Shown here piece after piece: positions 1-64,000 of a stretch of DNA of 64,000 nt; within the stretch, counting starts at the first letter, position 1, and each line of letters begins with the position of its first letter. This DNA is from Sphingomonas psychrotolerans (GTDB lineage: Bacteria; Pseudomonadota; Alphaproteobacteria; Sphingomonadales; Sphingomonadaceae), in NCBI RefSeq assembly GCF_002796605.1, contig NZ_CP024923.1, positions 4,719,501 to 4,783,500 on the forward strand. The letters run 5' to 3'. The notes below the pieces were generated by a model that was not told where the DNA came from, ran no database searches, and saw nothing but the letters and a program-made list of their open reading frames with translations. The position numbers and the translations under genes were made by a program.

Positions 1-2886
1 AGTATCGGCGACTATCAGGCCTGGTATCCCGAACATGGCGGCGATCTGACGCTGTCGGTCCAGGATCAGCTGACCGGCTACCAGACCGCCCGCGACGTGT
101 CGTATCTCCGGCCGGGCAGCGGTTCGATCAACGGCTGGCTGTGGCGCCAGGGCGGCTATGGCGCGAGCGAGAACGCGCCGTCGCAGCTTGGCCAGGATGT
201 CCCCACGGCATGGTGGATCCACTTCGGCGGCTATGTTCCCAACAACCCGCAAGACACCAACGACCTGAACGCCAACCATAATGCCCCGCTGCTGGTGGGC
301 TTCATGGGCATCGGCACGCTGGGCGGCGGCAACCTCACCGTCTCGGCGGGCAGCGATGCCGGCACGCTCGCCAGCTTCGAGGGAATGAATGGCGACAGCA
401 CGAGCGACGGCAATCGTGCGTCGATCGCGAGCACTGCGCTGAACTTCACGGTGGCAAGCACGGGCCGCGTGACCGACATCACGCGCGTTGCCGGCTTCGT
501 GACCGGCGGCGATCTGGTCCAGACCGGCGGCGGCGACATGACCATCCGCATCGGCGGCGCGCTGAACCCGGTGAAGCCGAGGACCGGGGCCCCGTCCGAT
601 CTGGGCGGAACCTTCACCAATCTGCGCGGCAACATAGACGTGCTCGCGCGCTCGATCGGCTGGCTCACGCTGGCACCGGGGGACACCAACGTGAACCTCA
701 ACACGCGCGGCACGCTTGCTCTGTCGGGCGTCGCCGATCCCGGCGCGCTCACTCAGATCGGCGGGGCGGGCACCAGCCTCGGCCGGCTCGACGCCGATGG
801 GAACTGGATCCGTACCGACGGGCTGTTGTCGCGCAGCAGCTTTACTTTGTGGCAGGACGATACCGCGATCCACTTGTTCTCGGGCGGCGGCAGCGTCGCC
901 CCGGTTACGCTGGCGGGCGGCAACGCCGCGCGCCGCGACAATCGTTATTGGTATCCGGCGATCCTCACCGCCACCGCCGCCGGCGGCGACGTCGAATGGA
1001 GTGGCGGCATCTGCGGCAACGACTGCAACTCGGGTGTCCCCGCATTGGTCCTCGCGCCTTCGCCCAAGGGCCAGGTCGAGTTCCTCGCCGCCGGGACGAT
1101 CAAGGGAACCGCAACGGTTCGCCGCGACGATATCGGCGAGTTTTCGATGGGTATGCCTATCGCACTTTCCGGCATGTCGAACAGCCGCGATCTGCTGCCC
1201 AACATCTTCCGCCCGGTCTGGGCGGGCGAGGGGATGAGCACGCCGGAGGCCGCTCCGCCCATCTTGGCCGGTAACGGAACCGTTGGAAGCAGCATCGCCT
1301 TTCAGCCCGAAACCGCGGGCGGACGCCTGCTCGACGGCCCGAAATCGCCGGCGTTGTTCTACGCGGTCGAGGGCGACGTGCGCGACTTCTCGTTCGGCAT
1401 GACCAATTGGGAATTGCTGTCCCCGATCTATATCAGCTCGGGCTCGGCAACGATCCGCGCCGGCCGCGACATCGTCAATCTCGGTTCGGCGCTCACCTTC
1501 GGCTGCGGCATTCAGGGGCCGCTTGATTGCCGCAGCACCACCCAGATCTTCGGCGGGCCATTCCTCACCTCCGGCCTGGTGGTCCATAACGATCCGCGGG
1601 ACATCACGCTGATCTCCGCCGGGCGGGACGTGATCTTCGCCAACATGACGGTGGCGGGACCGGGCAATCTGATTCTCGAGGCGGGGCGCAACGTCTATCA
1701 GGGCGACAATGGCCGCCTAAGCAGCATGGGTCCGCTATTCGGCCTGACTCCCGAAACGCGCAACGGCGGCGCGGCGATCACCGTGCTCACCGGGGTGGGG
1801 GCAGGCGGCCCGAACTATGACGGGTTCGCCGAGCGCTATCTGAACCCGACGAACCGGGCGAATGCGGAATTCCCGCTGTCGCACGTCGAGAACCAGGGCA
1901 AGGTCGCCCACACCTATGATCAGGAACTGATCCAGTGGCTCGATGCGCGCTATGGCTTCAAGGCGGCGAATGCCGAGGCCGCGATCGCCTATTTCGACGG
2001 CCTCGAACCGGTCGAGCGCGGAATCTTCGTCCGTCAGGCCTATTATGACGAACTCAAGGCCGGCGGCCGCGAGTATAACGATCCCGAAGGCCCGCGTTTT
2101 GCGAGCTATCTGCGCGGCCGCAATGCCATCGCCGCGCTGTTCCCGGAAAAGGATGCGGCCGGGAAGCCGATTTCCTATGCCGGCGACCTCACGATGTTCG
2201 GCGGTTCGGGGGTGCGAACGCTGTTTGGCGGCAACATCGAATTGATGGTGGCAGGCGGCCAGACGTTGGTGGGCGTGGGCAGCCTGGTGCCGCCGGCGAC
2301 AGCGGGCGTGGTGAGCATGGGCTCGGGCGATGTCGACATCTTCTCGCGCCGCTCGGTGCTGCTCGGCCAGAGCCGCGTCTTCACCACCTTTGGCGGCAAT
2401 CTGTTCATCTGGTCGGCGGAGGGCGATATCAACGCCGGCCGCGGCTCGAAGAGCACTGCCGTGTTCCAGCCGCCGCGGCGCGTATACGACAATTACGGCG
2501 TCGTCACTCTGTCCCCGCCAACCCAGAACAGCGGCGCCGGCATCGCCACGCTGGCGCCGATCCCGGAAATCCCGGCTGGGGACGTCGATCTGATCGCGCC
2601 GCTGGGCGTGATCGATGCAGGCGAGGCAGGGATCCGCGTCTCGGGCAACGTCAATCTGGCGGCGCTCCAGGTGCTCAACGCCGCCAACATCAAGGTGCAG
2701 GGGGATGCGCGGGGCATTCCGTTGCCGCCGGTGGTCAACACCGGCGCCCTGACGGCAGCATCGAACGCCAGTACCGCCGTTCTCGCGGAAGCCGCAAAGG
2801 TGGCGGAACGGACCCGGCCGCAGATGCGCACCGAAATGCCTGTCATCATCAATGTGCGCCTGCTCGGCTTCGGCATCGAGCCTTGA
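1..2886 (+). CDS. Filamentous haemagglutinin-like protein, C-terminal part (5' end outside window)
   Basis: The reading frame is open from the first base to the TGA at 2884-2886, so about 961 C-terminal residues are seen and the true start lies upstream. The sequence is rich in short Gly/Asp beta-helix-type repeats (GGDLVQTGGG, SAGRDVIF, LEAGRNVYQG) typical of secreted beta-helical adhesins. The last 250 residues carry the DUF3739-type C-terminal module of alphaproteobacterial and betaproteobacterial FHA proteins, including IWSAEGDINAGRGSKS and VDLIAPLGVIDAGEAGIRV. The same module ends the giant adhesin at 21043-34121, so the two are paralogs. Inferred role: surface-exposed or released adhesin exported by two-partner secretion. 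Its transporter may be the FhaC-like protein at 14349 or one outside the window. It is followed after 32 bp by the SapC-family gene. Confidence 0.85.
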   Translation, partial: SIGDYQAWYPEHGGDLTLSVQDQLTGYQTARDVSYLRPGSGSINGWLWRQGGYGASENAPSQLGQDVPTAWWIHFGGYVPNNPQDTNDLNANHNAPLLVGFMGIGTLGGGNLTVSAGSDAGTLASFEGMNGDSTSDGNRASIASTALNFTVASTGRVTDITRVAGFVTGGDLVQTGGGDMTIRIGGALNPVKPRTGAPSDLGGTFTNLRGNIDVLARSIGWLTLAPGDTNVNLNTRGTLALSGVADPGALTQIGGAGTSLGRLDADGNWIRTDGLLSRSSFTLWQDDTAIHLFSGGGSVAPVTLAGGNAARRDNRYWYPAILTATAAGGDVEWSGGICGNDCNSGVPALVLAPSPKGQVEFLAAGTIKGTATVRRDDIGEFSMGMPIALSGMSNSRDLLPNIFRPVWAGEGMSTPEAAPPILAGNGTVGSSIAFQPETAGGRLLDGPKSPALFYAVEGDVRDFSFGMTNWELLSPIYISSGSATIRAGRDIVNLGSALTFGCGIQGPLDCRSTTQIFGGPFLTSGLVVHNDPRDITLISAGRDVIFANMTVAGPGNLILEAGRNVYQGDNGRLSSMGPLFGLTPETRNGGAAITVLTGVGAGGPNYDGFAERYLNPTNRANAEFPLSHVENQGKVAHTYDQELIQWLDARYGFKAANAEAAIAYFDGLEPVERGIFVRQAYYDELKAGGREYNDPEGPRFASYLRGRNAIAALFPEKDAAGKPISYAGDLTMFGGSGVRTLFGGNIELMVAGGQTLVGVGSLVPPATAGVVSMGSGDVDIFSRRSVLLGQSRVFTTFGGNLFIWSAEGDINAGRGSKSTAVFQPPRRVYDNYGVVTLSPPTQNSGAGIATLAPIPEIPAGDVDLIAPLGVIDAGEAGIRVSGNVNLAALQVLNAANIKVQGDARGIPLPPVVNTGALTAASNASTAVLAEAAKVAERTRPQMRTEMPVIINVRLLGFGIEP

Positions 2887-2918
2887 TGCGACGCTTCGAA
2901 CATCACAGGAGAAACAAC

Positions 2919-3683
2919 ATGTCCGCCGATCCCCAGGGCGACGAGCAGGCCGTTGCCAATCCCCTGCCGCTCTTCTATCGAGCGCCCGAACCGCTGACTG
3001 CCCATAGGCATGGCGATTGGCGCCTGCACGACGGCGATCTTTCCTTCGCGGCGGAAACGCCGTTCGTGCCGATCGTCGCCGGAGAGATCGCTGCCGCGGC
3101 GCGCGACTATCCGGTGGTATTCGCAGCCGGCGGCGCTCAGCCGATCGCCGTGCTGGGCGTCGAGTACGAGAATCTGTTCGTCGAGGACGGCCGTTGGATA
3201 CCCGACGCCTATGTGCCTGCTTATGTGCGGCGCTACCCCTTCGGCTTCATCCGCACGGTCAACCCCGATGGCTTCGCGCTCGCCATCGATACGGGCGCGG
3301 ATCGCGTTACCCGCGAAGGCGAAGACGGTGCTGCGCTGTTCGACGCCGATGGACCTACCGCGTTGACGCGTCAGGCGATGCGGTTCTGCGAAGCGTTCGA
3401 GGGCGAGGCTGCGGCGACAAGCGCCTTTGTCGGGGCGCTGGTCGCCGCAGACCTGCTGGTAGATCGTCGTGCCGACGTGACGCTGCCGGACGGGCGCAAG
3501 CTAGGGCTGGACGGTTTCGGCATCGTCGACGCGGAGCGGTTCGCCGCGCTGCCCGGGGAGACCATCCTCGATTGGCACCGCAAGGGCTGGCTCGGCCTCA
3601 TCCATCTCCATCTGTCATCGCTCGAACGCTTTCCGGCGCTGCTCGCCCGGCGTGCGAGCCGCAATGAAGCCTCAGCGTCCTAG
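2919..3683 (+). CDS. SapC family protein
   Basis: A 254-residue protein recognised as the SapC family from its compact fold without a signal peptide and from typical segments: FVPIVAGEI near the N-terminus, then PVVFA, YVPAYVRRYPF and the C-terminal LIHLHLSSLERF. The family is common next to RTX and FHA-type surface proteins, but its biochemical role is not established. The start at 2919 is preferred over the in-frame ATG at 2883 because AGGAG at 2907-2911 sits 7 bases ahead of it, and the upstream alternative would overlap the adhesin gene and add a basic non-conserved peptide. It lies between an FHA adhesin and a Skp-like chaperone gene, which suggests a part in surface-protein biogenesis (inference). 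Confidence 0.8.
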   Translation: MSADPQGDEQAVANPLPLFYRAPEPLTAHRHGDWRLHDGDLSFAAETPFVPIVAGEIAAAARDYPVVFAAGGAQPIAVLGVEYENLFVEDGRWIPDAYVPAYVRRYPFGFIRTVNPDGFALAIDTGADRVTREGEDGAALFDADGPTALTRQAMRFCEAFEGEAAATSAFVGALVAADLLVDRRADVTLPDGRKLGLDGFGIVDAERFAALPGETILDWHRKGWLGLIHLHLSSLERFPALLARRASRNEASAS

Positions 3684-3729
3684 AGCACGCGGCATCCGAG
3701 CCTTCTCTCATCACATTCGAGGAACAGTC

Positions 3730-4341
3730 ATGAACGTGCGTATCTTCATCGCTGCCACCGCTCTTCTCGGCGCAGCTTCGTCTGTGGTTGCGCAGACTAC
3801 CGGGGGAACCGGCGCGGCGGCGACGCCGGCAGCGCAGCCGCTCGGCGGCCCGCTGGTGGCGGGCGTGTGCCTGTTATCGCGTGAGGCGATCTACGCGAAT
3901 GCCGTCGTGGGCAAATCGGTGTCGGCGCGACTTCAGGAACTGGCACGTGCTGCCCAAGCCGAAATCGACGCGGAGCGCAAACCGCTGGAGGCTGAAGCGA
4001 AGGCGTTGGAAGGCAAACCCGAAACGCCCCAACTGGCGCCGCGTCGTCAGGCGCTGGTCAGCAAGTGGCAGGCCTTGCAGTTGAAAGCGGCGCACAACGG
4101 CCGGGAGATCGAGGCGACGCGCGGCAAGGCATTGATGCGGATCGCCACGGCGGCGCAGCCGGTAATCGCTCAGGTCTATGGTCAAAAGAAATGCGGGCTG
4201 CTGTTCGACCGCGGCTCGGCGCTCGGCGGAAATTTCGGCAACGACCTGACGGTCGATGTGGTGAAGGGCCTGGACGCGACGGTCCTGACGATCCCGGTTG
4301 AGCGTGAGCGGTTGCCGCAGCAAGCGGCAGGCGCGCAATAG
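3730..4341 (+). CDS. Skp/OmpH-family periplasmic chaperone-like protein
   Basis: A 203-residue protein with a signal peptide (MNVRIFIAATALLGAASS, cleavage probably after VVAQ). A long charged helical middle follows (about residues 60-140, many Ala/Glu/Lys/Arg), then a short beta-forming C-terminus. This is the layout of OmpH/Skp proteins, whose helical tentacles hold unfolded outer-membrane proteins in the periplasm. The ATG at 3730 is preceded by GAGGA at 3719-3723; the longer frame from 3652 would run into the sapC-like gene. Placement 3' of an FHA-like adhesin and a SapC-family gene suggests a dedicated rather than housekeeping Skp (inference). The housekeeping skp normally sits between bamA and lpxD, which is not the case here. 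Confidence 0.75.
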   Translation: MNVRIFIAATALLGAASSVVAQTTGGTGAAATPAAQPLGGPLVAGVCLLSREAIYANAVVGKSVSARLQELARAAQAEIDAERKPLEAEAKALEGKPETPQLAPRRQALVSKWQALQLKAAHNGREIEATRGKALMRIATAAQPVIAQVYGQKKCGLLFDRGSALGGNFGNDLTVDVVKGLDATVLTIPVERERLPQQAAGAQ

Positions 4342-4453
4342 GCACCCCCAAATACGATGTGCGGCAGAGATGATGAACGCTGCGTCTGGATGTTGCGACA
4401 ACGGCGACATCCGTCGTTGAATCGTTACCAATCTCGCAAGGGCGGCCGGGCTA

Positions 4454-4653
4454 TCAACTTATCCCCGAATGCCATCGGTCGAACTGCGCGATTGAGCGGT
4501 CGATCTCCGGCTTGAGCTAGGCGATGAAGTAGCGCACCGCCGGACGGCTCCGAACGCGGGGCGCTGCGGCACGCAGGACATAGCCTAGGCCGCGAGCGGT
4601 CGAGTCGGCAGGTTCGAGACCCTTCCGATCACACGCAAATCGGGATCGGGACA
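4454..4653 (-). pseudogene. Possible remnant of a regulator C-terminus (LysR-like, weak)
   Basis: On the minus strand one frame reads as a protein-like stretch with LGYVLRAAAPRVRS and RPAVRYFIA, interrupted by one TAG, then LKPEIDRSIAQFDRW before a TGA at 4454-4456. The segment resembles the end of a LysR-type substrate-binding domain, where the interrupted position is often Trp (TGG to TAG would explain the stop). There is no start, no helix-turn-helix and no ribosome site, so it could only be a relic. The similarity is from memory of the family and is weak. Confidence 0.25.
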
Positions 4654-4667
4654 CCGAAGGTCAGCTG

Positions 4668-4705
4668 GCCCCTCTTCCACACGCGGAAACAAGCGGAAGA
4701 GGGGC
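4668..4705. terminator. Bidirectional hairpin between convergent genes
   Basis: Perfect 11-bp inverted repeat, GCCCCTCTTCC at 4668-4678 and GGAAGAGGGGC at 4695-4705, with a 16-base loop. It lies between the end of the Skp-like gene and the end of the convergent RTX gene. No T-run follows on either side, so intrinsic termination is plausible but not certain. Confidence 0.5.
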
Positions 4706-4746
4706 ATTGGTGACCGGGGAGTGCCGGCCGCCGTGACGTCAATACA

Positions 4747-6738
4747 TCAGAAGCCGTGCGCCAGTTCGACCGGCGCGACATGGTCGAATGCGCCGGTCAC
4801 GCTCGACGCGTGGCTCCAGAAGGAGTCGCCGGTGACGACATCGACCTGGCTGGCGTTGCTCACGCCGAGCAGCGTGACCGATCCGCCCAAGCTGAGCTGG
4901 AGGATGAGATCGTTGACGCCGTCGCTGTTGACGTCGGTGACGCTGGTGCCGCTCACCGTCACGCCGTCGTCGAGTACGATCCGATCCTCGGTGGTGCTGA
5001 AGTCGTAGACCGTGTCGTTGCCCTCGAGCCAGCTGACATGGAAGCTGTCGGCACCCGCGCCGCCCCATAGCTTGTCCTTGCCCAGCCCGCCGTACAGCAC
5101 GTCGTTACCGTTGCCGCCGCGAAGCTCGTCTCTGCCCAGCCCGCCGTACAGCGTGTCGTTTCCGTCGCCACCGTCGAGCTTGTCCTTGCCGAGGCTGCCG
5201 TCGAGCAGGTCGTGCCCACCGAGGCCGTTCAGCGTGTCGTTGCCGAGACCGCCCCACAAGGTATCCTCGCCCGCGGTGCCATTCAGCGTGTCGTCATTGG
5301 TCGTGCCGATATGCGTCACGCCGTCGGCAATCCCCGTCACGGTGACGTTGACCGTCGCGGTGCTGGTCAGGCCGCCGGCATCGGTCACCGTGTAGGTGAA
5401 GCTGTCGGTCGCGGTGGCGCCGGGCGCGAGCGCGTCGAACGCATCGGCATCGGCGACATATTGCAGCTTCTGGGTCGAGGCGTCGAACACGACGTGGCCG
5501 AGCGTACCCGAAGCGTTGACCGCGCTGATCGACAGCGGCTGACCCTCGGGGTCGGAGTCGTTACCGAGCAGGGTCGACCACAAATTGGCGGTGGTCGCGT
5601 CCTCATTGACTGCGACCGCGTCATGGTGCGCGGCCGGTGACTGGTTGGGTTGATCGTCGTTGAGGATCGTGCCGGTGCCGGTGTGGTCGTCGAAGACGAT
5701 CTCGCCGCTGAGCGGATAGAGGCGGACCGAGAGCGCCTCATCGGCTTCGACCGCGGTGTCGCCCTTGACCGCGACGGTGATCGTCTTGCTGGTCTCGCCG
5801 GCAGCGAAATCGAGCGAACCAGCGAGGACGGCGCCATCGGCAAGGTCGCCGATCGATGCAGTGCCGTCGAGGTCGACCCCATATTCGAGGCTCGCGGCAT
5901 CGGTGCCGCCGGTGCGTGTCACGGTGAAGACGAGATTGCGGGTGCCGTTATTGCCCTCGACGACGCTGGCGTCGCTGATGCTGATATGGCTGGGGAGGAC
6001 GTCGTCGTTGAGGATCGTGCCGGTGCCGGTGTCGTCGTCGAGGACGACGTCGCCGCTCAGCGGATAGAGCTGGACCGAGAGCGCTTCGTTGCCTTCGACC
6101 ACAGTGTCGCCCTTGACCGCGAGGGTGATCGTTCTGGTGGTTTCGCCGGCGGCGAAGTCAAGCGTGCCGGCGAGGATCGCGCCATCAGCGAGGTCGCCGA
6201 TTGATGCGGTGCCGTCGAGATTGATGCCATATTCGAGGCTCGCCGCGTCCGTGCCGCCGGTGCGGGTCACGGTGAAGACGAGGTTGCGGGTGCCGCTGTC
6301 GCCCTCGACGACGCTGGCATCGCTGATGCTGACATGGCTGAGAAGCACGTCGTCGTTGAGGATCGTGCCGGTGGCGGTGTCGTCGGCAAGGACGATGTCG
6401 CCGCTCAGCGGATAGAGCTGGACCGAGAGCGCCTCATTGGCTTCGATCACGGTGTCGCCTTTGACCGCAATGACGATCGTCCTGGTGGTTTCGCCGGCGG
6501 CGAAGTCGAGCGTGCCGGCGAGCACTGCGCCATCGGCAAGGTCGCCGATCGATGCGGTGCCGTCGAGATTGACGCCATATTCGACGCTCACCGCGTCGGC
6601 GGTGCTGCCGCTGCGGGTCACGGTGAAGACAAGGTTGCGGGTGCCGCTGTCGCCTTCGACGACGCTGGCATCGCCGATGCTCAACTGGCTGACCGCCTCT
6701 ATAGCAAGGATATCATCTTGAAGGATAGTCTCTCGCAT
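4747..6738 (-). CDS. Calx-beta / RTX calcium-binding secreted protein
   Basis: A 663-residue acidic protein. After a short N-terminus come three consecutive Calx-beta units of about 116 residues (each with DASVVEG, FTVTR, EYG..LDGTASIGD, LDFAAGET and GTILNDD). A cadherin/VCBS-like domain follows (NEDATTANLWSTLLGNDSD ... DSFTYTVTD), then a block of GGxGxD nonapeptides (GGLGNDTL, GGDGNDTLYGG, GGNGNDVLYGG) and an uncleaved C-terminal region. RTX repeats bind calcium after export, and such proteins normally leave by type I secretion through a C-terminal signal; no type I ABC/HlyD pair is in this window. The start at 6738 is chosen because AAGGA lies 8 bases upstream on the coding strand, while the frame's first ATG at 6783 has no ribosome site. 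Likely an extracellular adhesin or matrix protein. Confidence 0.85.
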   Translation of the reverse strand: MRETILQDDILAIEAVSQLSIGDASVVEGDSGTRNLVFTVTRSGSTADAVSVEYGVNLDGTASIGDLADGAVLAGTLDFAAGETTRTIVIAVKGDTVIEANEALSVQLYPLSGDIVLADDTATGTILNDDVLLSHVSISDASVVEGDSGTRNLVFTVTRTGGTDAASLEYGINLDGTASIGDLADGAILAGTLDFAAGETTRTITLAVKGDTVVEGNEALSVQLYPLSGDVVLDDDTGTGTILNDDVLPSHISISDASVVEGNNGTRNLVFTVTRTGGTDAASLEYGVDLDGTASIGDLADGAVLAGSLDFAAGETSKTITVAVKGDTAVEADEALSVRLYPLSGEIVFDDHTGTGTILNDDQPNQSPAAHHDAVAVNEDATTANLWSTLLGNDSDPEGQPLSISAVNASGTLGHVVFDASTQKLQYVADADAFDALAPGATATDSFTYTVTDAGGLTSTATVNVTVTGIADGVTHIGTTNDDTLNGTAGEDTLWGGLGNDTLNGLGGHDLLDGSLGKDKLDGGDGNDTLYGGLGRDELRGGNGNDVLYGGLGKDKLWGGAGADSFHVSWLEGNDTVYDFSTTEDRIVLDDGVTVSGTSVTDVNSDGVNDLILQLSLGGSVTLLGVSNASQVDVVTGDSFWSHASSVTGAFDHVAPVELAHGF
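5045..5305 (-). repeat. RTX GGxGxD nonapeptide block
   Basis: About nine degenerate nonapeptides with the GGxGxDxLx pattern, encoded in tandem near the 3' end of the Calx-beta gene. They are expected to form a calcium-loaded parallel beta-roll outside the cell. Confidence 0.8.
5635..6681 (-). repeat. Three tandem Calx-beta-encoding repeats, about 348 bp each
   Basis: The coding units span roughly 6681-6331, 6330-5983 and 5982-5635. The marker TGAGGATCGT recurs at 5661, 6009 and 6357, exactly 348 bp apart. The units are nearly identical over long stretches at the DNA level, the first being one codon longer. This points to recent duplication or gene conversion and to a potential for copy-number change. 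Confidence 0.85.
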
Positions 6739-7207
6739 GGGATTTTTCCTTATAGGGTCGCGCATTACGCGCGAGAATGGCATGGATACGCGGATCGCAG
6801 ACTTGATCGCGACCTATCTATGATTTGAGTGTGACATCCGCGTTGCGACACTGTTTTATTTGCGAATTTAACTTCGTCCTATGCGAAGACATTATTGTAC
6901 GTAATCGCGTAGATTTTGTCTATTCTGGTGCATGACCGTTTAATACTGAGACGATCTTGTGCGATATTGTCGCGTGAGCCAGTGTCCCCGACGCCGAAAA
7001 ATAGCCGGCGGCAATGCGCGTGGCACGACCGCGGTGCGACTCGGATGGGTGACAGGCTTGCCCGCCCCGGGCGCGAAGCCGTGTTCCCGTCGGTATGCAA
7101 GATGCGCCCGAAGACCCCGTGAATCCCCTAGCTGAGCGAATCGCGAGACCCGGCATGTCACACTAGCGTCCCAGATCGGTGGTCTAAGCGAGCAGTGCCC
7201 CGCCTCA
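6739..7207. promoter_or_regulatory. Divergent intergenic region, AT-rich near 6830-6950
   Basis: About 470 bp between the RTX gene (leftward) and the tonB-like gene (rightward). The stretch 6830-6950 is markedly more AT-rich than its surroundings and contains a small hairpin (CTTCG 6872-6876 with CGAAG 6884-6888). It probably holds the promoter of the RTX gene. No small gene with coding features was seen. Confidence 0.45.
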
Positions 7208-7900
7208 ATGCGAGTGTTCATGCCTGGTCCCAACCGGATCAATTTCCTGAGCCTCTTCTGCTCGTGTGTCGGCCATGCCGTCATATTGGGCGGCATCATC
7301 TATGGTCTGTCCGACCATCGCCCCGAAAAACCGGGGTTGCGGGAGGCGCGGACTTCGCTGGTCGTCGAGCTGCTCCCGCTGCCCCCCGACGAGGGCGCAC
7401 CGCGTAACGCAGTCGAAAGCGCGCATCCGATGAAGCTCGTGCCGGCCGTTTCGGCGGGCGGGCGTCGCCCGGCACAGCCCCAGCTCCCTGTCCTTTCCGC
7501 GGCCCCCCCTTCCACATCGGCTGGCGACGCGGCCGTTGCGGTCTCGAGCGAAACGGAGGCGCATCGCGGGGCAGTGAGTGCAGCCGATTTCAGCGACTAT
7601 CAGCGGCGGCTCTACCAAGCGGTGGCGGCGCGCAGTCGCTACCCGGCCGAGGCGCGGCGTCTTAGCCTTTCCGGCGTCACGCGACTCGCGTTCAAGATCG
7701 ATCGCATGGGCAAGGTCCTCGACAGCTGGATTCAGGAGAGTTCGGGCTCGGAACTGCTCGACGATGCGGCGCTCGACACGCTCGAGCGGGCGCAGCCGCT
7801 GCCGCCTATTCCCGCCGGTCTGCCGTCGCGGATGGATTTCGTGATCGAGATCGATCTCTCGGTCATGCAGCAATCCGCAAGCTGGCCGGCGGGTCAGTGA
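7208..7900 (+). CDS. TonB-like energy transducer protein
   Basis: A 230-residue protein with one N-terminal membrane segment (about residues 12-34, FLSLFCSCVGHAVILGGIIY). A Pro/Ala-rich periplasmic stretch follows, then a C-terminal TonB-type domain (about 130-215): YQRRLYQAVAARSRYPAEAR, SGVTRLAFKIDRMGKVLDSW and the SSGSELLDDAALDTLERAQP helix. TonB proteins transmit ExbB/ExbD-derived energy to outer-membrane partners. No strong ribosome site precedes 7208; an alternative ATG lies at 7220. Its stop overlaps the possible GTG start (7897) of the sigma-factor gene, so tonB-like, sigma and fecR-like genes form an operon. It probably belongs to a cell-surface signalling or secretion circuit rather than general iron uptake (inference). 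Confidence 0.8.
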   Translation: MRVFMPGPNRINFLSLFCSCVGHAVILGGIIYGLSDHRPEKPGLREARTSLVVELLPLPPDEGAPRNAVESAHPMKLVPAVSAGGRRPAQPQLPVLSAAPPSTSAGDAAVAVSSETEAHRGAVSAADFSDYQRRLYQAVAARSRYPAEARRLSLSGVTRLAFKIDRMGKVLDSWIQESSGSELLDDAALDTLERAQPLPPIPAGLPSRMDFVIEIDLSVMQQSASWPAGQ

Positions 7901-7947
7901 CCGGATCCGAAGCGCGCATCCGCACCGGGGCCGATCGGAGTGCGGCG

Positions 7948-8499
7948 GTGAATTCCAGTCCGCGCGACGTCCTGATCGGGTTGCTCGTCTCGACCTATCC
8001 CGACCTCAAGAAGCGGCTTACCAGCCGGCTGGGATCCGCGGAGGCCGCCAGCGAGGCGCTGCAGGACACGTATGTCCGCCTGCAACGCACCGAAATTCAG
8101 GGCGAACTGCGCAATCCGCGCTCCTACCTGATCAGCATGGCGCTCAACATCGCGAGCAATCGCCGGCGGTCGGAGGCGCGGCATCTGTCCGCGGCGGACG
8201 TGGAGGAACTTCTCGAGCTTGCCGACGATGATCCCGGGCCGCAGCGCATCGCGGAGGCGCGCTCCGAACTGGCCGCGGTGGAACGGGCGTTGGAGGCGTT
8301 GCCGTCCCGCCGTCGCGCAATGTTCCGCTGCTTCTGGGTGGAGAATGCCGACTACGAGAGAATAGCCTTGGATTTCAACGTGTCGGAGAGAACCGTTCGG
8401 AACGAGCTGCTGCTTGCGACGCGCTATCTACATGCGGCAACGGAAGAAACTTTCGTCGCCGGGTTGCAAAAACGCCTCGCTCAAGTGTCCCCTCAATAA
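7948..8499 (+). CDS. ECF RNA polymerase sigma factor (FecI-like)
   Basis: Region 2 is recognisable as YPDLKKRLTSRLGSAEAASE-ALQDTYVRLQ and PRSYLISMALNIASNRRRSE. Region 4 is ALEALPSRRRAMFRCFWVEN followed by YERIALDFNVSERTVRNELL. The order and size are those of FecI-type ECF sigma factors that are held by a FecR partner encoded just downstream. The GTG at 7948 has GGAG 7 bases upstream. The longer GTG start at 7897 overlaps the tonB-like stop (GTGA) and would add 17 residues, so both are possible. The fecR-like gene follows after 3 bp. Expected to redirect transcription to surface or adhesin genes when released (inference). Confidence 0.88.
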   Translation: MNSSPRDVLIGLLVSTYPDLKKRLTSRLGSAEAASEALQDTYVRLQRTEIQGELRNPRSYLISMALNIASNRRRSEARHLSAADVEELLELADDDPGPQRIAEARSELAAVERALEALPSRRRAMFRCFWVENADYERIALDFNVSERTVRNELLLATRYLHAATEETFVAGLQKRLAQVSPQ

Positions 8500-8502
8500 G
8501 GA

Positions 8503-9543
8503 ATGCGCGATGAACAGGCACACCGCGCTCCTCCTGGAGCTATTGGACGGCCATTGAGAATGACGCAAAGGAGCGGCTGGACGGATTCCGAGCTCGCGCG
8601 CATGCGCCTCGAGGGCCTGGATCACCTCAATCGCCTCCGCTCTGGAGAGGCGACTGACCGCGACGCCGCCGCGTTCATTGCGTGGCGCGGCCAGAGCCTC
8701 GCGCATGAAGAGGCTTTCCGTGCGGCATTACGCCTGCGCGAGCTCGTGCGTACCGTCGAGACGCAACCGATGGACGCGGATGCGGACGTCATCGCCTTCG
8801 CATTGCCGGTGCGGCGGCATCTCACCCGGCGCTATTTCCTTGGCGGCGCAATCGCGGCGTCGGCGGCGGGTACCGCGTTCCTGTTCGGGCGGACCCTTGA
8901 TCTGCTGCCCAGCCCGGCGGAAGCGATGGCGGATTATCGCACCGGTCCCGGCCAGCGTCGGGTCGTACAGCTGGCGGGCGGTGCGAGCGTCGACCTCAAC
9001 ACGCGGACCAGCATCGGCATGCAGGCCGGTCTAGGCATGCCGGCGATCGCGCTGATCTCGGGTGAGGCCGTGCTGTCAAGCGGCAGGGCAGAGCGCGCCG
9101 CGCTCGTGGCGGGCGATGGCGTCAGCGTCGTCCGCGGCGGCCGCTTCAATGCGCGGCGCGACGGCGGCGAGGTCTGCATCACCTGTCTCGAAGGCGCGGT
9201 CGAAGTCGCGTGGGCGGGGGAGAGGCGTGCGCTTCGTGCGGCCGCCGAGGTTCGTTACGACGGGTCGGGAATCGGGCCGGTCAAGCCGGGAGCCGATGCA
9301 GCGGTGCTCACCGCGTGGCAGACCGGAACGCTGATCTTTCGCAACATGCCGATGCATCAGGTGGTGGCCGAGATTAATCGCTATCGCCGGGGAAGGGTGT
9401 TCCTCGCCAATTCCGATCTGGCCACGCGCTCGCTGAGCGGAACCTATTATGTCGATCGACTCGACGATTTCTTCAGCCAGGCGGAATTGGCGCTTGGGAT
9501 CAATGTGGCGCGTCTGCCCGGTAATGTCGTCGTATTGAGTTGA
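8503..9543 (+). CDS. FecR-family anti-sigma / sigma regulator
   Basis: A 346-residue protein with the FecR layout. The cytoplasmic N-terminal domain carries the typical GEATDRDAAAFIAWRGQS and AHEEAFRAA stretches. One membrane segment lies at about residues 110-130 (after RRYFL). A periplasmic FecR domain follows (VVQLAGGASVDLNTRTSI, ALISGEAVLSS, CLEGAVEVAWAGERRALRAA), and last an STN-like tail (LIFRNMPMHQVVAEINRYRR, LSGTYYVDRLDDFF). Such proteins hold and activate the adjacent ECF sigma factor in response to a signal passed across the envelope. AAGGA abuts the ATG at 8503 rather than sitting at normal spacing, and an in-frame ATG at 8560 would remove 19 residues of poorly conserved sequence. 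The start is therefore uncertain. Confidence 0.85.
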   Translation: MRDEQAHRAPPGAIGRPLRMTQRSGWTDSELARMRLEGLDHLNRLRSGEATDRDAAAFIAWRGQSLAHEEAFRAALRLRELVRTVETQPMDADADVIAFALPVRRHLTRRYFLGGAIAASAAGTAFLFGRTLDLLPSPAEAMADYRTGPGQRRVVQLAGGASVDLNTRTSIGMQAGLGMPAIALISGEAVLSSGRAERAALVAGDGVSVVRGGRFNARRDGGEVCITCLEGAVEVAWAGERRALRAAAEVRYDGSGIGPVKPGADAAVLTAWQTGTLIFRNMPMHQVVAEINRYRRGRVFLANSDLATRSLSGTYYVDRLDDFFSQAELALGINVARLPGNVVVLS

Positions 9544-9584
9544 AGTCATCCGATGTGCATCTTGGTAATAGACGAACGTCATTG

Positions 9585-9613
9585 AATTGTAATAAAAATT
9601 TCCTGCCAGAATG
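9585..9613 (+). promoter_or_regulatory. Shared upstream motif of the first LuxR gene
   Basis: AATTGTAAT at 9585-9593 and TGCCAGAATG at 9604-9613 sit in an AT-rich patch about 50-80 bp ahead of the LuxR start. A closely similar pair stands before the second LuxR gene (13449 and 13479), which suggests a common promoter or operator. Inferred from two copies only. Confidence 0.35.
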
Positions 9614-9662
9614 CTTTGTTCGAGGTGTCCTTCAGTTGGGATCACTGCCGGGGGAAGCACCA

Positions 9663-10487
9663 ATGCTTGCGAGTCGGGCCGAGCATGAAGAGCGCCTGCG
9701 GGATTGCGGAGCCGACGCCGACGGGACCGGGCAACGCGCTGCCGTTGGTCTGAAGGAAGCCCAGAGCGGACTGCCTTTGCTCGATCGCTGTGCTTCCGCG
9801 CTCGATCTTCGCGGCTGGCTCCTCAAATATGCGCGAAACCTCGGCTTTTACGGCGCGCGCTATATCCAGCTCGGCCGGCCTTGCTGGGGCCTCGAGGAAA
9901 GCGAGCCGGGATGCGCGATCCGCTATCTCTCCACGTCGAGCCATGCCGATCGGGAGGACGAACAGTGGATCGCCAGCGATCCGGCGATCGGGCGGATCCG
10001 CGGCGCCTATGTGCCCTTCTCCTGGTCGACGCGAATCAGCGCGTCGCTCACCGCCAGCCAGCGCGGCTGGCTCGACGGCGAGCGCGCCCGTGGAGTCGAT
10101 GCCGGGCTCGTCATCCCGGTCCAGGACAGCGCGGGTTGCCCCGCTTATCTGAGCCTATTCGGGTTCGACGAGTCGTCGATCCAGCGATTGATCGAGAAAA
10201 ATGCGCCAGAAATGGCATTCCTCGCGGGGCAGTTTCACGCGCTCGCAAAGAAGCTCGTGCCGATCGCCGAATGGGTCGGGCGGGCGCCACGACTGTCCAA
10301 TCGCGAGCTCGAATGCCTCAAGCTCGCGGCGCTGGGACAGACCGTCGACGAGAGCGGGCGGACCTTGGGCATTTCGGGACGTACGGTCGAGTTCCACCTG
10401 CGCAATGCGCTGGAAAAGCTGGGTGCGTCGAGCAAGTTGCGCGCCGTAGTGCTGGCGTTTGGCGCGGGGGCTGCAGTCGCGATCTAG
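9663..10487 (+). CDS. LuxR-type transcriptional regulator (autoinducer-domain solo)
   Basis: A 274-residue protein. The N-terminal part (about residues 40-190) matches the autoinducer-binding domain layout (LRGWLLKYARNLGFYGARY, RGAYVPFSWSTR, VIPVQDSAGCPAYLSLFGFD). The C-terminus is a LuxR/GerE helix-turn-helix: LSNRELECLKLAALGQTVDE followed by LGISGRTVEFHLRNALEKLG. No luxI-type synthase is nearby, hence a solo. The ATG at 9663 follows GGGGGAA; the open frame from 9540 would overlap the fecR-like stop and start in AT-rich non-coding sequence. It is a close relative of the regulator at 13544, and the pair flank the Kdo and STN genes. Likely controls adhesin or capsule genes (inference). Confidence 0.85.
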   Translation: MLASRAEHEERLRDCGADADGTGQRAAVGLKEAQSGLPLLDRCASALDLRGWLLKYARNLGFYGARYIQLGRPCWGLEESEPGCAIRYLSTSSHADREDEQWIASDPAIGRIRGAYVPFSWSTRISASLTASQRGWLDGERARGVDAGLVIPVQDSAGCPAYLSLFGFDESSIQRLIEKNAPEMAFLAGQFHALAKKLVPIAEWVGRAPRLSNRELECLKLAALGQTVDESGRTLGISGRTVEFHLRNALEKLGASSKLRAVVLAFGAGAAVAI

Positions 10488-10515
10488 TGGCCGGATCCGT
10501 TGCGCGCTGCCCTCG

Positions 10516-11349
10516 CTAGACGAGCCGGCGCTCGGCGAGCGCCGCTTCGACGACCACCACGTCGGACGGATTGTTGACTTCCCACAACCCGCCGGGCGGA
10601 TCGGATATCTCGACCATCCGCACCGCGAGGCCGCAATGGAGGAAGCGAAGCTGCTCCAGCCCCTCGACCCGTTCGAGCGGAGAAGGCGGCGTTCGCATAT
10701 ATTCGGCGAGCGCGGCGCGCGTATAGGCGTAGACGCCGAGATGGAAATAGATCGGCGCATCCCGGCAGCGCTCGGGTATGTGCGGGATCACGCGCTTGGA
10801 GAAATAGAGCGCATCGCCCGCGCCGTCGAACACGACCGTCGTCCCCCCCGCGCGGCCGAGCCTGGCTTCCGCAGTCAGCCGGTCGACCTGGAGGGGCGAG
10901 CAGCGGATCATCGGCGTCGCGACCGATATGCGCGGCTCTGCCGCCAGCGTGTCGACTAGCAACTCGACCGCCGGCGGGGGCGTCAAGGGCGAGTCGCCCT
11001 GGAAGTTCACGATGATGTCGGCGTGGATCCCCGCCTCGCACACCGCTGCCCAGCAGCGCTCGGTGCCGTTGGCGCAATCGGCGGGCGTCCGCACCACCTG
11101 CGCGCCGAAGCCGCGCGCGACTTCGGCGATGCGATCATCGTCGGTCGCGATCCAGACCTCGGCGACACCGCCGACGGCACGCGCTGCTTCCCAGCTGCGC
11201 TGGAGCAGGGTTTTGGCAGCTCCCTCGGCGCCCAGCAGCGGCACCAGCGGCTTGCCCGGGAAGCGCGACGAGGCGAAGCGGGCAGGGATGATGATCGCCG
11301 CCTCCGCAGGTCGGGGCGCGACTCCGGTTCCGCCGACGAGCTTGAGCAT
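10516..11349 (-). CDS. kdsB: 3-deoxy-manno-octulosonate cytidylyltransferase (CMP-Kdo synthetase)
   Basis: A 277-residue protein that activates Kdo with CTP to give CMP-Kdo for lipopolysaccharide core or capsule synthesis. The nucleotide-binding signature IIPARFASSRFPGKPL is at about residues 20-35. WIATDDDRI, VNFQGDSPL, YFSKRVIPH, YFHLGVYAYTR and ERVEGLEQLRFL follow in the family order. The ATG at 11349 overlaps the stop of kpsF (TGATG), showing translational coupling. The N-terminus is about 15 residues longer than usual. Here it is paired with kpsF, as in group 2 capsule clusters, rather than placed with housekeeping lipopolysaccharide genes. Confidence 0.93.
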   Translation of the reverse strand: MLKLVGGTGVAPRPAEAAIIIPARFASSRFPGKPLVPLLGAEGAAKTLLQRSWEAARAVGGVAEVWIATDDDRIAEVARGFGAQVVRTPADCANGTERCWAAVCEAGIHADIIVNFQGDSPLTPPPAVELLVDTLAAEPRISVATPMIRCSPLQVDRLTAEARLGRAGGTTVVFDGAGDALYFSKRVIPHIPERCRDAPIYFHLGVYAYTRAALAEYMRTPPSPLERVEGLEQLRFLHCGLAVRMVEISDPPGGLWEVNNPSDVVVVEAALAERRLV

Positions 11350-12338
11350 CAACCGATCCCGAGCCGCAGCAGATCGTGAATATGGACCAATCCGCGAACT
11401 CGGCCGCCCAGCGCGTCGTTGACGACGAAAACCGCGGTGATCCGCGCCTCCGACATGATGGTCAGCGCATCGCGCGCCATCGCGCCGCCGACGAGCGTCC
11501 GCGGCCGCCTGGTCATGACCTGCTCGGCCGAGCGCGATCCGAGATCCAAGCCGCAGCGGCGAATGTCACCGTCGGTGATCACCCCGAGCAGTCGTTGATG
11601 CGTGTCGACCACGCCGGCAATGCCGAGATTCCTCGCGCTGATCAGGTCGAGAATGTCGCCCATCGGCGTTTCGGGAGGCGCCAGCGGCAGTTCGTCGCCC
11701 CGATGCATGAAGTTCTCGACCGCGACCAGATCGAGCCCGAGCCGACCGCCCGGGTGCAGCGCGAGAAGGTCGGCTGCCTTGGCCCCGCGCAGCTGCATCA
11801 TCGTCACTGCAAGCGCGTCGCCCAGTGCCAGCATCATCGCCGTCGAAGTGGTGGGCGACCGGCCGTAAGGACAGGCCTCGGGGTTCGGGGGGAGCAGCAG
11901 ATTGATCGTCGCATTGCGCGCCACCGGCGCATCGGGGCTCGAAGTGATCGCAATGATCGGCAAGGCGAGCGTCTCCGCCCGGCGCATGATCACGCCGAAT
12001 TCGCGTGTGTCGCCCGAATTGGAAAGGATGACGAGCGTGTCTCCTGCGACCAGCGTTCCCAGTTCGCCATGGACGGCGTCGCCGGCGTGCAGGAAGATAC
12101 CCGGCGTTCCGGTCGACGCGAAGGTTGCCGCGATCTTGCGGGCAATCTGGCCCGATTTGCCGAGGCCGCACAGGATGATGCGGCCGGGCGTGGTCATCAG
12201 CAAGGCGACCGCATCGGCAAAGTCCGCACCAAGCTCGTGCGCGAGCGCCCACAAGGCCTCGGCCTCGATCGCGATGGCCCTTCGTCCCATCGCGATGATC
12301 GTGCCGCCATCCACGGCTCCGTCGACGACCGCGTCCAT
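11349..12338 (-). CDS. kpsF: Arabinose-5-phosphate isomerase (KpsF/KdsD family)
   Basis: A 329-residue enzyme that makes D-arabinose 5-phosphate from D-ribulose 5-phosphate, the first committed step to Kdo. An N-terminal SIS sugar-isomerase domain holds IILCGLGKSGQIARKIAATF, STGTPGIFLHAGDAVHGELG, SNSGDTREF and TSTAMMLALGDALAV. Two C-terminal CBS domains follow (FMHRGDELPL ... GVITDGDIRR and VMTRRPRTL ... ALGGRVRGLVHIHDLLR). It is co-transcribed with and overlaps kdsB. The coding strand has AAAGGAG about 14 bases before the ATG, rather far, so the precise start is moderately sure. The Kdo pair would serve the kps-type export genes at 58-60 kb (inference). Confidence 0.92.
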   Translation of the reverse strand: MDAVVDGAVDGGTIIAMGRRAIAIEAEALWALAHELGADFADAVALLMTTPGRIILCGLGKSGQIARKIAATFASTGTPGIFLHAGDAVHGELGTLVAGDTLVILSNSGDTREFGVIMRRAETLALPIIAITSSPDAPVARNATINLLLPPNPEACPYGRSPTTSTAMMLALGDALAVTMMQLRGAKAADLLALHPGGRLGLDLVAVENFMHRGDELPLAPPETPMGDILDLISARNLGIAGVVDTHQRLLGVITDGDIRRCGLDLGSRSAEQVMTRRPRTLVGGAMARDALTIMSEARITAVFVVNDALGGRVRGLVHIHDLLRLGIG

Positions 12339-12435
12339 TCCGCGACTTGGGCTCCTTTCCGCCGTGGAGACGGCGCTGCATCCTAGCTAATGGAGGCCAT
12401 ATGGCGCGGCGCTGGGGGAAACCACAGGTCGCGGC

Positions 12436-13140
12436 TCAATCGCCGACGGTGCGCTTTCCTTTCAACGCGACGAGCAGCGGCTGCGCGATTCCCTCGGGCG
12501 GAGCGGACACCCTCCTGCCGGCGAGAACCTCGGCGACGAGACGGTCCGCGCGCGCGTCGCCGCTGCTCCGATCGATGCGGATCCGCTCGATCGCGCCGCC
12601 GGCGATGCGGATCGAGGCACGCATGTCGAACGTCAGCCGATGGGTGCGCCGGTCGTCGCGAAGATAAGCGTGGAGCTCGTTCGCAAGCCGGCCGTAAAAT
12701 TCCAGGCGCTGGATCGCCGTGGGGCGTGGGGTTGCGATCCGTTCCCGCACCACCACGCGTCCTAGGGGTATCAAGGGTGCCTCGCCTCTCGCGTCGGGCG
12801 TGGTGATGATCGCGGCGTTCGTCCGGCTGTAGCGCGCGATCAGCCCGGTTCCGCGGAGCAGCAGACGCATCGCCTCACGCGGGCTGTAATTGCCGCGCAC
12901 TGCCGTCGATCGGCGCCCCGCGGTGAGTGCGCTGTCATAGAGCAATTGAACGCCGGTCAGCCGGAAATATTGCGCCAGCGCCGCGTCGAGCGGCTGGGCG
13001 GGGATGTCGAAGGCCGTCCGCTGATCGCCACCGATTGCCTGCGCCTGCGCATGCGTATCCGTCGCTGCAAAAGCGGGCGCGCCGATCGCGGCAAGGGCCA
13101 GGCATATCGGAAACTTGCCGGAAAGGGTCAGCGCCGCCAT
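12436..13140 (-). CDS. Secreted STN-domain protein with TonB-C-like C-terminus
   Basis: A signal peptide (MAALTLSGKFPICLALAAIG, cleavage near APAFA) is followed by a secretin/TonB short N-terminal (STN) domain at about residues 40-110: FDIPAQPLDAALAQYFRLTG, VQLLYDSAL, YSPREAMRLLLRGTGL. The last about 80 residues (RASIRIAGGAIERIRIDRSS then GDARADRLVAEVLAGRR) resemble the C-terminal strand-helix-strand of TonB. STN domains occur in FecA-type receptors and secretins and mediate contact with FecR or TonB. A free STN protein beside an ECF/FecR pair may relay a signal (inference). Neither the ATG at 13140 nor the frame's first ATG at 13263 has a good ribosome site; 13140 is preferred because it puts the signal peptide at the N-terminus. 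Confidence 0.7.
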   Translation of the reverse strand: MAALTLSGKFPICLALAAIGAPAFAATDTHAQAQAIGGDQRTAFDIPAQPLDAALAQYFRLTGVQLLYDSALTAGRRSTAVRGNYSPREAMRLLLRGTGLIARYSRTNAAIITTPDARGEAPLIPLGRVVVRERIATPRPTAIQRLEFYGRLANELHAYLRDDRRTHRLTFDMRASIRIAGGAIERIRIDRSSGDARADRLVAEVLAGRRVSAPPEGIAQPLLVALKGKRTVGD

Positions 13141-13543
13141 CGCGCGCGAAGATAGAGCGGCAAGCGCCCCTTTGCGAGCTGCCTCGTCCGTTTGCCTGTC
13201 TGGGTTGCGCACGCGTTTTGCGAGCCGTTGGCCGAGCGGCCATCGCGCCGTACGTCGTTCCATCGGGATGAGCCGCAGGTAATGTATCCAGCAAAGGCGG
13301 GTTTTTCTCGAGCCAATTTATGAAACGACTGGAGTCCAGAAAATATCTTTACCGGACTATATTGAATATTTCATGATAGAGCGAATCGAATCGTGTGAAG
13401 ATATGGCGATATATTTTTAACTAGACCTAAAGTCGATTTCAGGGCTGTAATTGTAATTAATTTGCAACAAAAAACTTTTGCCAAAATGGTTCTGCCGCCG
13501 TGTCCAACTAGCGAGGGTGCTGGTTCGGCGGGGATTTTGAGAG
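13141..13543. promoter_or_regulatory. Divergent AT-rich promoter region of the second LuxR gene
   Basis: About 400 bp between the leftward STN gene and the rightward LuxR gene. The part 13290-13500 is strongly AT-rich for this genome. It holds AATTGTAAT at 13449-13457 and TGCCAAAATG at 13479-13488, both matched ahead of the first LuxR gene with the gap enlarged from 10 to 21 bases. No gene is seen. Confidence 0.45.
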
Positions 13544-14347
13544 ATGTTTGCGAGCAGTGCCTTTGCACGCCACGTGAGCCCTGTTGCGAATGACCCGAGC
13601 ACGCCTGCGGACCGGGTGGGGCTGACCGATGCGGCGTCGCTCTCGTCGCTGGTCGGCGAATTGTCGCAATGCACGACCCCTGCAGCGTTGCGGCAATGGC
13701 TTGCCGAATATGCGCGGCAACGCGGCTTTCGGGGCGCGCGCTACCTGCATCTCGGTCATCTCCATCTTGGGCAGCGCGGACAGCACTGGAAGCTGCTGCG
13801 CTTTCTATCGACACACGAAGACCGCGCCGATCTGTGGCTGACCGACAAGGCCGGCGTCGAGGCAATGCTGGTCACCTTTTTGCCCTTCGCCTGGTCGAAT
13901 GGCGACGGCGAGGGGTTCACTGCAGCGCAGCGCGAATGGTATGTGTCGCAGCAGCTCCTCGACTGGCCGGCCGGAGTCACGGCACCGGTTCAGGATCACC
14001 CGGCCGGGCCTGCCTGCCTCATCCTGTTCGGCGGCACCGAGCAGGACGCGGTGCATCTCATCGATACGCAGATGCCATCGCTGGCGGTGCAGGCGCTCGC
14101 TTTCCATCTTCTCGCCAAGGCGATCCTGCCGGCCAGCAACGCGCTCGGACCGGCACTCTCTGACCGCGAGATCGCGTGCCTGCGGCTTGCCGCCCTCGGA
14201 GACACGCTGGCCGATGCCGCGGCCAAGTTGGGGGTGTCGGTCCGCACCGTCGAGCTTCATGTAGCTCGCGCGAGCAAAAAGCTGAGCGCCGCCAACAAGA
14301 TCCACGCAGTCGCCATCGCGGTCGGCGCCGGTCTGATCCAGGTCTGA
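13544..14347 (+). CDS. LuxR-type transcriptional regulator (autoinducer-domain solo)
   Basis: A 267-residue paralog of the regulator at 9663, with the same two-part layout. The N-terminal ligand-domain-like region includes ALRQWLAEYARQRGFRGARY, FLPFAWSN and APVQDHPAGPACLILFGG. The C-terminal LuxR helix-turn-helix is LSDREIACLRLAALGDTLAD followed by LGVSVRTVELHVARASKKLS. The motif GAGAG stands just before the ATG. The two-partner transporter gene starts one base after its stop, so the regulator is probably the first gene of the adhesin-secretion operon and is a natural candidate for controlling it. The ligand is unknown; no luxI homolog is in the window. Confidence 0.87.
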   Translation: MFASSAFARHVSPVANDPSTPADRVGLTDAASLSSLVGELSQCTTPAALRQWLAEYARQRGFRGARYLHLGHLHLGQRGQHWKLLRFLSTHEDRADLWLTDKAGVEAMLVTFLPFAWSNGDGEGFTAAQREWYVSQQLLDWPAGVTAPVQDHPAGPACLILFGGTEQDAVHLIDTQMPSLAVQALAFHLLAKAILPASNALGPALSDREIACLRLAALGDTLADAAAKLGVSVRTVELHVARASKKLSAANKIHAVAIAVGAGLIQV

Positions 14348-14348
14348 G

Positions 14349-16088
14349 ATGCACGCGCTTTCCCCCTTGATGCCATCCGCCGCGATGATCGCCCTTGCGG
14401 CAGGAGCCGCCGGCGTGCCGATCGCGGCGCTGGCGCAGGAAACGATCCCGGCGCAGCAGGAACCTGCACCGGTCGAGGCCGGCAACGCTGCGGCGCGCGA
14501 GGCGCCGACCAGGTTCATGATCACGGCGATCGACGTGTCGGGCGTGACCAAGCTGAGCAGCGCCGAGATCGAGCGTCTCGTCTATCCCCATCTCGGTCCG
14601 GATCGTACCACCGATGACGTCACCGCCGCGCAGAAGGCGTTGCAACAGGCCTACGCCGCGAAGGGCTATGAGGCAGTCGAAGTCGAAATCCCGGTCCAGC
14701 CGAACGAGTTGTTCAGCCAAGGCATCGTCCAGCTCACCGTGCACGAAGCGCCGCTCGGGCGCGTGCAGGTCGTCGATGCCAAGCATCATTCTAGCGAGAT
14801 CGCCCGGACGCAGGTGCCATCGCTCGTCGAAGGGCAGCCGATTGACGTCGCGGCACTCCAGCGGGACATCGCGGCGGCCAATCGCTTTCCTGATCGCACG
14901 ATCAGCCCGCGGTTCAAGGCGGGCGCCACGCCGGGGACGGTCGATGTCGACCTCGAGGTCGAGGATAGCGCGCCGATCCACGCTAGCATCGAACTCAACA
15001 ACGACAGCAGCCCCAACACGCGGTCGCTGCGCCTGAGCGGCACGCTGCGCCACACCAATTTGTGGGGACAGGGGCATACGCTGTCGATCACCAGTTCGCT
15101 GACGCCGCAGGACATCGATCAGAGCGCGGTGCTCTCGGCCTCGTACAGCGCGCCGTTGATCGGAACCCCGTGGTCGTTCCTGTTCTACGGCTACAAATCG
15201 AACAGTAACGTCGCTGCGCTGGGCGGCACCAACGTGCTGGGCAACGGCTATCAGATCGGCGCGCGGGTCAGCTATCGGCTGCCCGGCGACAAGCTGTTTC
15301 AGCAGATCAGCTTCGGACCCGACGTCAAAGTGTTCGAAGAGAATATCTCGCTGAACGGCGCGGCGCTCCAGCCGACGCAGATCCGCTATCTGCCGCTGGT
15401 CGGCGAATATTCGATGGGCGGCAACGACGAGACGACGAGTTTCGGGCTCACCTTCGCCGCGACTGCGGGGCTCCGTGTCGTCAAGCACGACACCTGCTTC
15501 GAAAGTCCTTTCGACACGCCGCAACCGCCGCCCGGGATCATCACCTGTGAGTTCGGCAATGGCGATACCGGGGTGGTCGCGGACCAATTTACCGGGCGCG
15601 CGATCGATGCGAGCGAGAATTTCGTCCGTTTCAATCTCGACCTCAACTACACGCGCACCCTGATCGAGGACTTCCAGCTCGCGCTGCGCCTCTCCGGGCA
15701 ACTCGCCGATTCGAGCCTCGTCACCAACGAGCAATTCTCGATCGGCGGAATGTCGAGCGTGCGCGGCTATTATGTCTCGGAGGCGGTCGGCGATGACGGT
15801 TTCGTCTCCTCGATCGAGATGCGCACGCCGAGCCTTGCGCCATCCTTGCCGGGCTTCGTCGACGAGCTGCGGCTCTTTTCCTTTCTCGACGCCGGCTACG
15901 CGCGGATCCGCGCGCCGGCGGTGGGCCAGACCGACGAATTCCGCATCGCCGGCATCGGCGGCGGCTTCCGTCTGCAGGTTTTCAAGCTTCTCACCGGCGA
16001 GTTCGTGATCGGCGTGCCGCTGCGGGCCGGCCCGGCCACCGGGCGAGGGGAGCCGCGATACAGCTTCTCGCTCAAGGGCGAATTCTAA
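14349..16088 (+). CDS. Two-partner secretion transporter (ShlB/FhaC/HecB family)
   Basis: A 579-residue outer-membrane protein. A signal peptide is followed by POTRA domains (about residues 55-130: FMITAIDVSGVTKLSSAEIE ... YAAKGYEAVEVEIPVQPNE; then VQLTVHEAPLGRVQVV). The C-terminal 16-stranded TpsB barrel carries the conserved IGGMSSVRGYYVSEAVGDDG loop motif (VRGY) and ends in Phe (FSLKGEF), as outer-membrane barrels do. It should recognise the TPS domain of the adhesin at 21043 and thread it through the outer membrane. It immediately follows the LuxR gene and is followed by the ExbB/ExbD/TonB set. TPS transporters normally need no energy transducer, which makes this context unusual. Confidence 0.93.
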   Translation: MHALSPLMPSAAMIALAAGAAGVPIAALAQETIPAQQEPAPVEAGNAAAREAPTRFMITAIDVSGVTKLSSAEIERLVYPHLGPDRTTDDVTAAQKALQQAYAAKGYEAVEVEIPVQPNELFSQGIVQLTVHEAPLGRVQVVDAKHHSSEIARTQVPSLVEGQPIDVAALQRDIAAANRFPDRTISPRFKAGATPGTVDVDLEVEDSAPIHASIELNNDSSPNTRSLRLSGTLRHTNLWGQGHTLSITSSLTPQDIDQSAVLSASYSAPLIGTPWSFLFYGYKSNSNVAALGGTNVLGNGYQIGARVSYRLPGDKLFQQISFGPDVKVFEENISLNGAALQPTQIRYLPLVGEYSMGGNDETTSFGLTFAATAGLRVVKHDTCFESPFDTPQPPPGIITCEFGNGDTGVVADQFTGRAIDASENFVRFNLDLNYTRTLIEDFQLALRLSGQLADSSLVTNEQFSIGGMSSVRGYYVSEAVGDDGFVSSIEMRTPSLAPSLPGFVDELRLFSFLDAGYARIRAPAVGQTDEFRIAGIGGGFRLQVFKLLTGEFVIGVPLRAGPATGRGEPRYSFSLKGEF

Positions 16089-16113
16089 CCTGGACAGCAA
16101 TTGGGGATCGAAC

Positions 16114-17895
16114 GTGGGCCGAACATTTCTAGCATGGCTGATCGCCCTGCTCGCGATCAGCACTCCGGCCTTCGCGCAACCGGACGCCGGCTGGTGGAAC
16201 AAGGATTGGCCGTACCGGCGCATGGTGACGGTCGACACCTCGCCGACCGGCGGCAATCTGAGCGGCGCGATCGGCCGCACCGTGCTGCTGGTCCGGCTCC
16301 ACGACGGCAATTTCACCTTCGGCGACGCGCTCGAGAATGGCGCGGACCTCCGCGTCGTCGACAGCGACGGCAAGACCCCGCTGCCGTTCCACATCGAACG
16401 CTATGACGCAGCCAACAGCATCGCGACCTTGTGGGTGTCGGTGCCGGGCCTCAACGGCGGGGAGAGGCGTCAGCTCTGGCTCTATTTCGGCAACAAGAAC
16501 GCCCCGGCGGGAAGCGACATCGCGCGGACCTACGACCCCGACACGATCGCCGCCTGGCATTTCAGCGAGACCGGCGGGAAGCCCGCGGCCGATCTGACCG
16601 CCAACGGCAACAATGCGCAGAATGCCGTGCCGGCGATCGACGAGAATGGCGTGATCGCGCGCGCCGCACGTTTTCAGGGGCAGGGTGAGCTCGTCATCCC
16701 CGCGACCCCTTCGCTGGCCATGCCGGCAGGCGCGCCGCTGACCCTGACCGCCTGGGTGCGCGCCGATCAGCTGGCGGGCGAGCAGGCGCTCTTCGCGCGC
16801 GGACCGCTGGTCGTCGGACTGGCAAACGGTGCGCCCTTCGCGCTCGTCGGCACGCAGCGTATCCAGGCGGGCGCGGCGCTCAAGGCCGGCGAATGGGCGC
16901 ATCTTGGCTTCGTCGCCGACGGACAGAATGTGCGTCTCTACGTCAATGGCGTGGAGGCCGGGGCGGCTCCGGGCGCGCTCCCCGCGCTCGACGGTCCGAT
17001 CGCGCTCGGCGGTGCGGCGGGGCGACCGTTCGTCGGCGAGCTCGACGAGGTTCGCCTCGCCAAGACCGCGCGGCCCGCGGCGATGTTGCTCGCGAGCGCG
17101 CAGGCCGAAGGCCCGAACAACAAGCTCGTCGCGGTCGCCGGCACCGCCGAGCGGCAGAGCGCGGGCGGCGGCACGTTCGTCTACGTGCTCGGCAAGGTCG
17201 AGATGATCGACGCCTTCATCATCGGGCTGTGCATGGTGATCCTCGTGCTGGCGGTGGCGGTGATCGTGACGAAGGTCGCCTATATCAACCGGGCCGTCCG
17301 CGCGAACCGGGTGTTCCTCAAGCGCTTTCGGGCGCTCCACGAGCATCTCGTCAGCATGAAGCACGTCGAGGGCGTCGGTCCGCGCGAGCTCGACATGATC
17401 GGGCAGGCCCCGCTGGGCCGGCTCTACGAAACCGGGATTGAGGAGCTCGAGATTCGCCGCGAGACGCGCGGCCGTCGCCCGTTGTCGGGCGAGAGCGTCG
17501 AGGCGATGCGCGCCGCGGTCGACGCAGTGGTGGTCGAGGAGAATCAGAAACTCGACCGCTGGCTGGTGCTGCTTACCATCGCGATCTCGGGCGGGCCGTT
17601 CATCGGTCTGCTCGGCACCGTGCTGGGCGTGATGAACACCTTTGCCGGTGTCGCGCTGGCAGGCGACGTCAACGTCAACGCGATCGCCCCCGGCATCGCC
17701 GCGGCGCTGATGGCGACGATCGCCGGCCTCGCCTGCGCGATCCCGTCGCTGTTCGGGTACAATTATCTAAACAGCCGGATCTCGGCGCTCTCGGACGAGA
17801 TGCGCGTCTTCGTCGACCGGCTGATCACGCGCCTCGCCGAGATGCAGACCGAGGGCAGCCCTGCGCCGGCGGCTGCGCTCCAGGCGGCCGAATAG
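16114..17895 (+). CDS. DUF2341-LamG-ExbB/TolQ fusion protein
   Basis: A 593-residue protein with a signal peptide (FLAWLIALLAISTPAFAQ). It carries a DUF2341 domain (about residues 25-130: WWNKDWPYRRMVTVD, LWVSVPGLNGG, LWLYFGNKNAP) and a LamG/concanavalin-like domain (about 140-325: AAWHFSETGG, LTLTAWVRADQ, VRLYVNGVE, GELDEVRLAKTARP). The C-terminal MotA/TolQ/ExbB proton-channel domain has membrane segments near 367-390, 483-505 and 524-550, including GGPFIGLLGTVLGVMNTF and IAPGIAAALMATIAGLACAI. The GTG start follows GGGGA. The periplasmic lectin-like part fused to a proton-driven motor subunit suggests that proton flow is coupled to a substrate bound in the periplasm. The exbD-like gene follows after 22 bp. 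Confidence 0.9.
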   Translation: MGRTFLAWLIALLAISTPAFAQPDAGWWNKDWPYRRMVTVDTSPTGGNLSGAIGRTVLLVRLHDGNFTFGDALENGADLRVVDSDGKTPLPFHIERYDAANSIATLWVSVPGLNGGERRQLWLYFGNKNAPAGSDIARTYDPDTIAAWHFSETGGKPAADLTANGNNAQNAVPAIDENGVIARAARFQGQGELVIPATPSLAMPAGAPLTLTAWVRADQLAGEQALFARGPLVVGLANGAPFALVGTQRIQAGAALKAGEWAHLGFVADGQNVRLYVNGVEAGAAPGALPALDGPIALGGAAGRPFVGELDEVRLAKTARPAAMLLASAQAEGPNNKLVAVAGTAERQSAGGGTFVYVLGKVEMIDAFIIGLCMVILVLAVAVIVTKVAYINRAVRANRVFLKRFRALHEHLVSMKHVEGVGPRELDMIGQAPLGRLYETGIEELEIRRETRGRRPLSGESVEAMRAAVDAVVVEENQKLDRWLVLLTIAISGGPFIGLLGTVLGVMNTFAGVALAGDVNVNAIAPGIAAALMATIAGLACAIPSLFGYNYLNSRISALSDEMRVFVDRLITRLAEMQTEGSPAPAAALQAAE

Positions 17896-17917
17896 GCGCG
17901 GAAAGGGGAGACCAGTC

Positions 17918-18328
17918 ATGCAGATCAACAAGGGCCGCAAGGCATATGACGACATCAACATCACCCCGATGCTCGATCTCGCTTATGTTCTGCTCGTCAT
18001 CTTCATCCTGATGGCGACCGCCTCGGTGCAGGGGATCAAGGTCGACCTGCCCAAAGCGAGCGCGGCGCAGAGCCTCGTCCAGCCCAAGACGATCGCGATC
18101 ACCGTAACCAATGACGGACAGATCTTCATGGATGCCTTTCCGGTGACGCTCGCCGATCTCGAGACGCGGCTGCGCAGCGCCAAGGCGAGCAATCCCGACG
18201 TGCCGATCGTGCTCAAGGGCGACCAGACCGCGCAATATGGCAAGGTGACGCAGGTTCTGGACCTGTGCCGTCAGCTCGACCTCAACAAGGTGGGGCTCGT
18301 CACCGGCAAGCCCGCCAGCGCGTCCTGA
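17918..18328 (+). CDS. exbD: ExbD/TolR biopolymer transport protein
   Basis: A 136-residue protein with a short cytoplasmic N-terminus and one membrane segment (about residues 18-38) containing the functionally essential Asp (D20 in NITPMLDLAYVLLVIF). A periplasmic ExbD domain follows (KTIAITVTNDGQIF, IVLKGDQTAQYGKVTQVLDL). It forms the proton channel with the ExbB domain of the preceding protein. AGGGGAG lies about 8 bases before the ATG. It stands between the exbB-type fusion and a tonB-like gene, in one transcription unit. Confidence 0.92.
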   Translation: MQINKGRKAYDDINITPMLDLAYVLLVIFILMATASVQGIKVDLPKASAAQSLVQPKTIAITVTNDGQIFMDAFPVTLADLETRLRSAKASNPDVPIVLKGDQTAQYGKVTQVLDLCRQLDLNKVGLVTGKPASAS

Positions 18329-18346
18329 GATCGGCGAGACGCGCGC

Positions 18347-19078
18347 ATGACCACGATGCAGCCCCCGGGCTACGAGGCCTTCGAGGACCGATCGGCGGTC
18401 CGCGAAGCGCTGCCCTATGGCGTGGCGGTGCTGTTGCTCGGGCTGCTCGCCTGGTTCGTCTACAGCCAGCTCACCGCAGTGAGCGGGGTGCGGGTCACCG
18501 AGGATTCTAAGTCAGTGGTCGACGTGGTTCCGCTGCCGCCGCCACCGCCCCCGCCGCCGCCGGAACTCAAGGAAAAACCCCCCGAGCCGACCGAGCAGCC
18601 GCAGCCCTCACCGGCCGAGGCGCAAAAAGCGCAGCAGCCGCAGCCCGAGGCGGCACCGGTCTCGATCAATGCCCCCGCCGAGTCGGGGAGCGACGCTTTC
18701 GGCCTGCGCGCGGGTTCGGGCGGCGGGATCGGCGCGCCGTCGAGCGGCGGGACCTGCCTCGGGAGCAATTGCGGCGCCAAGGCGGGCGGCGGCGGCATGG
18801 GGCTGGGCATTTATCGCAGCTACCTGAGCACCGCGCTGCAGCGACGCGTGTCGGGCGACGACCGGCTCAATCGGCTCGTCTTCTCGGCCGATTTGCTGCT
18901 GACGGTCGACGCCCAGGGACAGGTGACCGGCGCGCGGCTGGTCGAGGCGCGCGGTCGCGACGACCAGGCGACGTTGCAGCGGCTGGTGGAGGTGCTGCGC
19001 GGGGCGCGGCTCGATCCGCCGCCGCCAGCAATGTCCTTTCCATACAAGATCACGGTTCGAGGGCGGCGCGCGCTCTGA
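18347..19078 (+). CDS. TonB-like protein of the adhesin cluster
   Basis: A 243-residue protein with one N-terminal membrane segment (about residues 23-44), a proline run (PLPPPPPPPPPELKEKPPEP) typical of the TonB periplasm-spanning rod, and a Gly-rich linker with a Cys pair (TCLGSNCG). A TonB-like C-terminal domain follows (about 155-240: YLSTALQRRVSGDDRLNRLV, LLTVDAQGQVTGARLVEARG). The Cys pair could form a disulfide, which is unusual for TonB. It completes an ExbB-ExbD-TonB set inside a two-partner secretion operon, with no TonB-dependent receptor gene in the window. Confidence 0.85.
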   Translation: MTTMQPPGYEAFEDRSAVREALPYGVAVLLLGLLAWFVYSQLTAVSGVRVTEDSKSVVDVVPLPPPPPPPPPELKEKPPEPTEQPQPSPAEAQKAQQPQPEAAPVSINAPAESGSDAFGLRAGSGGGIGAPSSGGTCLGSNCGAKAGGGGMGLGIYRSYLSTALQRRVSGDDRLNRLVFSADLLLTVDAQGQVTGARLVEARGRDDQATLQRLVEVLRGARLDPPPPAMSFPYKITVRGRRAL

Positions 19079-19106
19079 GCGACGCCGCGAACAAAAGGGA
19101 ATGGGA

Positions 19107-20924
19107 ATGTCAGGGCATCGAAACTTTGGCCGACTGATGCGCAATTGGCGATGCGGCGTAGCCGTCGTCGCCGTGTTGGCAGCGGCGCCCGCGCTGGCGC
19201 AGGAAGCGCCGCGGTCGGACAGCGCGATGGTGAACCTCGTCCGGCTGCTGACCGAGCAGGGGGTGCTGACGCCCGAAAAGGGCAAGGAATTGATGGATCA
19301 GGCGCAAGCCGAGGCCGCACAGGCGCGCGCCGAGCTGGCGCAGGCCGCGCCGGCTCCGAACCAGCAGGCCGCCGCGGAACTGCCCCCGCCGCCGCCCGGC
19401 ACCGTGCGCGTCCCCTATGTTCCCGAGACGGTCCGCACGCAGATCAAGAACGAGTTGCGCACCGAAGTGATGGCGCAGGCGAGGACCGAAGGCTGGGCGG
19501 CGCCCGACAAGGCCGCCCCCGACTGGGTCGACAATATCCGCATCCACGGCGACTTCCGCTTCCGTTCGGCCTCGGCCTTCTACGCAGCGGACAATTCGCC
19601 CGATTATATCGACGTGCCCGAATTCAACGAGACGGGGCCGATCGACCTGACCCGGCAGCTCGCGCCCCGGCTCAACACGACGCGCGACAAGCGCAACAAC
19701 ATGCAGATCCGCGCGCGGATCGGACTTGAGGCGACGATCGCCAACCGGTTCCAGCTCGGCTTCCAGCTCGCGACCGGCGACGATCCCGGGCCGATCTCGA
19801 CCAATGCGACGCTCACCGGCGGCTTCCGCAAGCGCGACCTCTGGCTCCAGAACGCCTATGTGAAGGGCGAGCTGGTGCCCGGGCTGACCGCGATGCTCGG
19901 CCGGTTCGACAATCCGTTCCGCACCACCGATCTGATGTTCGATCCCGATCTCGCGCTCGACGGGCTCTATGGCGAGGCCAATTTCGCCAAATTGTTCGAC
20001 CAGGGCGACGACTTCACCGTGGCGGTGCGCGGCGGCGCGTTCCCGATCATGTTCGAGGATTCGGATTACCCTTCGACTTCGTCGGACAAGCGCAACTTCC
20101 GCGACCGCTATCTGTTCAGCGGCCAGCTCGAACTCGCCAGGAAGTTCGATAACGGCGTCGAGGCGCACCTTGCAGGCGCCTATCACAACTTCACCTATCT
20201 GCGCGGCCATGTCTCGGCACCGTGCGACATCTATTCGGTCGAGAATGTCGAATGCTCGACCGACGCGCTGCGGCCGCTCTACGCCACCAAGGGCAACACG
20301 CTGATGTTCCTGCGGCGGTTCGACACGACCGCCAATCCCGATCCGAACGATCCGCGCCAGCCGCAATATCTGGGCCTCAAATTCGCCTATCGCGTGCTCG
20401 ACGTGAACGGATCGGTGAGCGTGCCGATCTCCGATGGCGTGATCGCGAGGCTGGGCGGCAATTACCTCTACAATTTCGGCTTCGACCGGAAGAATATCTG
20501 CGCTGAAGGCCCCGACGGCGCGCCGCTGAACAATGTCGTGCTGTCGGATCCAGTCAATGATCCGCTGCAGGGCGCCTGCGACGTGACCGGCCCGGCGCGC
20601 TTCGTCGGCGGCAATCAGGGCTATGGCGGCTATCTCTCGATCGGCGATCCCAACCTGTTCAGCGTCAATCCGCGCCGCGCGTACAAAGGCGCCTGGGCGA
20701 TCAATCTCGCGTATAAATATCTCGAGAGCGACGCCGTCCCGGACAGCTTCACCGATTCAGATTTCCATCTCGGCGGCACCAATGCGCAAGGCTATGTCAT
20801 CGGCGGCGCCTGGTCGCCGTTCGACGGCATTGCGATCGGTGCGCGCTGGTTGAGCGCCAACGAGATCGTCGATGCGCCGCTGGCGATCGATGTGCTCCAC
20901 GTCGATCTCGGCGTGGCCTTCTGA
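19107..20924 (+). CDS. Putative outer-membrane porin
   Basis: About 605 residues with a signal peptide (cleavage after APALAQ). An Ala/Gln/Glu-rich helical segment at about residues 55-85 could form a coiled coil, and is followed by a Pro-rich linker. A long beta-barrel begins at IRIHGDFRFRSASAFY and contains paired aromatic strands such as IGLEATIANRFQLGFQLATG and YVKGELVPGLTAMLGRFDNP. The chain ends in Phe (VDLGVAF), as expected for Bam-assembled barrels. It belongs to the putative-porin type found beside FHA systems. The ATG at 19107 is better placed behind AAAAGGGA than the ATG at 19101. The coiled-coil plus barrel layout could anchor the barrel to peptidoglycan or partner proteins (inference). 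Confidence 0.8.
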   Translation: MSGHRNFGRLMRNWRCGVAVVAVLAAAPALAQEAPRSDSAMVNLVRLLTEQGVLTPEKGKELMDQAQAEAAQARAELAQAAPAPNQQAAAELPPPPPGTVRVPYVPETVRTQIKNELRTEVMAQARTEGWAAPDKAAPDWVDNIRIHGDFRFRSASAFYAADNSPDYIDVPEFNETGPIDLTRQLAPRLNTTRDKRNNMQIRARIGLEATIANRFQLGFQLATGDDPGPISTNATLTGGFRKRDLWLQNAYVKGELVPGLTAMLGRFDNPFRTTDLMFDPDLALDGLYGEANFAKLFDQGDDFTVAVRGGAFPIMFEDSDYPSTSSDKRNFRDRYLFSGQLELARKFDNGVEAHLAGAYHNFTYLRGHVSAPCDIYSVENVECSTDALRPLYATKGNTLMFLRRFDTTANPDPNDPRQPQYLGLKFAYRVLDVNGSVSVPISDGVIARLGGNYLYNFGFDRKNICAEGPDGAPLNNVVLSDPVNDPLQGACDVTGPARFVGGNQGYGGYLSIGDPNLFSVNPRRAYKGAWAINLAYKYLESDAVPDSFTDSDFHLGGTNAQGYVIGGAWSPFDGIAIGARWLSANEIVDAPLAIDVLHVDLGVAF

Positions 20925-20956
20925 TGACCTGCCGTCCCGCCGCGCCGCGCCGATGC

Positions 20957-20974
20957 GATCCGGCCTGCCGGATC
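20957..20974 (+). other. Hairpin between porin and giant adhesin genes
   Basis: GATCCGGC at 20957-20964 pairs perfectly with GCCGGATC at 20967-20974. It lies in the 118-bp gap between the porin and the adhesin. No T-run follows, so it may attenuate or stabilise the message rather than terminate it. Weak evidence. Confidence 0.3.
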
Positions 20975-21042
20975 CGGCCAGCCCCGGGCGGGCGGGCCAT
21001 CCTCTCCCTGTTGCTCAACGATTCTCGGGCTGGAGTCCTGCA

Positions 21043-24000
21043 ATGACCATTCGTCGCGTCCCATCGTCCGGCCGCGCTCGCCGCCACTTGCTGCTGCTCG
21101 GCGCGAGCGTCGCGACGCTGGCCTGCAGTCTCGGCAGCACGCCGGCGGGCGCCCAGACGATGGGCGCGATGCTCCGCCAGCAGGCCGGCGCGCCGCGGCC
21201 GCAGGCGCAGCAGCCCAGCGCGGCGCCGCTGCGCTCGCCGACGATGCAGGGGGCGCTTGCGCGTCAGCGCTCGACCCAGTCGCGGATCGCGCAGATCCGC
21301 ACCTATGCCAGTGCGTTGCGTCAGGCAGTCACGCGCACCGGCGCGAGCGATGGCCTTTCGCCCGACGGCCTCGATCCGACCGAGGCGATCCGCGAGGCGA
21401 TCGCAGCCACCAGGGCCGGCGATACTGCGCGCGCCAACCAGCTCCTCGTCAGCGCCGGCGCGGCGAACGACACGACGGGGCTCAAGACGTGGGAAGGCGC
21501 CGGGCTGCCGAGCCAGAGCGTGGTCGACGGACGCACCGTCGTCATGATCGACCAGACCAAAGAGCGCGCGTTGCTGTCGTGGAACAAGTTCAACGTGGGC
21601 GCGAACACGACGCTGCAATTCAACCAGAAAGAGAATGGCGTCGCGCGGCCGGGCTGGGTCGCGGTCAATCGAGTCACCAACGCGACCGATCCCAGCCTGA
21701 TCCTCGGCAATCTCAAGGCCGACGGTACTGTCGTGGTGCTCAACCGCGCCGGCATCATCTTCGGCAAGAACAGCCAGGTGAACACCCGTTCGTTGCTCGC
21801 CAGCACGCTCGAGCTCGGCAATGCCGTCATTTTGACGCAGGGCGTGGGAACCCGCGTCGCTTCGATCAGGGATCGCAACAGCTATTATTTCGAGAACGGC
21901 CTGTTCGCCCCTGCGAACCGCACGGCCGACCGCACCAGCGAAAGCGACGGTGCGGCTTTGCTCGTCTCCGGGATCGCCGAGCAGAATGGCGGGGATGTGC
22001 GGTTCGTGAGCGCTGTAGAGGGCGGTATCGTCGTCGATAGCGGCGCGCAGCTGAGCATGGCAACGGGCGGATTCCTCATCCTGGCGGCACCCGAGATCCG
22101 TAGCGCGGGCAGGCTGAGCGCGGTCGAAGGCCAGGTCAGCCTGCAGGCCGGCCGGGCAGTGAGCTTCATCGAATCCACCGGCGCTGCGACCGGCGCCGAT
22201 CCCTATGTGCGCGGCTACAAGCTCAACAGCTTTTTCTATGGCATCGGCAGCAACCCGCAGCTGCCGCGCGACCCGCTGCCCGGCGACGGCAGGATCATCG
22301 TCGACGGCATCATCGTCTCCCGCCGGGGCTATCTGTCGCTCGGCACCAGCCCCTATGGCTCGATCGAGAGCCACGGACTTCTCTCCACCACGACCAGCGT
22401 CTCGCGCAACGGCAAGATCTCGATCACCGGCGGCAACATCCTGCTCGCCGGCGCCGCCGACCCCGGCAAGGCGAGCGGGATCGAGATGATCGCCGACGAC
22501 AATGGCGAGACGATTCCGCAAGGTTCGGCGAGCGAGCCGGCCACCTTCAAGGCATCGCAGCTCGAGATCGGCACCCAGGTCCAGGTCCCCAACGTGCCCG
22601 TCGGGAGCTTGCTGTCCACCAATTTCACCATGGGGCAAAACGCGCTGATCTATGCGCCGGGAGCCAATGTCACGGTGGGGGCCACCGTGGGCGCGGCGGC
22701 GCTTGGCGCGGTCAGTGGTCTGGCGTTCGGCCGGATCGAGATCGCAAGCGGCGCGACGATCGACGTCAGCGGCTACAAGGACGTTCAGCTCGCCGCGTCG
22801 CGCAATTCGATTGAAATCACGCCGGTCAAGCGCAACGAACTGCGCGACACGCCCAATTATCGCGAAGTGGCGCTCGACGGCAATTTCACTCTCAACGGCG
22901 CGACTTTGTATGTCGATCCGCGACTCTCGGGGGTGCGCGAGGACGGCGTCGCGTGGGTCGGCTCGCCGCTGATTGAGGCCGGCAGCCTGGCGGGGCAGAT
23001 CGGCGTCACGGCGCAGGAGTTCATGACCAGGGGCGGCAGCGTCAGCCTGCTGACGTCGGACCTGAGCCCGCGCGACAATCTCTCGGCCTCCACGGCCCCG
23101 AGCATCCATATCGCACGAGACGCGACGATCGACTTCTCCGGGGGGTGGGTCAATTATGCGGCCGGAACGGTGCGGACCAGCCGCCTGGTCACCGATGACG
23201 GCCGGATCGTGGATATCGGCAAGGCCGATCCGAACGACCATTATGTCGGCGTGGTCGACGGCTTCATCGAGGTCCAGCCGCGCTTCGGCGTGCTGCGCAC
23301 CTATCTCAACGCCTCGGGGCAAGGGCTGCGCTTCGATGCGGCCTATGACGAGGGGCGTGATGCGGGCAGGCTGACGATCAGCGCGCCGGCAGTCGCGGTC
23401 GACGGCAGTTTCTATGGCAATTCCTTTGCCGGTGCGCGCCAGATTGCCGCCGGCGTGCGGCCGAGCCTCGCGAGCACCCTCGCCGGAGACGGCAGGCGGT
23501 TCCAGCGCTCGCGTTATGAGTTGCCCACGGCCGGCAGCGTTTCGTTCAAGACGCTGGGCGACATGCTGGTCTATCATGGCGAGCGCGGCGCGGCGGAATC
23601 GAACCGGGCCGAATTGCTGCTGAGCGACACGATGTTGAGCGGCGCCGGACTGTCGGCGCTTTCGCTCGAGGCGACGGGATCGGTTACCTTTGCCGGCGGC
23701 AATCCGTTCACGCTTCAGGCGGCCGATGCGCTGCGGATCACCGGCGCGTCGAAACTCGCGCTGGCACCGGGCGGGGCACTGACGGTTCTGGCCGGGCGGA
23801 CGATCCGGTTCGACGGGACGGTCACGGCCAATTCGGGATCGATCGATGCAACTACGCGGACCAATACCGTTCGCGACGGCCTTCCCGGACCCAATGGGTC
23901 GGCGTTCCGCACCGGACTGTACGGCACCGGCCTCGGCGACGACCTCGCGCGGCTTTATGCCGCCGATCCCGGAGCGCTCAATCCCTATGACGTGGTCGTC

Positions 24001-27000
24001 ACGGGGACGCTCTCGACCGCCGGCCTGTGGGTCAACGACTATGCCGAACAGGGCGCGCCGCGCGGCGGCGCGTTCAGCGATGGCGGCAGCATCCGCCTGA
24101 CCGCCGCGCCGAACTTCCTCTCGGCGATCGGCACCAGCCTCGATACCGCGACGCAGGCAGTCGACCTGAGCGGAAGCATTCGCGTCAGCGGGACGCTGAA
24201 CGTGATGTCGGGCGGCTATGTCACGGCCACCGGAAGCCTGCTTCTCGATGGCATGGGCGGCGACGTCTCGCTGGTGGCGGCGACTCGCTATGCTTCCACG
24301 TCGTTGACCGACAGCGGCCGGCTGACCGCGGGCGATCCTGCCTATTCCAACATTCCGCTAGGTGGCGAGGGGAGCCAATCGGTCGACTTCACGCCGCTTC
24401 CGGTCGGCACGCCGTTCGGGCTGGCGGTGCTGCCGACTCTCGTGCCGGACCCACGCACGACCGTCGACATCGGCGGCGCCTCTATCCTCGGTTTCGGGTT
24501 CGGCGGCGGCGGAACCTTCGCGCTCGTCGCGCCCGATATCAGCTTCGGCTCGGACAACCATGCCGGGGCGACGCATATCGGTTTCGACTTCTTCCAGAAG
24601 ACCGGTTTCGGCACGCTCGACCTCAGCAGCTACCGGTCGAAGATCGTCGACGACGTCTTCACCAATGGGCGCGCCGGCAAGTCCGCCTTCCTCGAGACGA
24701 CGCGGTTCGAAGTGCGTGGGGGCGAGACGCTCGATCTGACCCAGTGGCTGCTTCCCGCGGTTCTGACCGCCGACCAGTCGCTCGCGCTCAGGACGCTCGG
24801 CACCGGTGCTGACCTGTCGGGCCAGTCGTTCCTCGCGCCCTCGCGGATGGACGCGGCCTGGGATCGCAAGGCGGCGCATCTGGTGCTCGGCGGGCTCACC
24901 GAGTTCGACGTGCTCGCGGGCGGCACGATCACCGGCGCGGCCGAGGCGAGCCTGACTGTCGCCAAGCTCTATAATGGCGGCACGATCGCGCTTCGCGGCG
25001 GTACGATCTCGCAACGCAACGATCTACCCAACGATCTCGTGGTGGGCGGCCTCGGCGTGCGCGCCGCCGATCTCGGCGGCAACGGCATCGCCGAGGCGTT
25101 CGGCGGGGGAACCGATGCGCTCGGGCGCTTCGACGAGAATGCGCGCAACGCCGCCGGGGTGACCGATCCCGCGTCCGCCGGGCGCATCATCACCAATGCC
25201 GAGCTCGTCTCGCGCGATGGCGCCGACCGGCTGATCTATTTCCTCGGGCGGCTGAGCGCCGCGCAGGGCATCCTGCTCGACAATGGCAGCGTGACCGATC
25301 TGTCGGGCGTCGCTTTGCTCAATCCGCGCGCGCCGTTTCAACCCGGCGGTGCCCAGATCCGGGTCGGCCGCGTCCTCGACGGGGGCAGCATCTTGCTGCG
25401 TGCCGGTGAGATCGCCAGCCGCACGACGCGCTTCGGCGTCAACACATCGGTGCTCGATTCGAACAGCTTCGTCCGCGCCGACGGCGCCAGGCTCGACATC
25501 AGCGGGACGAGCGCCTTTCTCGACCAGCCGACCGGGCTCGGCAATTTCGCGCCGTATCTCGAATGGAGCGCGGCGGGGACGATCTCGGCGCTGGGCGGCG
25601 GATCGCTCGGCACCACGCCGATCGACGCGCATGGCGGAGTCGCGCAGGCGCAGGGCGGCACGCTCGAATGGCTGCGGCCGACCCTCGGCGCGAATGCGAA
25701 CGGCGGCGCCGACTATCTCTATGCCGGCACCGTGGCGGCGAGCGGCTTCGACAGCCTGATCGCGCGCAACGCGCTGACGCTCGACGGCGATTTCTCGCTG
25801 TCGCTGCGCAAGTCGCTGATGGTGTTGTCGCAGGATCCGACGGAGGGCGCGCCGATTCGTCCCGACGCCGACGTCTATATCTCGGCCACGCAGGGGACGC
25901 GTGCGGCGGTGGCGGCCTCCTATATCCGCTTCGCCAGCCGGCTGGGCGACCCGTTGTTCGAGATCCACCCGGCTGTGGCCGGCGACGCGCAGGTGACCTT
26001 CGCCGCGGGCGGCCAGGGCATCGACCTCGTCGGCGCCATCGCCATGGATCGCTCGATCGCCTCGGTGGCGCTGCGCAGCCCGGGCGACGTCCGGCTGATC
26101 GGGGTGAACGATCGCGGCGCGGGCGAGTTCGCCTATAACGGCCAGTTCGTCGTCAATGGCGACCTGCTGATCGACGCGCGCCGGACCTATGCCACGACGG
26201 GCACGGGCAATCTGCAGGCGCTGCTCGAAGGCCGGCCGGAGGCCTTTTCGAGGCCCTATACCCTCGCAGCGCTCGGCGATCACAGCATCACGTTCGGCAA
26301 CAGCTATCTCGACGCGAGCGCGCCGCCGCCCTTGTCCGCAGGGACGCATCTGCGCATTCTCGCCGCGCGGATCGAACAGAATGGCTATCTCGCGGCGCCT
26401 TTGGGTCTGCTCGAGCTCGGCTCGAACACGGCCACGACGGTCCGTTCGGCTTCTATCCTGCCGACCCGATCGGTGACCCTGGGCGCGGGCAGCGTCACCA
26501 CCGTCTCGGGCGCCGGCCTCAAGGTCCCCTATGGCACCACCACCGATCTGATCGAATATTATTTCCCGACCATCGCGACGCCGATCACCCGACTCCCGAC
26601 CGGACAGCTCAATCTCGCCGCGGCCGCGATCGTCGAGCAGGCCGGCGCCCGGATCGACGGGCGCGGCGGCGGCGACGTCTTTGCGTACGAATTCCAGTCG
26701 GGAGTGGGTGGCTCGCGCGACGTGCTCGATCGGATCAACCGCGATCCGTACAGCAGCAACCATTTCGATCCGGTCACCGGCCGCGGCTATCAATATGCTG
26801 ACCGTCGCCAGGTCTTCGCCTTGGTGCCGGTGAGTCAGGCCGGCAAGATTGCGGCCTATGACCCGCTTTATTCGGCCGATTACGGCAGCGCGGGCTCGGT
26901 CGATCTCTATGGCGCGAATGCCGGTATGACGGTGAAGCTCGACGGCGCGCCCGGCGTGCCGGCGGGCGAGTATCTGCTCGTTCCGGCTAAATACGCGCTG

Positions 27001-30000
27001 GCGATCCCGGGCGCGTTGCGCCTCGTCGAGAATACGGGAAGCGGCGCGCCGCTGCCGGGGCAGAGCGCGACGATGCTCGACGGCAGCGTCGTCGTCGGCG
27101 GCACCTATGGCTATGCCGACACCGGCATCGCGGAATCGACGCGCCACGCGTTCACCGTGCAAAGCCGTGACAGCTTCCTCAAATATTCGAACATCGTCAC
27201 GACGAGCGGCTCCAACACGCTGGTAAAGAATGCCTCCGACAAGGGCGTGGCCCGGCCGCGCCTGCCGCTCGATGCCGCGCGGGTGATCCTCAGCCCGCTC
27301 ACCGAGCTTCGTATCGCCGGAGTGTTCGATACGCGCGCGGCCGAGGGCGGGCAGGGCGGCCAGTTCGACCTGCTCGGCACGAACGTCGTCATCGCCGCGG
27401 ACGACAGCCAGCAGACTCCCGGCGCGCTGACGGTCGGCGCCTCGACTCTGGCGAGCCTCGGCGCGACCAGCCTGCTAATTGGCGGTCAGCGCAGCGACGG
27501 TGCCGATGGCACCACCGCGATCCATCCCAGCGCCGGGTCGATCCTGATCAAAAGCGGCGTGACGCTAGACACCCCCGAGCTGCTGCTCGCGGTCGGCGGC
27601 ACCGGTTCGGCGCTGACGATCGAAGACGGCGTGACGCTCAAGGCGAGCGGCGCGCTCGGGACACAGCCGGCGACCGGTTATACCGCATCGACCGCGGGCT
27701 CGCTGCTACGGCTAGCCAATGGCGCTGAGCGCCTCGTCTCGCGCTCCGCCACCGGCGGGTCGTCGATCAATATCGGCGCGGCAAGCATCAGCGGCACGTC
27801 ACTGGCGCTGGACACCAGCGGAACCTTCGCGGTCGCCGATCAGGCGGCGATCGCCGCGGATCGGATCGCGATCAGCGGCAGCGCGCTTCAGTTCGATTCG
27901 AGCGCGCAGGCGGCGGGGCAACCCGGCATCATCGGCGCGGCGCTCGAGGCGAAGCTCGCCGCGGCGCGACAGCTTACCGTGCGTTCGCCGGGCGCCATCC
28001 GCTTCTCGGCCGGGACCCATCGCTTCAACGGCCTTGTCCTCGATACCGCGACGCTCGCCGCCGTCGCCGATACCGCGGCCGACGGCGCAGTGACGATCGA
28101 TGCGGGCGATGTCCGCCTGCTCAATGCGGGTAATGGCGCGGACGGCTGCCGCGTGGCGGGCTTCTGCGGCGCGGCGAGCGCGCTGACGCTCAACGCCGCG
28201 ACGCTCAGCTTCGGCGCCAACGCCGTGCGGGCTTCGGGCTTCGCCGACTCGGTGACGCTCGCCGCGACCGGCGGCATCTATGTCGAGGGCAAGGGCTCCT
28301 TCTCGGCGGGCAACGCCGCGCTCGCGTTGCGTGCGCCCTTCCTCGCCGATCGCGCACTGTCCGCCGATCCGCGCGCGCAGAAGGTGCGGCCCGAATACAG
28401 TTTCCTCACCAACGCCGGCTTCACGCTATCCGCGCCGGCGGGCGCGTCCGCATCGACGCCGAGCGGCAATGCCGCGCCGGGCGCCAGCATCAGCATCGGC
28501 ACGAAGGACGCTCCGGTGCTTTCGGCGAAGATCGTCGGCAGCCTGATCCGCGCATCGTCCGGCATCATCGATGTCGAGGCGAAGGGCGACATCGCCTTGA
28601 CGGGTGCGACACTCTCGACGCCGGGCTATGAAAAGACCTTCGGAGACAGTGTCGACGCAGTGACCGTGTCGGCGGGCGGCGGGACGATCAACCTGCTGTC
28701 GAAGAACGGCAATCTGACCGTCGATGCGGCGAGTACCCTGATCGTCGATAGCGGCACCGGATCGGCCGGAGCGCTGAACCTGCTCGCCGGCAATGGCGCG
28801 ATCACGCTCGCCGCGACGCTCAACCCGGGGGTGCAGGGCAATCGCCAGAGTTCACTGGTCTTTGATTCGGGCCGGTCCGGCTTCGATCTGAGCGGGTTCG
28901 TGACTCGCTACGGCCGGTTGTTCGGCGGCGACGTGGCGGTGCGGAGCGGTGCGGGTGACCTCGCGCTCGCGGCGGGTCAGACGCTGAAGGCGAAAAATGT
29001 CAGCCTCACCGCCGATGGCGGGCGCATCACCGTCGCGGGGACGATCGACACCTCGGGCGTGAACATTGCGGGAATGACCGCCGACCAGGCGCGCAACGCC
29101 GCAGTCGACGGCGGCGACATCGCGCTTTGGGGCCGTGGCGGCGTGACGCTCACTGCCACCGCGAAGCTCGACACGCACACCAGCGGCCATGCTGACACCG
29201 ACAGCCGGGCCGCCTCGGCCGGAGAGGTGACGATCGGGATCGAAGCGGCGGACGCGGCGATCGATATCGCGAACGGCGCGATCATCGATGTCGGTGCGCG
29301 CCGCACCCAGGCGGCGCTGGCCGCGGGCGAGACCGGCGCACGGCTGATCCCGCAAGTGATCACCGATCCGGTCAGCGGCAATCCGGTCACCGTCTATCGC
29401 TATGCCGCGGCGGACACCGGCGGGACCGTTCATCTGCGCGCGCCGGTGCTCGGTACGGGCGAGGACAAGGTCGCGGTCAGCCTGCGCGGTTCTATCCTGG
29501 GCGCCGATACCGTTCAGCTCGAGGCGTTCAAGCGCTACGATCTCGATGTGCTGGCGAGCAGCGGCCTCTATTCGGGGATCACTCGCGATGCCGACGGGAC
29601 CTTGCTGCTCAACATGGCGGCGAGCAGCGCCGCCGGCGGCAAGTTCAATCCGTTCACCGAGAATTTCGCGCTGGCCGATGGCGGATCGTCGGTGGTCCGT
29701 TTCATCCAGGATTTCGACGTCTCCACCATGGACGGCAGCAGCCTTGACGGAGTCCGCCTGCGCCCCGGAGTCGAGCTTGCTTCGGACGGCAGCATCAAGA
29801 CGACGACCCAGTGGAATCTAGCCGCGGCGACCTTCTCGCCCGAACAGATCCAGGCGGCCGTGAACGCCGGGGTACTCGAAGTGATCCCCGAACTGAGCAC
29901 CGGCGGGCAGACGCAATATCGGCTGGTGCCCGGTCAGGAAGGCACGCTGCTCGATCGCTTCGCCACCTTCCTCTATCGCACGGGCGGCTCCGCGCGCGGC

Positions 30001-33000
30001 GAGGCGCCGGTCATGACGCTGCGCGCAGGCGGGAACCTGACCGTCAACCGCAGCATCAGCGACGGCTTCTTCAGTTTCCGCGACAAATCGAACCCCGCCT
30101 ATATCAACTGGCAGCTCGGCGGCGGCGACCGCAGCTATTCGCCGGCGCTCCAATTCTCGTGCGGCGGCGCCACCGGCTCGTGCGCCAACATCCCGAGCTA
30201 TGGCTCGGGCAATCCGGGCGTGCCGCGAACGCTGACCATCTCGCTGAGCGCGCAGGCGGCGCAGGGCGACTTCAACGGCAATCCCTTCGTCAATTCGCCG
30301 CTCGCGCTGGCGGGCAACGGCGCGGCAGGCGGGGGCGAGGCGGGGGACTCGCTGGGCTTTGCCGAGCTCTTCCCGCTGCTCGACGGCAATGTCGCGATGC
30401 ATTCGTCCGATCTGCGGCTCGTCGCGGGCGCAAACAGCGTGCTGTCGGCGAACCCGCTCCACGTCGATCGCGCGCTCGACGCGGACATGATCGTGGCGGG
30501 CGAATATAGCTACAGGCTCACCGCCACCGGGACGGTCAGCTTCGACGATCCGCTGCAGTTCAGGCTCATCAACTCGGCCGCGGCCAACCCGATCGACTTC
30601 AACATCGGCGACACGCTCAACCTGAGCGACTCGACCGCGCAGCTCGATCAGCTGCGCGGCGATGCCTATACCCAGCTGAACTGGGGCAATTCGGCAGGCC
30701 TGGGCGTGGACGCGCGCACGGCGGCGCTGCTTTATTTCGCGGGCAAGGGCTATAGCTTCGTCGGATCGCCGACCCAGCCTACGGGCATCTCGGCACCGCT
30801 CTCGGAAATCATCGGATTCCTGCAATCGTTCGAGCCGACCTATCTGGCCGGGCTGGCGAACGGACGCACGGGATATACCGCCAACCGTACCCCGGCGATC
30901 ACCAGCTATGGCAGCGCCGACCAGGCCCATGTCCGCTCCTATGTGCGGACCGGCGACGGTTCGATCCAGCTCGCGGCATCGCGCGACGTGGATCTGCGCG
31001 GCGCTGCGAACCTCGCCGATCGAAATGCGGTCACCTATCGCCAGCAGAACGGCACCGCGACGGCCGGCCCCAATTACGGCAACAGCCCGAGCGCCTCGGT
31101 CGAGTTCTCGGCGGCGGCGGTCTACACCGCTGGCGTGCGGGTGGCGAAAGCCGATGTCAGCGCGCGGATCATCGGCGGCGGATTGGTTACGATCCGTCCC
31201 GACAGCCCCTATCTCGATGCGGCGTCCGAGAAGGTAGACTTCATCCCGACGCCCAAGGGGCTGTCCGATACCCAGCCGCTGCTGGCTTATGGCGGCGGCG
31301 ATCTCTCGCTCATGGCGGGCAGGGACGTGCTCGGCAATCGCGACGTCTGGAGCGAACGCTGGCTCGATGCCGGCCCGACCGGCGGCCAGATCAGCCAGCG
31401 GTGGCGCACCGGCGGGGTCGGGATCGACACCGAGATCGGCATTGCGCCGCGCTACTTCACCTCGGGAGTCGGCGCGCTCGCTGGCGGCGACGTGACGATC
31501 GACGCGGGGCGCGATGTTGTCGAACTCATGGTCGCGCTCACCAACGGCGTTACGACAGCGTCGACTGCGCCGGATGCAGTGATGCTCGCGTTCGGCAACG
31601 GCAATCTCGCACTGACCGCCGGCCGTGACATCCTCGCGGGCAAATTCGACATGGCGTCGGGGGCTGCCGCGATCCACGCCGGGCGCGACATCGGCGCCTT
31701 CGGGCTCGAGCCGGTCATGGCTGGAATAGGTGAGACGGTTCCGCCCCAATATGCGCGGATCCGCCTCGCCGATGCCGTGGTCGACGTCTCGGCCAAGGGA
31801 TCAGTGAGCTTGGCCAGCGTATCGGCGCTCGGGGTGGACAGCACCGCGCCGCAATCGGCCAATTCGGCCGGCTTCTTCAGCCCGGCCGCCGCGATCGGCA
31901 TTTCGGCCAATGAGAAGGTTGAGATAGCGCCGCCCTTGTTGACCGCAAGTTGGGATTACGGCCTGCAGCCGCGAGAGCTCCTTGCGACTGGCAGCATTCC
32001 CCGGTTTGTCCAGCTTCTCCCACCGACCGTGTCGCTCACCTCGCTGACGGGCAGCGTGGCCTTGCCCGCCGAGCCGCAGCAATTGCTCTATCCTTCGCCG
32101 ATCGGCCAGTTGCGCCTGTTCAGCGATGGCGACATCAAGGATCTGTCGATCGCGATGAGCGACGTCGACCCGGGACTGCTCGCCGGCGCCTTCGTCGCCA
32201 ATGTCGGCTTCTTCTATCAATTCCCCTATGTCGTCACGGATACGACCGACGCGCAGCTTCGCGCCGCGCACAACCGGCGCATCACCCATGCGGGCGATCC
32301 CGAGCCGGTGCGGATCTACAGCAACGGCGACATCCTGAATTCGGCGATCTTCCTGCCCAAACAGGCGCGGATCACCGCGGCCGGCGACATCGTCGACATG
32401 TTCTTCAACGGGCAGAATCTGGCCCGGGGCGACGTGACCCGCATCCGGGCGGGCGGGGACATTTTCGGGACGATGGCGTCGACCTCGGATCCGCTGCCTT
32501 ATGTGCGATCGAGCAATTTCATCCTCGGCGGGCCGGGCAGTTTCATCCTCGAGGCCGGCGGCGACATCGGGCCGTTCGCGAGCTCCGCCGATATCACTGC
32601 AGGCGGACAGACCTACAGCTTCGCCGGTGGTGTCCGCACGATCGGCAACGAATATAACCCTTGGCTGGCTGACCAGGGCGCGGATTTGCAGCTCCGCTTC
32701 GGCATGGCGGCCGGTGCCGACTACGCGGCGCTGCGCGAGACCTATCTCAACCCGGCGAATTTCGCGAAACTCGACGGCGACCTGTTCGCGCAGGTCACCG
32801 ATGCGTTCGGCAACAAGCGGCCCGATCGCAGCAAGCCGATCTATGCGCCGCTCCTCGCCGAGTGGTTGCGCGACAATGCGCCCGAGGCCTTTGCCGCGAT
32901 CTTCGGCGGCGCCGGCGTCGCGAGCGGCGCTGGGCTCGCGGAAGCGGCTTATGGCCACGCAGGCGCGCTTTACGATGCTTTCGCCGCGATCGACTCGCTG

Positions 33001-33936
33001 CACCAGCAGGATTTCCTGATCAACCGCCTCTATTTCAACGAGGTCGCCGAGGTCGGCAATCGGAGCGGGCCGTCGTTCCAGCAATATGTCCGCGGCTATC
33101 GCGGGATCCAGACGCTGTTCCCGGCGAGCCTCGGCTATACCGATAATCTTGCGCCCTATTCGCTCGATCCTTCGACCGTCTCCGCGGATCATCCGCTCGG
33201 CGAGCCGGTGCGCAACACCGTCGGCGGCCAGCCGCAACGGGCGGAGCGCGTGGTCACCGGCGGCGTCGACCTCCGCCTCGCGACGATCCAGACCGCGCGC
33301 GGCGGGGACGTCACGATCCTGGGGCCCGGCGGCGATGTCATCGCGGGCTCGGTAGTCCGTACGGCGGACCAGGCGGTGCGCCGGGCGACGGCGTTTCAGG
33401 TGAACGCGGGAACGGTTCGATCGCGCCTCGAGCTCGGCTGGGTCACCGGGAGCGAGGGCGCAAGATTCGCCTCCGTCCCCTTGGGCTATGAAGGCCTGCT
33501 GACGTTGCGCGGCGGCGAGATCCACGCGTTCACCGACGGCGACTTCATCCTCAACCAGAGCCGCGCTTTCACCCAGCAGGGCGGCGACATCGTCATGTGG
33601 TCGTCCAACGGCGACCTCAACGCCGGTCAGGGGCCGAAGAGCGCCTCCAATTTCCCGCCGATCACCTTGCGGTTCGACGAGAACGGACTTTCGGACGTCA
33701 ACAGCGCGGGCAGCGTCTCGGGTGCGGGCATCGGCACGTTCAGGCGGACGCCCGACGATCTTGCCTCCGACGTGATTCTCATCGCGCCGGTGGCGAAGTC
33801 GACGCTGGCGACGCCGGGGTTCGCGCATCGGGCAATGTCGTGGTCGCCGCTGCGCGCGTCGCCAACGCCGACAATTTCAAGGCTGCGGGCGACATCACCG
33901 GCGTGCCGAGCCAGAGCGGCATCAATGTTGCGGTGA
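21043..33936 (+). CDS. Giant two-partner-secretion adhesin (filamentous haemagglutinin family), frameshifted near its 3' end
   Basis: It encodes 4,297 residues as read. A signal peptide (RRHLLLLGASVATLACSLGS, cleavage near AGAQ) leads to a TPS/haemagglutinin-activity domain at about residues 140-410 (SWNKFNVGANTTLQFNQKE, VVLNRAGIIFGKNSQVNTRS). Some 3,600 residues of Gly/Ala/Asp-rich beta-helix follow. A DUF3739-type C-terminal module comes last (GGDIVMWSSNGDLNAGQGPK). The ATG at 21043 has GGAG about 7 bases upstream. After APV (33787-33792) the frame departs from the family: it reads an Arg/Ser-rich tail and stops at 33936, while the expected GEVDAGDAGVRASGN continues in the next frame to 34121. 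Secreted by the TpsB protein at 14349; likely a surface adhesin. Restoring one base gives about 4,359 residues. Confidence 0.92.
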   Translation: MTIRRVPSSGRARRHLLLLGASVATLACSLGSTPAGAQTMGAMLRQQAGAPRPQAQQPSAAPLRSPTMQGALARQRSTQSRIAQIRTYASALRQAVTRTGASDGLSPDGLDPTEAIREAIAATRAGDTARANQLLVSAGAANDTTGLKTWEGAGLPSQSVVDGRTVVMIDQTKERALLSWNKFNVGANTTLQFNQKENGVARPGWVAVNRVTNATDPSLILGNLKADGTVVVLNRAGIIFGKNSQVNTRSLLASTLELGNAVILTQGVGTRVASIRDRNSYYFENGLFAPANRTADRTSESDGAALLVSGIAEQNGGDVRFVSAVEGGIVVDSGAQLSMATGGFLILAAPEIRSAGRLSAVEGQVSLQAGRAVSFIESTGAATGADPYVRGYKLNSFFYGIGSNPQLPRDPLPGDGRIIVDGIIVSRRGYLSLGTSPYGSIESHGLLSTTTSVSRNGKISITGGNILLAGAADPGKASGIEMIADDNGETIPQGSASEPATFKASQLEIGTQVQVPNVPVGSLLSTNFTMGQNALIYAPGANVTVGATVGAAALGAVSGLAFGRIEIASGATIDVSGYKDVQLAASRNSIEITPVKRNELRDTPNYREVALDGNFTLNGATLYVDPRLSGVREDGVAWVGSPLIEAGSLAGQIGVTAQEFMTRGGSVSLLTSDLSPRDNLSASTAPSIHIARDATIDFSGGWVNYAAGTVRTSRLVTDDGRIVDIGKADPNDHYVGVVDGFIEVQPRFGVLRTYLNASGQGLRFDAAYDEGRDAGRLTISAPAVAVDGSFYGNSFAGARQIAAGVRPSLASTLAGDGRRFQRSRYELPTAGSVSFKTLGDMLVYHGERGAAESNRAELLLSDTMLSGAGLSALSLEATGSVTFAGGNPFTLQAADALRITGASKLALAPGGALTVLAGRTIRFDGTVTANSGSIDATTRTNTVRDGLPGPNGSAFRTGLYGTGLGDDLARLYAADPGALNPYDVVVTGTLSTAGLWVNDYAEQGAPRGGAFSDGGSIRLTAAPNFLSAIGTSLDTATQAVDLSGSIRVSGTLNVMSGGYVTATGSLLLDGMGGDVSLVAATRYASTSLTDSGRLTAGDPAYSNIPLGGEGSQSVDFTPLPVGTPFGLAVLPTLVPDPRTTVDIGGASILGFGFGGGGTFALVAPDISFGSDNHAGATHIGFDFFQKTGFGTLDLSSYRSKIVDDVFTNGRAGKSAFLETTRFEVRGGETLDLTQWLLPAVLTADQSLALRTLGTGADLSGQSFLAPSRMDAAWDRKAAHLVLGGLTEFDVLAGGTITGAAEASLTVAKLYNGGTIALRGGTISQRNDLPNDLVVGGLGVRAADLGGNGIAEAFGGGTDALGRFDENARNAAGVTDPASAGRIITNAELVSRDGADRLIYFLGRLSAAQGILLDNGSVTDLSGVALLNPRAPFQPGGAQIRVGRVLDGGSILLRAGEIASRTTRFGVNTSVLDSNSFVRADGARLDISGTSAFLDQPTGLGNFAPYLEWSAAGTISALGGGSLGTTPIDAHGGVAQAQGGTLEWLRPTLGANANGGADYLYAGTVAASGFDSLIARNALTLDGDFSLSLRKSLMVLSQDPTEGAPIRPDADVYISATQGTRAAVAASYIRFASRLGDPLFEIHPAVAGDAQVTFAAGGQGIDLVGAIAMDRSIASVALRSPGDVRLIGVNDRGAGEFAYNGQFVVNGDLLIDARRTYATTGTGNLQALLEGRPEAFSRPYTLAALGDHSITFGNSYLDASAPPPLSAGTHLRILAARIEQNGYLAAPLGLLELGSNTATTVRSASILPTRSVTLGAGSVTTVSGAGLKVPYGTTTDLIEYYFPTIATPITRLPTGQLNLAAAAIVEQAGARIDGRGGGDVFAYEFQSGVGGSRDVLDRINRDPYSSNHFDPVTGRGYQYADRRQVFALVPVSQAGKIAAYDPLYSADYGSAGSVDLYGANAGMTVKLDGAPGVPAGEYLLVPAKYALAIPGALRLVENTGSGAPLPGQSATMLDGSVVVGGTYGYADTGIAESTRHAFTVQSRDSFLKYSNIVTTSGSNTLVKNASDKGVARPRLPLDAARVILSPLTELRIAGVFDTRAAEGGQGGQFDLLGTNVVIAADDSQQTPGALTVGASTLASLGATSLLIGGQRSDGADGTTAIHPSAGSILIKSGVTLDTPELLLAVGGTGSALTIEDGVTLKASGALGTQPATGYTASTAGSLLRLANGAERLVSRSATGGSSINIGAASISGTSLALDTSGTFAVADQAAIAADRIAISGSALQFDSSAQAAGQPGIIGAALEAKLAAARQLTVRSPGAIRFSAGTHRFNGLVLDTATLAAVADTAADGAVTIDAGDVRLLNAGNGADGCRVAGFCGAASALTLNAATLSFGANAVRASGFADSVTLAATGGIYVEGKGSFSAGNAALALRAPFLADRALSADPRAQKVRPEYSFLTNAGFTLSAPAGASASTPSGNAAPGASISIGTKDAPVLSAKIVGSLIRASSGIIDVEAKGDIALTGATLSTPGYEKTFGDSVDAVTVSAGGGTINLLSKNGNLTVDAASTLIVDSGTGSAGALNLLAGNGAITLAATLNPGVQGNRQSSLVFDSGRSGFDLSGFVTRYGRLFGGDVAVRSGAGDLALAAGQTLKAKNVSLTADGGRITVAGTIDTSGVNIAGMTADQARNAAVDGGDIALWGRGGVTLTATAKLDTHTSGHADTDSRAASAGEVTIGIEAADAAIDIANGAIIDVGARRTQAALAAGETGARLIPQVITDPVSGNPVTVYRYAAADTGGTVHLRAPVLGTGEDKVAVSLRGSILGADTVQLEAFKRYDLDVLASSGLYSGITRDADGTLLLNMAASSAAGGKFNPFTENFALADGGSSVVRFIQDFDVSTMDGSSLDGVRLRPGVELASDGSIKTTTQWNLAAATFSPEQIQAAVNAGVLEVIPELSTGGQTQYRLVPGQEGTLLDRFATFLYRTGGSARGEAPVMTLRAGGNLTVNRSISDGFFSFRDKSNPAYINWQLGGGDRSYSPALQFSCGGATGSCANIPSYGSGNPGVPRTLTISLSAQAAQGDFNGNPFVNSPLALAGNGAAGGGEAGDSLGFAELFPLLDGNVAMHSSDLRLVAGANSVLSANPLHVDRALDADMIVAGEYSYRLTATGTVSFDDPLQFRLINSAAANPIDFNIGDTLNLSDSTAQLDQLRGDAYTQLNWGNSAGLGVDARTAALLYFAGKGYSFVGSPTQPTGISAPLSEIIGFLQSFEPTYLAGLANGRTGYTANRTPAITSYGSADQAHVRSYVRTGDGSIQLAASRDVDLRGAANLADRNAVTYRQQNGTATAGPNYGNSPSASVEFSAAAVYTAGVRVAKADVSARIIGGGLVTIRPDSPYLDAASEKVDFIPTPKGLSDTQPLLAYGGGDLSLMAGRDVLGNRDVWSERWLDAGPTGGQISQRWRTGGVGIDTEIGIAPRYFTSGVGALAGGDVTIDAGRDVVELMVALTNGVTTASTAPDAVMLAFGNGNLALTAGRDILAGKFDMASGAAAIHAGRDIGAFGLEPVMAGIGETVPPQYARIRLADAVVDVSAKGSVSLASVSALGVDSTAPQSANSAGFFSPAAAIGISANEKVEIAPPLLTASWDYGLQPRELLATGSIPRFVQLLPPTVSLTSLTGSVALPAEPQQLLYPSPIGQLRLFSDGDIKDLSIAMSDVDPGLLAGAFVANVGFFYQFPYVVTDTTDAQLRAAHNRRITHAGDPEPVRIYSNGDILNSAIFLPKQARITAAGDIVDMFFNGQNLARGDVTRIRAGGDIFGTMASTSDPLPYVRSSNFILGGPGSFILEAGGDIGPFASSADITAGGQTYSFAGGVRTIGNEYNPWLADQGADLQLRFGMAAGADYAALRETYLNPANFAKLDGDLFAQVTDAFGNKRPDRSKPIYAPLLAEWLRDNAPEAFAAIFGGAGVASGAGLAEAAYGHAGALYDAFAAIDSLHQQDFLINRLYFNEVAEVGNRSGPSFQQYVRGYRGIQTLFPASLGYTDNLAPYSLDPSTVSADHPLGEPVRNTVGGQPQRAERVVTGGVDLRLATIQTARGGDVTILGPGGDVIAGSVVRTADQAVRRATAFQVNAGTVRSRLELGWVTGSEGARFASVPLGYEGLLTLRGGEIHAFTDGDFILNQSRAFTQQGGDIVMWSSNGDLNAGQGPKSASNFPPITLRFDENGLSDVNSAGSVSGAGIGTFRRTPDDLASDVILIAPVAKSTLATPGFAHRAMSWSPLRASPTPTISRLRATSPACRARAASMLR

Positions 33937-34121
33937 CTCCCAACGGCGCCAACGAGGCACAGGCACAGCTCCGCGAAGTGACGCGGGCGGCGCAGCCCCC
34001 GGCCGACCGCCGCTCGATCATCACCGTCGACGTGCTGGGGCCGGTCGGCGACGGCCGCTGCGAGGATCGCAACCGGAGCGACGACCCGGACTGCGCGCCC
34101 GATCGCGGCAATCCGCAGTGA
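33792..34121 (+). pseudogene. Displaced C-terminal coding segment of the giant adhesin
   Basis: In the frame shifted relative to the main adhesin frame, the DNA encodes GEVDAGDAGVRASGNVVVAA, then AARVANADNFKAAGDITGVP and a charged tail ending DPDCAPDRGNPQ before TGA at 34119-34121. This matches position for position the end of the paralog at 1-2886 (GVIDAGEAGIRVSGNVNLAA ... NAANIKVQGD). A single missing G in GTGGC at 33790-33794 explains the break, and adding one base makes the total length divisible by three. It is either a true frameshift mutation or a base-calling error. Confidence 0.85.
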
Positions 34122-34162
34122 CGATGCGAACTCAATAGCGACACCTTCTTCGGAGATTTGAT

Positions 34163-35614
34163 ATGGCCGGCGATCCCTCTAATCCGTTCAACGACAAATT
34201 GGCGCAGCTGAACGGCGTAACCTTCGATCTGGGCGATCTTGCGCAGGCAACCCCCGACGATGTGACACGGTCGGGAAATAACCTCGTGGCGTCAGGCTAT
34301 TCGAGTACGATCAATCCAGGGACGCTGAATGTCGTAAATTATACCTACGTAGCCGGATTTGCCAACGGTGGCGACTATACGCCACCGGTATTCGGCATAA
34401 TCACGTTCGACAATATCGAAGACACGTTCAATGGGGGGTTACAACAATATGCGATCATCGGGTTCTCGCCGGATGGCCTGATACTGTATCGGGTATTGTA
34501 CAGAGATACGATGCAGTACAATACGATCGATAACATGGACACCCGCTACAACATTGCGATGTTGAGCGAGGATGGTTTCGGGCCGGGTGCTTTCACTTTC
34601 CCCGTGACCTTCGGCTATGACCCGAGCGTCTATCCGATCTGCTTTGCCGAGGGTACGCACATCCTCACCCCCTCGGGTCCGCGCGCGGTCGAGGAACTGG
34701 CCGCGGGCGAGGCGGTGCTGACCGCCGGGGGCGAAGCGCGGCCGGTCAAATGGATCGGCTGGATGACCGCGCGTCCCGCGCGCTATCCGCGCCCGGACGA
34801 AGTCAATCCAATCCGCGTCAAGGCACACGCCTTTGCGCCGAACGTTCCCGAGCGCGACGTGCGGCTGTCGCCGGGCCATGCCGTCCATGTCGAAGGCGTG
34901 CTCGTGCCCGTCGGCCACCTCGTCAACGGTGCGACGATCGTTCGGGAAGCGGTCGAATCGATCCGCTATTTCCACATCGAGCTTGAGACGCACGACGTCC
35001 TGCTCGCCGAAGGGCTGCCCTGCGAAAGCTATCTCGACGACGGCAATCGCGCGAGCTTCGCGAACTCGGGCGAAGCCGTGGTGCTGCACGGCCGGCTCGA
35101 TCCGAAGAGCTGGGACGATGCCTGCGCGCCGATGGTCGCGGCGGGTCCACAACTCGTCGAGATCCAGCAGCGGCTTCATGCGCGCGCCGGAGAGCTCGGC
35201 TGGCTGCACAGCGAGGAGGCCGGCCTCTCGATCGTCGCGGACGGCGTCGAGATCGCGCCGCTCCATGTCGCGGCGAACCGCTATTGGTTCGCGATCCCCG
35301 CGGCGGCCGAAGTGACGCTGCGCTCGAATTGCGGCGTGCTGGCGCAACTCGTTCCCGGCCTCGCCGACCACCGCCAGCTGGGTGTGGCGGTGTCGCAACT
35401 GCGCATCGACGGCGAAGCGATCGCGCTCGATGCCGAAGCGTTCGGCAAGGGCTTCTACCCGACCGAGCGGCACGAGCATCTCGGCTGGCGCTGGAGCGAT
35501 GGCGCGGCGACGCTCCAGCTCGAAGGGACTGCGCCGGTGCTGCTCGAAATCGAGCTCACCATGGTCGCCCCGTCGTGGATCAGCGCGGTGCCGACGCTCC
35601 GCATCGTGGCGTGA
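34163..35614 (+). CDS. Hint-domain protein (Hedgehog/intein type, Hint_2-like)
   Basis: A 483-residue protein. The first about 155 residues are an unrecognised, aromatic-rich domain with noticeably more AT-rich codons than the rest. A Hint_2-type domain then begins at about residue 160 with CFAEGTHILTPSGPRAVEEL, followed by AGEAVLTAGGEARPVKWIGW and the block with RLSPGHAVHV and FHIELETHDVLLAEGLPCES. Hint domains can cleave or splice at their first Cys. In these bacterial proteins they are found in secreted proteins, often with RTX or adhesin partners. GGAG precedes the ATG by 7 bases. It starts 41 bp after the adhesin's natural stop and is closed by a strong hairpin, so it ends the adhesin operon. 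No signal peptide is seen; the substrate is unknown. Confidence 0.85.
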   Translation: MAGDPSNPFNDKLAQLNGVTFDLGDLAQATPDDVTRSGNNLVASGYSSTINPGTLNVVNYTYVAGFANGGDYTPPVFGIITFDNIEDTFNGGLQQYAIIGFSPDGLILYRVLYRDTMQYNTIDNMDTRYNIAMLSEDGFGPGAFTFPVTFGYDPSVYPICFAEGTHILTPSGPRAVEELAAGEAVLTAGGEARPVKWIGWMTARPARYPRPDEVNPIRVKAHAFAPNVPERDVRLSPGHAVHVEGVLVPVGHLVNGATIVREAVESIRYFHIELETHDVLLAEGLPCESYLDDGNRASFANSGEAVVLHGRLDPKSWDDACAPMVAAGPQLVEIQQRLHARAGELGWLHSEEAGLSIVADGVEIAPLHVAANRYWFAIPAAAEVTLRSNCGVLAQLVPGLADHRQLGVAVSQLRIDGEAIALDAEAFGKGFYPTERHEHLGWRWSDGAATLQLEGTAPVLLEIELTMVAPSWISAVPTLRIVA

Positions 35615-35620
35615 TGGCTT

Positions 35621-35651
35621 GCAAAGGCCCGGCCCGCGGCCGGGCCTTTGC
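35621..35651 (+). terminator. Strong hairpin terminator after the Hint gene
   Basis: A perfect 14-bp inverted repeat, GCAAAGGCCCGGCC at 35621-35634 and GGCCGGGCCTTTGC at 35638-35651, with a 3-base loop. It starts 6 bases after the stop codon. No long T-run follows, but the stem is very stable. It probably ends the LuxR-to-Hint transcription unit. Confidence 0.75.
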
Positions 35652-35668
35652 GTGCGAGGAGTTCTTCT

Positions 35669-37507
35669 TTGCTCGACCTGATTCAAAAGCCGGATGTCGC
35701 AGGCGGTCCAGCATGTCCCTGCGGGACCGGGCTCAGCCGGCAAAATTGCTGCGAGCTCGATCCCCGGCACGTCGAGATCGTCGCGCCCGAGCGGCACGCC
35801 GCGGCGCTGACTGCCCTGACGCGCGCTTATCATGACGGCGATCGCGATACGGCGCGGCGTCTCGCGATCGAAGTGCTCGAAATATCGCCCGGGCAGCGCG
35901 AGGCGCTCGGCGCGCTGTTCAATGTGCTCCGCGATGTCGGTCAGGTGCAAGCGGCCGCGGCTGCGATCAATCGGCTCGCGCGGCTGTTTCCCAACGACGC
36001 GACCATTCGCTCGATAGCCGCGGGCTTCTTCCTCCAGCGCAACGACATGCCGCATGCCCATGGCCATGGCCGGATGCTGTTGCGGCTCGCGCCGGAGGAG
36101 TCGGTGGCGCATTTCCTGATGGGCCGCATCTTTCTGGCGAGCGGCAAGGCGCAGGCTGCCGAGTTTCACCTCCAGTCGGCCGAGCATCTCGCCGCCCCCG
36201 ACAAAAGGAACGCTCCCGACCTTCAGGCGGCGCGCGCCGCGGCATTGCGCGAACAGGGCAGGTTCGCAGAATCGCGGGCGATCTATGAGCGGATCTCCGG
36301 GGAGGGGCAGCTCAGCCTCCAGATCCTGCTCGACTGGGCGTCGCTCGAGGAAGCAGCGCGCGACTTCACCGCGGCTTTCGCATTGCTCGACCGCGCAGAG
36401 GCGATGCACTCCGGAAGCCCGCTGGTCGCCGTGCGGCGCGCCGGCCTGCATCGCCGCGTGCACGAGCCCGAACGGGCGCTCGATGCGCTCGACAAGTCCG
36501 CGAGCGAGGAGGAGCAGGCCGGGACGCTGCTGTCGAAAGGCCAGATTCTCGATTCGCTCGGCCGCTATGACGAGGCATTCGCCTGTTTCGATGCGTGCAA
36601 GGCGCGGATCCGCAAAGGCGGGGGGCGCTATCTCGCCGAGGAGGCAAACAAGCTCGTCGAAGGCCTCAAGGATTTCTTCACCGAAGGGCGGACCCGGCTG
36701 CTGCCGCGTGCCGCGGTTCGCGAAGCCAGCCCGCAGCCGATCTTCATCCTGGGCTTCCCGCGTTCGGGGACCACTTTGGTCGAGCAGACGCTGAACTCGC
36801 ATCCGAACATCTCGGCGGGCGACGAGCTGCCGATCGTGAATTCGATCGCGCAGCGCGCCCAGCTTCTGCTGGGGAGCCCCGGCGCTTATCCCGTCGCGCT
36901 CAGCGAATTGTGGCTCGGCGATCGACGCGGGCATATCGACACGCTGCGCGACCTGTATCTCAACGAGGCGCACGAAATGGGCGCGGTCGCGCCCGGCAAA
37001 AGCTGGTTCACCGACAAGATGCCGCTCAATGAAACGCATCTCGGGCTGATCAGCCTGCTATTTCCGAAATCGCCGATCATTCATCTCGTCCGTCACCCGC
37101 TCGACGTGGTGCTCTCGGTCTTCTCGAACGCGCTCACCCACGGCTTCTACTGCGCCAGCGCGCTCGAGAGCGCCGCGACGCATTATGCGCTGATCGCGGA
37201 CCTCATCGCGCATTATCGATCGGTAATGCCGCTCCAATATCACGCAGTGCGCTATGAGGATCTGGTGACCGATCAGGAGCGCGAAGTGCGGGCGATGCTC
37301 GACTTTATCGGCGAGCCGTTCGATCCGGCGGTGCTCGCATTTCACGAGAATGCCCGGCACGCCCGCACCGCCAGCTATGCGCAGGTGACCGAGAAGCTCT
37401 ATACGCGCTCGCGCTTCCGCTATCGCAACTATCTCAGGCATCTCGAGCCCGTGATTCCGATCCTCGAGCCCGCGATCGAACGGCTCGGCTATTCGATCGA
37501 GCGCTAG
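35669..37507 (+). CDS. TPR-sulfotransferase with N-terminal SEC-C-type zinc motif
   Basis: About 612 residues. Residues 16-28 read CPCGTGLSRQNCC, a SEC-C-like zinc motif. About 300 residues of TPR-like helical pairs follow, then a sulfotransferase domain. It has the PAPS 5'-phosphate loop FILGFPRSGTTLVEQTLNSH at about 357-377 and the 3'-phosphate motif IHLVRHPLDVVLSVFSN near 470, with FTDKMPLNETH between. The TTG start at 35669 is chosen because GAGGAG stands 7 bases ahead; the earlier in-frame TTG (35648) lies inside the terminator stem. TPR-linked sulfotransferases of this type may modify proteins or cell-surface glycans. Position directly after the adhesin operon suggests a surface target (inference). 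Confidence 0.85.
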   Translation: MLDLIQKPDVAGGPACPCGTGLSRQNCCELDPRHVEIVAPERHAAALTALTRAYHDGDRDTARRLAIEVLEISPGQREALGALFNVLRDVGQVQAAAAAINRLARLFPNDATIRSIAAGFFLQRNDMPHAHGHGRMLLRLAPEESVAHFLMGRIFLASGKAQAAEFHLQSAEHLAAPDKRNAPDLQAARAAALREQGRFAESRAIYERISGEGQLSLQILLDWASLEEAARDFTAAFALLDRAEAMHSGSPLVAVRRAGLHRRVHEPERALDALDKSASEEEQAGTLLSKGQILDSLGRYDEAFACFDACKARIRKGGGRYLAEEANKLVEGLKDFFTEGRTRLLPRAAVREASPQPIFILGFPRSGTTLVEQTLNSHPNISAGDELPIVNSIAQRAQLLLGSPGAYPVALSELWLGDRRGHIDTLRDLYLNEAHEMGAVAPGKSWFTDKMPLNETHLGLISLLFPKSPIIHLVRHPLDVVLSVFSNALTHGFYCASALESAATHYALIADLIAHYRSVMPLQYHAVRYEDLVTDQEREVRAMLDFIGEPFDPAVLAFHENARHARTASYAQVTEKLYTRSRFRYRNYLRHLEPVIPILEPAIERLGYSIER

Positions 37508-37522
37508 CCGCGACGTTTCCGG

Positions 37523-37727
37523 CTACATGCCGGCGCGACCGGCGCAGGTCGAGTTCGAACCGCTCGAGTCGGACACGTAGAGGTTGTAGCCGCTGAACGT
37601 CTCGTGCAGCGCCGAGGCTTCGGCGGGATTGACGAGGAATGTCTGGCGGATAGCGTGCTGCCACGAAACCGAGGGAGGAAGCGACGGCGCCGGAGGGGAG
37701 GGTCGCCAGCAGCAATGCGTTGTTGAA
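37523..37727 (-). pseudogene. Decayed, internally deleted copy of the PstS-like gene
   Basis: On the minus strand the 5' part mirrors the leader of the intact gene at 37882-39828 (GGAGAAG, then codons for RFNNALLLATLPSGAVASS). It then jumps, out of frame, straight to the last about 45 codons (HAIRQTFLVNPAEASALHET ... GYNLYVSDSSGSNSTCAGRA) ending in TAG at 37523-37525. The middle, about 1.7 kb, is missing, and the initiator position no longer reads ATG. It is the relic of a tandem duplicate. Confidence 0.85.
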
Positions 37728-37828
37728 GCGGATCTTCTCCCCTGTTGGTCTTGGTCTGGGTTCTCCTGTTTGCGAGTCCCGAGGATTCCGCTCGGCGTGG
37801 GCCCTTTCCGGTGGCAGCGCCGGAGACG

Positions 37829-37861
37829 AAAAAGGCGACCCCGGATTTCTCCGGGGCCGCC
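37829..37861 (-). terminator. Rho-independent terminator of the PstS-like gene
   Basis: Read on the minus strand, a 12-bp stem (37861-37850 with 37845-37834, one mismatch) closes a GAAA tetraloop. It is followed immediately by five T residues (37833-37829). It begins about 20 bases after the stop codon of the PstS-like gene. Confidence 0.88.
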
Positions 37862-37881
37862 CCTTTCAGGCCAGGCGGCGA

Positions 37882-39828
37882 TTAGATGCCGGCACGGCTG
37901 GTGCAGGTCGAGTTCGAACCGCTCGAGTCCGACACGTAGAGGTTGTAGCCGCCGAGCGTGCCGTTGACGCTCGAGACTTCGGCCGAGTTCACCAGGAAGG
38001 TCTGGCGAACCGCGTGCTGCCACGAAGCCGGAAGCGCGCCGATGTTCGAACGCGCGAGCAGGCCCGAGTTGTTGTACGTCGCGGCAACGCGGGTGAAGAG
38101 ACCGGTGCGGTTGGCGCCGGCTGCGTCGAGCGTCGTGACATAGTCGGTGTTGAAGTTCAGGAAGTTGCGTATTGCCGCTGCGTTCGAACCGGTGCCGTCG
38201 GCGGCGTAGCAGGTATAGCCCAGATACTGGGTCGAGCCCGTGATCGGATAACCGTTGGTCGGGTTCGCGAGCCCGGTGCCGGTATAGATCACTTCGTACC
38301 AGGCGAGCGGGTTGTCGCGCGTGGCATTGCCGAACACGTTCGCGCCGCCGCCCTTGTAGGTCGGGATATGGACCTGGCGCGTATCGGCGACATTGTCGAC
38401 CAGCGTGCCGCTGCTGTCCGACTGCGGCGGCAGGACCGTACCGAAGGCGGTGGTGGCGTTCGCCGCGCTCGGCATGAACCACGACCCCGAGGTGCCCCCC
38501 TTCAGTGCCGCTGCCTTCAGGCCGCCCGGCGCGCTCGGCGAGCCGTCGATATAATCGGCGCCGATATAGCCGATCTTGCCGTTGAGCTTGACGACTGCCT
38601 TCGAGGGCGAGGCATAGTCGGGCGCGAACTTGATCGCGCTGGCGACGCGGCCGCTGCCATCGGCGACGAGGAACCGGCCGCTGCCGTTGACGCCGATCGG
38701 ATAGGAGGTCGCTGCCTTGCCGGCATTTTCGGCCGGTACGACGATGGCGGTGCCGTTGAAATATTCGGAACCGACCAGCGTTGCCGTGCCCGAGCCCGCT
38801 TCAGGCTGGGTGCTCGTGGTCTGCAGACCCGTGTCCGCGCGAACCGTGCCGAAGGTCGGACGGGTCGTCGCCGACTCGCCGCGGTTGTACGGCAGCGTCT
38901 CGGCGTTGCGCTTGTAGTTGTTGCTCGCGCCGGTTCCGCACTGCGCGGCAAGCGCGCGGGTGAAGATGTCTGTCGTGCCCGAGCGGTCGAGACGGCCGAC
39001 GAGACGGACCGGAACGCCGTCCGTGCCCCAACGACCCGGATTCTCGGTGCCGTCATCGGCATCCATCAGGCTCACGCCGCCATTGTCGGTGGTGAAGCTG
39101 GCGTCCAGGAAGTTGGTGATGCTGCCGTTGAACACGCCGCAATAGGTCGCCTGGCTCATGCGCAGGCCGCCGGCGCCGATGACGTTGTTGAGGATGAGCT
39201 GCGGGAACTGGATGTTGAAGCTGTAGTCCGAACCCGTGGTGTCGTTGTGACCGTAGGTCGGGCTATAGGCGATCGCGACCGGGAGCACGAACTTCGGGAA
39301 CATGACCGGCGCGCCGCCATTGGTCTGCGCGGCACCGCCCGTATAGGTGGTGAGATCGCCGTCGGTCACCGAGGAGTCGGCGAAAGCGAACTGGATCTTG
39401 GTCCAGGTGGCGAAGGGGTTCGGATTGGCCGCGCCGATCTGGAATGCGGCGGTCGAAGTGAGCGTGCCGGGGGCAACCCACGAGCTGCGACCGGTGCCCG
39501 AGCCCGAACCGATATAGCGGCCGAGGAAGCCCGGAAAGAGCGACTGGGTCGAGCAGTTGAAGACGCCCGACGGCGACGGCAGGTTGGTCGGCTCGGCGAT
39601 CGTCGAGACGGTGCCGGCGGTGGTCGAGGTGCCGATCAGGCCGAGGCTCGAATTGCCGTCGACGCAGTTGAGCTCCTGGACGAGCACGCCTTGGATCGAC
39701 GTAGCGCCGGTGCCGTGCACCGCGCGCTCGCCGTCATTGCTGGCCGTAACCTGTGCCTGGGCGAAGGACGAGGCGAGAGCGCTGGAGGCGACGGTCGCCA
39801 GAAACAGCGCGTTCTTGAAACGCTTCAT
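37882..39828 (-). CDS. Long PstS-like periplasmic/secreted substrate-binding protein
   Basis: A 648-residue protein with a clear signal peptide (MKRFKNALFLATVASSALAS, cleavage after AQA). Segments typical of phosphate-binding PstS proteins are seen: ATYCGVFNGSITNF, GRLDRSGTTDIFTRALAAQC and FMPSAANAT. The length is nearly twice that of ordinary PstS and there are several Cys. It resembles the long substrate-binding-like proteins that alphaproteobacteria and xanthomonads encode beside type II secretion operons. AGGAGA stands 7 bases ahead of the ATG and a strong terminator follows. Divergent from gspE with a 500-bp shared upstream region, it is a good candidate for type II secretion cargo (inference). 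No pst transport genes are present. Confidence 0.8.
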   Translation of the reverse strand: MKRFKNALFLATVASSALASSFAQAQVTASNDGERAVHGTGATSIQGVLVQELNCVDGNSSLGLIGTSTTAGTVSTIAEPTNLPSPSGVFNCSTQSLFPGFLGRYIGSGSGTGRSSWVAPGTLTSTAAFQIGAANPNPFATWTKIQFAFADSSVTDGDLTTYTGGAAQTNGGAPVMFPKFVLPVAIAYSPTYGHNDTTGSDYSFNIQFPQLILNNVIGAGGLRMSQATYCGVFNGSITNFLDASFTTDNGGVSLMDADDGTENPGRWGTDGVPVRLVGRLDRSGTTDIFTRALAAQCGTGASNNYKRNAETLPYNRGESATTRPTFGTVRADTGLQTTSTQPEAGSGTATLVGSEYFNGTAIVVPAENAGKAATSYPIGVNGSGRFLVADGSGRVASAIKFAPDYASPSKAVVKLNGKIGYIGADYIDGSPSAPGGLKAAALKGGTSGSWFMPSAANATTAFGTVLPPQSDSSGTLVDNVADTRQVHIPTYKGGGANVFGNATRDNPLAWYEVIYTGTGLANPTNGYPITGSTQYLGYTCYAADGTGSNAAAIRNFLNFNTDYVTTLDAAGANRTGLFTRVAATYNNSGLLARSNIGALPASWQHAVRQTFLVNSAEVSSVNGTLGGYNLYVSDSSGSNSTCTSRAGI

Positions 39829-40328
39829 GGGTCTTCTCCTGTTTGGAACATGCCTTAAGAAAGTCGATTCTTTCGAGTCACAGCTCTGCCATTCCCGAAA
39901 ACAAGTTGTCGGGTCCGGTCGATTTATTGTTCTTAAGGTCACGTAAAGTCTGGGTAACCAATCCTGCGATCGGCGTCAGACCCTCGTTCTGCATTGTGGC
40001 GCATCGTGAATCATTTGGATGATATCGTGCCTATGCGCCGGTAAACTGTTTCATCATGTATCGATATTATCGAATGTGACTCGATATCGAACCGACAAAT
40101 GAACAGTTACACCGCTTAGATGACAGAATTGTTATATGAATTTGTATGAAAGCGCGAACAAATACGTTAGATTAGTTCTTCATAAACGTAGAATTTATCT
40201 AACGGTAAGCTGAAAAATTCTAGAAGATAAATGCAATTTTATTGTAGCATTTTACGAATAAGACTGCCTCTAGGCGTCGAATTCAAATTCGCATACCCGA
40301 TGGGCGCGCCGGGACCAGCAGGTGGTGC
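39829..40328. promoter_or_regulatory. Divergent AT-rich control region between PstS-like gene and gsp operon
   Basis: 500 bp with no gene. From about 39990 to 40260 it is strongly AT-rich against the genome background. It should carry both promoters. It contains two related palindromes at 40061 and 40081. No clear two-part Pho box was found. Confidence 0.55.
40061..40090. promoter_or_regulatory. Paired TCGATA palindromes, candidate operator
   Basis: TCGATATTATCGA at 40061-40073 is a perfect inverted repeat of TCGATA with a one-base centre. TCGATATCGA at 40081-40090 is a perfect 10-bp palindrome of the same core. They start 20 bp apart, about two helical turns, in the divergent promoter region. 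The regulator is unknown. Confidence 0.4.
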
Positions 40329-42092
40329 ATGATCGACGATAGCATGGTGCCCGGGACAAATATTGAAGGTTCCTGTGACATAGTGCCAGGCGCGCCGGAG
40401 CCGGCGGAAGCACGCGCGACAGCGGAGCGCGCCCCCGGCCTGGCCTCGATGCTCGCCGCGCGGGGGCTGCTTCCCGAGGAAGGACTGCAGCGCGCCTTGC
40501 TGATCGAGCGCGAGTCGGGGGAGCGCCTCGACGCCGTCGTGACCCGGCTCGGGATGCTCTCGGAGGACCGGCTCGTCACCGAGCTGGCCAGCTTTTGCGG
40601 TCTTGCCGCGATCGGTGCCGAGGCCTTTCCCGCCACGCCGATCGAAGGTCCCGAACTCTCGCTCGCCTTTCTCCGCGATATCCGGGCGCTGCCGGTCGCG
40701 ATCGACGCAGATGTGGTCCACATCGTCGTGTCGAACCCGTTCGATCCGTTCGTGGTGCAGGCCTTCGCCTTCATGTTCCAGCGGCAGGTGGAGCGGGTGG
40801 TGGGACGGGCCAGCGACATCGATGCGGCGATCGAGCGGCTCTATCATGGCCAGCGGGCGAGCGCCGACGCGGTGGAAGACGCCGTCGACGACGAAGATCT
40901 CGAGCGGCTGAAGGACCTGGTAAGCGACGCGCCGGTGATTCGCGCGGTCAATCGCCTGATCGCGAACGCGGTCGACCAGCGCGCCTCCGACATCCATATC
41001 GAGCCCGGCGACGACGGGCTGGCGATCCGCTTCCGGATCGATGGGATGCTGCGCGATGCGGGGCGGCTGCCGGTGGCAATGCGCGCGCCTCTGGTCTCGC
41101 GCATCAAGGTGATGGCGCGGCTCAACATCGCCGAGCGGCGGCTCCCACAGGACGGGCGGATGCGCATTTCGGTGCGCGGCCACGAGATCGACCTGCGCGT
41201 CGCCACGGCGCCGTCGATCCATGGCGAGAGCGTCGTGATGCGGATCCTCGACCGCTCGAAGCTCGCGCTCGATTTCGCCGCGCTCGGCTTCGACGCTGCG
41301 CTGACCGGGCGGCTGCGCGAGGCGATCACGCGCCCGCATGGAATCGTATTGGTCACTGGCCCGACCGGCAGCGGCAAGACCACCACGCTCTATGCCGCAT
41401 TGTCCGAACTCAATGCGCCCGAACACAAGCTGCTCACGGTCGAGGACCCGATCGAGTACCGCCTCGACGGAGTCATCCAGACCCAGGTCAATCCGGCGAT
41501 CGGCTTCACCTTCGGATCGGCGCTGCGTTCGTTCCTGCGCCAAGATCCCGACGTGATGATGGTCGGCGAGATCCGCGACACCGAGACGGCACAAATCGCA
41601 GTCCAGGCGGCGCTCACCGGGCACATGATCCTTTCGACGCTGCACACCAACACCGCGGCGGGCGCGGTCTCGCGGCTGCTCGACATGGACGTCGAGCCGT
41701 TCCTGCTCGGCTCGGTGCTGACCGGGGTGCTCGCGCAGCGGCTCGTGCGCCGGCTCTGCCCCGACTGCCGGACGCCGTACGATCCGCGCGAGGACGCGCC
41801 CGAGGCGCTGCGTCCGCTGCTCGAGGCCGAGGGTATCCACCGCCTCTATCATCCGGTCGGCTGCGTCCGGTGCGGCGGCAGCGGCTATTCGGGGCGAATC
41901 GCCCTGCTCGAATTCCTGCGAGTCGACGTGGCGGTGTCGCGTCTCATCCTGCGCCGCGCGGACACCCGCGAGATCCTCGCCGCCGCGGAGCAGGGCGGCA
42001 TGCGCAGCCTCGCCGCGGACGGCGTGGCCAAGGCAGGCGAGGGGCTGACGACGATCGAGGAAGTCCTGCGCGTCGCGAGCGGGGACGGGTGA
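40329..42092 (+). CDS. gspE: Type II secretion ATPase GspE
   Basis: A 587-residue ATPase that powers pseudopilus assembly at the inner membrane. The N-terminal GspE domain has a LAARGLLPEEGLQRALL-type helix pair. The nucleotide-binding domain has Walker A GPTGSGKTTT near residue 344, an Asp box (LTVEDPIEYRLDGVIQTQVN), Walker B (DPDVMMVGEIRD) and a His box (TGHMILSTLHTNTA). A tetracysteine zinc motif (CPDC ... CVRC) lies near the C-terminus. It is the first gene of the operon, and its stop overlaps the gspF start by one base. AGGTGG precedes the ATG. Confidence 0.95.
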   Translation: MIDDSMVPGTNIEGSCDIVPGAPEPAEARATAERAPGLASMLAARGLLPEEGLQRALLIERESGERLDAVVTRLGMLSEDRLVTELASFCGLAAIGAEAFPATPIEGPELSLAFLRDIRALPVAIDADVVHIVVSNPFDPFVVQAFAFMFQRQVERVVGRASDIDAAIERLYHGQRASADAVEDAVDDEDLERLKDLVSDAPVIRAVNRLIANAVDQRASDIHIEPGDDGLAIRFRIDGMLRDAGRLPVAMRAPLVSRIKVMARLNIAERRLPQDGRMRISVRGHEIDLRVATAPSIHGESVVMRILDRSKLALDFAALGFDAALTGRLREAITRPHGIVLVTGPTGSGKTTTLYAALSELNAPEHKLLTVEDPIEYRLDGVIQTQVNPAIGFTFGSALRSFLRQDPDVMMVGEIRDTETAQIAVQAALTGHMILSTLHTNTAAGAVSRLLDMDVEPFLLGSVLTGVLAQRLVRRLCPDCRTPYDPREDAPEALRPLLEAEGIHRLYHPVGCVRCGGSGYSGRIALLEFLRVDVAVSRLILRRADTREILAAAEQGGMRSLAADGVAKAGEGLTTIEEVLRVASGDG

Positions 42093-43303
42093 TGGCGACG
42101 TGGCGCTATCGCGCGATCCGCCCTGACGGATCCGCGCTGACCGGACAGATGGACGCGTTGGACCGCGACGATGCGGTGGCGAATCTGCGGCGGAACGGCG
42201 CCATCCCGTTCGAGTTGGTCGTCGTTCCGCCGCGCGCGCCGGGGCGACCACGGCGTGCCGGCGCGAAGGCGCGGGCGGCCGCATGCACCTGTATCAGCGA
42301 GCTCGCAGTGCTGATCGATGCCGGACTCCAGCTCGATCGCGCGCTCGCGCTGGCGATCGAGAATGTCGAGGACAAGAGCGTCGCGGCCCATCTGGCCGAC
42401 ATATTGCGCGAGGTCCGCGAAGGGGCGCCCCTGTCGCGTGCGATGGCGCGCAAGCCCGATCTCTTCTCCGCCACCGCCATCGCGATGACCGAGGCCGGCG
42501 AGGCCAATGGAAGGCTCGGCGAGGCGCTGTCGCGGCTCGCGGCGACGCTGGAGCAGGACGCCGAGCTGCGTCGCCTGATCGGATCGTCGATGATCTATCC
42601 GATCGCCTTGCTGGTTATCGCGGTCGGCGTGGTGCTGCTCATGCTGCTGTTCGTCGTGCCGCAGTTCGAAAGCATGTTCGCCAGCGCCGCAGACCGGCTT
42701 CCCGCCGCGACCGTCGTGGTGATGACCGCCAGCCGCGGACTGCGCGACTATGGCCTCGCGATGCTGCTCGCGGTCGCGGTCGCCGGGTTCGTGGCGGCGA
42801 TCGCGCTTCGCCGCCCCGCGGTCCGGCTCGCCCGCGATCGGATGGTGCTGGCGTTGCCGCTGCTCGGCGAGCTCGTCCGTCGGATCGACACCGCGCGGTT
42901 CGCGCGCACGCTCGGCGCGCTGATCGAAGGCGAAGTGGCCTTGCCCGCGGCGCTGGCATTGGCGCGCCGGACGATTTCCAATCAGGTGCTGGGGGAAACC
43001 ATCGCGCGCGTCGCCGACGGCGTGAAGGAAGGCGGCGGGCTCACCGCGCCGCTCGCCGCATCGGGCGCGCTGCCGCGGCTCGCGATCGGCTTCCTGCGCA
43101 CCGGCGAGGAGACCTCGCAGCTCGGCATGATGCTGGGCCGCCTCGCCGACGTGCTCGATCGCGACATCCGCACGCGGATCGAGCGGCTGATCGGCATCCT
43201 GACCCCCGTGATTACCGTAGTGCTGGGAACGACGGTCGCCGCGATCATCGCCTCGATCATGTCGGCGATTCTCGGATTCAACGATCTCGCGCTGACATCA
43301 TGA
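42092..43303 (+). CDS. gspF: Type II secretion inner-membrane platform protein GspF
   Basis: A 403-residue protein with two repeated GspF domains (ISELAVLIDAGLQLDRALAL ... and TARFARTLGALIEGEVALPA ...). Three membrane segments are present (near IYPIALLVIAVGVVLLMLLF, GLAMLLAVAVAGFVAAIAL and VITVVLGTTVAAIIASIMSA). It forms the platform that couples GspE to pseudopilin assembly. The ATG at 42092 overlaps the gspE stop (TGATG), indicating coupling. Confidence 0.95.
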   Translation: MATWRYRAIRPDGSALTGQMDALDRDDAVANLRRNGAIPFELVVVPPRAPGRPRRAGAKARAAACTCISELAVLIDAGLQLDRALALAIENVEDKSVAAHLADILREVREGAPLSRAMARKPDLFSATAIAMTEAGEANGRLGEALSRLAATLEQDAELRRLIGSSMIYPIALLVIAVGVVLLMLLFVVPQFESMFASAADRLPAATVVVMTASRGLRDYGLAMLLAVAVAGFVAAIALRRPAVRLARDRMVLALPLLGELVRRIDTARFARTLGALIEGEVALPAALALARRTISNQVLGETIARVADGVKEGGGLTAPLAASGALPRLAIGFLRTGEETSQLGMMLGRLADVLDRDIRTRIERLIGILTPVITVVLGTTVAAIIASIMSAILGFNDLALTS

Positions 43304-43321
43304 GCAAAAGGGTGGACGGTC

Positions 43322-43744
43322 ATGAAAACAAGGCACGGACGCGAAGCGGGCTTCACGCTGCTCGAACTGCTGGTGGTGCTCGCCATCCTCGGGCTGCTCG
43401 CGGCGATCGTCGGCCCGCAGGTGATGAAATATCTCGACAGCTCGAAATCGCAATCGGCGCGGGTGCAGGCGAAGAACGTCGCCGCGGCGCTTAACCTCTT
43501 CAAGCTCGACGCGACCCGCTATCCGACGCAGGAGGAAGGCGTCGCGGCGCTGGTCAAGCAGCCGCCCAACGTGCCCAACTGGAACGGCCCCTATCTGGCC
43601 GAGCAGTCGGCGATCGTCGATCCGTGGGGCCGCCCCTATCTGCTGCGGATCCCGGGCGAGCACGGCGAAGTGGATGTCTATTCGCTGGGCGCGGACGGGC
43701 AGCCGGGCGGGACCGGCGAGGCCCGCGATGTCGGCGATTATTGA
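43322..43744 (+). CDS. gspG: Major pseudopilin GspG
   Basis: A 140-residue protein with a type III (prepilin) signal: a short basic leader, then the cleavage site G|FTLLELLVVLAILGLLAA. The family C-terminus follows (YPTQEEGVAALVKQP, WNGPYL, DPWGRPYLLRIPG, SLGADGQPGG), including the calcium-site region. It is the main subunit of the pseudopilus. It overlaps the start of gspH by 17 bases. The prepilin peptidase GspO is not in the window. Confidence 0.95.
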   Translation: MKTRHGREAGFTLLELLVVLAILGLLAAIVGPQVMKYLDSSKSQSARVQAKNVAAALNLFKLDATRYPTQEEGVAALVKQPPNVPNWNGPYLAEQSAIVDPWGRPYLLRIPGEHGEVDVYSLGADGQPGGTGEARDVGDY

Positions 43745-44168
43745 GCGGCCGCGCCGCCATTCCGCCGCGCCGACCTGCGGATTCACGCTGGTCGAGCTCC
43801 TCGTGATCCTCGCTATCCTGTCGCTCATGGCCGGAATCGTCTTTCCCTCGGTTGAGAAGGCGATGCGGCGACAGAGCTTCGTCGATTCGGCGCGGCGGGT
43901 GGAGCTGGGCCTCCGTTCGGCGCGCGCCGCCGCGGTGGGGGGCGGGATGGCCGTCCGCTTCGTCGCGGCGCGTGACGGCCATGGCTTTCGCTACGCCGGT
44001 CGTGAAGACCGCCTGCCGGAGACGGCTACGATCGCGTTGCCGGACCGGGGCATCCAGTTCTTCGCCGATGGAAGCGCGATCGGCGGCCCCGTCGAGGTGT
44101 CGGACGGTCGCTTCAGCCAGCGGCTTTTCGTCGATGACGCGCTCGGCCTGATCGAGCGCGCGCGATGA
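43728..44168 (+). CDS. gspH: Minor pseudopilin GspH
   Basis: A 146-residue protein with leader and cleavage motif CG|FTLVELLVILAILSLMAG, then a GspH/FimT-type domain (RQSFVDSARRVELGLRSARA, IQFFADGSAIGGPVEV). The ATG at 43728 lies inside the end of gspG and puts the prepilin motif close to the N-terminus, as expected; the frame extends further upstream but would bury it. It overlaps gspI by four bases. Confidence 0.9.
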   Translation: MSAIIERPRRHSAAPTCGFTLVELLVILAILSLMAGIVFPSVEKAMRRQSFVDSARRVELGLRSARAAAVGGGMAVRFVAARDGHGFRYAGREDRLPETATIALPDRGIQFFADGSAIGGPVEVSDGRFSQRLFVDDALGLIERAR

Positions 44169-44533
44169 GCAAAGACGCTTCCGGCTTCAGTCTGGTCGAG
44201 ACGCTGGTCGCGCTCGCGGTGATCGCGGCGATGTCGGCGCTGCTGTTCGAAATGGTGAGCGCGAACGCGGGTTTCGCGCAGGCGACTGCAAAACGCCGCG
44301 AGGCCGTTCTTCTCGCCGAGTCGTTGCTCGCCGCGACGACCGCGCCCAGCGACTCGCATACCGTCGCCGACACCGGCAAAGCCCGTGGCTTCAACTGGCG
44401 GATCACCCGCGCCCGACGCGGCGGCGGCGCGCGCGACACTGGCATCCCGCTCGAAGAGGTACGTATCACCGTCACCGATGGGACGACGGGCCGAAGCCTC
44501 ACCAGCGTTCAGACGCTTCGGCTCGCGCACTGA
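44165..44533 (+). CDS. gspI: Minor pseudopilin GspI
   Basis: A 122-residue protein with a very short leader (MSKDASG) and the pseudopilin helix FSLVETLVALAVIAAMSALL. A GspI-type domain follows, with the AESLLA stretch after the helix and VRITVTDGTTGRS near the end. GspI forms the pseudopilus tip with H, J and K. The ATG overlaps the gspH stop (ATGA). Confidence 0.9.
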   Translation: MSKDASGFSLVETLVALAVIAAMSALLFEMVSANAGFAQATAKRREAVLLAESLLAATTAPSDSHTVADTGKARGFNWRITRARRGGGARDTGIPLEEVRITVTDGTTGRSLTSVQTLRLAH

Positions 44534-44536
44534 GCC

Positions 44537-45223
44537 ATGCGCCCGCATGCTTCTCCCGTGAACCGTGCGAACGCGTCGGGGTTCACGCTGATCGAATTGC
44601 TCGTCGGGCTGGCGCTGATGGGAATGGCCGCGTCGATGCTTCTCGCGGTCCTGCGGATGGCGGGGCTGATCGCGTTGCATGAGCGGATGCGCGCCTCGGG
44701 CCTGGACGAAGTCATCGCCGCGCAGCGCACCTTGCGGATCGGGATAGAGCGGCTTCGGCCGGTGGCGCGCCTCGATACTGCGAGACCGGTGATCGAGTTC
44801 CGCGGAAATGAGGCGATGCTGAACTACATCGCGCCGCCACCCGATCGGCACGCGCCGCAAGCGCTCCAGCGTTTTCGGCTAATACGCACCGCCACGGGCG
44901 ACCTGGTTCTCTATGCGGCGAGCACGCGCAAGTCGCGGATCGACCCGCGCGGCTACGATCTCACCGGCTGGACGCCGACGACACTGCTGCGGGACACGGC
45001 CAGTCTGTCGATCAGCTACCGCGGCGTCCCCATCACTGGCGGCGAGCGCGCCTGGCTGAACCGTTGGTGGGACCGGACAAGCCCGCCTGAGCTGATCCGT
45101 ATCCGGGTCGAATTCGCCGCGGGCGACCGGCGCCAATGGCCCGATCTGCTGATCCGGCCGCACGTGGCGACCACCACCTGTTTCGTCGACCAGGTGACCG
45201 GCGGATGCGGAGCGGAGCAATGA
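44537..45223 (+). CDS. gspJ: Minor pseudopilin GspJ
   Basis: A 228-residue protein with prepilin site SG|FTLIELLVGLALMGMAAS and a GspJ-type beta-rich C-terminal domain. It is part of the pseudopilus tip complex. It starts three bases after gspI ends, and its stop overlaps the ATG of gspL (ATGA). Confidence 0.88.
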   Translation: MRPHASPVNRANASGFTLIELLVGLALMGMAASMLLAVLRMAGLIALHERMRASGLDEVIAAQRTLRIGIERLRPVARLDTARPVIEFRGNEAMLNYIAPPPDRHAPQALQRFRLIRTATGDLVLYAASTRKSRIDPRGYDLTGWTPTTLLRDTASLSISYRGVPITGGERAWLNRWWDRTSPPELIRIRVEFAAGDRRQWPDLLIRPHVATTTCFVDQVTGGCGAEQ

Positions 45224-46239
45224 ACGCGCGGGTGCTTCTCGATGCGGACATGCAGACGATGGGTCGATGGCTGCTTCAGGGCTGGCGCTGGTGGGCCGAC
45301 GAGATTCGCGGGTTGCTGCCCGCCCGATTGCCAGGGGCGCGCGCAGGCAACACGGCTAGGTTCGCAATGGAGCAGGGCGCGCTCGTCGCGCTTGCGGGCG
45401 GCAGAAGCCGCGCCCGCGCGGCACCGAAGCCGGGAACGCGCGGGACGATCGTGATCCCGCCCGCCGATTGCCTGATACGATCGATCACGCGGCCGGCGAT
45501 CGGCGAACGCGATTTGCGGCGCATGGTCGCATTCGAGGCCGATGCGCTGCTGCCGATCCCAGCGGGTTCGGCGCTGGTGGCGGCGCGGGTCGCGGGCAGC
45601 GCGGAAGCGGGCAAGATCCGGATCCAGGTCGCGGGGCTGCCGATCGACAAAGCCCGCGCGATCGCCGGCGTCGCAACCGCTGCCGGACTGGTTCCGGCGG
45701 CCGTGGTGATTGAGGAAGAGGATCGCCGCGCGCCGCCGCTCGACTTCGCGCCGGCGATGCGCGAGGCCGGCCTGCTCGCGACCCGGCGGAGCGCCACCAC
45801 CCTGCTATGGGGGCTGGTCGCGGTCCTGCTGTTGCTCAACCTGACCCTGTGGGTGTGGCGCGATGCCGCGCGGGTGGCGCGGTTCGAACGGCTCGTCGCG
45901 GAGCAGCAGCCCGCAGTCGCCGTCGCGCAGAAGATCGCGCGTCGCGGCGAGCAGGACCAGCGTCTCATCGCGCGGTCGCTGACGTTGCGGCGCGTGCACG
46001 ATCCGTTGCGCGTCCTCGCCGCGGTCGGCGACGCGCTGCCGCAAGGCGCATGGCTCCAGCGCTTCGTCTGGGACGGCGAGACGGTTCGCCTCGCGGGCTA
46101 TCGCCCGGCCAGGGCCGATGTCGCGACGGCGCTGCGCCGCTCCGGCCGCTTCTCTGACGTGCGCAACATGGGGCAGGAGACTCAGGCGACGATGCCGACC
46201 GGCGATCCTTTCGATCTTGCCGCAAGGGTCGGGCGTTGA
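45220..46239 (+). CDS. gspL: GspL-like type II secretion assembly protein
   Basis: A 339-residue protein. The cytoplasmic actin-like part is reduced (IPPADCLIRSITRPAIGERD, MVAFEADALLPIPAGSALVA). One membrane segment follows near residue 205 (TTLLWGLVAVLLLLNLTLWV), then a periplasmic PilN/GspL-type ferredoxin-like region (LRVLAAVGDALPQGAWLQRF). It anchors GspE to the membrane with GspM. The N-terminal domain is shorter than in classical GspL. The start is the ATG overlapping the gspJ stop. Confidence 0.85.
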   Translation: MNARVLLDADMQTMGRWLLQGWRWWADEIRGLLPARLPGARAGNTARFAMEQGALVALAGGRSRARAAPKPGTRGTIVIPPADCLIRSITRPAIGERDLRRMVAFEADALLPIPAGSALVAARVAGSAEAGKIRIQVAGLPIDKARAIAGVATAAGLVPAAVVIEEEDRRAPPLDFAPAMREAGLLATRRSATTLLWGLVAVLLLLNLTLWVWRDAARVARFERLVAEQQPAVAVAQKIARRGEQDQRLIARSLTLRRVHDPLRVLAAVGDALPQGAWLQRFVWDGETVRLAGYRPARADVATALRRSGRFSDVRNMGQETQATMPTGDPFDLAARVGR

Positions 46240-46790
46240 TCCGCCCCGTTTCCGCCCGCGAGCGGCGCCTGATCGCGCTGCTGATCCTCACCGCGCTGAT
46301 CGCGGCCGGCTATTTCCTGATCGTCGCGCCGGTCGTGGCGGGCTTCCAGTCGCGGGCCGAGCGGTTCGACCGGCTCGCACTGACTTATACGCACAATCTT
46401 CGCACCATCGCCACGATCCCGCGGCTGCGCCGCGAGGCCGAACTGCGGCGCGCGGCCAGCGTCTCTTTCGTCGCGGCCGCAGGGAATGCCGAGGCGGGAC
46501 GCGAATGGCTCAAGGACCGGTTGCAACGCGCGGTCGACAGCGCCGGCGGCGCGTTCCGCGAAGGCAGCGATGCCGAAGCGTCTCCGGGCTGGGCGCGGGC
46601 GCGCGCCTCGGCGCGGATGACGCTGCCGCAGCTCGCTGCCGCGCTGGCACATCTGCAGAATCAGCCGCCTTGGCTCATCGTCGAGACCGTCAGCATCACT
46701 GCCGGCAATGTGATCGTCCCCGGTCAAGCCCCCAGCATGGACATGGAAATTGAAGCTTCGATCCCGCTTCGCCCTGCCGCCGCTCGATAG
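46236..46790 (+). CDS. gspM: GspM-like type II secretion protein
   Basis: A 184-residue bitopic protein with a membrane segment at about residues 13-33 (LIALLILTALIAAGYFLIVA), a coiled-coil-like stretch and a ferredoxin-like C-terminal domain (TLPQLAAALAHLQNQPPWLI, VETVSITAG). It partners GspL. The TTG start overlaps the gspL stop (TTGA). Confidence 0.83.
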   Translation: MIRPVSARERRLIALLILTALIAAGYFLIVAPVVAGFQSRAERFDRLALTYTHNLRTIATIPRLRREAELRRAASVSFVAAAGNAEAGREWLKDRLQRAVDSAGGAFREGSDAEASPGWARARASARMTLPQLAAALAHLQNQPPWLIVETVSITAGNVIVPGQAPSMDMEIEASIPLRPAAAR

Positions 46791-47259
46791 GTCGTCGGTG
46801 CTGCCGCTGGTACTCGCGGCGCTGCTCTGTGCGGCGCTGGCGTTCCAGACGCTCGTCGGCGGCGCGTTCGACCTGCCGGTGGCGGGGCCGGTGCGGGGAG
46901 GCGCGCCGGCGGGTCTCGCCGCGACCCGGCCGTCACCAATGGTCGTCGACCCGGCGATCGGTGCGCGATCGATGTTCACGCCGATCCTCATGCCGCCCAA
47001 GGAAAGCGCCGCGGCGCAGACGCTGCTCGGCAGCTATGCCGTGGTCGGCGCCATCCGGATCGGACGCGCCGGCTATGCGATCGCCCAAGGACCCGATGGT
47101 CGGACGTTCCGCGCGGGACCCGGGGCGAGGATCGGCGAATGGCAGGTCCGCGGCGTGAGCCAGGAAGAGGTCCGGCTGGCACGCGCCGGCGAGCGCATGA
47201 CCGTGCGCTTCGGCCCGTCGGGTCCGGTCACCACAGCAGCGGGCAATGGGAGTCAGTGA
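46750..47259 (+). CDS. GspC/GspN-like HR-domain protein of the type II system
   Basis: A 169-residue protein with one membrane segment (about residues 17-37) and a small C-terminal domain resembling the GspC homology region (LLGSYAVVGAIRIGRAGYAI, GARIGEWQVRGVSQEEVRLA). No PDZ domain is present, and it sits where GspN/GspC-type proteins are found, just ahead of gspD. It probably links the inner-membrane platform to the secretin. The TTG start at 46750 lies within the end of gspM, so 41 bases are shared. The assignment to C or N is uncertain. Confidence 0.7.
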   Translation: MKLRSRFALPPLDRSSVLPLVLAALLCAALAFQTLVGGAFDLPVAGPVRGGAPAGLAATRPSPMVVDPAIGARSMFTPILMPPKESAAAQTLLGSYAVVGAIRIGRAGYAIAQGPDGRTFRAGPGARIGEWQVRGVSQEEVRLARAGERMTVRFGPSGPVTTAAGNGSQ

Positions 47260-49313
47260 TGGGTGCGCGTACCAAGCTTCGAGCGGGCGTGGCGGGAATG
47301 GCGCTCGCGGTCGCCGGCTGTGCCGGCAATCCGCCGCCCCGGCCCATCGCCGTCCCCGAGACGCCGGCGATCGTGCGCGAGGCGGAGCGCGCTGCGCCGC
47401 TGGTGCGCTCGACGATCGTCGGCGGCGAGAGCCCGCCACCGGCGGCGCCCGTGCCGCCGCGGCAGAGCGCGACGCCGGGCGATATCGGGATAAACCTGCC
47501 GCGGGCCGATGTCCGCACGGTTGCGGCTTCGGTACAGCAGATCACCGGAATCGCCGTCGAGGTCGAGGCGGGGGTCAGTGGGCAGGTCTCGCTCGTCACC
47601 CCGGGAAATGTCGCGCGATCGGAGATCATCCCGCTGTTCGAGACCGCGCTGCGCGCCGCCAACCTCGCGCTTGCGCCGGTGGGCAATGGCTATGTCGTGC
47701 GGACGGTGACTGCCGCCCAGGCCCCGGTCGCTCCTGACGCGGTCGGCTTCGGCACCCAAGTGGTTTCGCTGGAGTTCATCAATGCCGAGGAAGTGAAGAA
47801 GGTGCTCGACGGCGCGCTTCCGGGCGTCGTCACTGCAGTCGACGCGGCGGGCAACCGCATCACCATCGCCGGGACGACCGGCCAGCGCGCGAGCGCACGC
47901 GACCTGGTCAAGCAATTCGACGTCAACTGGCTGCGCAATATGAGCTTCGCATTGTTCGTGCCCGAACGCACCGATGCGCGGCTGATCGTCCCCGAGCTCG
48001 AAAAGCTGATTAATGCCGCCGATGCGCCGACGCGCGGCCTCGTCCGGTTGATCGCGATGGAGCGATTGAACGGCATCCTCGCAGTGAGCGCCCAGCGCCA
48101 ATATCTCGACGATGTCCGTCGGTGGATCGAGGTGCTCGACCGCGAAGGCGAGAGCGCCGAGCGCCGGATTTTCGTCTATCGCGTCCAGAACGGCCGCGCA
48201 CGCGATCTGGCGGGCACGCTCAACCGCGCGTTCGGCAATGGCGGCGGCGGCGATGACACGGGGAACGAAGACCCCTTCGCCGCCAACGACCAGCCCGCGG
48301 CCCGCACTGCTTCGCCCGCGCCGAAGCCGGGCGCCAATGCCGCACAGCCGGGAAGCGGCGCCGCGAATGCCGCGCCCGATGCCGGCGGTCGCGAGAGTCC
48401 CGCCACGGGCGGCAAGATCACTGCGGACGACGTCAACAACGCAGTCGTCGTCTACGGCACTCCGCGCGACTATGCGACGATCGAGGATGCGCTGCGCAAG
48501 CTCGACGTGCCTCCCGTTCAGGTGATGATCGAAGCGGCGATCACCGAAGTGACCCTGACCGACACCCTGCGCTACGGGGTCCAGTGGAACTGGCTGACCG
48601 GAGACAGCAATTTCCGCGTCACCGACGGGGCTGCCATGCCCACCGGGCCGACCCAGGCGGGCTTCTCCTATTTTCTCGCCGGGAGCAGCATCTCGGTCGC
48701 GCTCAACGCGCTCGAGCAGCGGACCAACATCAAGGTGGTGTCTGCCCCCAAATTGGTCACGCTCAACAACCAGACCGCGGCGCTGCAGGTCGGCGACCAG
48801 GTGCCGGTGTCATCGGGAAGCGCGGTCAGCGTCGACAATCCCAACGCGCCGATCGTCAATTCGATCGACTATCGCGACACCGGCGTGATCCTCAAGGTCA
48901 CGCCCCGGGTGAATGCCGGGGGGCTCGTCCTGCTCGACATTTCGCAGGAAGTGAGCGACGTCAACGTCAACGCGCCCAATGCGAGCGGCGACAGGACTCC
49001 GGCATCCCCGACCATCTCGACGCGGCGGATCTCGACTTCGGTCGCGGTGCAGGACGGTCAGGTCATCGCGCTGGGCGGGCTGTTCCGAGAGTCGAAGAGC
49101 CTCGGCAAGAACGGCATTCCGATCCTGTCGCGGATCCCGGTCATCGGCGGGCTGTTCGGCAGCCACAACAATGTCCAGAACCGCACCGAACTGATCGTGT
49201 TGCTCAAGCCTCACGTGATCCGCACACCCGACGACGGCCGCGCGGTCACCGAGGAACTGCGCGCCAAGCTGCGCACGCTCGAGCCGTTCCGCACCGAGGG
49301 GCGGATCCCATGA
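47259..49313 (+). CDS. gspD: Type II secretion secretin GspD
   Basis: A 684-residue outer-membrane secretin with a lipoprotein signal (lipobox VAGC at about residues 18-21), so it may target itself without a separate pilotin. N0-type (INLPRADVRTVAASVQQITG), N1 (VVSLEFINAEEVKKVLDGAL) and further N domains follow. An Ala/Pro/Gly-rich insert lies in the N3 region (about residues 340-385). The C-terminal secretin core (LVTLNNQTAALQVGDQVPV, TGVILKVTPRV, GLFRESKSLGKNGIPILSRI) is intact. The ATG overlaps the preceding stop (TGATG-type overlap), and gspK overlaps its end. Confidence 0.95.
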   Translation: MGARTKLRAGVAGMALAVAGCAGNPPPRPIAVPETPAIVREAERAAPLVRSTIVGGESPPPAAPVPPRQSATPGDIGINLPRADVRTVAASVQQITGIAVEVEAGVSGQVSLVTPGNVARSEIIPLFETALRAANLALAPVGNGYVVRTVTAAQAPVAPDAVGFGTQVVSLEFINAEEVKKVLDGALPGVVTAVDAAGNRITIAGTTGQRASARDLVKQFDVNWLRNMSFALFVPERTDARLIVPELEKLINAADAPTRGLVRLIAMERLNGILAVSAQRQYLDDVRRWIEVLDREGESAERRIFVYRVQNGRARDLAGTLNRAFGNGGGGDDTGNEDPFAANDQPAARTASPAPKPGANAAQPGSGAANAAPDAGGRESPATGGKITADDVNNAVVVYGTPRDYATIEDALRKLDVPPVQVMIEAAITEVTLTDTLRYGVQWNWLTGDSNFRVTDGAAMPTGPTQAGFSYFLAGSSISVALNALEQRTNIKVVSAPKLVTLNNQTAALQVGDQVPVSSGSAVSVDNPNAPIVNSIDYRDTGVILKVTPRVNAGGLVLLDISQEVSDVNVNAPNASGDRTPASPTISTRRISTSVAVQDGQVIALGGLFRESKSLGKNGIPILSRIPVIGGLFGSHNNVQNRTELIVLLKPHVIRTPDDGRAVTEELRAKLRTLEPFRTEGRIP

Positions 49314-50155
49314 CCCCGCGCGGCGAGGAGGGTTATGCGCTGGTGGCGGCGGTAGCGAGCATCGCCGTGTTCGCGACGATCGCGCTCGCCGTGCTCAGCG
49401 CAACCCGGATGGGGATCGAGGATGCCGGGGCCGAGCAGGCGCGGATGCAGGCCGTCGCCGCCGCCGATGCGGGGGTCGCGTTCGCGCTCAGCCGCCTGCT
49501 GGCCGACGACGCGTCGCAGCGCTGGGCCGCGGACGGCCGGATCCGTTCGATGCGCTTCGCCGGCGCGGGCCTGCGGATCGCCCTCCGCGACGAGCGCGGC
49601 AAGGTTCCGCTGGGCCTGCTCGACGAACCGCAGGCGACCACTTTGCTCGAACGCGCCGGCCTTGAGGGCGAACGGCTGTTGATCGCGCGCGATTCGCTGC
49701 TCGACTGGATCGACGACGACACGATCAAACGCCCCTTCGGCGCCGAGGAGTCTTATTACCGATCCGTGGGCCTGTTCCCCGCCGATGGCCGGTTCGCTTC
49801 CATCGACGAACTCGCGCTTGTCCGCGGGCTGGACGCCGACACCGTCGCGCGCATCCGTCCCTATGTCACGACCTGGACGCTGCGCAGCGGCTTCGACGCG
49901 CAATATGCCGACCCCCGTGCACTCGCGGTCATGGACACCGGCGGCGAGGGCGGGCCGGCCGCGATCGAGCGGGCACGCGAGCTTGCTGGCCAGACCACCG
50001 CGCTGTCGTTCGCCAGTGCGCCGACGCTCGTCGACCGGCCGATCTCGATCGAGGCGGTCGCCAGCCTGCCCGGTGGCGGGCGGGCCGTGCGCACTCTGGT
50101 GGTCGAGCTCACCGGGGTTGCCGATCGGCCCTATGTCGTGCGGGCGTATGAGTGA
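49310..50155 (+). CDS. gspK: Minor pseudopilin GspK
   Basis: A 281-residue protein with a short leader (MTPRGEEG), pseudopilin helix YALVAAVASIAVFATIALAV, and a large domain with the GspK features LLDWIDDDTIKRPFGAEESY and FASIDELALVRGLDADTVAR (SAM-like helical insert). GspK caps the pseudopilus tip. The ATG overlaps the gspD stop (ATGA). It is the last recognised gsp gene. Confidence 0.92.
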   Translation: MTPRGEEGYALVAAVASIAVFATIALAVLSATRMGIEDAGAEQARMQAVAAADAGVAFALSRLLADDASQRWAADGRIRSMRFAGAGLRIALRDERGKVPLGLLDEPQATTLLERAGLEGERLLIARDSLLDWIDDDTIKRPFGAEESYYRSVGLFPADGRFASIDELALVRGLDADTVARIRPYVTTWTLRSGFDAQYADPRALAVMDTGGEGGPAAIERARELAGQTTALSFASAPTLVDRPISIEAVASLPGGGRAVRTLVVELTGVADRPYVVRAYE

Positions 50156-50233
50156 CGGCGGCAATTGGCGGAAAGTTTTGCCGAACCGAGGGCGGCGGCG
50201 TGTCTGGATAAGGGAAGCAAGGGAGCGGAAGCG

Positions 50234-52648
50234 GTGGCCGGTTCGAATTCTCTCTTGAAGGTCCAATATGCCCAGATGCAGGCGCTGCTGGAGCGCGGCG
50301 CGACCTTTCTCGGCAAGGGCAAGGCGGCCAATGCGTTGCGGGCGTTCGACGACGCCATCGCGATCAATCCCGGCAGCGCCGAGGCATTCTGCTGCCGCGG
50401 CAATGCCCTCGCCGATCTGGGCCAGCTGGCGGAGGCGGTCGCGAGCTATGACCGTGCGATCGCCCTCGATCCGCGGCTGTCGGAGGCGCATGATTTCCGG
50501 GGCGCCGCGTTCGCCCTCGCGGGAGAGTTCGAGCTGGCGCTGCAGAGCGTCGAGCGCGCGCTGCTGATCGCCCCCGACAATTTCAACGCGCGCAACAATC
50601 GCGCGAATCTGCTACGCGAGGTTGGCCGGTTCGACGAGGCGCTGGCCGAATTCGACCTGCTCATCGCGCGCGAGCCGGCCTTCGCCGCCGCATACAGCAT
50701 GCGCGCGCGGACGCTCGCGGCGCTGAGCCGTCACGAAGAGGCGTTGCACAGCTTCGAGAAGACGCTCGCGCTCGATCCGCACAACGCCGAGGCGCTGTGC
50801 AATCGGGGGACCGCGCTGAACTTCCTCGATCGCCCCGAGGAAGCGGTCGAAGCATTCGAGCAGGCGCTCGCGCTCGATCCCGGACATGCCGAGATTCTGG
50901 GTAATCTTGGCGCCGCGCTCGCCCGCGTCGGCCGGCTGGACGCGGCGGAAAGCTGCTTTCGTCGCTGTCTCGCGGGCGAGCCCGGCCACGTCGACGCATT
51001 GCTTGGGCTCGCCGGCCTGATTTCCCGGCGTCGAGGCTTCGATGAGGCGGGGCGGGTGTATCAGCGGGTGCTGACGATCGACGTCAACAATGTCGCCGCG
51101 CTCCGGGGCTTGGCCGGGGCGCTGGAAGAGCTCGGGCAGCATCGGAGCGCACTGATATGCTATGATCATCTCCTGTCGGTCGCCCCGGACAATGCGGCGG
51201 CGCATCAGAAACGCGGCTTTCTGCTGGTTTCGCGCACCCATCACGCGGAGGCGCTCCTGTCCTTCGATCGGGCGAAAGCGCTCGACCCCGCGCTCGAGCA
51301 TTCGGCGGTGCGGCTGCACGCGGCAATGCACCTTTCGAAATGGGAAGATTTCGACGCGCAGCTGGACGCCGTCCGGCACGCGGCGGCTGCGGGGGATCCG
51401 GGGGCGATGCCCTTTCCGGTGCTGGCGCTCGCCGATGATCCGGCGCTCCAGCACCGATGCGCGCAAATCCTTGCCGACAGCCATCAGCAGATCCCCGCGA
51501 CGCCCCTCTCCGGCCGCTATCCGCGTCACGAGCGGATCCGGCTCGGCTATTTCTCGGCCGATTTCCATCATCATGCGACGATGCAGCTCTTCGCCGAGAC
51601 GCTCGAGGCGCATGACCGGGATCGTTTCGAGCTCGCGGCATTCTGGTTCGGCGAGGATATGGGCGATCAATGGCGGTCGCGGGCAAAGGGCGCGTTCGAC
51701 ACGTTCGTCGACGTTCGGCTCAAGGACGATGCGGCGGCCGCGCAGATTGCGCGCGACATGGAGATCGACATCGCCATCGACCTCAAGGGCTATACCCAGA
51801 ATTGCCGATTCGGCATCTTTGCCGAGCGTGCCGCGCCGATCCAGGTGAGCTATCTCGGCTATCCCGGCACCTCTGGCGCGGCGGCGATCGACTATCTCTT
51901 CGCCGACGAGGTGCTGATCCGTCCGGATGCGCGGAACGCGATATCCGAGAAGATCGTGTATCTCCCCGCATCCTATCAGGCCAATGCCAGCCTCAAGCCG
52001 GTTTCGCGGCTGGCCACGCGGCAGGCCGTCGGGCTGCCGGAGCAGGGTTTCGTGTTTTGCTGTTTCAACCAGAACTACAAGATCACCCCCGACATCTTCG
52101 CATGCTGGATGTCGATCCTGCGCCGGGCGGAAGCGAGCGTGCTGTGGCTCTGGGTGAACCACGAACCCGCGCGGCAGAATCTCGCCCGCAACGCGGCCGA
52201 ACTCGGCGTGGATCCGGCGCGGATCGTCTTTGCCGGGAGCGAGCCCACCGAGCGCCATCTCGACCGGCTGCAGCTCGCCGATCTCTTCCTCGATACCTTG
52301 CCGTGCAACGCCCACACCACCGCCAGCGACGCGCTGCGCGTCGGTTTGCCGATCCTCACCTGCCCGGGGCGGAGCTTCGCCGCGCGGGTGGCGGCGAGCC
52401 TGCTCACGGCCCTGGACCTGCGCGAACTCGTAGCGGACGATCTCGCCGAATATGAGGCGCTTGCCGTCGCGCTTGCGCACGACCCCGCGCGGCTCGCGGC
52501 GATCCGCGCGCGGCTGATCGGAGGCCGCTTGCGATCGACGCTGTTCGAGCCGCCGGCAATGGCGCGTAAGCTCGAGGCCGCTTATTCGGCGATCTATGCG
52601 CGCCACCACGCGGGCGAGGCTCCTGACGACATCCGCATCACGGCGTGA
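50234..52648 (+). CDS. TPR-containing GT41 glycosyltransferase (OGT/SPINDLY-like)
   Basis: An 804-residue protein. About residues 10-400 are TPR units with the repeating pattern A-FDDAIAINPGSAEAFCCRG, YDRAIALDPRLSEAH, FEKTLALDPHNAEALCNRGT and so on. Residues about 425-790 form a GT41 catalytic region: RLGYFSADFHHHATMQLF, PIQVSYLGYPGTSGAAAIDY, FVFCCFNQNYKITPDIFACW and LFLDTLPCNAHTTASDALRV. GT41 enzymes transfer GlcNAc or hexose to proteins, and the HMW1C branch modifies two-partner-secretion adhesins. The GTG at 50234 has GGGAG 8 bases ahead; a TTG at 50165 is possible. It follows gspK by 78 bp and may be co-transcribed. Candidate modifier of the adhesins or secreted proteins here (inference). 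Confidence 0.88.
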   Translation: MAGSNSLLKVQYAQMQALLERGATFLGKGKAANALRAFDDAIAINPGSAEAFCCRGNALADLGQLAEAVASYDRAIALDPRLSEAHDFRGAAFALAGEFELALQSVERALLIAPDNFNARNNRANLLREVGRFDEALAEFDLLIAREPAFAAAYSMRARTLAALSRHEEALHSFEKTLALDPHNAEALCNRGTALNFLDRPEEAVEAFEQALALDPGHAEILGNLGAALARVGRLDAAESCFRRCLAGEPGHVDALLGLAGLISRRRGFDEAGRVYQRVLTIDVNNVAALRGLAGALEELGQHRSALICYDHLLSVAPDNAAAHQKRGFLLVSRTHHAEALLSFDRAKALDPALEHSAVRLHAAMHLSKWEDFDAQLDAVRHAAAAGDPGAMPFPVLALADDPALQHRCAQILADSHQQIPATPLSGRYPRHERIRLGYFSADFHHHATMQLFAETLEAHDRDRFELAAFWFGEDMGDQWRSRAKGAFDTFVDVRLKDDAAAAQIARDMEIDIAIDLKGYTQNCRFGIFAERAAPIQVSYLGYPGTSGAAAIDYLFADEVLIRPDARNAISEKIVYLPASYQANASLKPVSRLATRQAVGLPEQGFVFCCFNQNYKITPDIFACWMSILRRAEASVLWLWVNHEPARQNLARNAAELGVDPARIVFAGSEPTERHLDRLQLADLFLDTLPCNAHTTASDALRVGLPILTCPGRSFAARVAASLLTALDLRELVADDLAEYEALAVALAHDPARLAAIRARLIGGRLRSTLFEPPAMARKLEAAYSAIYARHHAGEAPDDIRITA

Positions 52649-52658
52649 TCGACGCGCG

Positions 52659-53300
52659 TCAGGATCCCACAGGCTGGAGAATGGGCGCGGGGACTGGCGG
52701 AGCCAGCCCCCAGGGCGCGAAAGCGGGCGCGGGCGCCGTGACGGGTGCAGGCACGGCGGCCTGGCCCGCGTTCGGCGCGAAACCGGATACCGGCCGGCCG
52801 GCGAGCACCGCTATCGCCGTGCCTCGACGCCGATAGAAGATATGCGCGCCGATCTTGGTGACGCGCTCGAGGCTCGGCGCCCAATAAGGCGACACATAAT
52901 CGGCGTGATAGTTCAACGCATCGCCGACCAATGGCGGCAGTCGTCCGTCGATCACCTCGCCGGCAATCTTGCGCGACTGGGCCATGACTCTTTCGGGAAG
53001 GATGCGCCGCATCGATCCGTCGCAGGTGAAAGTGAACTGGCACCCCGTCTTCAGCGTCGAGCCGGCAAAGACGACCCCGCACACCGATTTTGGGAAAGAG
53101 GGATGCCGCGCGCGGTTCAGCACGACTTCGCCGACCGCCTGCTGGCCTTCGGCGCTCTCGAACCCCGCTTCATAGGCGATGGCCAGCGTCAGGCACTCGA
53201 CTGCCCGGGTCCGGTCCTCGACCGGCCGGGGCAGGGTGGATTGCGCTCGGGTGGGGAGGGCGGCCGAAGGACCGGCGACAAGGGCGGCCAGGCCGATCAT
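52659..53300 (-). CDS. SleB-like cell-wall hydrolase
   Basis: A 213-residue secreted protein with signal peptide (MIGLAALVAGPSAALPTRAQ). A Hydrolase_2/SleB domain follows at about residues 35-150 with the catalytic-type CLTLAIAYEAGFESAEGQQA, VGEVVLNRARHPSFPKSVCG, FTFTCDGSM and NYHADYVSPYWA. The C-terminus is a Pro/Ala-rich tail. SleB-type enzymes cleave peptidoglycan glycan strands. The frame stays open to 53498, but the ATG at 53300 puts the hydrophobic leader at the N-terminus; its ribosome site is weak, and a somewhat longer form with a basic n-region is possible. It is convergent with the GT41 gene. Confidence 0.83.
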   Translation of the reverse strand: MIGLAALVAGPSAALPTRAQSTLPRPVEDRTRAVECLTLAIAYEAGFESAEGQQAVGEVVLNRARHPSFPKSVCGVVFAGSTLKTGCQFTFTCDGSMRRILPERVMAQSRKIAGEVIDGRLPPLVGDALNYHADYVSPYWAPSLERVTKIGAHIFYRRRGTAIAVLAGRPVSGFAPNAGQAAVPAPVTAPAPAFAPWGLAPPVPAPILQPVGS

Positions 53301-53737
53301 TCGAAGCCGATTCGTTCCGCTTTTCTTGCGACACGCCTCGCGCGGGAAGGTCTGCGGCGGGCGTTCGAGTCGATTGTCGCCCACGCTACCCTGCCGCCCG
53401 ATCGCACGCCGCTCGCGGAAGCCCTCCGCAAGCGCCTGTCGTGGATCGGATTGACGCGCGATCTCGGCCGTTCTCACGTTCATTCCCGGAATTACCAATA
53501 AAGACGGACGACTTGCGTGAACATCTCAAAAATTATGATGATATATACAAGTTACGCTGCGATGACCTGAGCTGTAACCTCTCTGTAAAATCGACGTGTC
53601 AAGTTTTGATGGCGGATATATCTACGAAGACGGCGACGGCGTCGAATCGACTTCCCGATAATTTGTCAATTATTGGTACAAAATGCGATCCAGGCGGGGT
53701 TCAGTGCCCTGCCTCTATCTAAAACGGAGCCATTTGG
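53301..53737. promoter_or_regulatory. Intergenic region, AT-rich at 53500-53710
   Basis: About 440 bp between divergent genes. The right half is AT-rich for this genome and probably carries the promoter of the following gene. No coding signal or repeat was recognised. Confidence 0.4.
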
Positions 53738-54367
53738 ATGATTGCCAAGATCGCCCTCGCCGGACTGGTTTCCGCGCTGGGCCTATCCACCTTCGCCTGG
53801 TTCCAGTCCGCGCCCGAAACGTCGATGCCGGCGAAGCCTGCGGCGGACCGGTCCTCTCCCGCCCCTTCGGAGCGGACCCAAGCCGCGCCGAGAATCTCCA
53901 TGCTTCCGACACGCTTGCTCGAGTGCCGGCTCGGAAGGATCACCAACTTCGATCCCTCGCGCGAACAAGCGCCATCCGAGTTCAAATATGAGGGCAGCCA
54001 CCCGTTCGCATTGTTGCTCCCGTCGATTCCGGTGCGCACGACGGAGCCTCCGCGCTCGACCTTGCCCCCCGAGCCGGTCGATCCGCGCACGCGTATCGTC
54101 GCGGATCCTGACGGGATTTCGGCGGGTGCCGCGGGACGGCCGTTCGAACGCGTCGTCGATTATTGGCCGGAGCGCGTCGAAATGACCACGCCGATCGGAG
54201 GAGGGGCGGTGAACATGATCATCCTTCAGCCATCGGAGGCGCAGCCGGGACTGGTCGACATGTTCATGACCAAGGCTACCGATGCGGTCACCTGGGACCT
54301 CGATGCGCTGTATTCCGGGCGCTGCAAATTGGCATCGGGCGGGGCCGCGGCGGGGGCCGCGCGCTGA
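53738..54367 (+). CDS. Exported protein of unknown function
   Basis: A 209-residue protein that I do not recognise. The N-terminus is a likely signal peptide or anchor (MIAKIALAGLVSALGLSTFA). A Pro/Ala/Ser-rich linker (about residues 25-50) and a domain with LECRLGRITNFDPSREQ, HPFALLLPSIPVR and VDMFMTKATDAVTWDLDALY follow, with two Cys (in LLECRLG and SGRCKLA) that could form a disulfide. ACGGAG stands 9 bases ahead of the ATG. The neighbours, a cell-wall hydrolase and a small AraC regulator, give little functional hint. Confidence 0.75.
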   Translation: MIAKIALAGLVSALGLSTFAWFQSAPETSMPAKPAADRSSPAPSERTQAAPRISMLPTRLLECRLGRITNFDPSREQAPSEFKYEGSHPFALLLPSIPVRTTEPPRSTLPPEPVDPRTRIVADPDGISAGAAGRPFERVVDYWPERVEMTTPIGGGAVNMIILQPSEAQPGLVDMFMTKATDAVTWDLDALYSGRCKLASGGAAAGAAR

Positions 54368-54752
54368 CGCAAATCCGGACACCAGGATTCGTCCGGCGTC
54401 CCCGCCGAGAAAAGGTATAGTTTCCATATCTACAAGAAAGTGGATGTGCGATCCTGCAAGATGGCCGCTCTTCAGCAATTCCTATAGGAAATTCGGCAAA
54501 ATAAACTTCGGGGGCAGCCCGGGGTTTACTCTCGGGTATCTAAAAACACTGATCGTCTCGACTATTGAGCGTCCCGACTTCGTCGTTGCGTAAATAATCG
54601 ATAGGGGCTCTGCCAGAATCGCGCGGCCGATGTGTCTAACAAATAGGAGAGTGCTCAGGCCCTTGATGCGAGGGCGCCGGGGGAGACCTCTGGCAACGCT
54701 TGTGTGCGGCCGATAGCTTTCCTGAGTCCGACCCTGCGCCAGGGAGACAGCG
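54368..54752. other. Intergenic region before the AraC gene
   Basis: About 385 bp. It contains one perfect 12-bp palindrome, TTCCTATAGGAA at 54479-54490, in a moderately AT-rich part (54420-54600). No gene is seen; the palindrome could be an operator but stands alone. Confidence 0.4.
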
Positions 54753-55235
54753 ATGGACGAGTATATGCCGATCGCGGATGCCGCGGCCGTTGGTCAGGAG
54801 AGTTCCGCTTCGTTCGAGCACCATTTGATGCTCGACGGCAGACTGGAGGCGCTGCCGGATCGCCCGCGTCCACGGGCGCGGGCCCATCTGGCACCGTGGC
54901 AGGTCAAACTCGCGCGCGACATGATGCTGACCCAGATGGCCGGGCGCCTCGCCCTGACCGACGTCGCCAGCCGGCTCAACATGTCGGTCAGCCATTTCAT
55001 CAAGGCTTTTCGCGAGACCGAAGGCGTCGCGCCGTATCATTGGTACATGCAGCGCCGGATCGCGCAGGCGATGACCTTGCTCCTCGACGACACGATGCCG
55101 CTCTCCAAAGTCGCCGACGAATGCGGTTTCGCGGATCAGAGCCACTTCACCAAGGCGTTCACGCGGCTGCTCGGGGTTTCGCCCGGCCGCTGGCGCCGCA
55201 GCGTGCGAAGCGGCTATCCGGGCTTCGGCGGATAA
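54753..55235 (+). CDS. Small AraC-family transcriptional regulator
   Basis: A 160-residue protein made almost only of the AraC/XylS DNA-binding domain. The first helix-turn-helix is LTDVASRLNMSVSHFIKAFR, then GVAPYHWYMQRRIAQAMTLL. The second is LSKVADECGFADQSHFTKAF, then LLGVSPGRWRR. The N-terminal sensor domain is absent; about 45 residues of low similarity precede the DNA-binding part. GGGAG stands upstream of the ATG. It stands alone, 263 bp before the glycosyltransferase genes, and may control them (inference). Confidence 0.88.
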   Translation: MDEYMPIADAAAVGQESSASFEHHLMLDGRLEALPDRPRPRARAHLAPWQVKLARDMMLTQMAGRLALTDVASRLNMSVSHFIKAFRETEGVAPYHWYMQRRIAQAMTLLLDDTMPLSKVADECGFADQSHFTKAFTRLLGVSPGRWRRSVRSGYPGFGG

Positions 55236-55497
55236 GCCGCAGGCGTGAGCGTCCGGCCGTTTGTCGATAGTCGCGGTCCCCTGTGGAAACGACTAGGGTA
55301 ACCGCAGCGACCCAAGGATAGACCCGCGAGACGGGACGGCGATGCGGATAGCGCAGCGGCGGCTCGCACCACGGCCGCGTCGCGGCTCAGTCTGTCGAGA
55401 GAATGCGAGCACCAGATCCCAGCGCGTGCACCGCCGCCGGCCGAGGACGACGCGATGAGGGATCGCGGCGTCGGCGCGATCGGCGTCGAGGCAGAAG

Positions 55498-56745
55498 ATG
55501 AGCGCGCGCCTCTCGAACATCGAACGGATGCGGCAACTCTACGACCCCAATTATGTTCGCAGGGTTGACACGCTGGACGAAGCGCCGGTGCAGGTGTGCG
55601 TCGAGGATCGCATGCTGACCGCTGCCGCCGGCACGGGCGTCGCTACCTATGCACGGACACTGGCGGCCTGTCTGCCGGCCGCGGGAGCCTCCCCGCTGCT
55701 GCTCGGCGACGGTCCGGCCGGACCGGTGCGACGGGCGCGGCTGGGCCGCTGGATCGCGGCCACGCGAGCGGGGGCACGCCTGGCGGACGTCGCGGCCCCG
55801 GACGAAGCGGCGGCGCATTGGGTGGTCCGCGACCTTTTCCGAGAGGCGCATGTCTTCTTCAACCTGCATGGCCGGTTACTGCCGGTCGAATTCGATCGCC
55901 CCCCCCAGGTGATGCACTGGACCTATCCGCTGCCGCTCTATCTCCGCGGGGCGAGGAACCTTTACACTATCCACGACCTGATCCCGCTGACCCATCCCGA
56001 GCTCACCCGCGTCTCGTCGACGCGGCATGCGGCGGTGCTGCGCCAGATTGCCGCGCATGCTTATGGTCTGGTCACGGTCTCCGAAACCGTCCGCCGCCAA
56101 CTGGTCGACCATCTGGGGATCCCCGAGGGCAGGGTGGTCAACACCTTGCAGGCGATCGACGCGCCGCTGCAATCGGACCCGAGCCTTCCGCCCGGCTTGC
56201 GATCAGGCGATTATTTCTTCTTCTGCGGGCGAGTCGAGCCGCGGAAGAACCTCGACCGGCTCGCTTGTGCGCACGCCGCGAGCGGGACGGCGTTGCCGCT
56301 GGTGATCGTCGGACCGCAGGTGCCGGGGGAGGAGGCGCTCGAGAAAACGCTGCGCGGGTTTGCCGGCGTGATCCGCTTGCCGTGGATGCCGCGCCGCGAG
56401 CTGCTCGGCATGATGCGACGCGCCCGCGCTTTGCTGTTTCCGTCGCTCGCCGAGGGCTTTGGCCTGCCGATTGCCGAGGCGATGACGCTCGGCTGTCCGG
56501 TGCTTACGTCCAGCGCGGGCGCGCCGGCCGAAATCGCCGGCGACGCGGCGCTGCTGGTCGATCCCCGGCAGACCGCGCAGATCGAGGTGGCGATCCGTCG
56601 GCTCGAAAGCGACGAGATACTCCGCGCCCGGTTGCGCGCCGCCGGCTTTGCCCGCGGTCTGAAGTTCACGCCGGATGTCTATGCGCGGCGGCTTCGCGCG
56701 CTCTATGCGGACGCGATCGCCACAGCACCGCGGGGCCGAACGTGA
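55498..56745 (+). CDS. GT4-family glycosyltransferase (first of pair)
   Basis: A 415-residue GT-B enzyme. The N-terminal acceptor domain holds TAAAGTGVATYARTLAACLP, MHWTYPLPLYLRGARNLYTI and HDLIPLTHPEL. The C-terminal nucleotide-sugar domain has FFFCGRVEPRKNLDRL and the EX7E-type SLAEGFGLPIAEAMTLGCPV. It transfers a sugar from an NDP- or GDP-donor during polysaccharide synthesis in the cytoplasm. GAGG precedes the ATG by 6 bases. Its stop overlaps the GTG start of a homologous enzyme, so the pair act in one pathway. Confidence 0.9.
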   Translation: MSARLSNIERMRQLYDPNYVRRVDTLDEAPVQVCVEDRMLTAAAGTGVATYARTLAACLPAAGASPLLLGDGPAGPVRRARLGRWIAATRAGARLADVAAPDEAAAHWVVRDLFREAHVFFNLHGRLLPVEFDRPPQVMHWTYPLPLYLRGARNLYTIHDLIPLTHPELTRVSSTRHAAVLRQIAAHAYGLVTVSETVRRQLVDHLGIPEGRVVNTLQAIDAPLQSDPSLPPGLRSGDYFFFCGRVEPRKNLDRLACAHAASGTALPLVIVGPQVPGEEALEKTLRGFAGVIRLPWMPRRELLGMMRRARALLFPSLAEGFGLPIAEAMTLGCPVLTSSAGAPAEIAGDAALLVDPRQTAQIEVAIRRLESDEILRARLRAAGFARGLKFTPDVYARRLRALYADAIATAPRGRT

Positions 56746-58094
56746 CGCGCCCTTTCCGGATCGGTATCGACGGGCTGAACCTCGCCCTTCCGCACGGCAC
56801 CGGCGTCGCGACCTATTCGCGCACGCTCGCCCGCACCGTCGCGGAGATGGGCCGCGCGCCCGATCTCGTATTCGGACTGCCCGTCCCGCCGCGTTCGTCG
56901 CGCGATTTGCGCGAGACCCTGTTCTTCGCCGAGCTTGGCCGCGACGATCAGCCTGAGACCTCGCCCGCCGCCGCAAAGCGCGCGCGGCTCTTTGTCGCGC
57001 CTTGGGCGCGGCGGCTGGTCGAGGTGCCGGTACAGGGCCGTGTCCGCGCCGAGGCGTTCGCCGAGCGCCTGCCGAGCTTCTCGACGCTGCACAGTTTCGG
57101 GTCTCTGTGGTCGGTCGCGGCGCGTCACTTCAAACGCTATCGCCGCTTTCTCACGGTCACGATGGCCGATCCGCCGGAGATCATGCACTGGACCTATCCG
57201 CTGCCGATCCATCTGGCCGGCGCGGTCAATATCTACACGATCCACGATCTGGTGCCGCTCCGGCTCCCGCACACCAGCCTCGAGAACAAACGCCTGCACG
57301 ATCGGCTGCTGCGAAGCTGCATCGGTCGCGCCGCGCGCATCTGCACCGTCTCCGAGGCTTCGCGGCGCGATATCGTCGAATTTCTCGGCGCCGATCCCGG
57401 GCAGGTGGTCAATTGCTATCAGTCGATCGATCCGGTTCCGGCGATCGACTCCGCCGTGCTGGCCGGGCGGCTTCGCGCATTGTTCGATCTCGAGCCGCAG
57501 GGCTATTTCCTCTATTTCGGCGCGATCGAGCCCAAGAAGAATGTCGGGCGCCTGATCGAGGCCTATCTCGCGAGCGAAGTGGCGACGCCATTGGTCATCG
57601 TGGGCGGGCGCGGCTGGCGTTCGGAGAATGAACTGCGCCTGCTGGGCAGCGCCGGATCGCAAAGCCTCTCGGGCGTGGCGCGGATCCGCAAGCTCGATTA
57701 TCTGCCGCGGCGGATGCTCGACGTGCTGATCGCCGGCGCGCGCGGCGTGCTATTCCCATCGCTCTACGAAGGGTTCGGTCTGCCGGTGGTGGAGGCGCTC
57801 GCGCGCGGCGTGCCGGTCATGACCTCGACCGGCGGATCGCTGCCCGAAGTTACCGGGAGCGCCGCGCTGCTGGTCGATCCCTATGACGTCGGCGCAATCG
57901 CGGCCGCCATCCGCAAACTGGACGAGGATGCCGAACTTCGCCGTGCGCTCGCGGCGATGGGGCCGGCGCAGGCCGATCGCTTCGCCCCGGCGCGGTTTCG
58001 CGCGAACCTGTCCGCACTCTACCGATCGCTTGTCGTGCCTGTGCACGACACCGTACCTGCGCAACCAGTGACCTTCGGGGCGGCAACCATATGA
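56742..58094 (+). CDS. GT4-family glycosyltransferase (second of pair)
   Basis: A 450-residue homolog of the preceding enzyme. It has the matching N-terminal IGIDGLNLALPHGTGVATYS, the shared MHWTYPLPIHLAGAVNIYTI and HDLVPLRLPH. The donor domain has YFLYFGAIEPKKNVGRLIEA and SLYEGFGLPVVEALARGVPV (EX7E). The GTG start at 56742 overlaps the previous stop (GTGA); its own stop overlaps the ATG of the export lipoprotein gene. The two enzymes likely add successive residues of one glycan (inference). Confidence 0.9.
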   Translation: MTRPFRIGIDGLNLALPHGTGVATYSRTLARTVAEMGRAPDLVFGLPVPPRSSRDLRETLFFAELGRDDQPETSPAAAKRARLFVAPWARRLVEVPVQGRVRAEAFAERLPSFSTLHSFGSLWSVAARHFKRYRRFLTVTMADPPEIMHWTYPLPIHLAGAVNIYTIHDLVPLRLPHTSLENKRLHDRLLRSCIGRAARICTVSEASRRDIVEFLGADPGQVVNCYQSIDPVPAIDSAVLAGRLRALFDLEPQGYFLYFGAIEPKKNVGRLIEAYLASEVATPLVIVGGRGWRSENELRLLGSAGSQSLSGVARIRKLDYLPRRMLDVLIAGARGVLFPSLYEGFGLPVVEALARGVPVMTSTGGSLPEVTGSAALLVDPYDVGAIAAAIRKLDEDAELRRALAAMGPAQADRFAPARFRANLSALYRSLVVPVHDTVPAQPVTFGAATI

Positions 58095-59224
58095 CATCCC
58101 TGTTCGCGTTCGTGGCTGCCCGTGGCCGGGGGGCGATGCTGGCGCTTCCGCTTCTCGTCGCCGGCTGCGCCACCTTGCCGTCGAGCGGCCCGACCGCGCC
58201 CGAAGTGATCGCGGCGTCGCGCCCGACCGCCCGACTGCCTGCGAAATTGATCGACCTCGACGCCGAGGCCTTGTCCGATGTCAACACAGCACCGGCGCCC
58301 GCGGGGGCGCTCGCCGGGCTTGCGGCCGAGGGCGATATCGACCGGATCGGTCCCGGCGACGTCCTGCAGATCTCGGTATTCGAAATCGGTACCGCACTCT
58401 TCGCAGGCCCGGCGGTGACCGAGGTCCAGCCTGCCGCCACGGGGAGCACATTACCGGCGATCGTCGTCGCGCGCGACGGCACGATCCAGATCCCCTATGC
58501 CGGGGCCGTCGAGGCTGCCGGTCAGACCCCACAATCGCTCGCCCGAAGCGTCGAGGCGCGGCTGCGGGGCTATTCCGAACAGGCGCAGGTCAACATCGTC
58601 GTCCGCGAGAACATGACCAACAGCGTGTTCGTGCTGGGCGGAGTGAAGGCGCCCGGCCGGATTCCGCTGTCGCTGGCACGCGAGCATGTGCTGGATGCGA
58701 TTGCGTTGGCGGGCGGCACGACCTCGGCGCCGCACGATACGATGATCCGGGTTACGCGCGCCGGACGCAGCGCCGAGATCGGTCTCGACGAATTGCTCGC
58801 GGGATCGCCGGACGATCTGCTGCTGCTGCCGGGGGATCGCATCGAGCTCCTCCGCAATCTGCAGAGCTTCACCGTCTTCGGCGCGAGCGACAAGGTGTCG
58901 GAAATTCCGTTCGAGATGCGGAGGCTCACGCTCGCGCAGGCAGTCGCGCGGGCCGGCGGCCCCTCCGACCGTCAGGCGGATCCGACTGCGGTGTTCGTCT
59001 TTCGCTGGGCCGCACCTGAGACGCCCGGCGGCGCGCCGGTGCCCGTCATCTATCGGCTCAACATGCTGCGACCCGAAAGCTATTTCGTCTCGCAGCGTTT
59101 CGCGATGCGCAACGGCGACGTGATCTACATCGCCAATGCGCGCTCCAATCAGGCGGCCAAGCTGGTCCAGATCATCAACCAACTCTTCTCGCCATTCTAT
59201 GGGGTTCGAGAATTGACGCGATGA
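58091..59224 (+). CDS. Outer-membrane polysaccharide export lipoprotein (Wza/KpsD family)
   Basis: A 377-residue lipoprotein with lipobox VAGC (Cys about residue 26). A Poly_export domain follows (RIGPGDVLQISVFEIGTALF, VARDGTIQIPYAGAVEAAGQ), then SLBB-type repeats (VFVLGGVKAPGRIPLSLARE, FTVFGASDKVSEIPFEMRRL), with NGDVIYIANARSNQ near the C-terminus. It forms the outer-membrane channel for capsule or exopolysaccharide. Translation is coupled to the upstream glycosyltransferase (ATGA). The last 209 bases of the coding region lie within a unit that is tandemly duplicated downstream. Confidence 0.92.
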   Translation: MTSLFAFVAARGRGAMLALPLLVAGCATLPSSGPTAPEVIAASRPTARLPAKLIDLDAEALSDVNTAPAPAGALAGLAAEGDIDRIGPGDVLQISVFEIGTALFAGPAVTEVQPAATGSTLPAIVVARDGTIQIPYAGAVEAAGQTPQSLARSVEARLRGYSEQAQVNIVVRENMTNSVFVLGGVKAPGRIPLSLAREHVLDAIALAGGTTSAPHDTMIRVTRAGRSAEIGLDELLAGSPDDLLLLPGDRIELLRNLQSFTVFGASDKVSEIPFEMRRLTLAQAVARAGGPSDRQADPTAVFVFRWAAPETPGGAPVPVIYRLNMLRPESYFVSQRFAMRNGDVIYIANARSNQAAKLVQIINQLFSPFYGVRELTR

Positions 59225-59485
59225 GGATCGGTGATTCAGGCGGCCAGCCGCTGAGACGCCCGGCGGCGCGCCGGTGCCCGTCATCTATCGGCTCAACATG
59301 CTGCGACCCGAAAGCTATTTCGTCTCGCAGCGTTTCGCGATGCGCAACGGCGACGTGATCTACATCGCCAATGCGCGCTCCAATCAGGCGGCCAAGCTGG
59401 TCCAGATCATCAACCAACTCTTCTCGCCATTCTATGGGGTTCGAGAATTGACGCGATGAGGATCGGTGATTCAGGCGGCCAGCCG
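59016..59485. repeat. Perfect 235-bp tandem duplication
   Basis: The unit 59016-59250 is repeated without a mismatch at 59251-59485. It holds the last 209 bp of the export-lipoprotein gene plus the 3' end of kpsT (minus strand). Both junctions start at CTG (59016, 59251 and again 59486), a three-base microhomology. The second copy has an open frame for the lipoprotein C-terminus (59274-59459) but no start context, and is not a gene. Both adjoining genes remain intact. Confidence 0.95.
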
Positions 59486-60133
59486 CTGCTGGGCCTGGTG
59501 AATTTCGATCGCCTCGTCGATCGTCGGGTAGAAGGTCAGTCGTCCGTCGTGCAGCACGGCGCCCGTGCTGCAATATTCCTGCAGCGTCGTCGGGCTGTGC
59601 GAGACCATGACCAGCGTTCCGGTCGACCGACGATGGGCCAAGGCGGCGTGACAGCGTTCCGCAAAGCGCTGGTCGCCTGCGCCCGTGACTTCGTCGACCA
59701 GATAGCAATCGAAGTCGATGGCGAGGCTAACGCCAAAGGCGAGACGCGCCACCATGCCGGCCGAGTAGGTCTTCACCGGCTGGTTGAAATAGTCCCCGAG
59801 CTCGGCAAAATTCTCGACGAAAGCGAGCAGACGATCGACAGGCTGCCGATAGATCCGTGCGATGAACCGGCTATTGTCCGCCCCGGTCAAGCTCGCCTGA
59901 AAGCAATGCGTGTAGCCGATCGGCCACGAGACGCTCATTCCGCGATGTATGATTCCGCTGCTCGGATGTTCGACGCCGGCGATGAGGCGAAGCAGCGTCG
60001 ACTTGCCCGCACCGTTCGCTCCGCAGATCCCCAGGGCCTGCCCCGGACGGAGGACGAAGCTGGTGTCCTCGAGTACTTTTCTGGTGAGATTGCGGCCGTG
60101 ATAGATCTTGTTGACCCGCTCGAAACTGATCAT
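59471..60133 (-). CDS. kpsT: Capsule polysaccharide ABC transporter ATPase (KpsT-like)
   Basis: A 220-residue ATPase that energises export of polysaccharide across the inner membrane. Walker A is GANGAGKS at about residues 38-45. The signature region is YSAGMVARLAFGVSLA. Walker B is CYLVDEVTGAGD, and a His switch lies in VMVSHS. Length and motifs fit KpsT/BexA rather than Wzt, which has a C-terminal extension. The start at 60133 follows GGGAGGG by 9 bases; the frame is open further upstream to 60280 but without family similarity. No membrane partner (KpsM) is encoded next to it in this window. Confidence 0.9.
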   Translation of the reverse strand: MISFERVNKIYHGRNLTRKVLEDTSFVLRPGQALGICGANGAGKSTLLRLIAGVEHPSSGIIHRGMSVSWPIGYTHCFQASLTGADNSRFIARIYRQPVDRLLAFVENFAELGDYFNQPVKTYSAGMVARLAFGVSLAIDFDCYLVDEVTGAGDQRFAERCHAALAHRRSTGTLVMVSHSPTTLQEYCSTGAVLHDGRLTFYPTIDEAIEIHQAQQRLAA

Positions 60134-60222
60134 GCGCCGGTCCCTCCCGTCGACATCCGATTGGCGCGAATGAGGAAGCCCGGTCAAGCGAATCCGCGTG
60201 CCATCCGGCACAGGCGGGCGCG

Positions 60223-61356
60223 ATGATCGGAACGGCAGAAACCTCGATTTTTCAGACGGGGCCCCTCGGCTGCGAGGCACTGGTCATCGCCTTTTCGAGT
60301 CTCGGCGTGGACAGCGTCGCCAAGCCGTTCGAATTCCACAATTTGCTGGACCGCTCCGATTGCGCGGTACTGTTGCTGCGCGATCCCGACACCAGCTGGT
60401 ACCATGGGGTTCCCGATCTTCCGGGCGGTCCGTCGGCTCTTGCGGATGCCCTCGCCGAACATGCGCGCGGATTCCGGCGAGTCATCTGCATCGGATACAG
60501 CATGGGAGGCTATGCCGCCTTGCTGTTCGGTCGGTTGATCGGCGCCGAGACGATCATCGCGCTTGCGCCGCAGACCATTCTTTCCCATGGCGCGCTCGAC
60601 GCTTGGGGCGACCACCGCTGGGACGCGCAGGTCGAGCGCGTCCAGCGCCAGGGCGATGCCCGGCTGCTCGATCTCGCGCCGCTCTATCACGATACGCGCC
60701 ACCTTTTGCCCGATCAGGCGATCACCATCTGCCTCAGTGCCAGCGGCGAGTGCCTCGATGTGCAGCATGCTTTCCATCTCAAGCGCCATGCCGCGCTGCA
60801 TATGCTGGGATCGGAGCCGCTGGCGCACGGAGCGCTGGTGGTCGCGTTGCGCGAGTCCGGGCTGATGCGCATGATGATCGACGAAGCGATTGCCGGCGTC
60901 AGAACCGATCTGTCCTTGTCGGACCGCTTCGCCGGCTGGATGGCGAAAAGCCGGCATAGCCTCGCTCTGGATCCGGCTGGGACGAGAATCGATGGATCGA
61001 TGCTGGGGATTTCCGGCACCTTGGCGATGCATTCTGCGTCGCAGATTGCGCGCGACGCGGCAGCTTCCCATCCGGTGCGCCTAGGTGCCCGGCTGTGGCC
61101 GGAGGGACGCTTCGGCGGCAGCCAGCGCGAGGCGCGCTTCGATTTTCCGCCGGGCGACCTGACGCCGGGAAGCGTTCACCGCTTCGCGATCACCATCGAC
61201 CTCGGCAACCTTCCCCCGGGTCGACACGAGGTCGTCGTGGCCCTCGTGCGCGAGGGACGATTCTGGTTCGACGAGTTCGGCTTCAATTCCGCGCGTATCG
61301 GACTGGTCGTGGACCGGACGGGCATTTCGTGCCTCGCCGAGGGAGCGGTCATTTGA
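60223..61356 (+). CDS. Alpha/beta-hydrolase-fold protein with C-terminal beta-sandwich
   Basis: A 377-residue protein. The N-terminal part has an alpha/beta-hydrolase core with the nucleophile elbow GYSMGG (Ser about residue 93), preceded by a strand RRVICI and followed by AALLFG. The C-terminal about 110 residues look like a beta-sandwich (HPVRLGARLWPEGRFGG, HRFAITIDLGNLPPGRHEVV, VREGRFWFDEFGF), similar to domains of Wzt and capsule-linked proteins. No signal peptide. The substrate is unknown; an acyl or ester group on the glycan is possible (inference). It is divergent from kpsT and its stop overlaps the next gene. A relative lies at 62148. Confidence 0.7.
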   Translation: MIGTAETSIFQTGPLGCEALVIAFSSLGVDSVAKPFEFHNLLDRSDCAVLLLRDPDTSWYHGVPDLPGGPSALADALAEHARGFRRVICIGYSMGGYAALLFGRLIGAETIIALAPQTILSHGALDAWGDHRWDAQVERVQRQGDARLLDLAPLYHDTRHLLPDQAITICLSASGECLDVQHAFHLKRHAALHMLGSEPLAHGALVVALRESGLMRMMIDEAIAGVRTDLSLSDRFAGWMAKSRHSLALDPAGTRIDGSMLGISGTLAMHSASQIARDAAASHPVRLGARLWPEGRFGGSQREARFDFPPGDLTPGSVHRFAITIDLGNLPPGRHEVVVALVREGRFWFDEFGFNSARIGLVVDRTGISCLAEGAVI

Positions 61357-62141
61357 CCGTCGAGATCGCGGCCGTCTTGCTCGCCTTCAACGAAGTCGAG
61401 ATGCTGTCGCTCACGCTGCCGGCGATCAAGGCGGTGGTGGATCAGGTGATCGTCGTCGACATGGGCTCGACGGACGGAAGCGGCGATCTGTACGCGGACC
61501 TGCTTTCCGGCAAGGATCATGTCGCGCGCTACGATCAGGCCAATCTCTCGCAATTCGGTTTCGCGCATGCTCGCAATCATGGTGCGCGATTCACGGTCGC
61601 GCCATGGCTCTTCTCAATCGACTCCGACGAATGGATTGATCCTGCGCAGGCGCCGCTGCTCCGCGGCGAGATCGCGGCGGCGGAATGCGACGTGTTCCAT
61701 GTTCATCGCCGTAACTATGCGTCCGAACCGGGCGCGAGGATCGACATCGAGCGGCTTCGAGCCAGCGGGCCTTTCGAGGAAGAGACGCAGCGCCGGATCT
61801 ACCGCAATCGCCACGACATCCGCTGGGAAGGGCTGATTCACGAAGAGATTTGCGATCGTGACGGCAATACCTGGCAGCGCGCCGGGCGAAGCGCGCTCGT
61901 CCTCCACCATCTGGCGCAGTTCAAGTCTCGGCCGTTGGGAGAGGAAAAGAACCGCCTTTACGCCTATATGGTCCTGCGCGCGGCGCTCGTGCCGGGATAT
62001 CGCTATGGAACCAATCCGTTCTGGCACTCGACTTTCATACGCGAGAATCTGGAGTATCTGATCCGCCAGGCCAATGCCTATGCAAGTGCGCGCGGCCTGC
62101 CGCTCTACGAGCAAGGCGCAATCGAGCGCGCGATCGCTTGA
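61353..62141 (+). CDS. GT2-family glycosyltransferase
   Basis: A 262-residue GT-A enzyme that starts IAAVLLAFNEVEMLSLTLPA and has VIVVDMGSTDGS and the metal-binding FSIDSDEWIDPAQ (DxD). An acceptor part follows with RRIYRNRHDIRWEGLIHEEI, a pattern known in LgtC-unrelated GT2 enzymes such as WaaE/KdtX types. The TTG start at 61353 overlaps the previous stop (TTGA) and has GGGAG 7 bases upstream. It probably adds a sugar to the capsule or lipopolysaccharide core. It is convergent with the next gene, with a six-base gap. Confidence 0.88.
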   Translation: MTVEIAAVLLAFNEVEMLSLTLPAIKAVVDQVIVVDMGSTDGSGDLYADLLSGKDHVARYDQANLSQFGFAHARNHGARFTVAPWLFSIDSDEWIDPAQAPLLRGEIAAAECDVFHVHRRNYASEPGARIDIERLRASGPFEEETQRRIYRNRHDIRWEGLIHEEICDRDGNTWQRAGRSALVLHHLAQFKSRPLGEEKNRLYAYMVLRAALVPGYRYGTNPFWHSTFIRENLEYLIRQANAYASARGLPLYEQGAIERAIA

Positions 62142-62147
62142 TGCCGG

Positions 62148-63371
62148 TCAGTTCGCCGTGGGAGATGCCGGCCGGCCGAGCATAACGAAGCGCGCGCGCG
62201 CTTCCGGCGAGGTGACGAAGATCGAAACGAGTTCGTCCACGGTCATCCCCGTTTGCAGGAGCTGGCTGAAATAGGAAAAGCCATCCGGGTCAGGCGTTCG
62301 CCCGAGGATCAGCCGGTAGCAGTTCGACAGATCGTCGAGCGTCGCGCATTCGTTCACGGGGACGGCCGACGCCGGAAGGGCCTTGGCGGGCTGTGGTGGA
62401 AAAGCGGGCGGGTCGCCGTCGAGGGACGATGCCGTGGCGAGACGAAGCCGTGGGAAGCCGAGGTCGCAATACCAGAAGACCCCTTCGGCAACGAGCGAGA
62501 GCTCGATCTCGACATCGTCTTCCGCATTTGAGGGTGGTGCGGCGAATCTGATGAAGAATCCTGCCGAGGCGCCTGGTGCCAATACCGCCTGTGTCGGCAT
62601 CGCGCGCGCTTCGATCGTCCATGCCGCGGTCCGACCGGTCCGGGCCCGTGCGCCGATCAGCAGGCGGTCGGGCTGGCGACGTCCGAAGTGGAGGGGCGCC
62701 TCGCCGGTGTTGGCGATCCGGCCGTGCAGGTGCAATTCGCCGGATACGGAGCGTTGGACTGAATCGGCAAGCTCGATCCCATAGCCGTGCCGTCGATGCC
62801 AGTCGGCGATCGACCCCGACAGGTCGGGCAGCGGCAGGCCATCGATCATCGCGCCGAGGATATCCGCCATCGTGCCCGACTGGCGCAATGCGATCGGCAG
62901 CGCCGCGCCGGGCAAGGGCATTCGATGCAGGTCGAGCGTCGCGACCTGTGCAAGCCATCCGACCGCTTGTTCGCTTGTGGTGATTGCGATCCCCGCGGCG
63001 CGCGCGCGCGTTTCGAGAACCCTGTGGTCGCGCGGTTCGACAGGCGCGACCAGCAGAAGCGCGGCCCCCAGCTCCGCCGCCAGCGCAGCCGCAATATTCG
63101 CGTTTGCACCGTGACCGATCATCAGCACCCGCGCTTGTTCCGGCACGCGGGCCCGAAGCAGTTCGGCCATCGCGGCCGGATCGATCGCCGCTGTATCCGG
63201 CGCCACGATCGCCACCCGGCAATCCGGCCGTTTGCCGATATGGTCGGCAACCGGGCCCGAGAATCCGGCGCGAACATCGTCGTCGGCGAACAGAATTACG
63301 AACGCCGCTTCGCCGTCGCCGCGGACGATCGACGCGACATCGGCACTGCCTGCGGCAGGCGTCGACCTCAT
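62148..63371 (-). CDS. Degenerate alpha/beta-hydrolase-like protein with beta-sandwich and DUF4214-like tail
   Basis: A 407-residue protein. The N-terminal about 180 residues follow the hydrolase fold, but the elbow reads GHGANAN where GxSxG is expected, so the Ser nucleophile is missing. About residues 215-320 form a beta-sandwich (LHLHGRIANTGEAPLHFGRR, LSLVAEGVFWYCDLGF) like that of the protein at 60223. The last about 60 residues match DUF4214 (NCYRLILGRTPDPDGFSYFS, LVSIFVTSPEARARFV), a module common in secreted and glycan-related proteins. The ATG at 63371 overlaps the stop of the upstream gene (ATGA); the longer open frame to 63911 is a shadow of that gene. Confidence 0.7.
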   Translation of the reverse strand: MRSTPAAGSADVASIVRGDGEAAFVILFADDDVRAGFSGPVADHIGKRPDCRVAIVAPDTAAIDPAAMAELLRARVPEQARVLMIGHGANANIAAALAAELGAALLLVAPVEPRDHRVLETRARAAGIAITTSEQAVGWLAQVATLDLHRMPLPGAALPIALRQSGTMADILGAMIDGLPLPDLSGSIADWHRRHGYGIELADSVQRSVSGELHLHGRIANTGEAPLHFGRRQPDRLLIGARARTGRTAAWTIEARAMPTQAVLAPGASAGFFIRFAAPPSNAEDDVEIELSLVAEGVFWYCDLGFPRLRLATASSLDGDPPAFPPQPAKALPASAVPVNECATLDDLSNCYRLILGRTPDPDGFSYFSQLLQTGMTVDELVSIFVTSPEARARFVMLGRPASPTAN

Positions 63372-64000
63372 CGGGGCTGGTTCGCCCCCGCCGAACCGGG
63401 ACCGGGCCGGCCGAATGCGAGGTCGCTCAGCGTTCCGAGCGTAAGAGCCTCGATGAAGTCGAACCGGGCCTGGCGATCGTCCGCGGCACACAGGAAGAAT
63501 CCCGCGACGCCGACCGAGACTTTCCGCGGGTCCCCTCCGGAGGTTATTTCGGCAAGGTCGGCGCTCGTATTGCCGTTGACTTCCAACCGTATGATTCCGG
63601 TCGGATCCGGTGTCACCGTCATGGTGATCCATTTGAACTCGCCGGGCTTCAACACTCCTTCGACGCGCGTCGCCTGGTCCGACGTATCGACCGCGAAGCG
63701 CACCTCGCGTCCCGGGATTCCATGCAGTTGCAGGCATAGCCGGATCGCCAGACCGGGAGCGCCGGTGCCGATCTCCAGCCGTCCGCCGTGCGACTTGGTC
63801 CAGCAGCCCCAATCGTCGAGGCCCCACCAGCCGTCTCCGGCGCGGAATATCTCGGCCGAGCGCATGCCGGGCCAGATGGTGGTGGCATAGTTGCGCACCA
63901 GCGGATGCCACGCCCCCAGCCTTGCGACCGGTACGTCGGCCTGCACCTGAGGTTCGTCGCCGCGCCAGCGCAGGGCGGCCGCTGCCATGTCGGTCGCGAT
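63368..64000 (-). CDS. C-terminal part of a large glycan-locus protein (runs off window)
   Basis: The frame is open to the right edge, so the start is outside. About 210 residues are visible, with a jelly-roll-like region (GWWGLDDWGCWTKSHGG, LQLHGIPGREVRFAVD, FKWITMTVTPD) and a tail SVGVAGFFLCAADDRQARFD then FIEALTLG. Such tails occur at the end of multidomain glycosyltransferases in capsule loci, so this is probably the end of one, but no catalytic motif is in view. It overlaps the downstream gene by four bases. Confidence 0.6.
   Translation of the reverse strand: MATDMAAAALRWRGDEPQVQADVPVARLGAWHPLVRNYATTIWPGMRSAEIFRAGDGWWGLDDWGCWTKSHGGRLEIGTGAPGLAIRLCLQLHGIPGREVRFAVDTSDQATRVEGVLKPGEFKWITMTVTPDPTGIIRLEVNGNTSADLAEITSGGDPRKVSVGVAGFFLCAADDRQARFDFIEALTLGTLSDLAFGRPGPGSAGANQPR

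Follow-up and report, generated by a model that had tools for sequence, protein, structure and literature searches.

Two-partner (type Vb) secretion was reported in the accessible part of PMC5422565 to proceed in vitro without an energy source. The closest described relative of the locus analyzed here is the Pseudomonas aeruginosa cluster pdtA-phdA-pdtB-exbB2-exbD2-tonB4-PA0696 together with the PUMA3 system (VreA-VreI-VreR), which has been in print since 2009, and Llamas 2009 had pointed out that these genes are associated in several genera. The exbB2-exbD2-tonB4 genes were called uncharacterised in 2020, at least in the portion of the text available, and in our search for a published role of Ton genes in loci of this kind, the P. 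aeruginosa regulon papers were the only relevant literature. According to the available sections of the P. aeruginosa studies, insertion in the tonB homologue PA0695 had no effect in a zebrafish assay, the same being the case for insertions in tpsA and tpsB, VreA was reported to be dispensable for the activation of sigma-VreI, and the discoverers of VreA could only guess the partner of its TolA/TonB domain.

The window, i.e., the whole analyzed stretch of 64,000 nucleotides from Sphingomonas psychrotolerans, contains six co-oriented genes on the + strand. These encode a TpsB transporter (14349..16088), a fusion of a lectin-like DUF2341-LamG domain with an ExbB/TolQ-type proton channel (16114..17895), ExbD/TolR (17918..18328), a TonB-like protein (18347..19078), a Porin_5 protein (19101..20924), and a giant DUF3739 TpsA, separated in this order by gaps of 25, 22, 18, 22, and approximately 118 bases. 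The first-pass annotation had described this gene set, and the single strand, the short gaps and Asp20 of ExbD all stand, but the tpsA frame is broken near 33.8 kb. The first part lies in an ORF at 20872..33936 (+; TPS domain and start of DUF3739; likely start codon at 21043, the ORF being open from 20872) and the continuation in another frame at 33597..34121 (+; remaining DUF3739, linker and C-terminal motif), with DUF3739 positions 1-70 matched in the former and 35-109 in the latter. The single strong terminator placed at the end of the locus could not be recovered: scanning 32900-38000 yielded a single weak candidate (36009), and no site was predicted where tpsA ends, 41 bases ahead of the next open frame. 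Upstream, a LuxR-type (GerE) regulator gene (13544..14347, +) stops 1 base before the start codon of tpsB and probably shares a transcript with it; a weak LuxR-like match likewise lies ahead of tpsB in locus G155_C5. Divergent from the operon is a gene for a VreA-like sensor (12436..13263, − strand), and genes for an ECF sigma factor (7897..8499, +) and a FecR-type anti-sigma factor (8503..9543, +), possible counterparts of VreI and VreR, are found further upstream. At its very start (1..2886, +) the window holds the C-terminal part of another TpsA, which belongs to a second module copy (copy II), and the genome carries three copies. The frame break, the LuxR gene, the divergent VreA-like gene, the second TpsA end and the three copies had been overlooked before.

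None of the 105 TonB-dependent-receptor barrel matches tallied in the genome falls inside the window, in agreement with the earlier remark that no such receptor accompanies the module, and uptake via a TonB-dependent receptor was set aside for this reason. A housekeeping Ton system was also rejected, because four further ExbD genes are present elsewhere in the genome, outside the three module copies, and the three module ExbD are therefore extra.

A survey of the neighbourhoods of DUF2341-ExbB homologs had been proposed as a check on the linkage to TpsB/TpsA, and it returned a strong one: TpsB and/or TpsA were present in 78 of 80 named loci, ExbD was next to the fusion in 79, TonB followed in 77 and the porin in 74, and in the genomes of the two remaining loci, which showed no TPS genes nearby, DUF3739 occurs at another place. 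In a profile survey of 299 Pseudomonadota genomes, the fusion (among the matches listed), DUF3739 and full-length Porin_5 occurred in the same nine genomes, which fall in six family groups; any TPS domain was detected in 105, of which 96 had no fusion among the matches listed. Within these listed matches the best E-value per genome dropped from 6e-55 in the ninth genome to 3e-25, the latter for the ExbB part only, and weak, partial Porin_5 matches without the fusion were seen in three genomes. In a family sample of 199 genomes, strong DUF2341-LamG matches were obtained in 12, all of them within the 14 that had a match to the DUF3739 region, which occurred without a DUF2341 match in G302 and G452; three genomes with weak matches (G346, G468, G469; E 1e-6 to 1e-9) were left out of the positives. 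The fusion thus accompanied DUF3739 in 9/9 genomes of the phylum sample (among the matches listed) and 12/14 of the family sample. The module was found in Alpha-, Beta- and Gammaproteobacteria as well as in records titled Verrucomicrobia and Anaeromyxobacter. The linkage of the fusion to TPS genes is not random, the gene set is near-obligate, and the coupling of Ton-type motor genes with the two-partner secretion of giant adhesins is well supported. Chance or selfish clustering of genes that share no function finds its one favorable case in G268, whose module genes are split over at least two sites, fusion, ExbD and TonB being separate from the porin and TpsA, and whose survey loci showed no TpsB; against the shared nine of 299 genomes (fusion among the matches listed), the six family groups, the conserved order and the unlinked DUF3739 of the two odd loci, we consider its probability practically nil. 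Three DUF3739 TpsA per one fusion in G200 and two in G284 indicate that several cargoes are served by one fusion, and the motor therefore goes with TpsB and the porin.

TpsB scored above the Pfam cut-offs for POTRA_2 and ShlB, and its alignment profile matched the CdiB and FhaC structures, i.e., it combines POTRA with a ShlB/FhaC barrel as type Vb transporters do. TpsA carries the corresponding N-terminal TPS domain (PF05860, 61.6 bits for a cut-off of 33.5, profile positions 19-116 of 252), while a literature search for DUF3739 found no paper. It is improbable, in our view, that TpsB is the direct target of the TonB-like protein and that the proton-motive force thereby drives TpsA across the outer membrane, which is the reading nearest to the first-pass annotation. 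The position of TpsB immediately upstream of the fusion in 57/80 loci (tpsA being there instead in several others) and the length of the cargo, 3525-5111 residues in uncut frames, would suit it, but the N-terminus of TpsB ahead of POTRA showed no conserved segment in 70 rows, TpsB is an ordinary transporter of the ShlB/FhaC/CdiB type, and the in vitro transport cited above was reported without an energy source.

Thr502 and Thr535 of the ExbB part and Asp20 of ExbD were each conserved in 92/92 rows (12 survey rows plus the 80 named loci, G094 and L134 seemingly being one genome twice). The PGIAEAL glutamate of ExbB/TolQ is replaced in the fusion (Ala in 89, Gly in 2 and Ser in 1 of the 92 rows), and the output of the motor is therefore uncertain; a Sphingobium ExbB without that glutamate has been described as dispensable, and was doubted by its authors. 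The lectin-like DUF2341-LamG domain of the fusion should be periplasmic. The TonB-like protein consists of an N-terminal hydrophobic segment, a proline-rich stretch and a TonB/TolA-type C-terminal domain; as a single protein it gave no Pfam match and stayed below the cut-off of TIGR01352, and the C-terminal domain was recognized as TonB-type with the alignment profile, which retrieved HasB (1.1e-4) and then, more weakly, TolA and TonB, among unrelated proline-rich matches. AglRQS and GldLM are thought to drag adhesins along the cell, and an ExbBD-TonB motor for motility or surface movement could do the same, which we regard as very improbable. The fusion is nearer to TolQ than to ExbB in a profile comparison, and TolQ and AglR are placed in one structural class in the accessible part of PMC12505986; against this, no gliding genes were recognized when the 22 most frequent neighbour clusters were read by eye, and the similarity of the TonB-like protein to GltJ is confined to the N-terminal, proline-rich part and was dismissed as a matter of composition.

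In the porin model, VRVPYVPE lies in a loose linker between a coiled coil and a helix at 109-130, and the barrel is an ordinary one of 16 strands with the plug domain absent, for which OmpM1 was the best structural match; the profile found no match among PDB sequences up to an E-value of 1. A phosphate-selective porin was set aside; OmpM1 and general porins fit the model best. Positions V104, Y106, P108 and V111 are nearly invariant in 57 porins, and the V-x-V-x-Y-V-P segment to which they belong precedes the barrel and is recognizable in most of the 85 rows covering the site. The TonB-like protein may thus act on the porin via VRVPYVPE and open it for the biogenesis of TpsA or for the uptake of a substance captured by TpsA, in the manner of HxuA/HxuC, and the confinement of full-length Porin_5 to the same 9/299 genomes as the fusion (among the matches listed) fits this reading as well as the segment does. 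However, the operon encodes a Porin_5 protein, plugless in the model, and not the TonB-dependent transporter of an HxuCBA-like operon; TpsA copies outnumber the porins in G200 and G284, so that porin and cargo are not one-to-one; and neighbours of PpiC-like, OmpH/Skp-like and coiled-coil type speak for biogenesis and not for uptake. Taken together, we hold an action on the porin to be unlikely, while granting it some weight.

A conserved strand-like motif was detected at the C-terminal end of the module TpsA, SIITVDVLG in the continuation frame of the present locus and NVRLLGFG in copy II, for which the AlphaFold model places it in a low-confidence tail behind DUF3739. Thirty-two of 37 non-redundant module tails scored above all 36 control tails, the other five being inside the control range, and 28/37 outscored all of 310 windows taken from the interior of module TpsA; some of these windows reached scores of up to 15.6, above 9/37 tails. 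For this comparison, a crude identity measure anchored at the end marked 7 of 44 module tails as near-duplicates, which were removed, module frames shorter than 250 residues or with weak matches at the C-terminus were excluded, and 4 of 40 control loci were dropped because no stop occurred in the fetched stretch. The longest frame per stretch served as control tail, the TPS domain of each being taken unchecked, and motif sites were picked by an iterative scan that excluded the tail being scored but kept its relatives in the matrix. TpsA proteins from three genomes continue past the motif into a fused STN domain.

The VreA-like protein of the window matched PF07660 with 49.1 bits and PF13103 with 17 bits (below the cut-off of 22), and its C-terminal domain reached 51 bits with a model built from the C-terminal domains of module TonB proteins, which gives the VreA-type combination of STN and TonB-type domain. 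Eleven VreA-like proteins scored 35-80 bits with this model, compared to 17.5 for one ordinary TonB from the window and 69 for the module TonB itself, which was a training member; row L072 has the VreA-like protein as its best TonB match and was therefore kept out of the model. At the level of sequence, the VreA C-terminal domain is thereby shown to belong to the module TonB subfamily. Full-length VreA-like matches (12, of which five were members of the query alignment) were found in none of 26 genomes lacking the module, and 13/16 TpsA from 10 module genomes, counted per genome, had a counterpart, either a VreA-like gene or an STN fused to TpsA; no VreA-like gene was found in G019 and G268, nor for one TpsA of G155, which has two. 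In this genome, copies I and II each have a VreA-like gene nearby, whereas in copy III the STN is fused to TpsA instead, a fusion seen again in G389 with sigma- and FecR-like frames upstream.

The reading that we prefer, although tentatively, is a motor-coupled two-partner secretion system whose adhesin tail, in the periplasm, is both held by the module TonB and sensed by VreA. TpsB would export the giant TpsA, the C-terminus of which may stay in the periplasm as an anchor; the module TonB would grip this tail, and ExbB-ExbD would spend proton-motive force to pull, hold or release the adhesin, so that the motor would set its surface retention, tension or release, with the porin as a putative part of the same outer-membrane machine. 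As a C-terminal domain of the same kind stands beside its STN, VreA could read the same tail and report the state of the adhesin through FecR and the ECF sigma factor. Regarding the client of TonB, the sequence evidence points to the TpsA C-terminal tail at least as much as to other targets. With clearly less conviction, we propose that the adhesin itself is both TonB client and signal transducer, its periplasmic tail acting as a TonB box pulled by the motor, and the sensor, which would have the same grip, or a fused STN relaying the condition of the external fibre to gene expression; if true, this would be a TonB-dependent transducer built from a secreted fibre and not from an outer-membrane receptor.

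According to PMC5422565, type Vb export does not require an energy source, yet the subclass described here goes with a proton-driven motor, and a defined operon with its own motor makes the energy question of giant-adhesin display testable. With the tail, the TolA/TonB domain of VreA, so far an orphan, would gain a candidate partner, and exbB2-exbD2-tonB4 a candidate role. Gene clusters of this kind, in which the export of a giant adhesin is combined with a porin, a proton-powered motor of TonB type and, in many cases, a signalling sensor, are widespread and uncharacterised.

With TonB-ExbB-ExbD and Tol-Pal the module shares the conserved Thr and Asp and the TonB/TolA-type C-terminal domain, but here ExbB is joined to DUF2341-LamG and devoid of the PGIAEAL glutamate, and the window has no TonB-dependent receptor. 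In classical type Vb systems (FhaB/FhaC, CdiA/CdiB) the POTRA and ShlB domains of TpsB and the N-terminal TPS domain of TpsA are likewise present, while the dedicated ExbBD-TonB motor, the porin, the DUF3739 end and the C-terminal strand motif set the present locus apart. In the HxuCBA system of Haemophilus influenzae, as far as the accessible text describes it, a TPS pair is tied to a TonB-dependent outer-membrane step, as may be the case here; HxuC, however, is a TonB-dependent transporter, whereas the outer-membrane partner of this locus is a porin with the plug absent in the model. The modeled 16-strand barrel and N-terminal coiled coil resemble attachment porins of the OmpM1 type, although sequence identity is only 12%, Pfam gives Porin_5 alone and the SLH domain is absent. 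Among the window genes scanned, which cover part of the window, no Hxc, LapA or PhdA genes were found. The locus agrees with PUMA3-pdt in the order TpsB-ExbB-ExbD-TonB-porin, judged by the published order and by other Pseudomonas loci, and in the sensor with STN and TolA/TonB domains, the ECF sigma factor and the FecR-type regulator. It differs in the LuxR gene at the head of the operon and in the position of tpsA behind the porin, and, where PUMA3-pdt is under ECF-sigma control during phosphate starvation, the genes alone for sigma factor and FecR are seen here, approximately 5 kb upstream. Compared with the accessible part of the published P. aeruginosa text, the C-terminal motif, the STN fusions and the co-occurrence counts are new.

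The cluster at 14349–34121 (+) holds genes for TpsB, a DUF2341-LamG-ExbB fusion, ExbD, a TonB-like protein, a Porin_5 porin and a giant TpsA (TPS domain at one end, DUF3739 at the other), all on one strand. Intergenic gaps from tpsB through the porin gene are 18–25 bases, in agreement with the short-gapped, co-oriented set of the first-pass annotation, while the one strong terminator that it placed at the end of the cluster was not found in the scan. A LuxR-type regulator, whose stop lies one base ahead of the tpsB start codon, is probably the first gene of the unit. The TpsA frame is open from 20872, within the porin gene, and a start at 21043, before a signal-like segment, is more likely than one at 20872. 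The frame is broken near 33.8 kb, inside DUF3739: a first ORF (20872–33936, +) covers DUF3739 positions 1–70 and a second (33597–34121, +) positions 35–109, with an overlap at 33597–33936. This may reflect either misassembly or a genuine break; DUF3739 lies in a single frame in both other DUF3739 genes of the genome. Downstream of the cluster (34163–37507), the + strand carries genes for a Hint-domain protein and a TPR-sulfotransferase.

The fusion, the DUF3739 TpsA and Porin_5 are each encoded three times in the genome, grouped as three sets. Copy II lies directly upstream of the window cluster (copy I), its TpsA ending inside the window at 2886, and copy III lies at 1.30–1.31 Mb. OmpH/Skp-like genes stand behind tpsA in both copies II and III; in the window, SapC-like and OmpH/Skp-like genes are immediately behind copy II tpsA (2883–4341). 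The modelled end of the copy II TpsA (1207–2886) has a helical stretch at model residues ~204–311 that breaks its strand-rich part before DUF3739, and the tail is of low confidence. Among other window features, a Calx-beta, Ig-like, RTX-repeat protein (4747–6783, –) carries three 348-base direct repeats (5654–6692), and a 235-base unit occurs twice with 100% identity at 59016–59488, either by recent duplication or as an assembly artefact.

The ExbB part of the fusion was nearest to TolQ by profile. ExbB Thr502 and Thr535 and ExbD Asp20 were each present in 92 of 92 rows, but none of the 92 keeps the PGIAEAL glutamate of ExbB/TolQ, its place being taken by Ala, Gly or Ser. A Sphingobium ExbB lacking the glutamate is reported to have been lost without an effect on growth, and its authors think that it does not act as ExbB (PMC8599685), which is a warning for the motor of the window cluster. 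DUF2341, a domain of unknown function, is mentioned as occurring on ExbB-like proteins (PMC12505986). The genome has four further ExbD genes, all outside the window, and the earlier statement that no TonB-dependent receptor is present held for the window, the approximately 105 receptor barrel matches all being located elsewhere in the genome. The AlphaFold model of the porin (mean pLDDT 84) is a 16-strand barrel (strands counted by eye), in front of which come, from the N-terminus, a coiled coil, a loose linker and a helix, with OmpM1 as the best solved-structure match; the linker contains VRVPYVPE, and V104, Y106, P108 and V111 are nearly invariant in 57 porins.

Of 299 Pseudomonadota genomes, nine carry the fusion (one, G284, included as a contig-edge fragment and another, G200, as two pieces), nine DUF3739 and nine a full-length Porin_5, three more genomes having weak, partial Porin_5 matches. 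These were the same nine genomes (G000, G019, G094, G130, G155, G200, G255, G268, and G284), spanning six family groups, which argues against a random association. The best fusion match in any other genome covered the ExbB part alone. Any TPS domain was detected in 105 genomes, the nine module genomes among them, leaving 96 TPS genomes without the fusion. Co-occurrence is reported as counts without a probability, because the 299- and 199-genome sets include related genomes, which are non-independent draws. The uninterrupted order TpsB-ExbB-ExbD-TonB-porin was seen for 9 of the 12 fusions of the nine genomes. In G019 one TpsA lies between TpsB and ExbB, and in G284 the contig begins within ExbB. 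G268 stands apart, with ExbB-ExbD-TonB in one place and the porin and TpsA on a different contig; the fetched stretches showed no TpsB, and contig ends do not account for this arrangement. Among 199 genomes belonging to the window's family, the query DUF3739 region was matched in 14 and DUF2341-LamG strongly in 12, all within these 14. The other two (G302, loci L224 and L225; G452), which lack a DUF2341 match, had short open frames at the DUF3739 match (819 and 260 residues), as if TpsA decayed without the motor; a short frame in G305 (241 residues) despite its fusion counts against this.

The neighbourhood survey of DUF2341-ExbB homologs suggested by the first-pass annotation was made on the best 80 loci from one scan with the fusion, which were from Alpha-, Beta- and Gammaproteobacteria, with others in records titled Verrucomicrobia, Akkermansiaceae and Anaeromyxobacter; the closest named loci among them were Sphingomonas (fusion identity 86% and 77%). 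ExbD came next after the fusion in 79 loci (in L119 it lies within a longer overlapping frame), followed by TonB in 77, the remaining three ending within 650 bases, and by the porin in 74, five others being near contig ends and L118 having it on the opposite strand. A same-strand TpsB was within the locus in 60 and a same-strand TpsA in 49, at least one of the two in 78, as expected from the proposed linkage. The other two loci (L118, L133) had no TPS gene in view, and each of their genomes has a DUF3739 gene elsewhere. At 7–13 kb of L118, the fusion, ExbD and TonB are apart from any TPS gene, and the opposite strand carries the porin and a gene read by eye as thioredoxin-like. A coiled-coil protein behind the porin (31/80), a PpiC-like isomerase (24/80) and a YbjN-like protein (15/80) were also recorded, named by reading sequences against the published PA0697–PA0699 list and not by a scan. 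Chaperone-like neighbours fit a role in adhesin making.

In module TpsA proteins, DUF3739 is followed by a variable linker and this by a short motif near PSIxTVEVLGFG, whose start is 13–131 residues from the end and which may resemble the TonB box of receptors. Scored with a leave-one-out matrix, 32 of 37 non-redundant module tails outscored the best of 36 control tails (TpsA frames from module-free genomes, apart from one, L171, a non-DUF3739 TpsA of this genome), and 28 of 37 exceeded the maximum of internal module-TpsA windows (15.6; 95% below 5.4, n = 310); as the scan was seeded from seen tails, this is a description with controls and not a blind discovery.

A VreA-like gene (STN plus TonB-type C-terminal domain; 12436–13263, –) is divergent from the operon. 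The C-terminal-domain model of the module TonB, built without VreA-like proteins, gave 35–80 bits on 11 VreA-like proteins near module genes, 69 on the module TonB (a training member) and 17.5 on the one ordinary TonB scored (7208–7900). Full-length VreA-like matches occurred in 7 of 10 module genomes (12 proteins, 5 of these in the query alignment) and in none of 26 module-free genomes. In the copy III TpsA the motif is followed, after 45 residues, by an STN domain, and the same arrangement is present in the TpsA of G389 and G302 (43 and 46 residues, counted by eye); G389 has a full module with sigma- and FecR-like frames upstream (named from translation), and no VreA-like gene was found there. 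Counted per genome, a sensor (VreA-like or fused STN) accompanied 13 of 16 TpsA across 10 module genomes. Since STN domains act in the periplasm with FecR-type proteins, as established for FecA and FpvA, the tail of an STN-fused TpsA should stay in the periplasm. As the fused STN replaces VreA, the sequences suggest that the TpsA tail may be the VreA ligand and that the module TonB, having the same kind of domain, may bind it too, a proposal new to this analysis. Between copies II and I, genes for a TonB, an ECF sigma factor, a FecR and an autoinducer-binding LuxR stand in a row (7208–10487) and may form another signalling unit.

Coupling of motor and adhesin is well supported by genomics, and a grip on the TpsA tail would be the specific mechanism that we infer from sequence comparison. 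A search covering few subscription papers and preprints found no paper that connects the TPS mechanism with the Ton modules at loci of this kind, and type V translocation is stated to have no energy source (PMC5422565). Publications on Pseudomonas describe VreA, the PUMA3 regulon with tpsA, tpsB, exbBD2 and PA0696, and the association in several genera, with contact between the VreA C-terminal domain and an outer-membrane partner as speculation (Llamas 2009, PMC2729926), and call exbB2-exbD2-tonB4 still uncharacterised and VreA dispensable for sigma-VreI activation (PMC7035377). The association is known as a P. aeruginosa locus but is not understood, and the module is best regarded as a variant of two-partner secretion in its own right.
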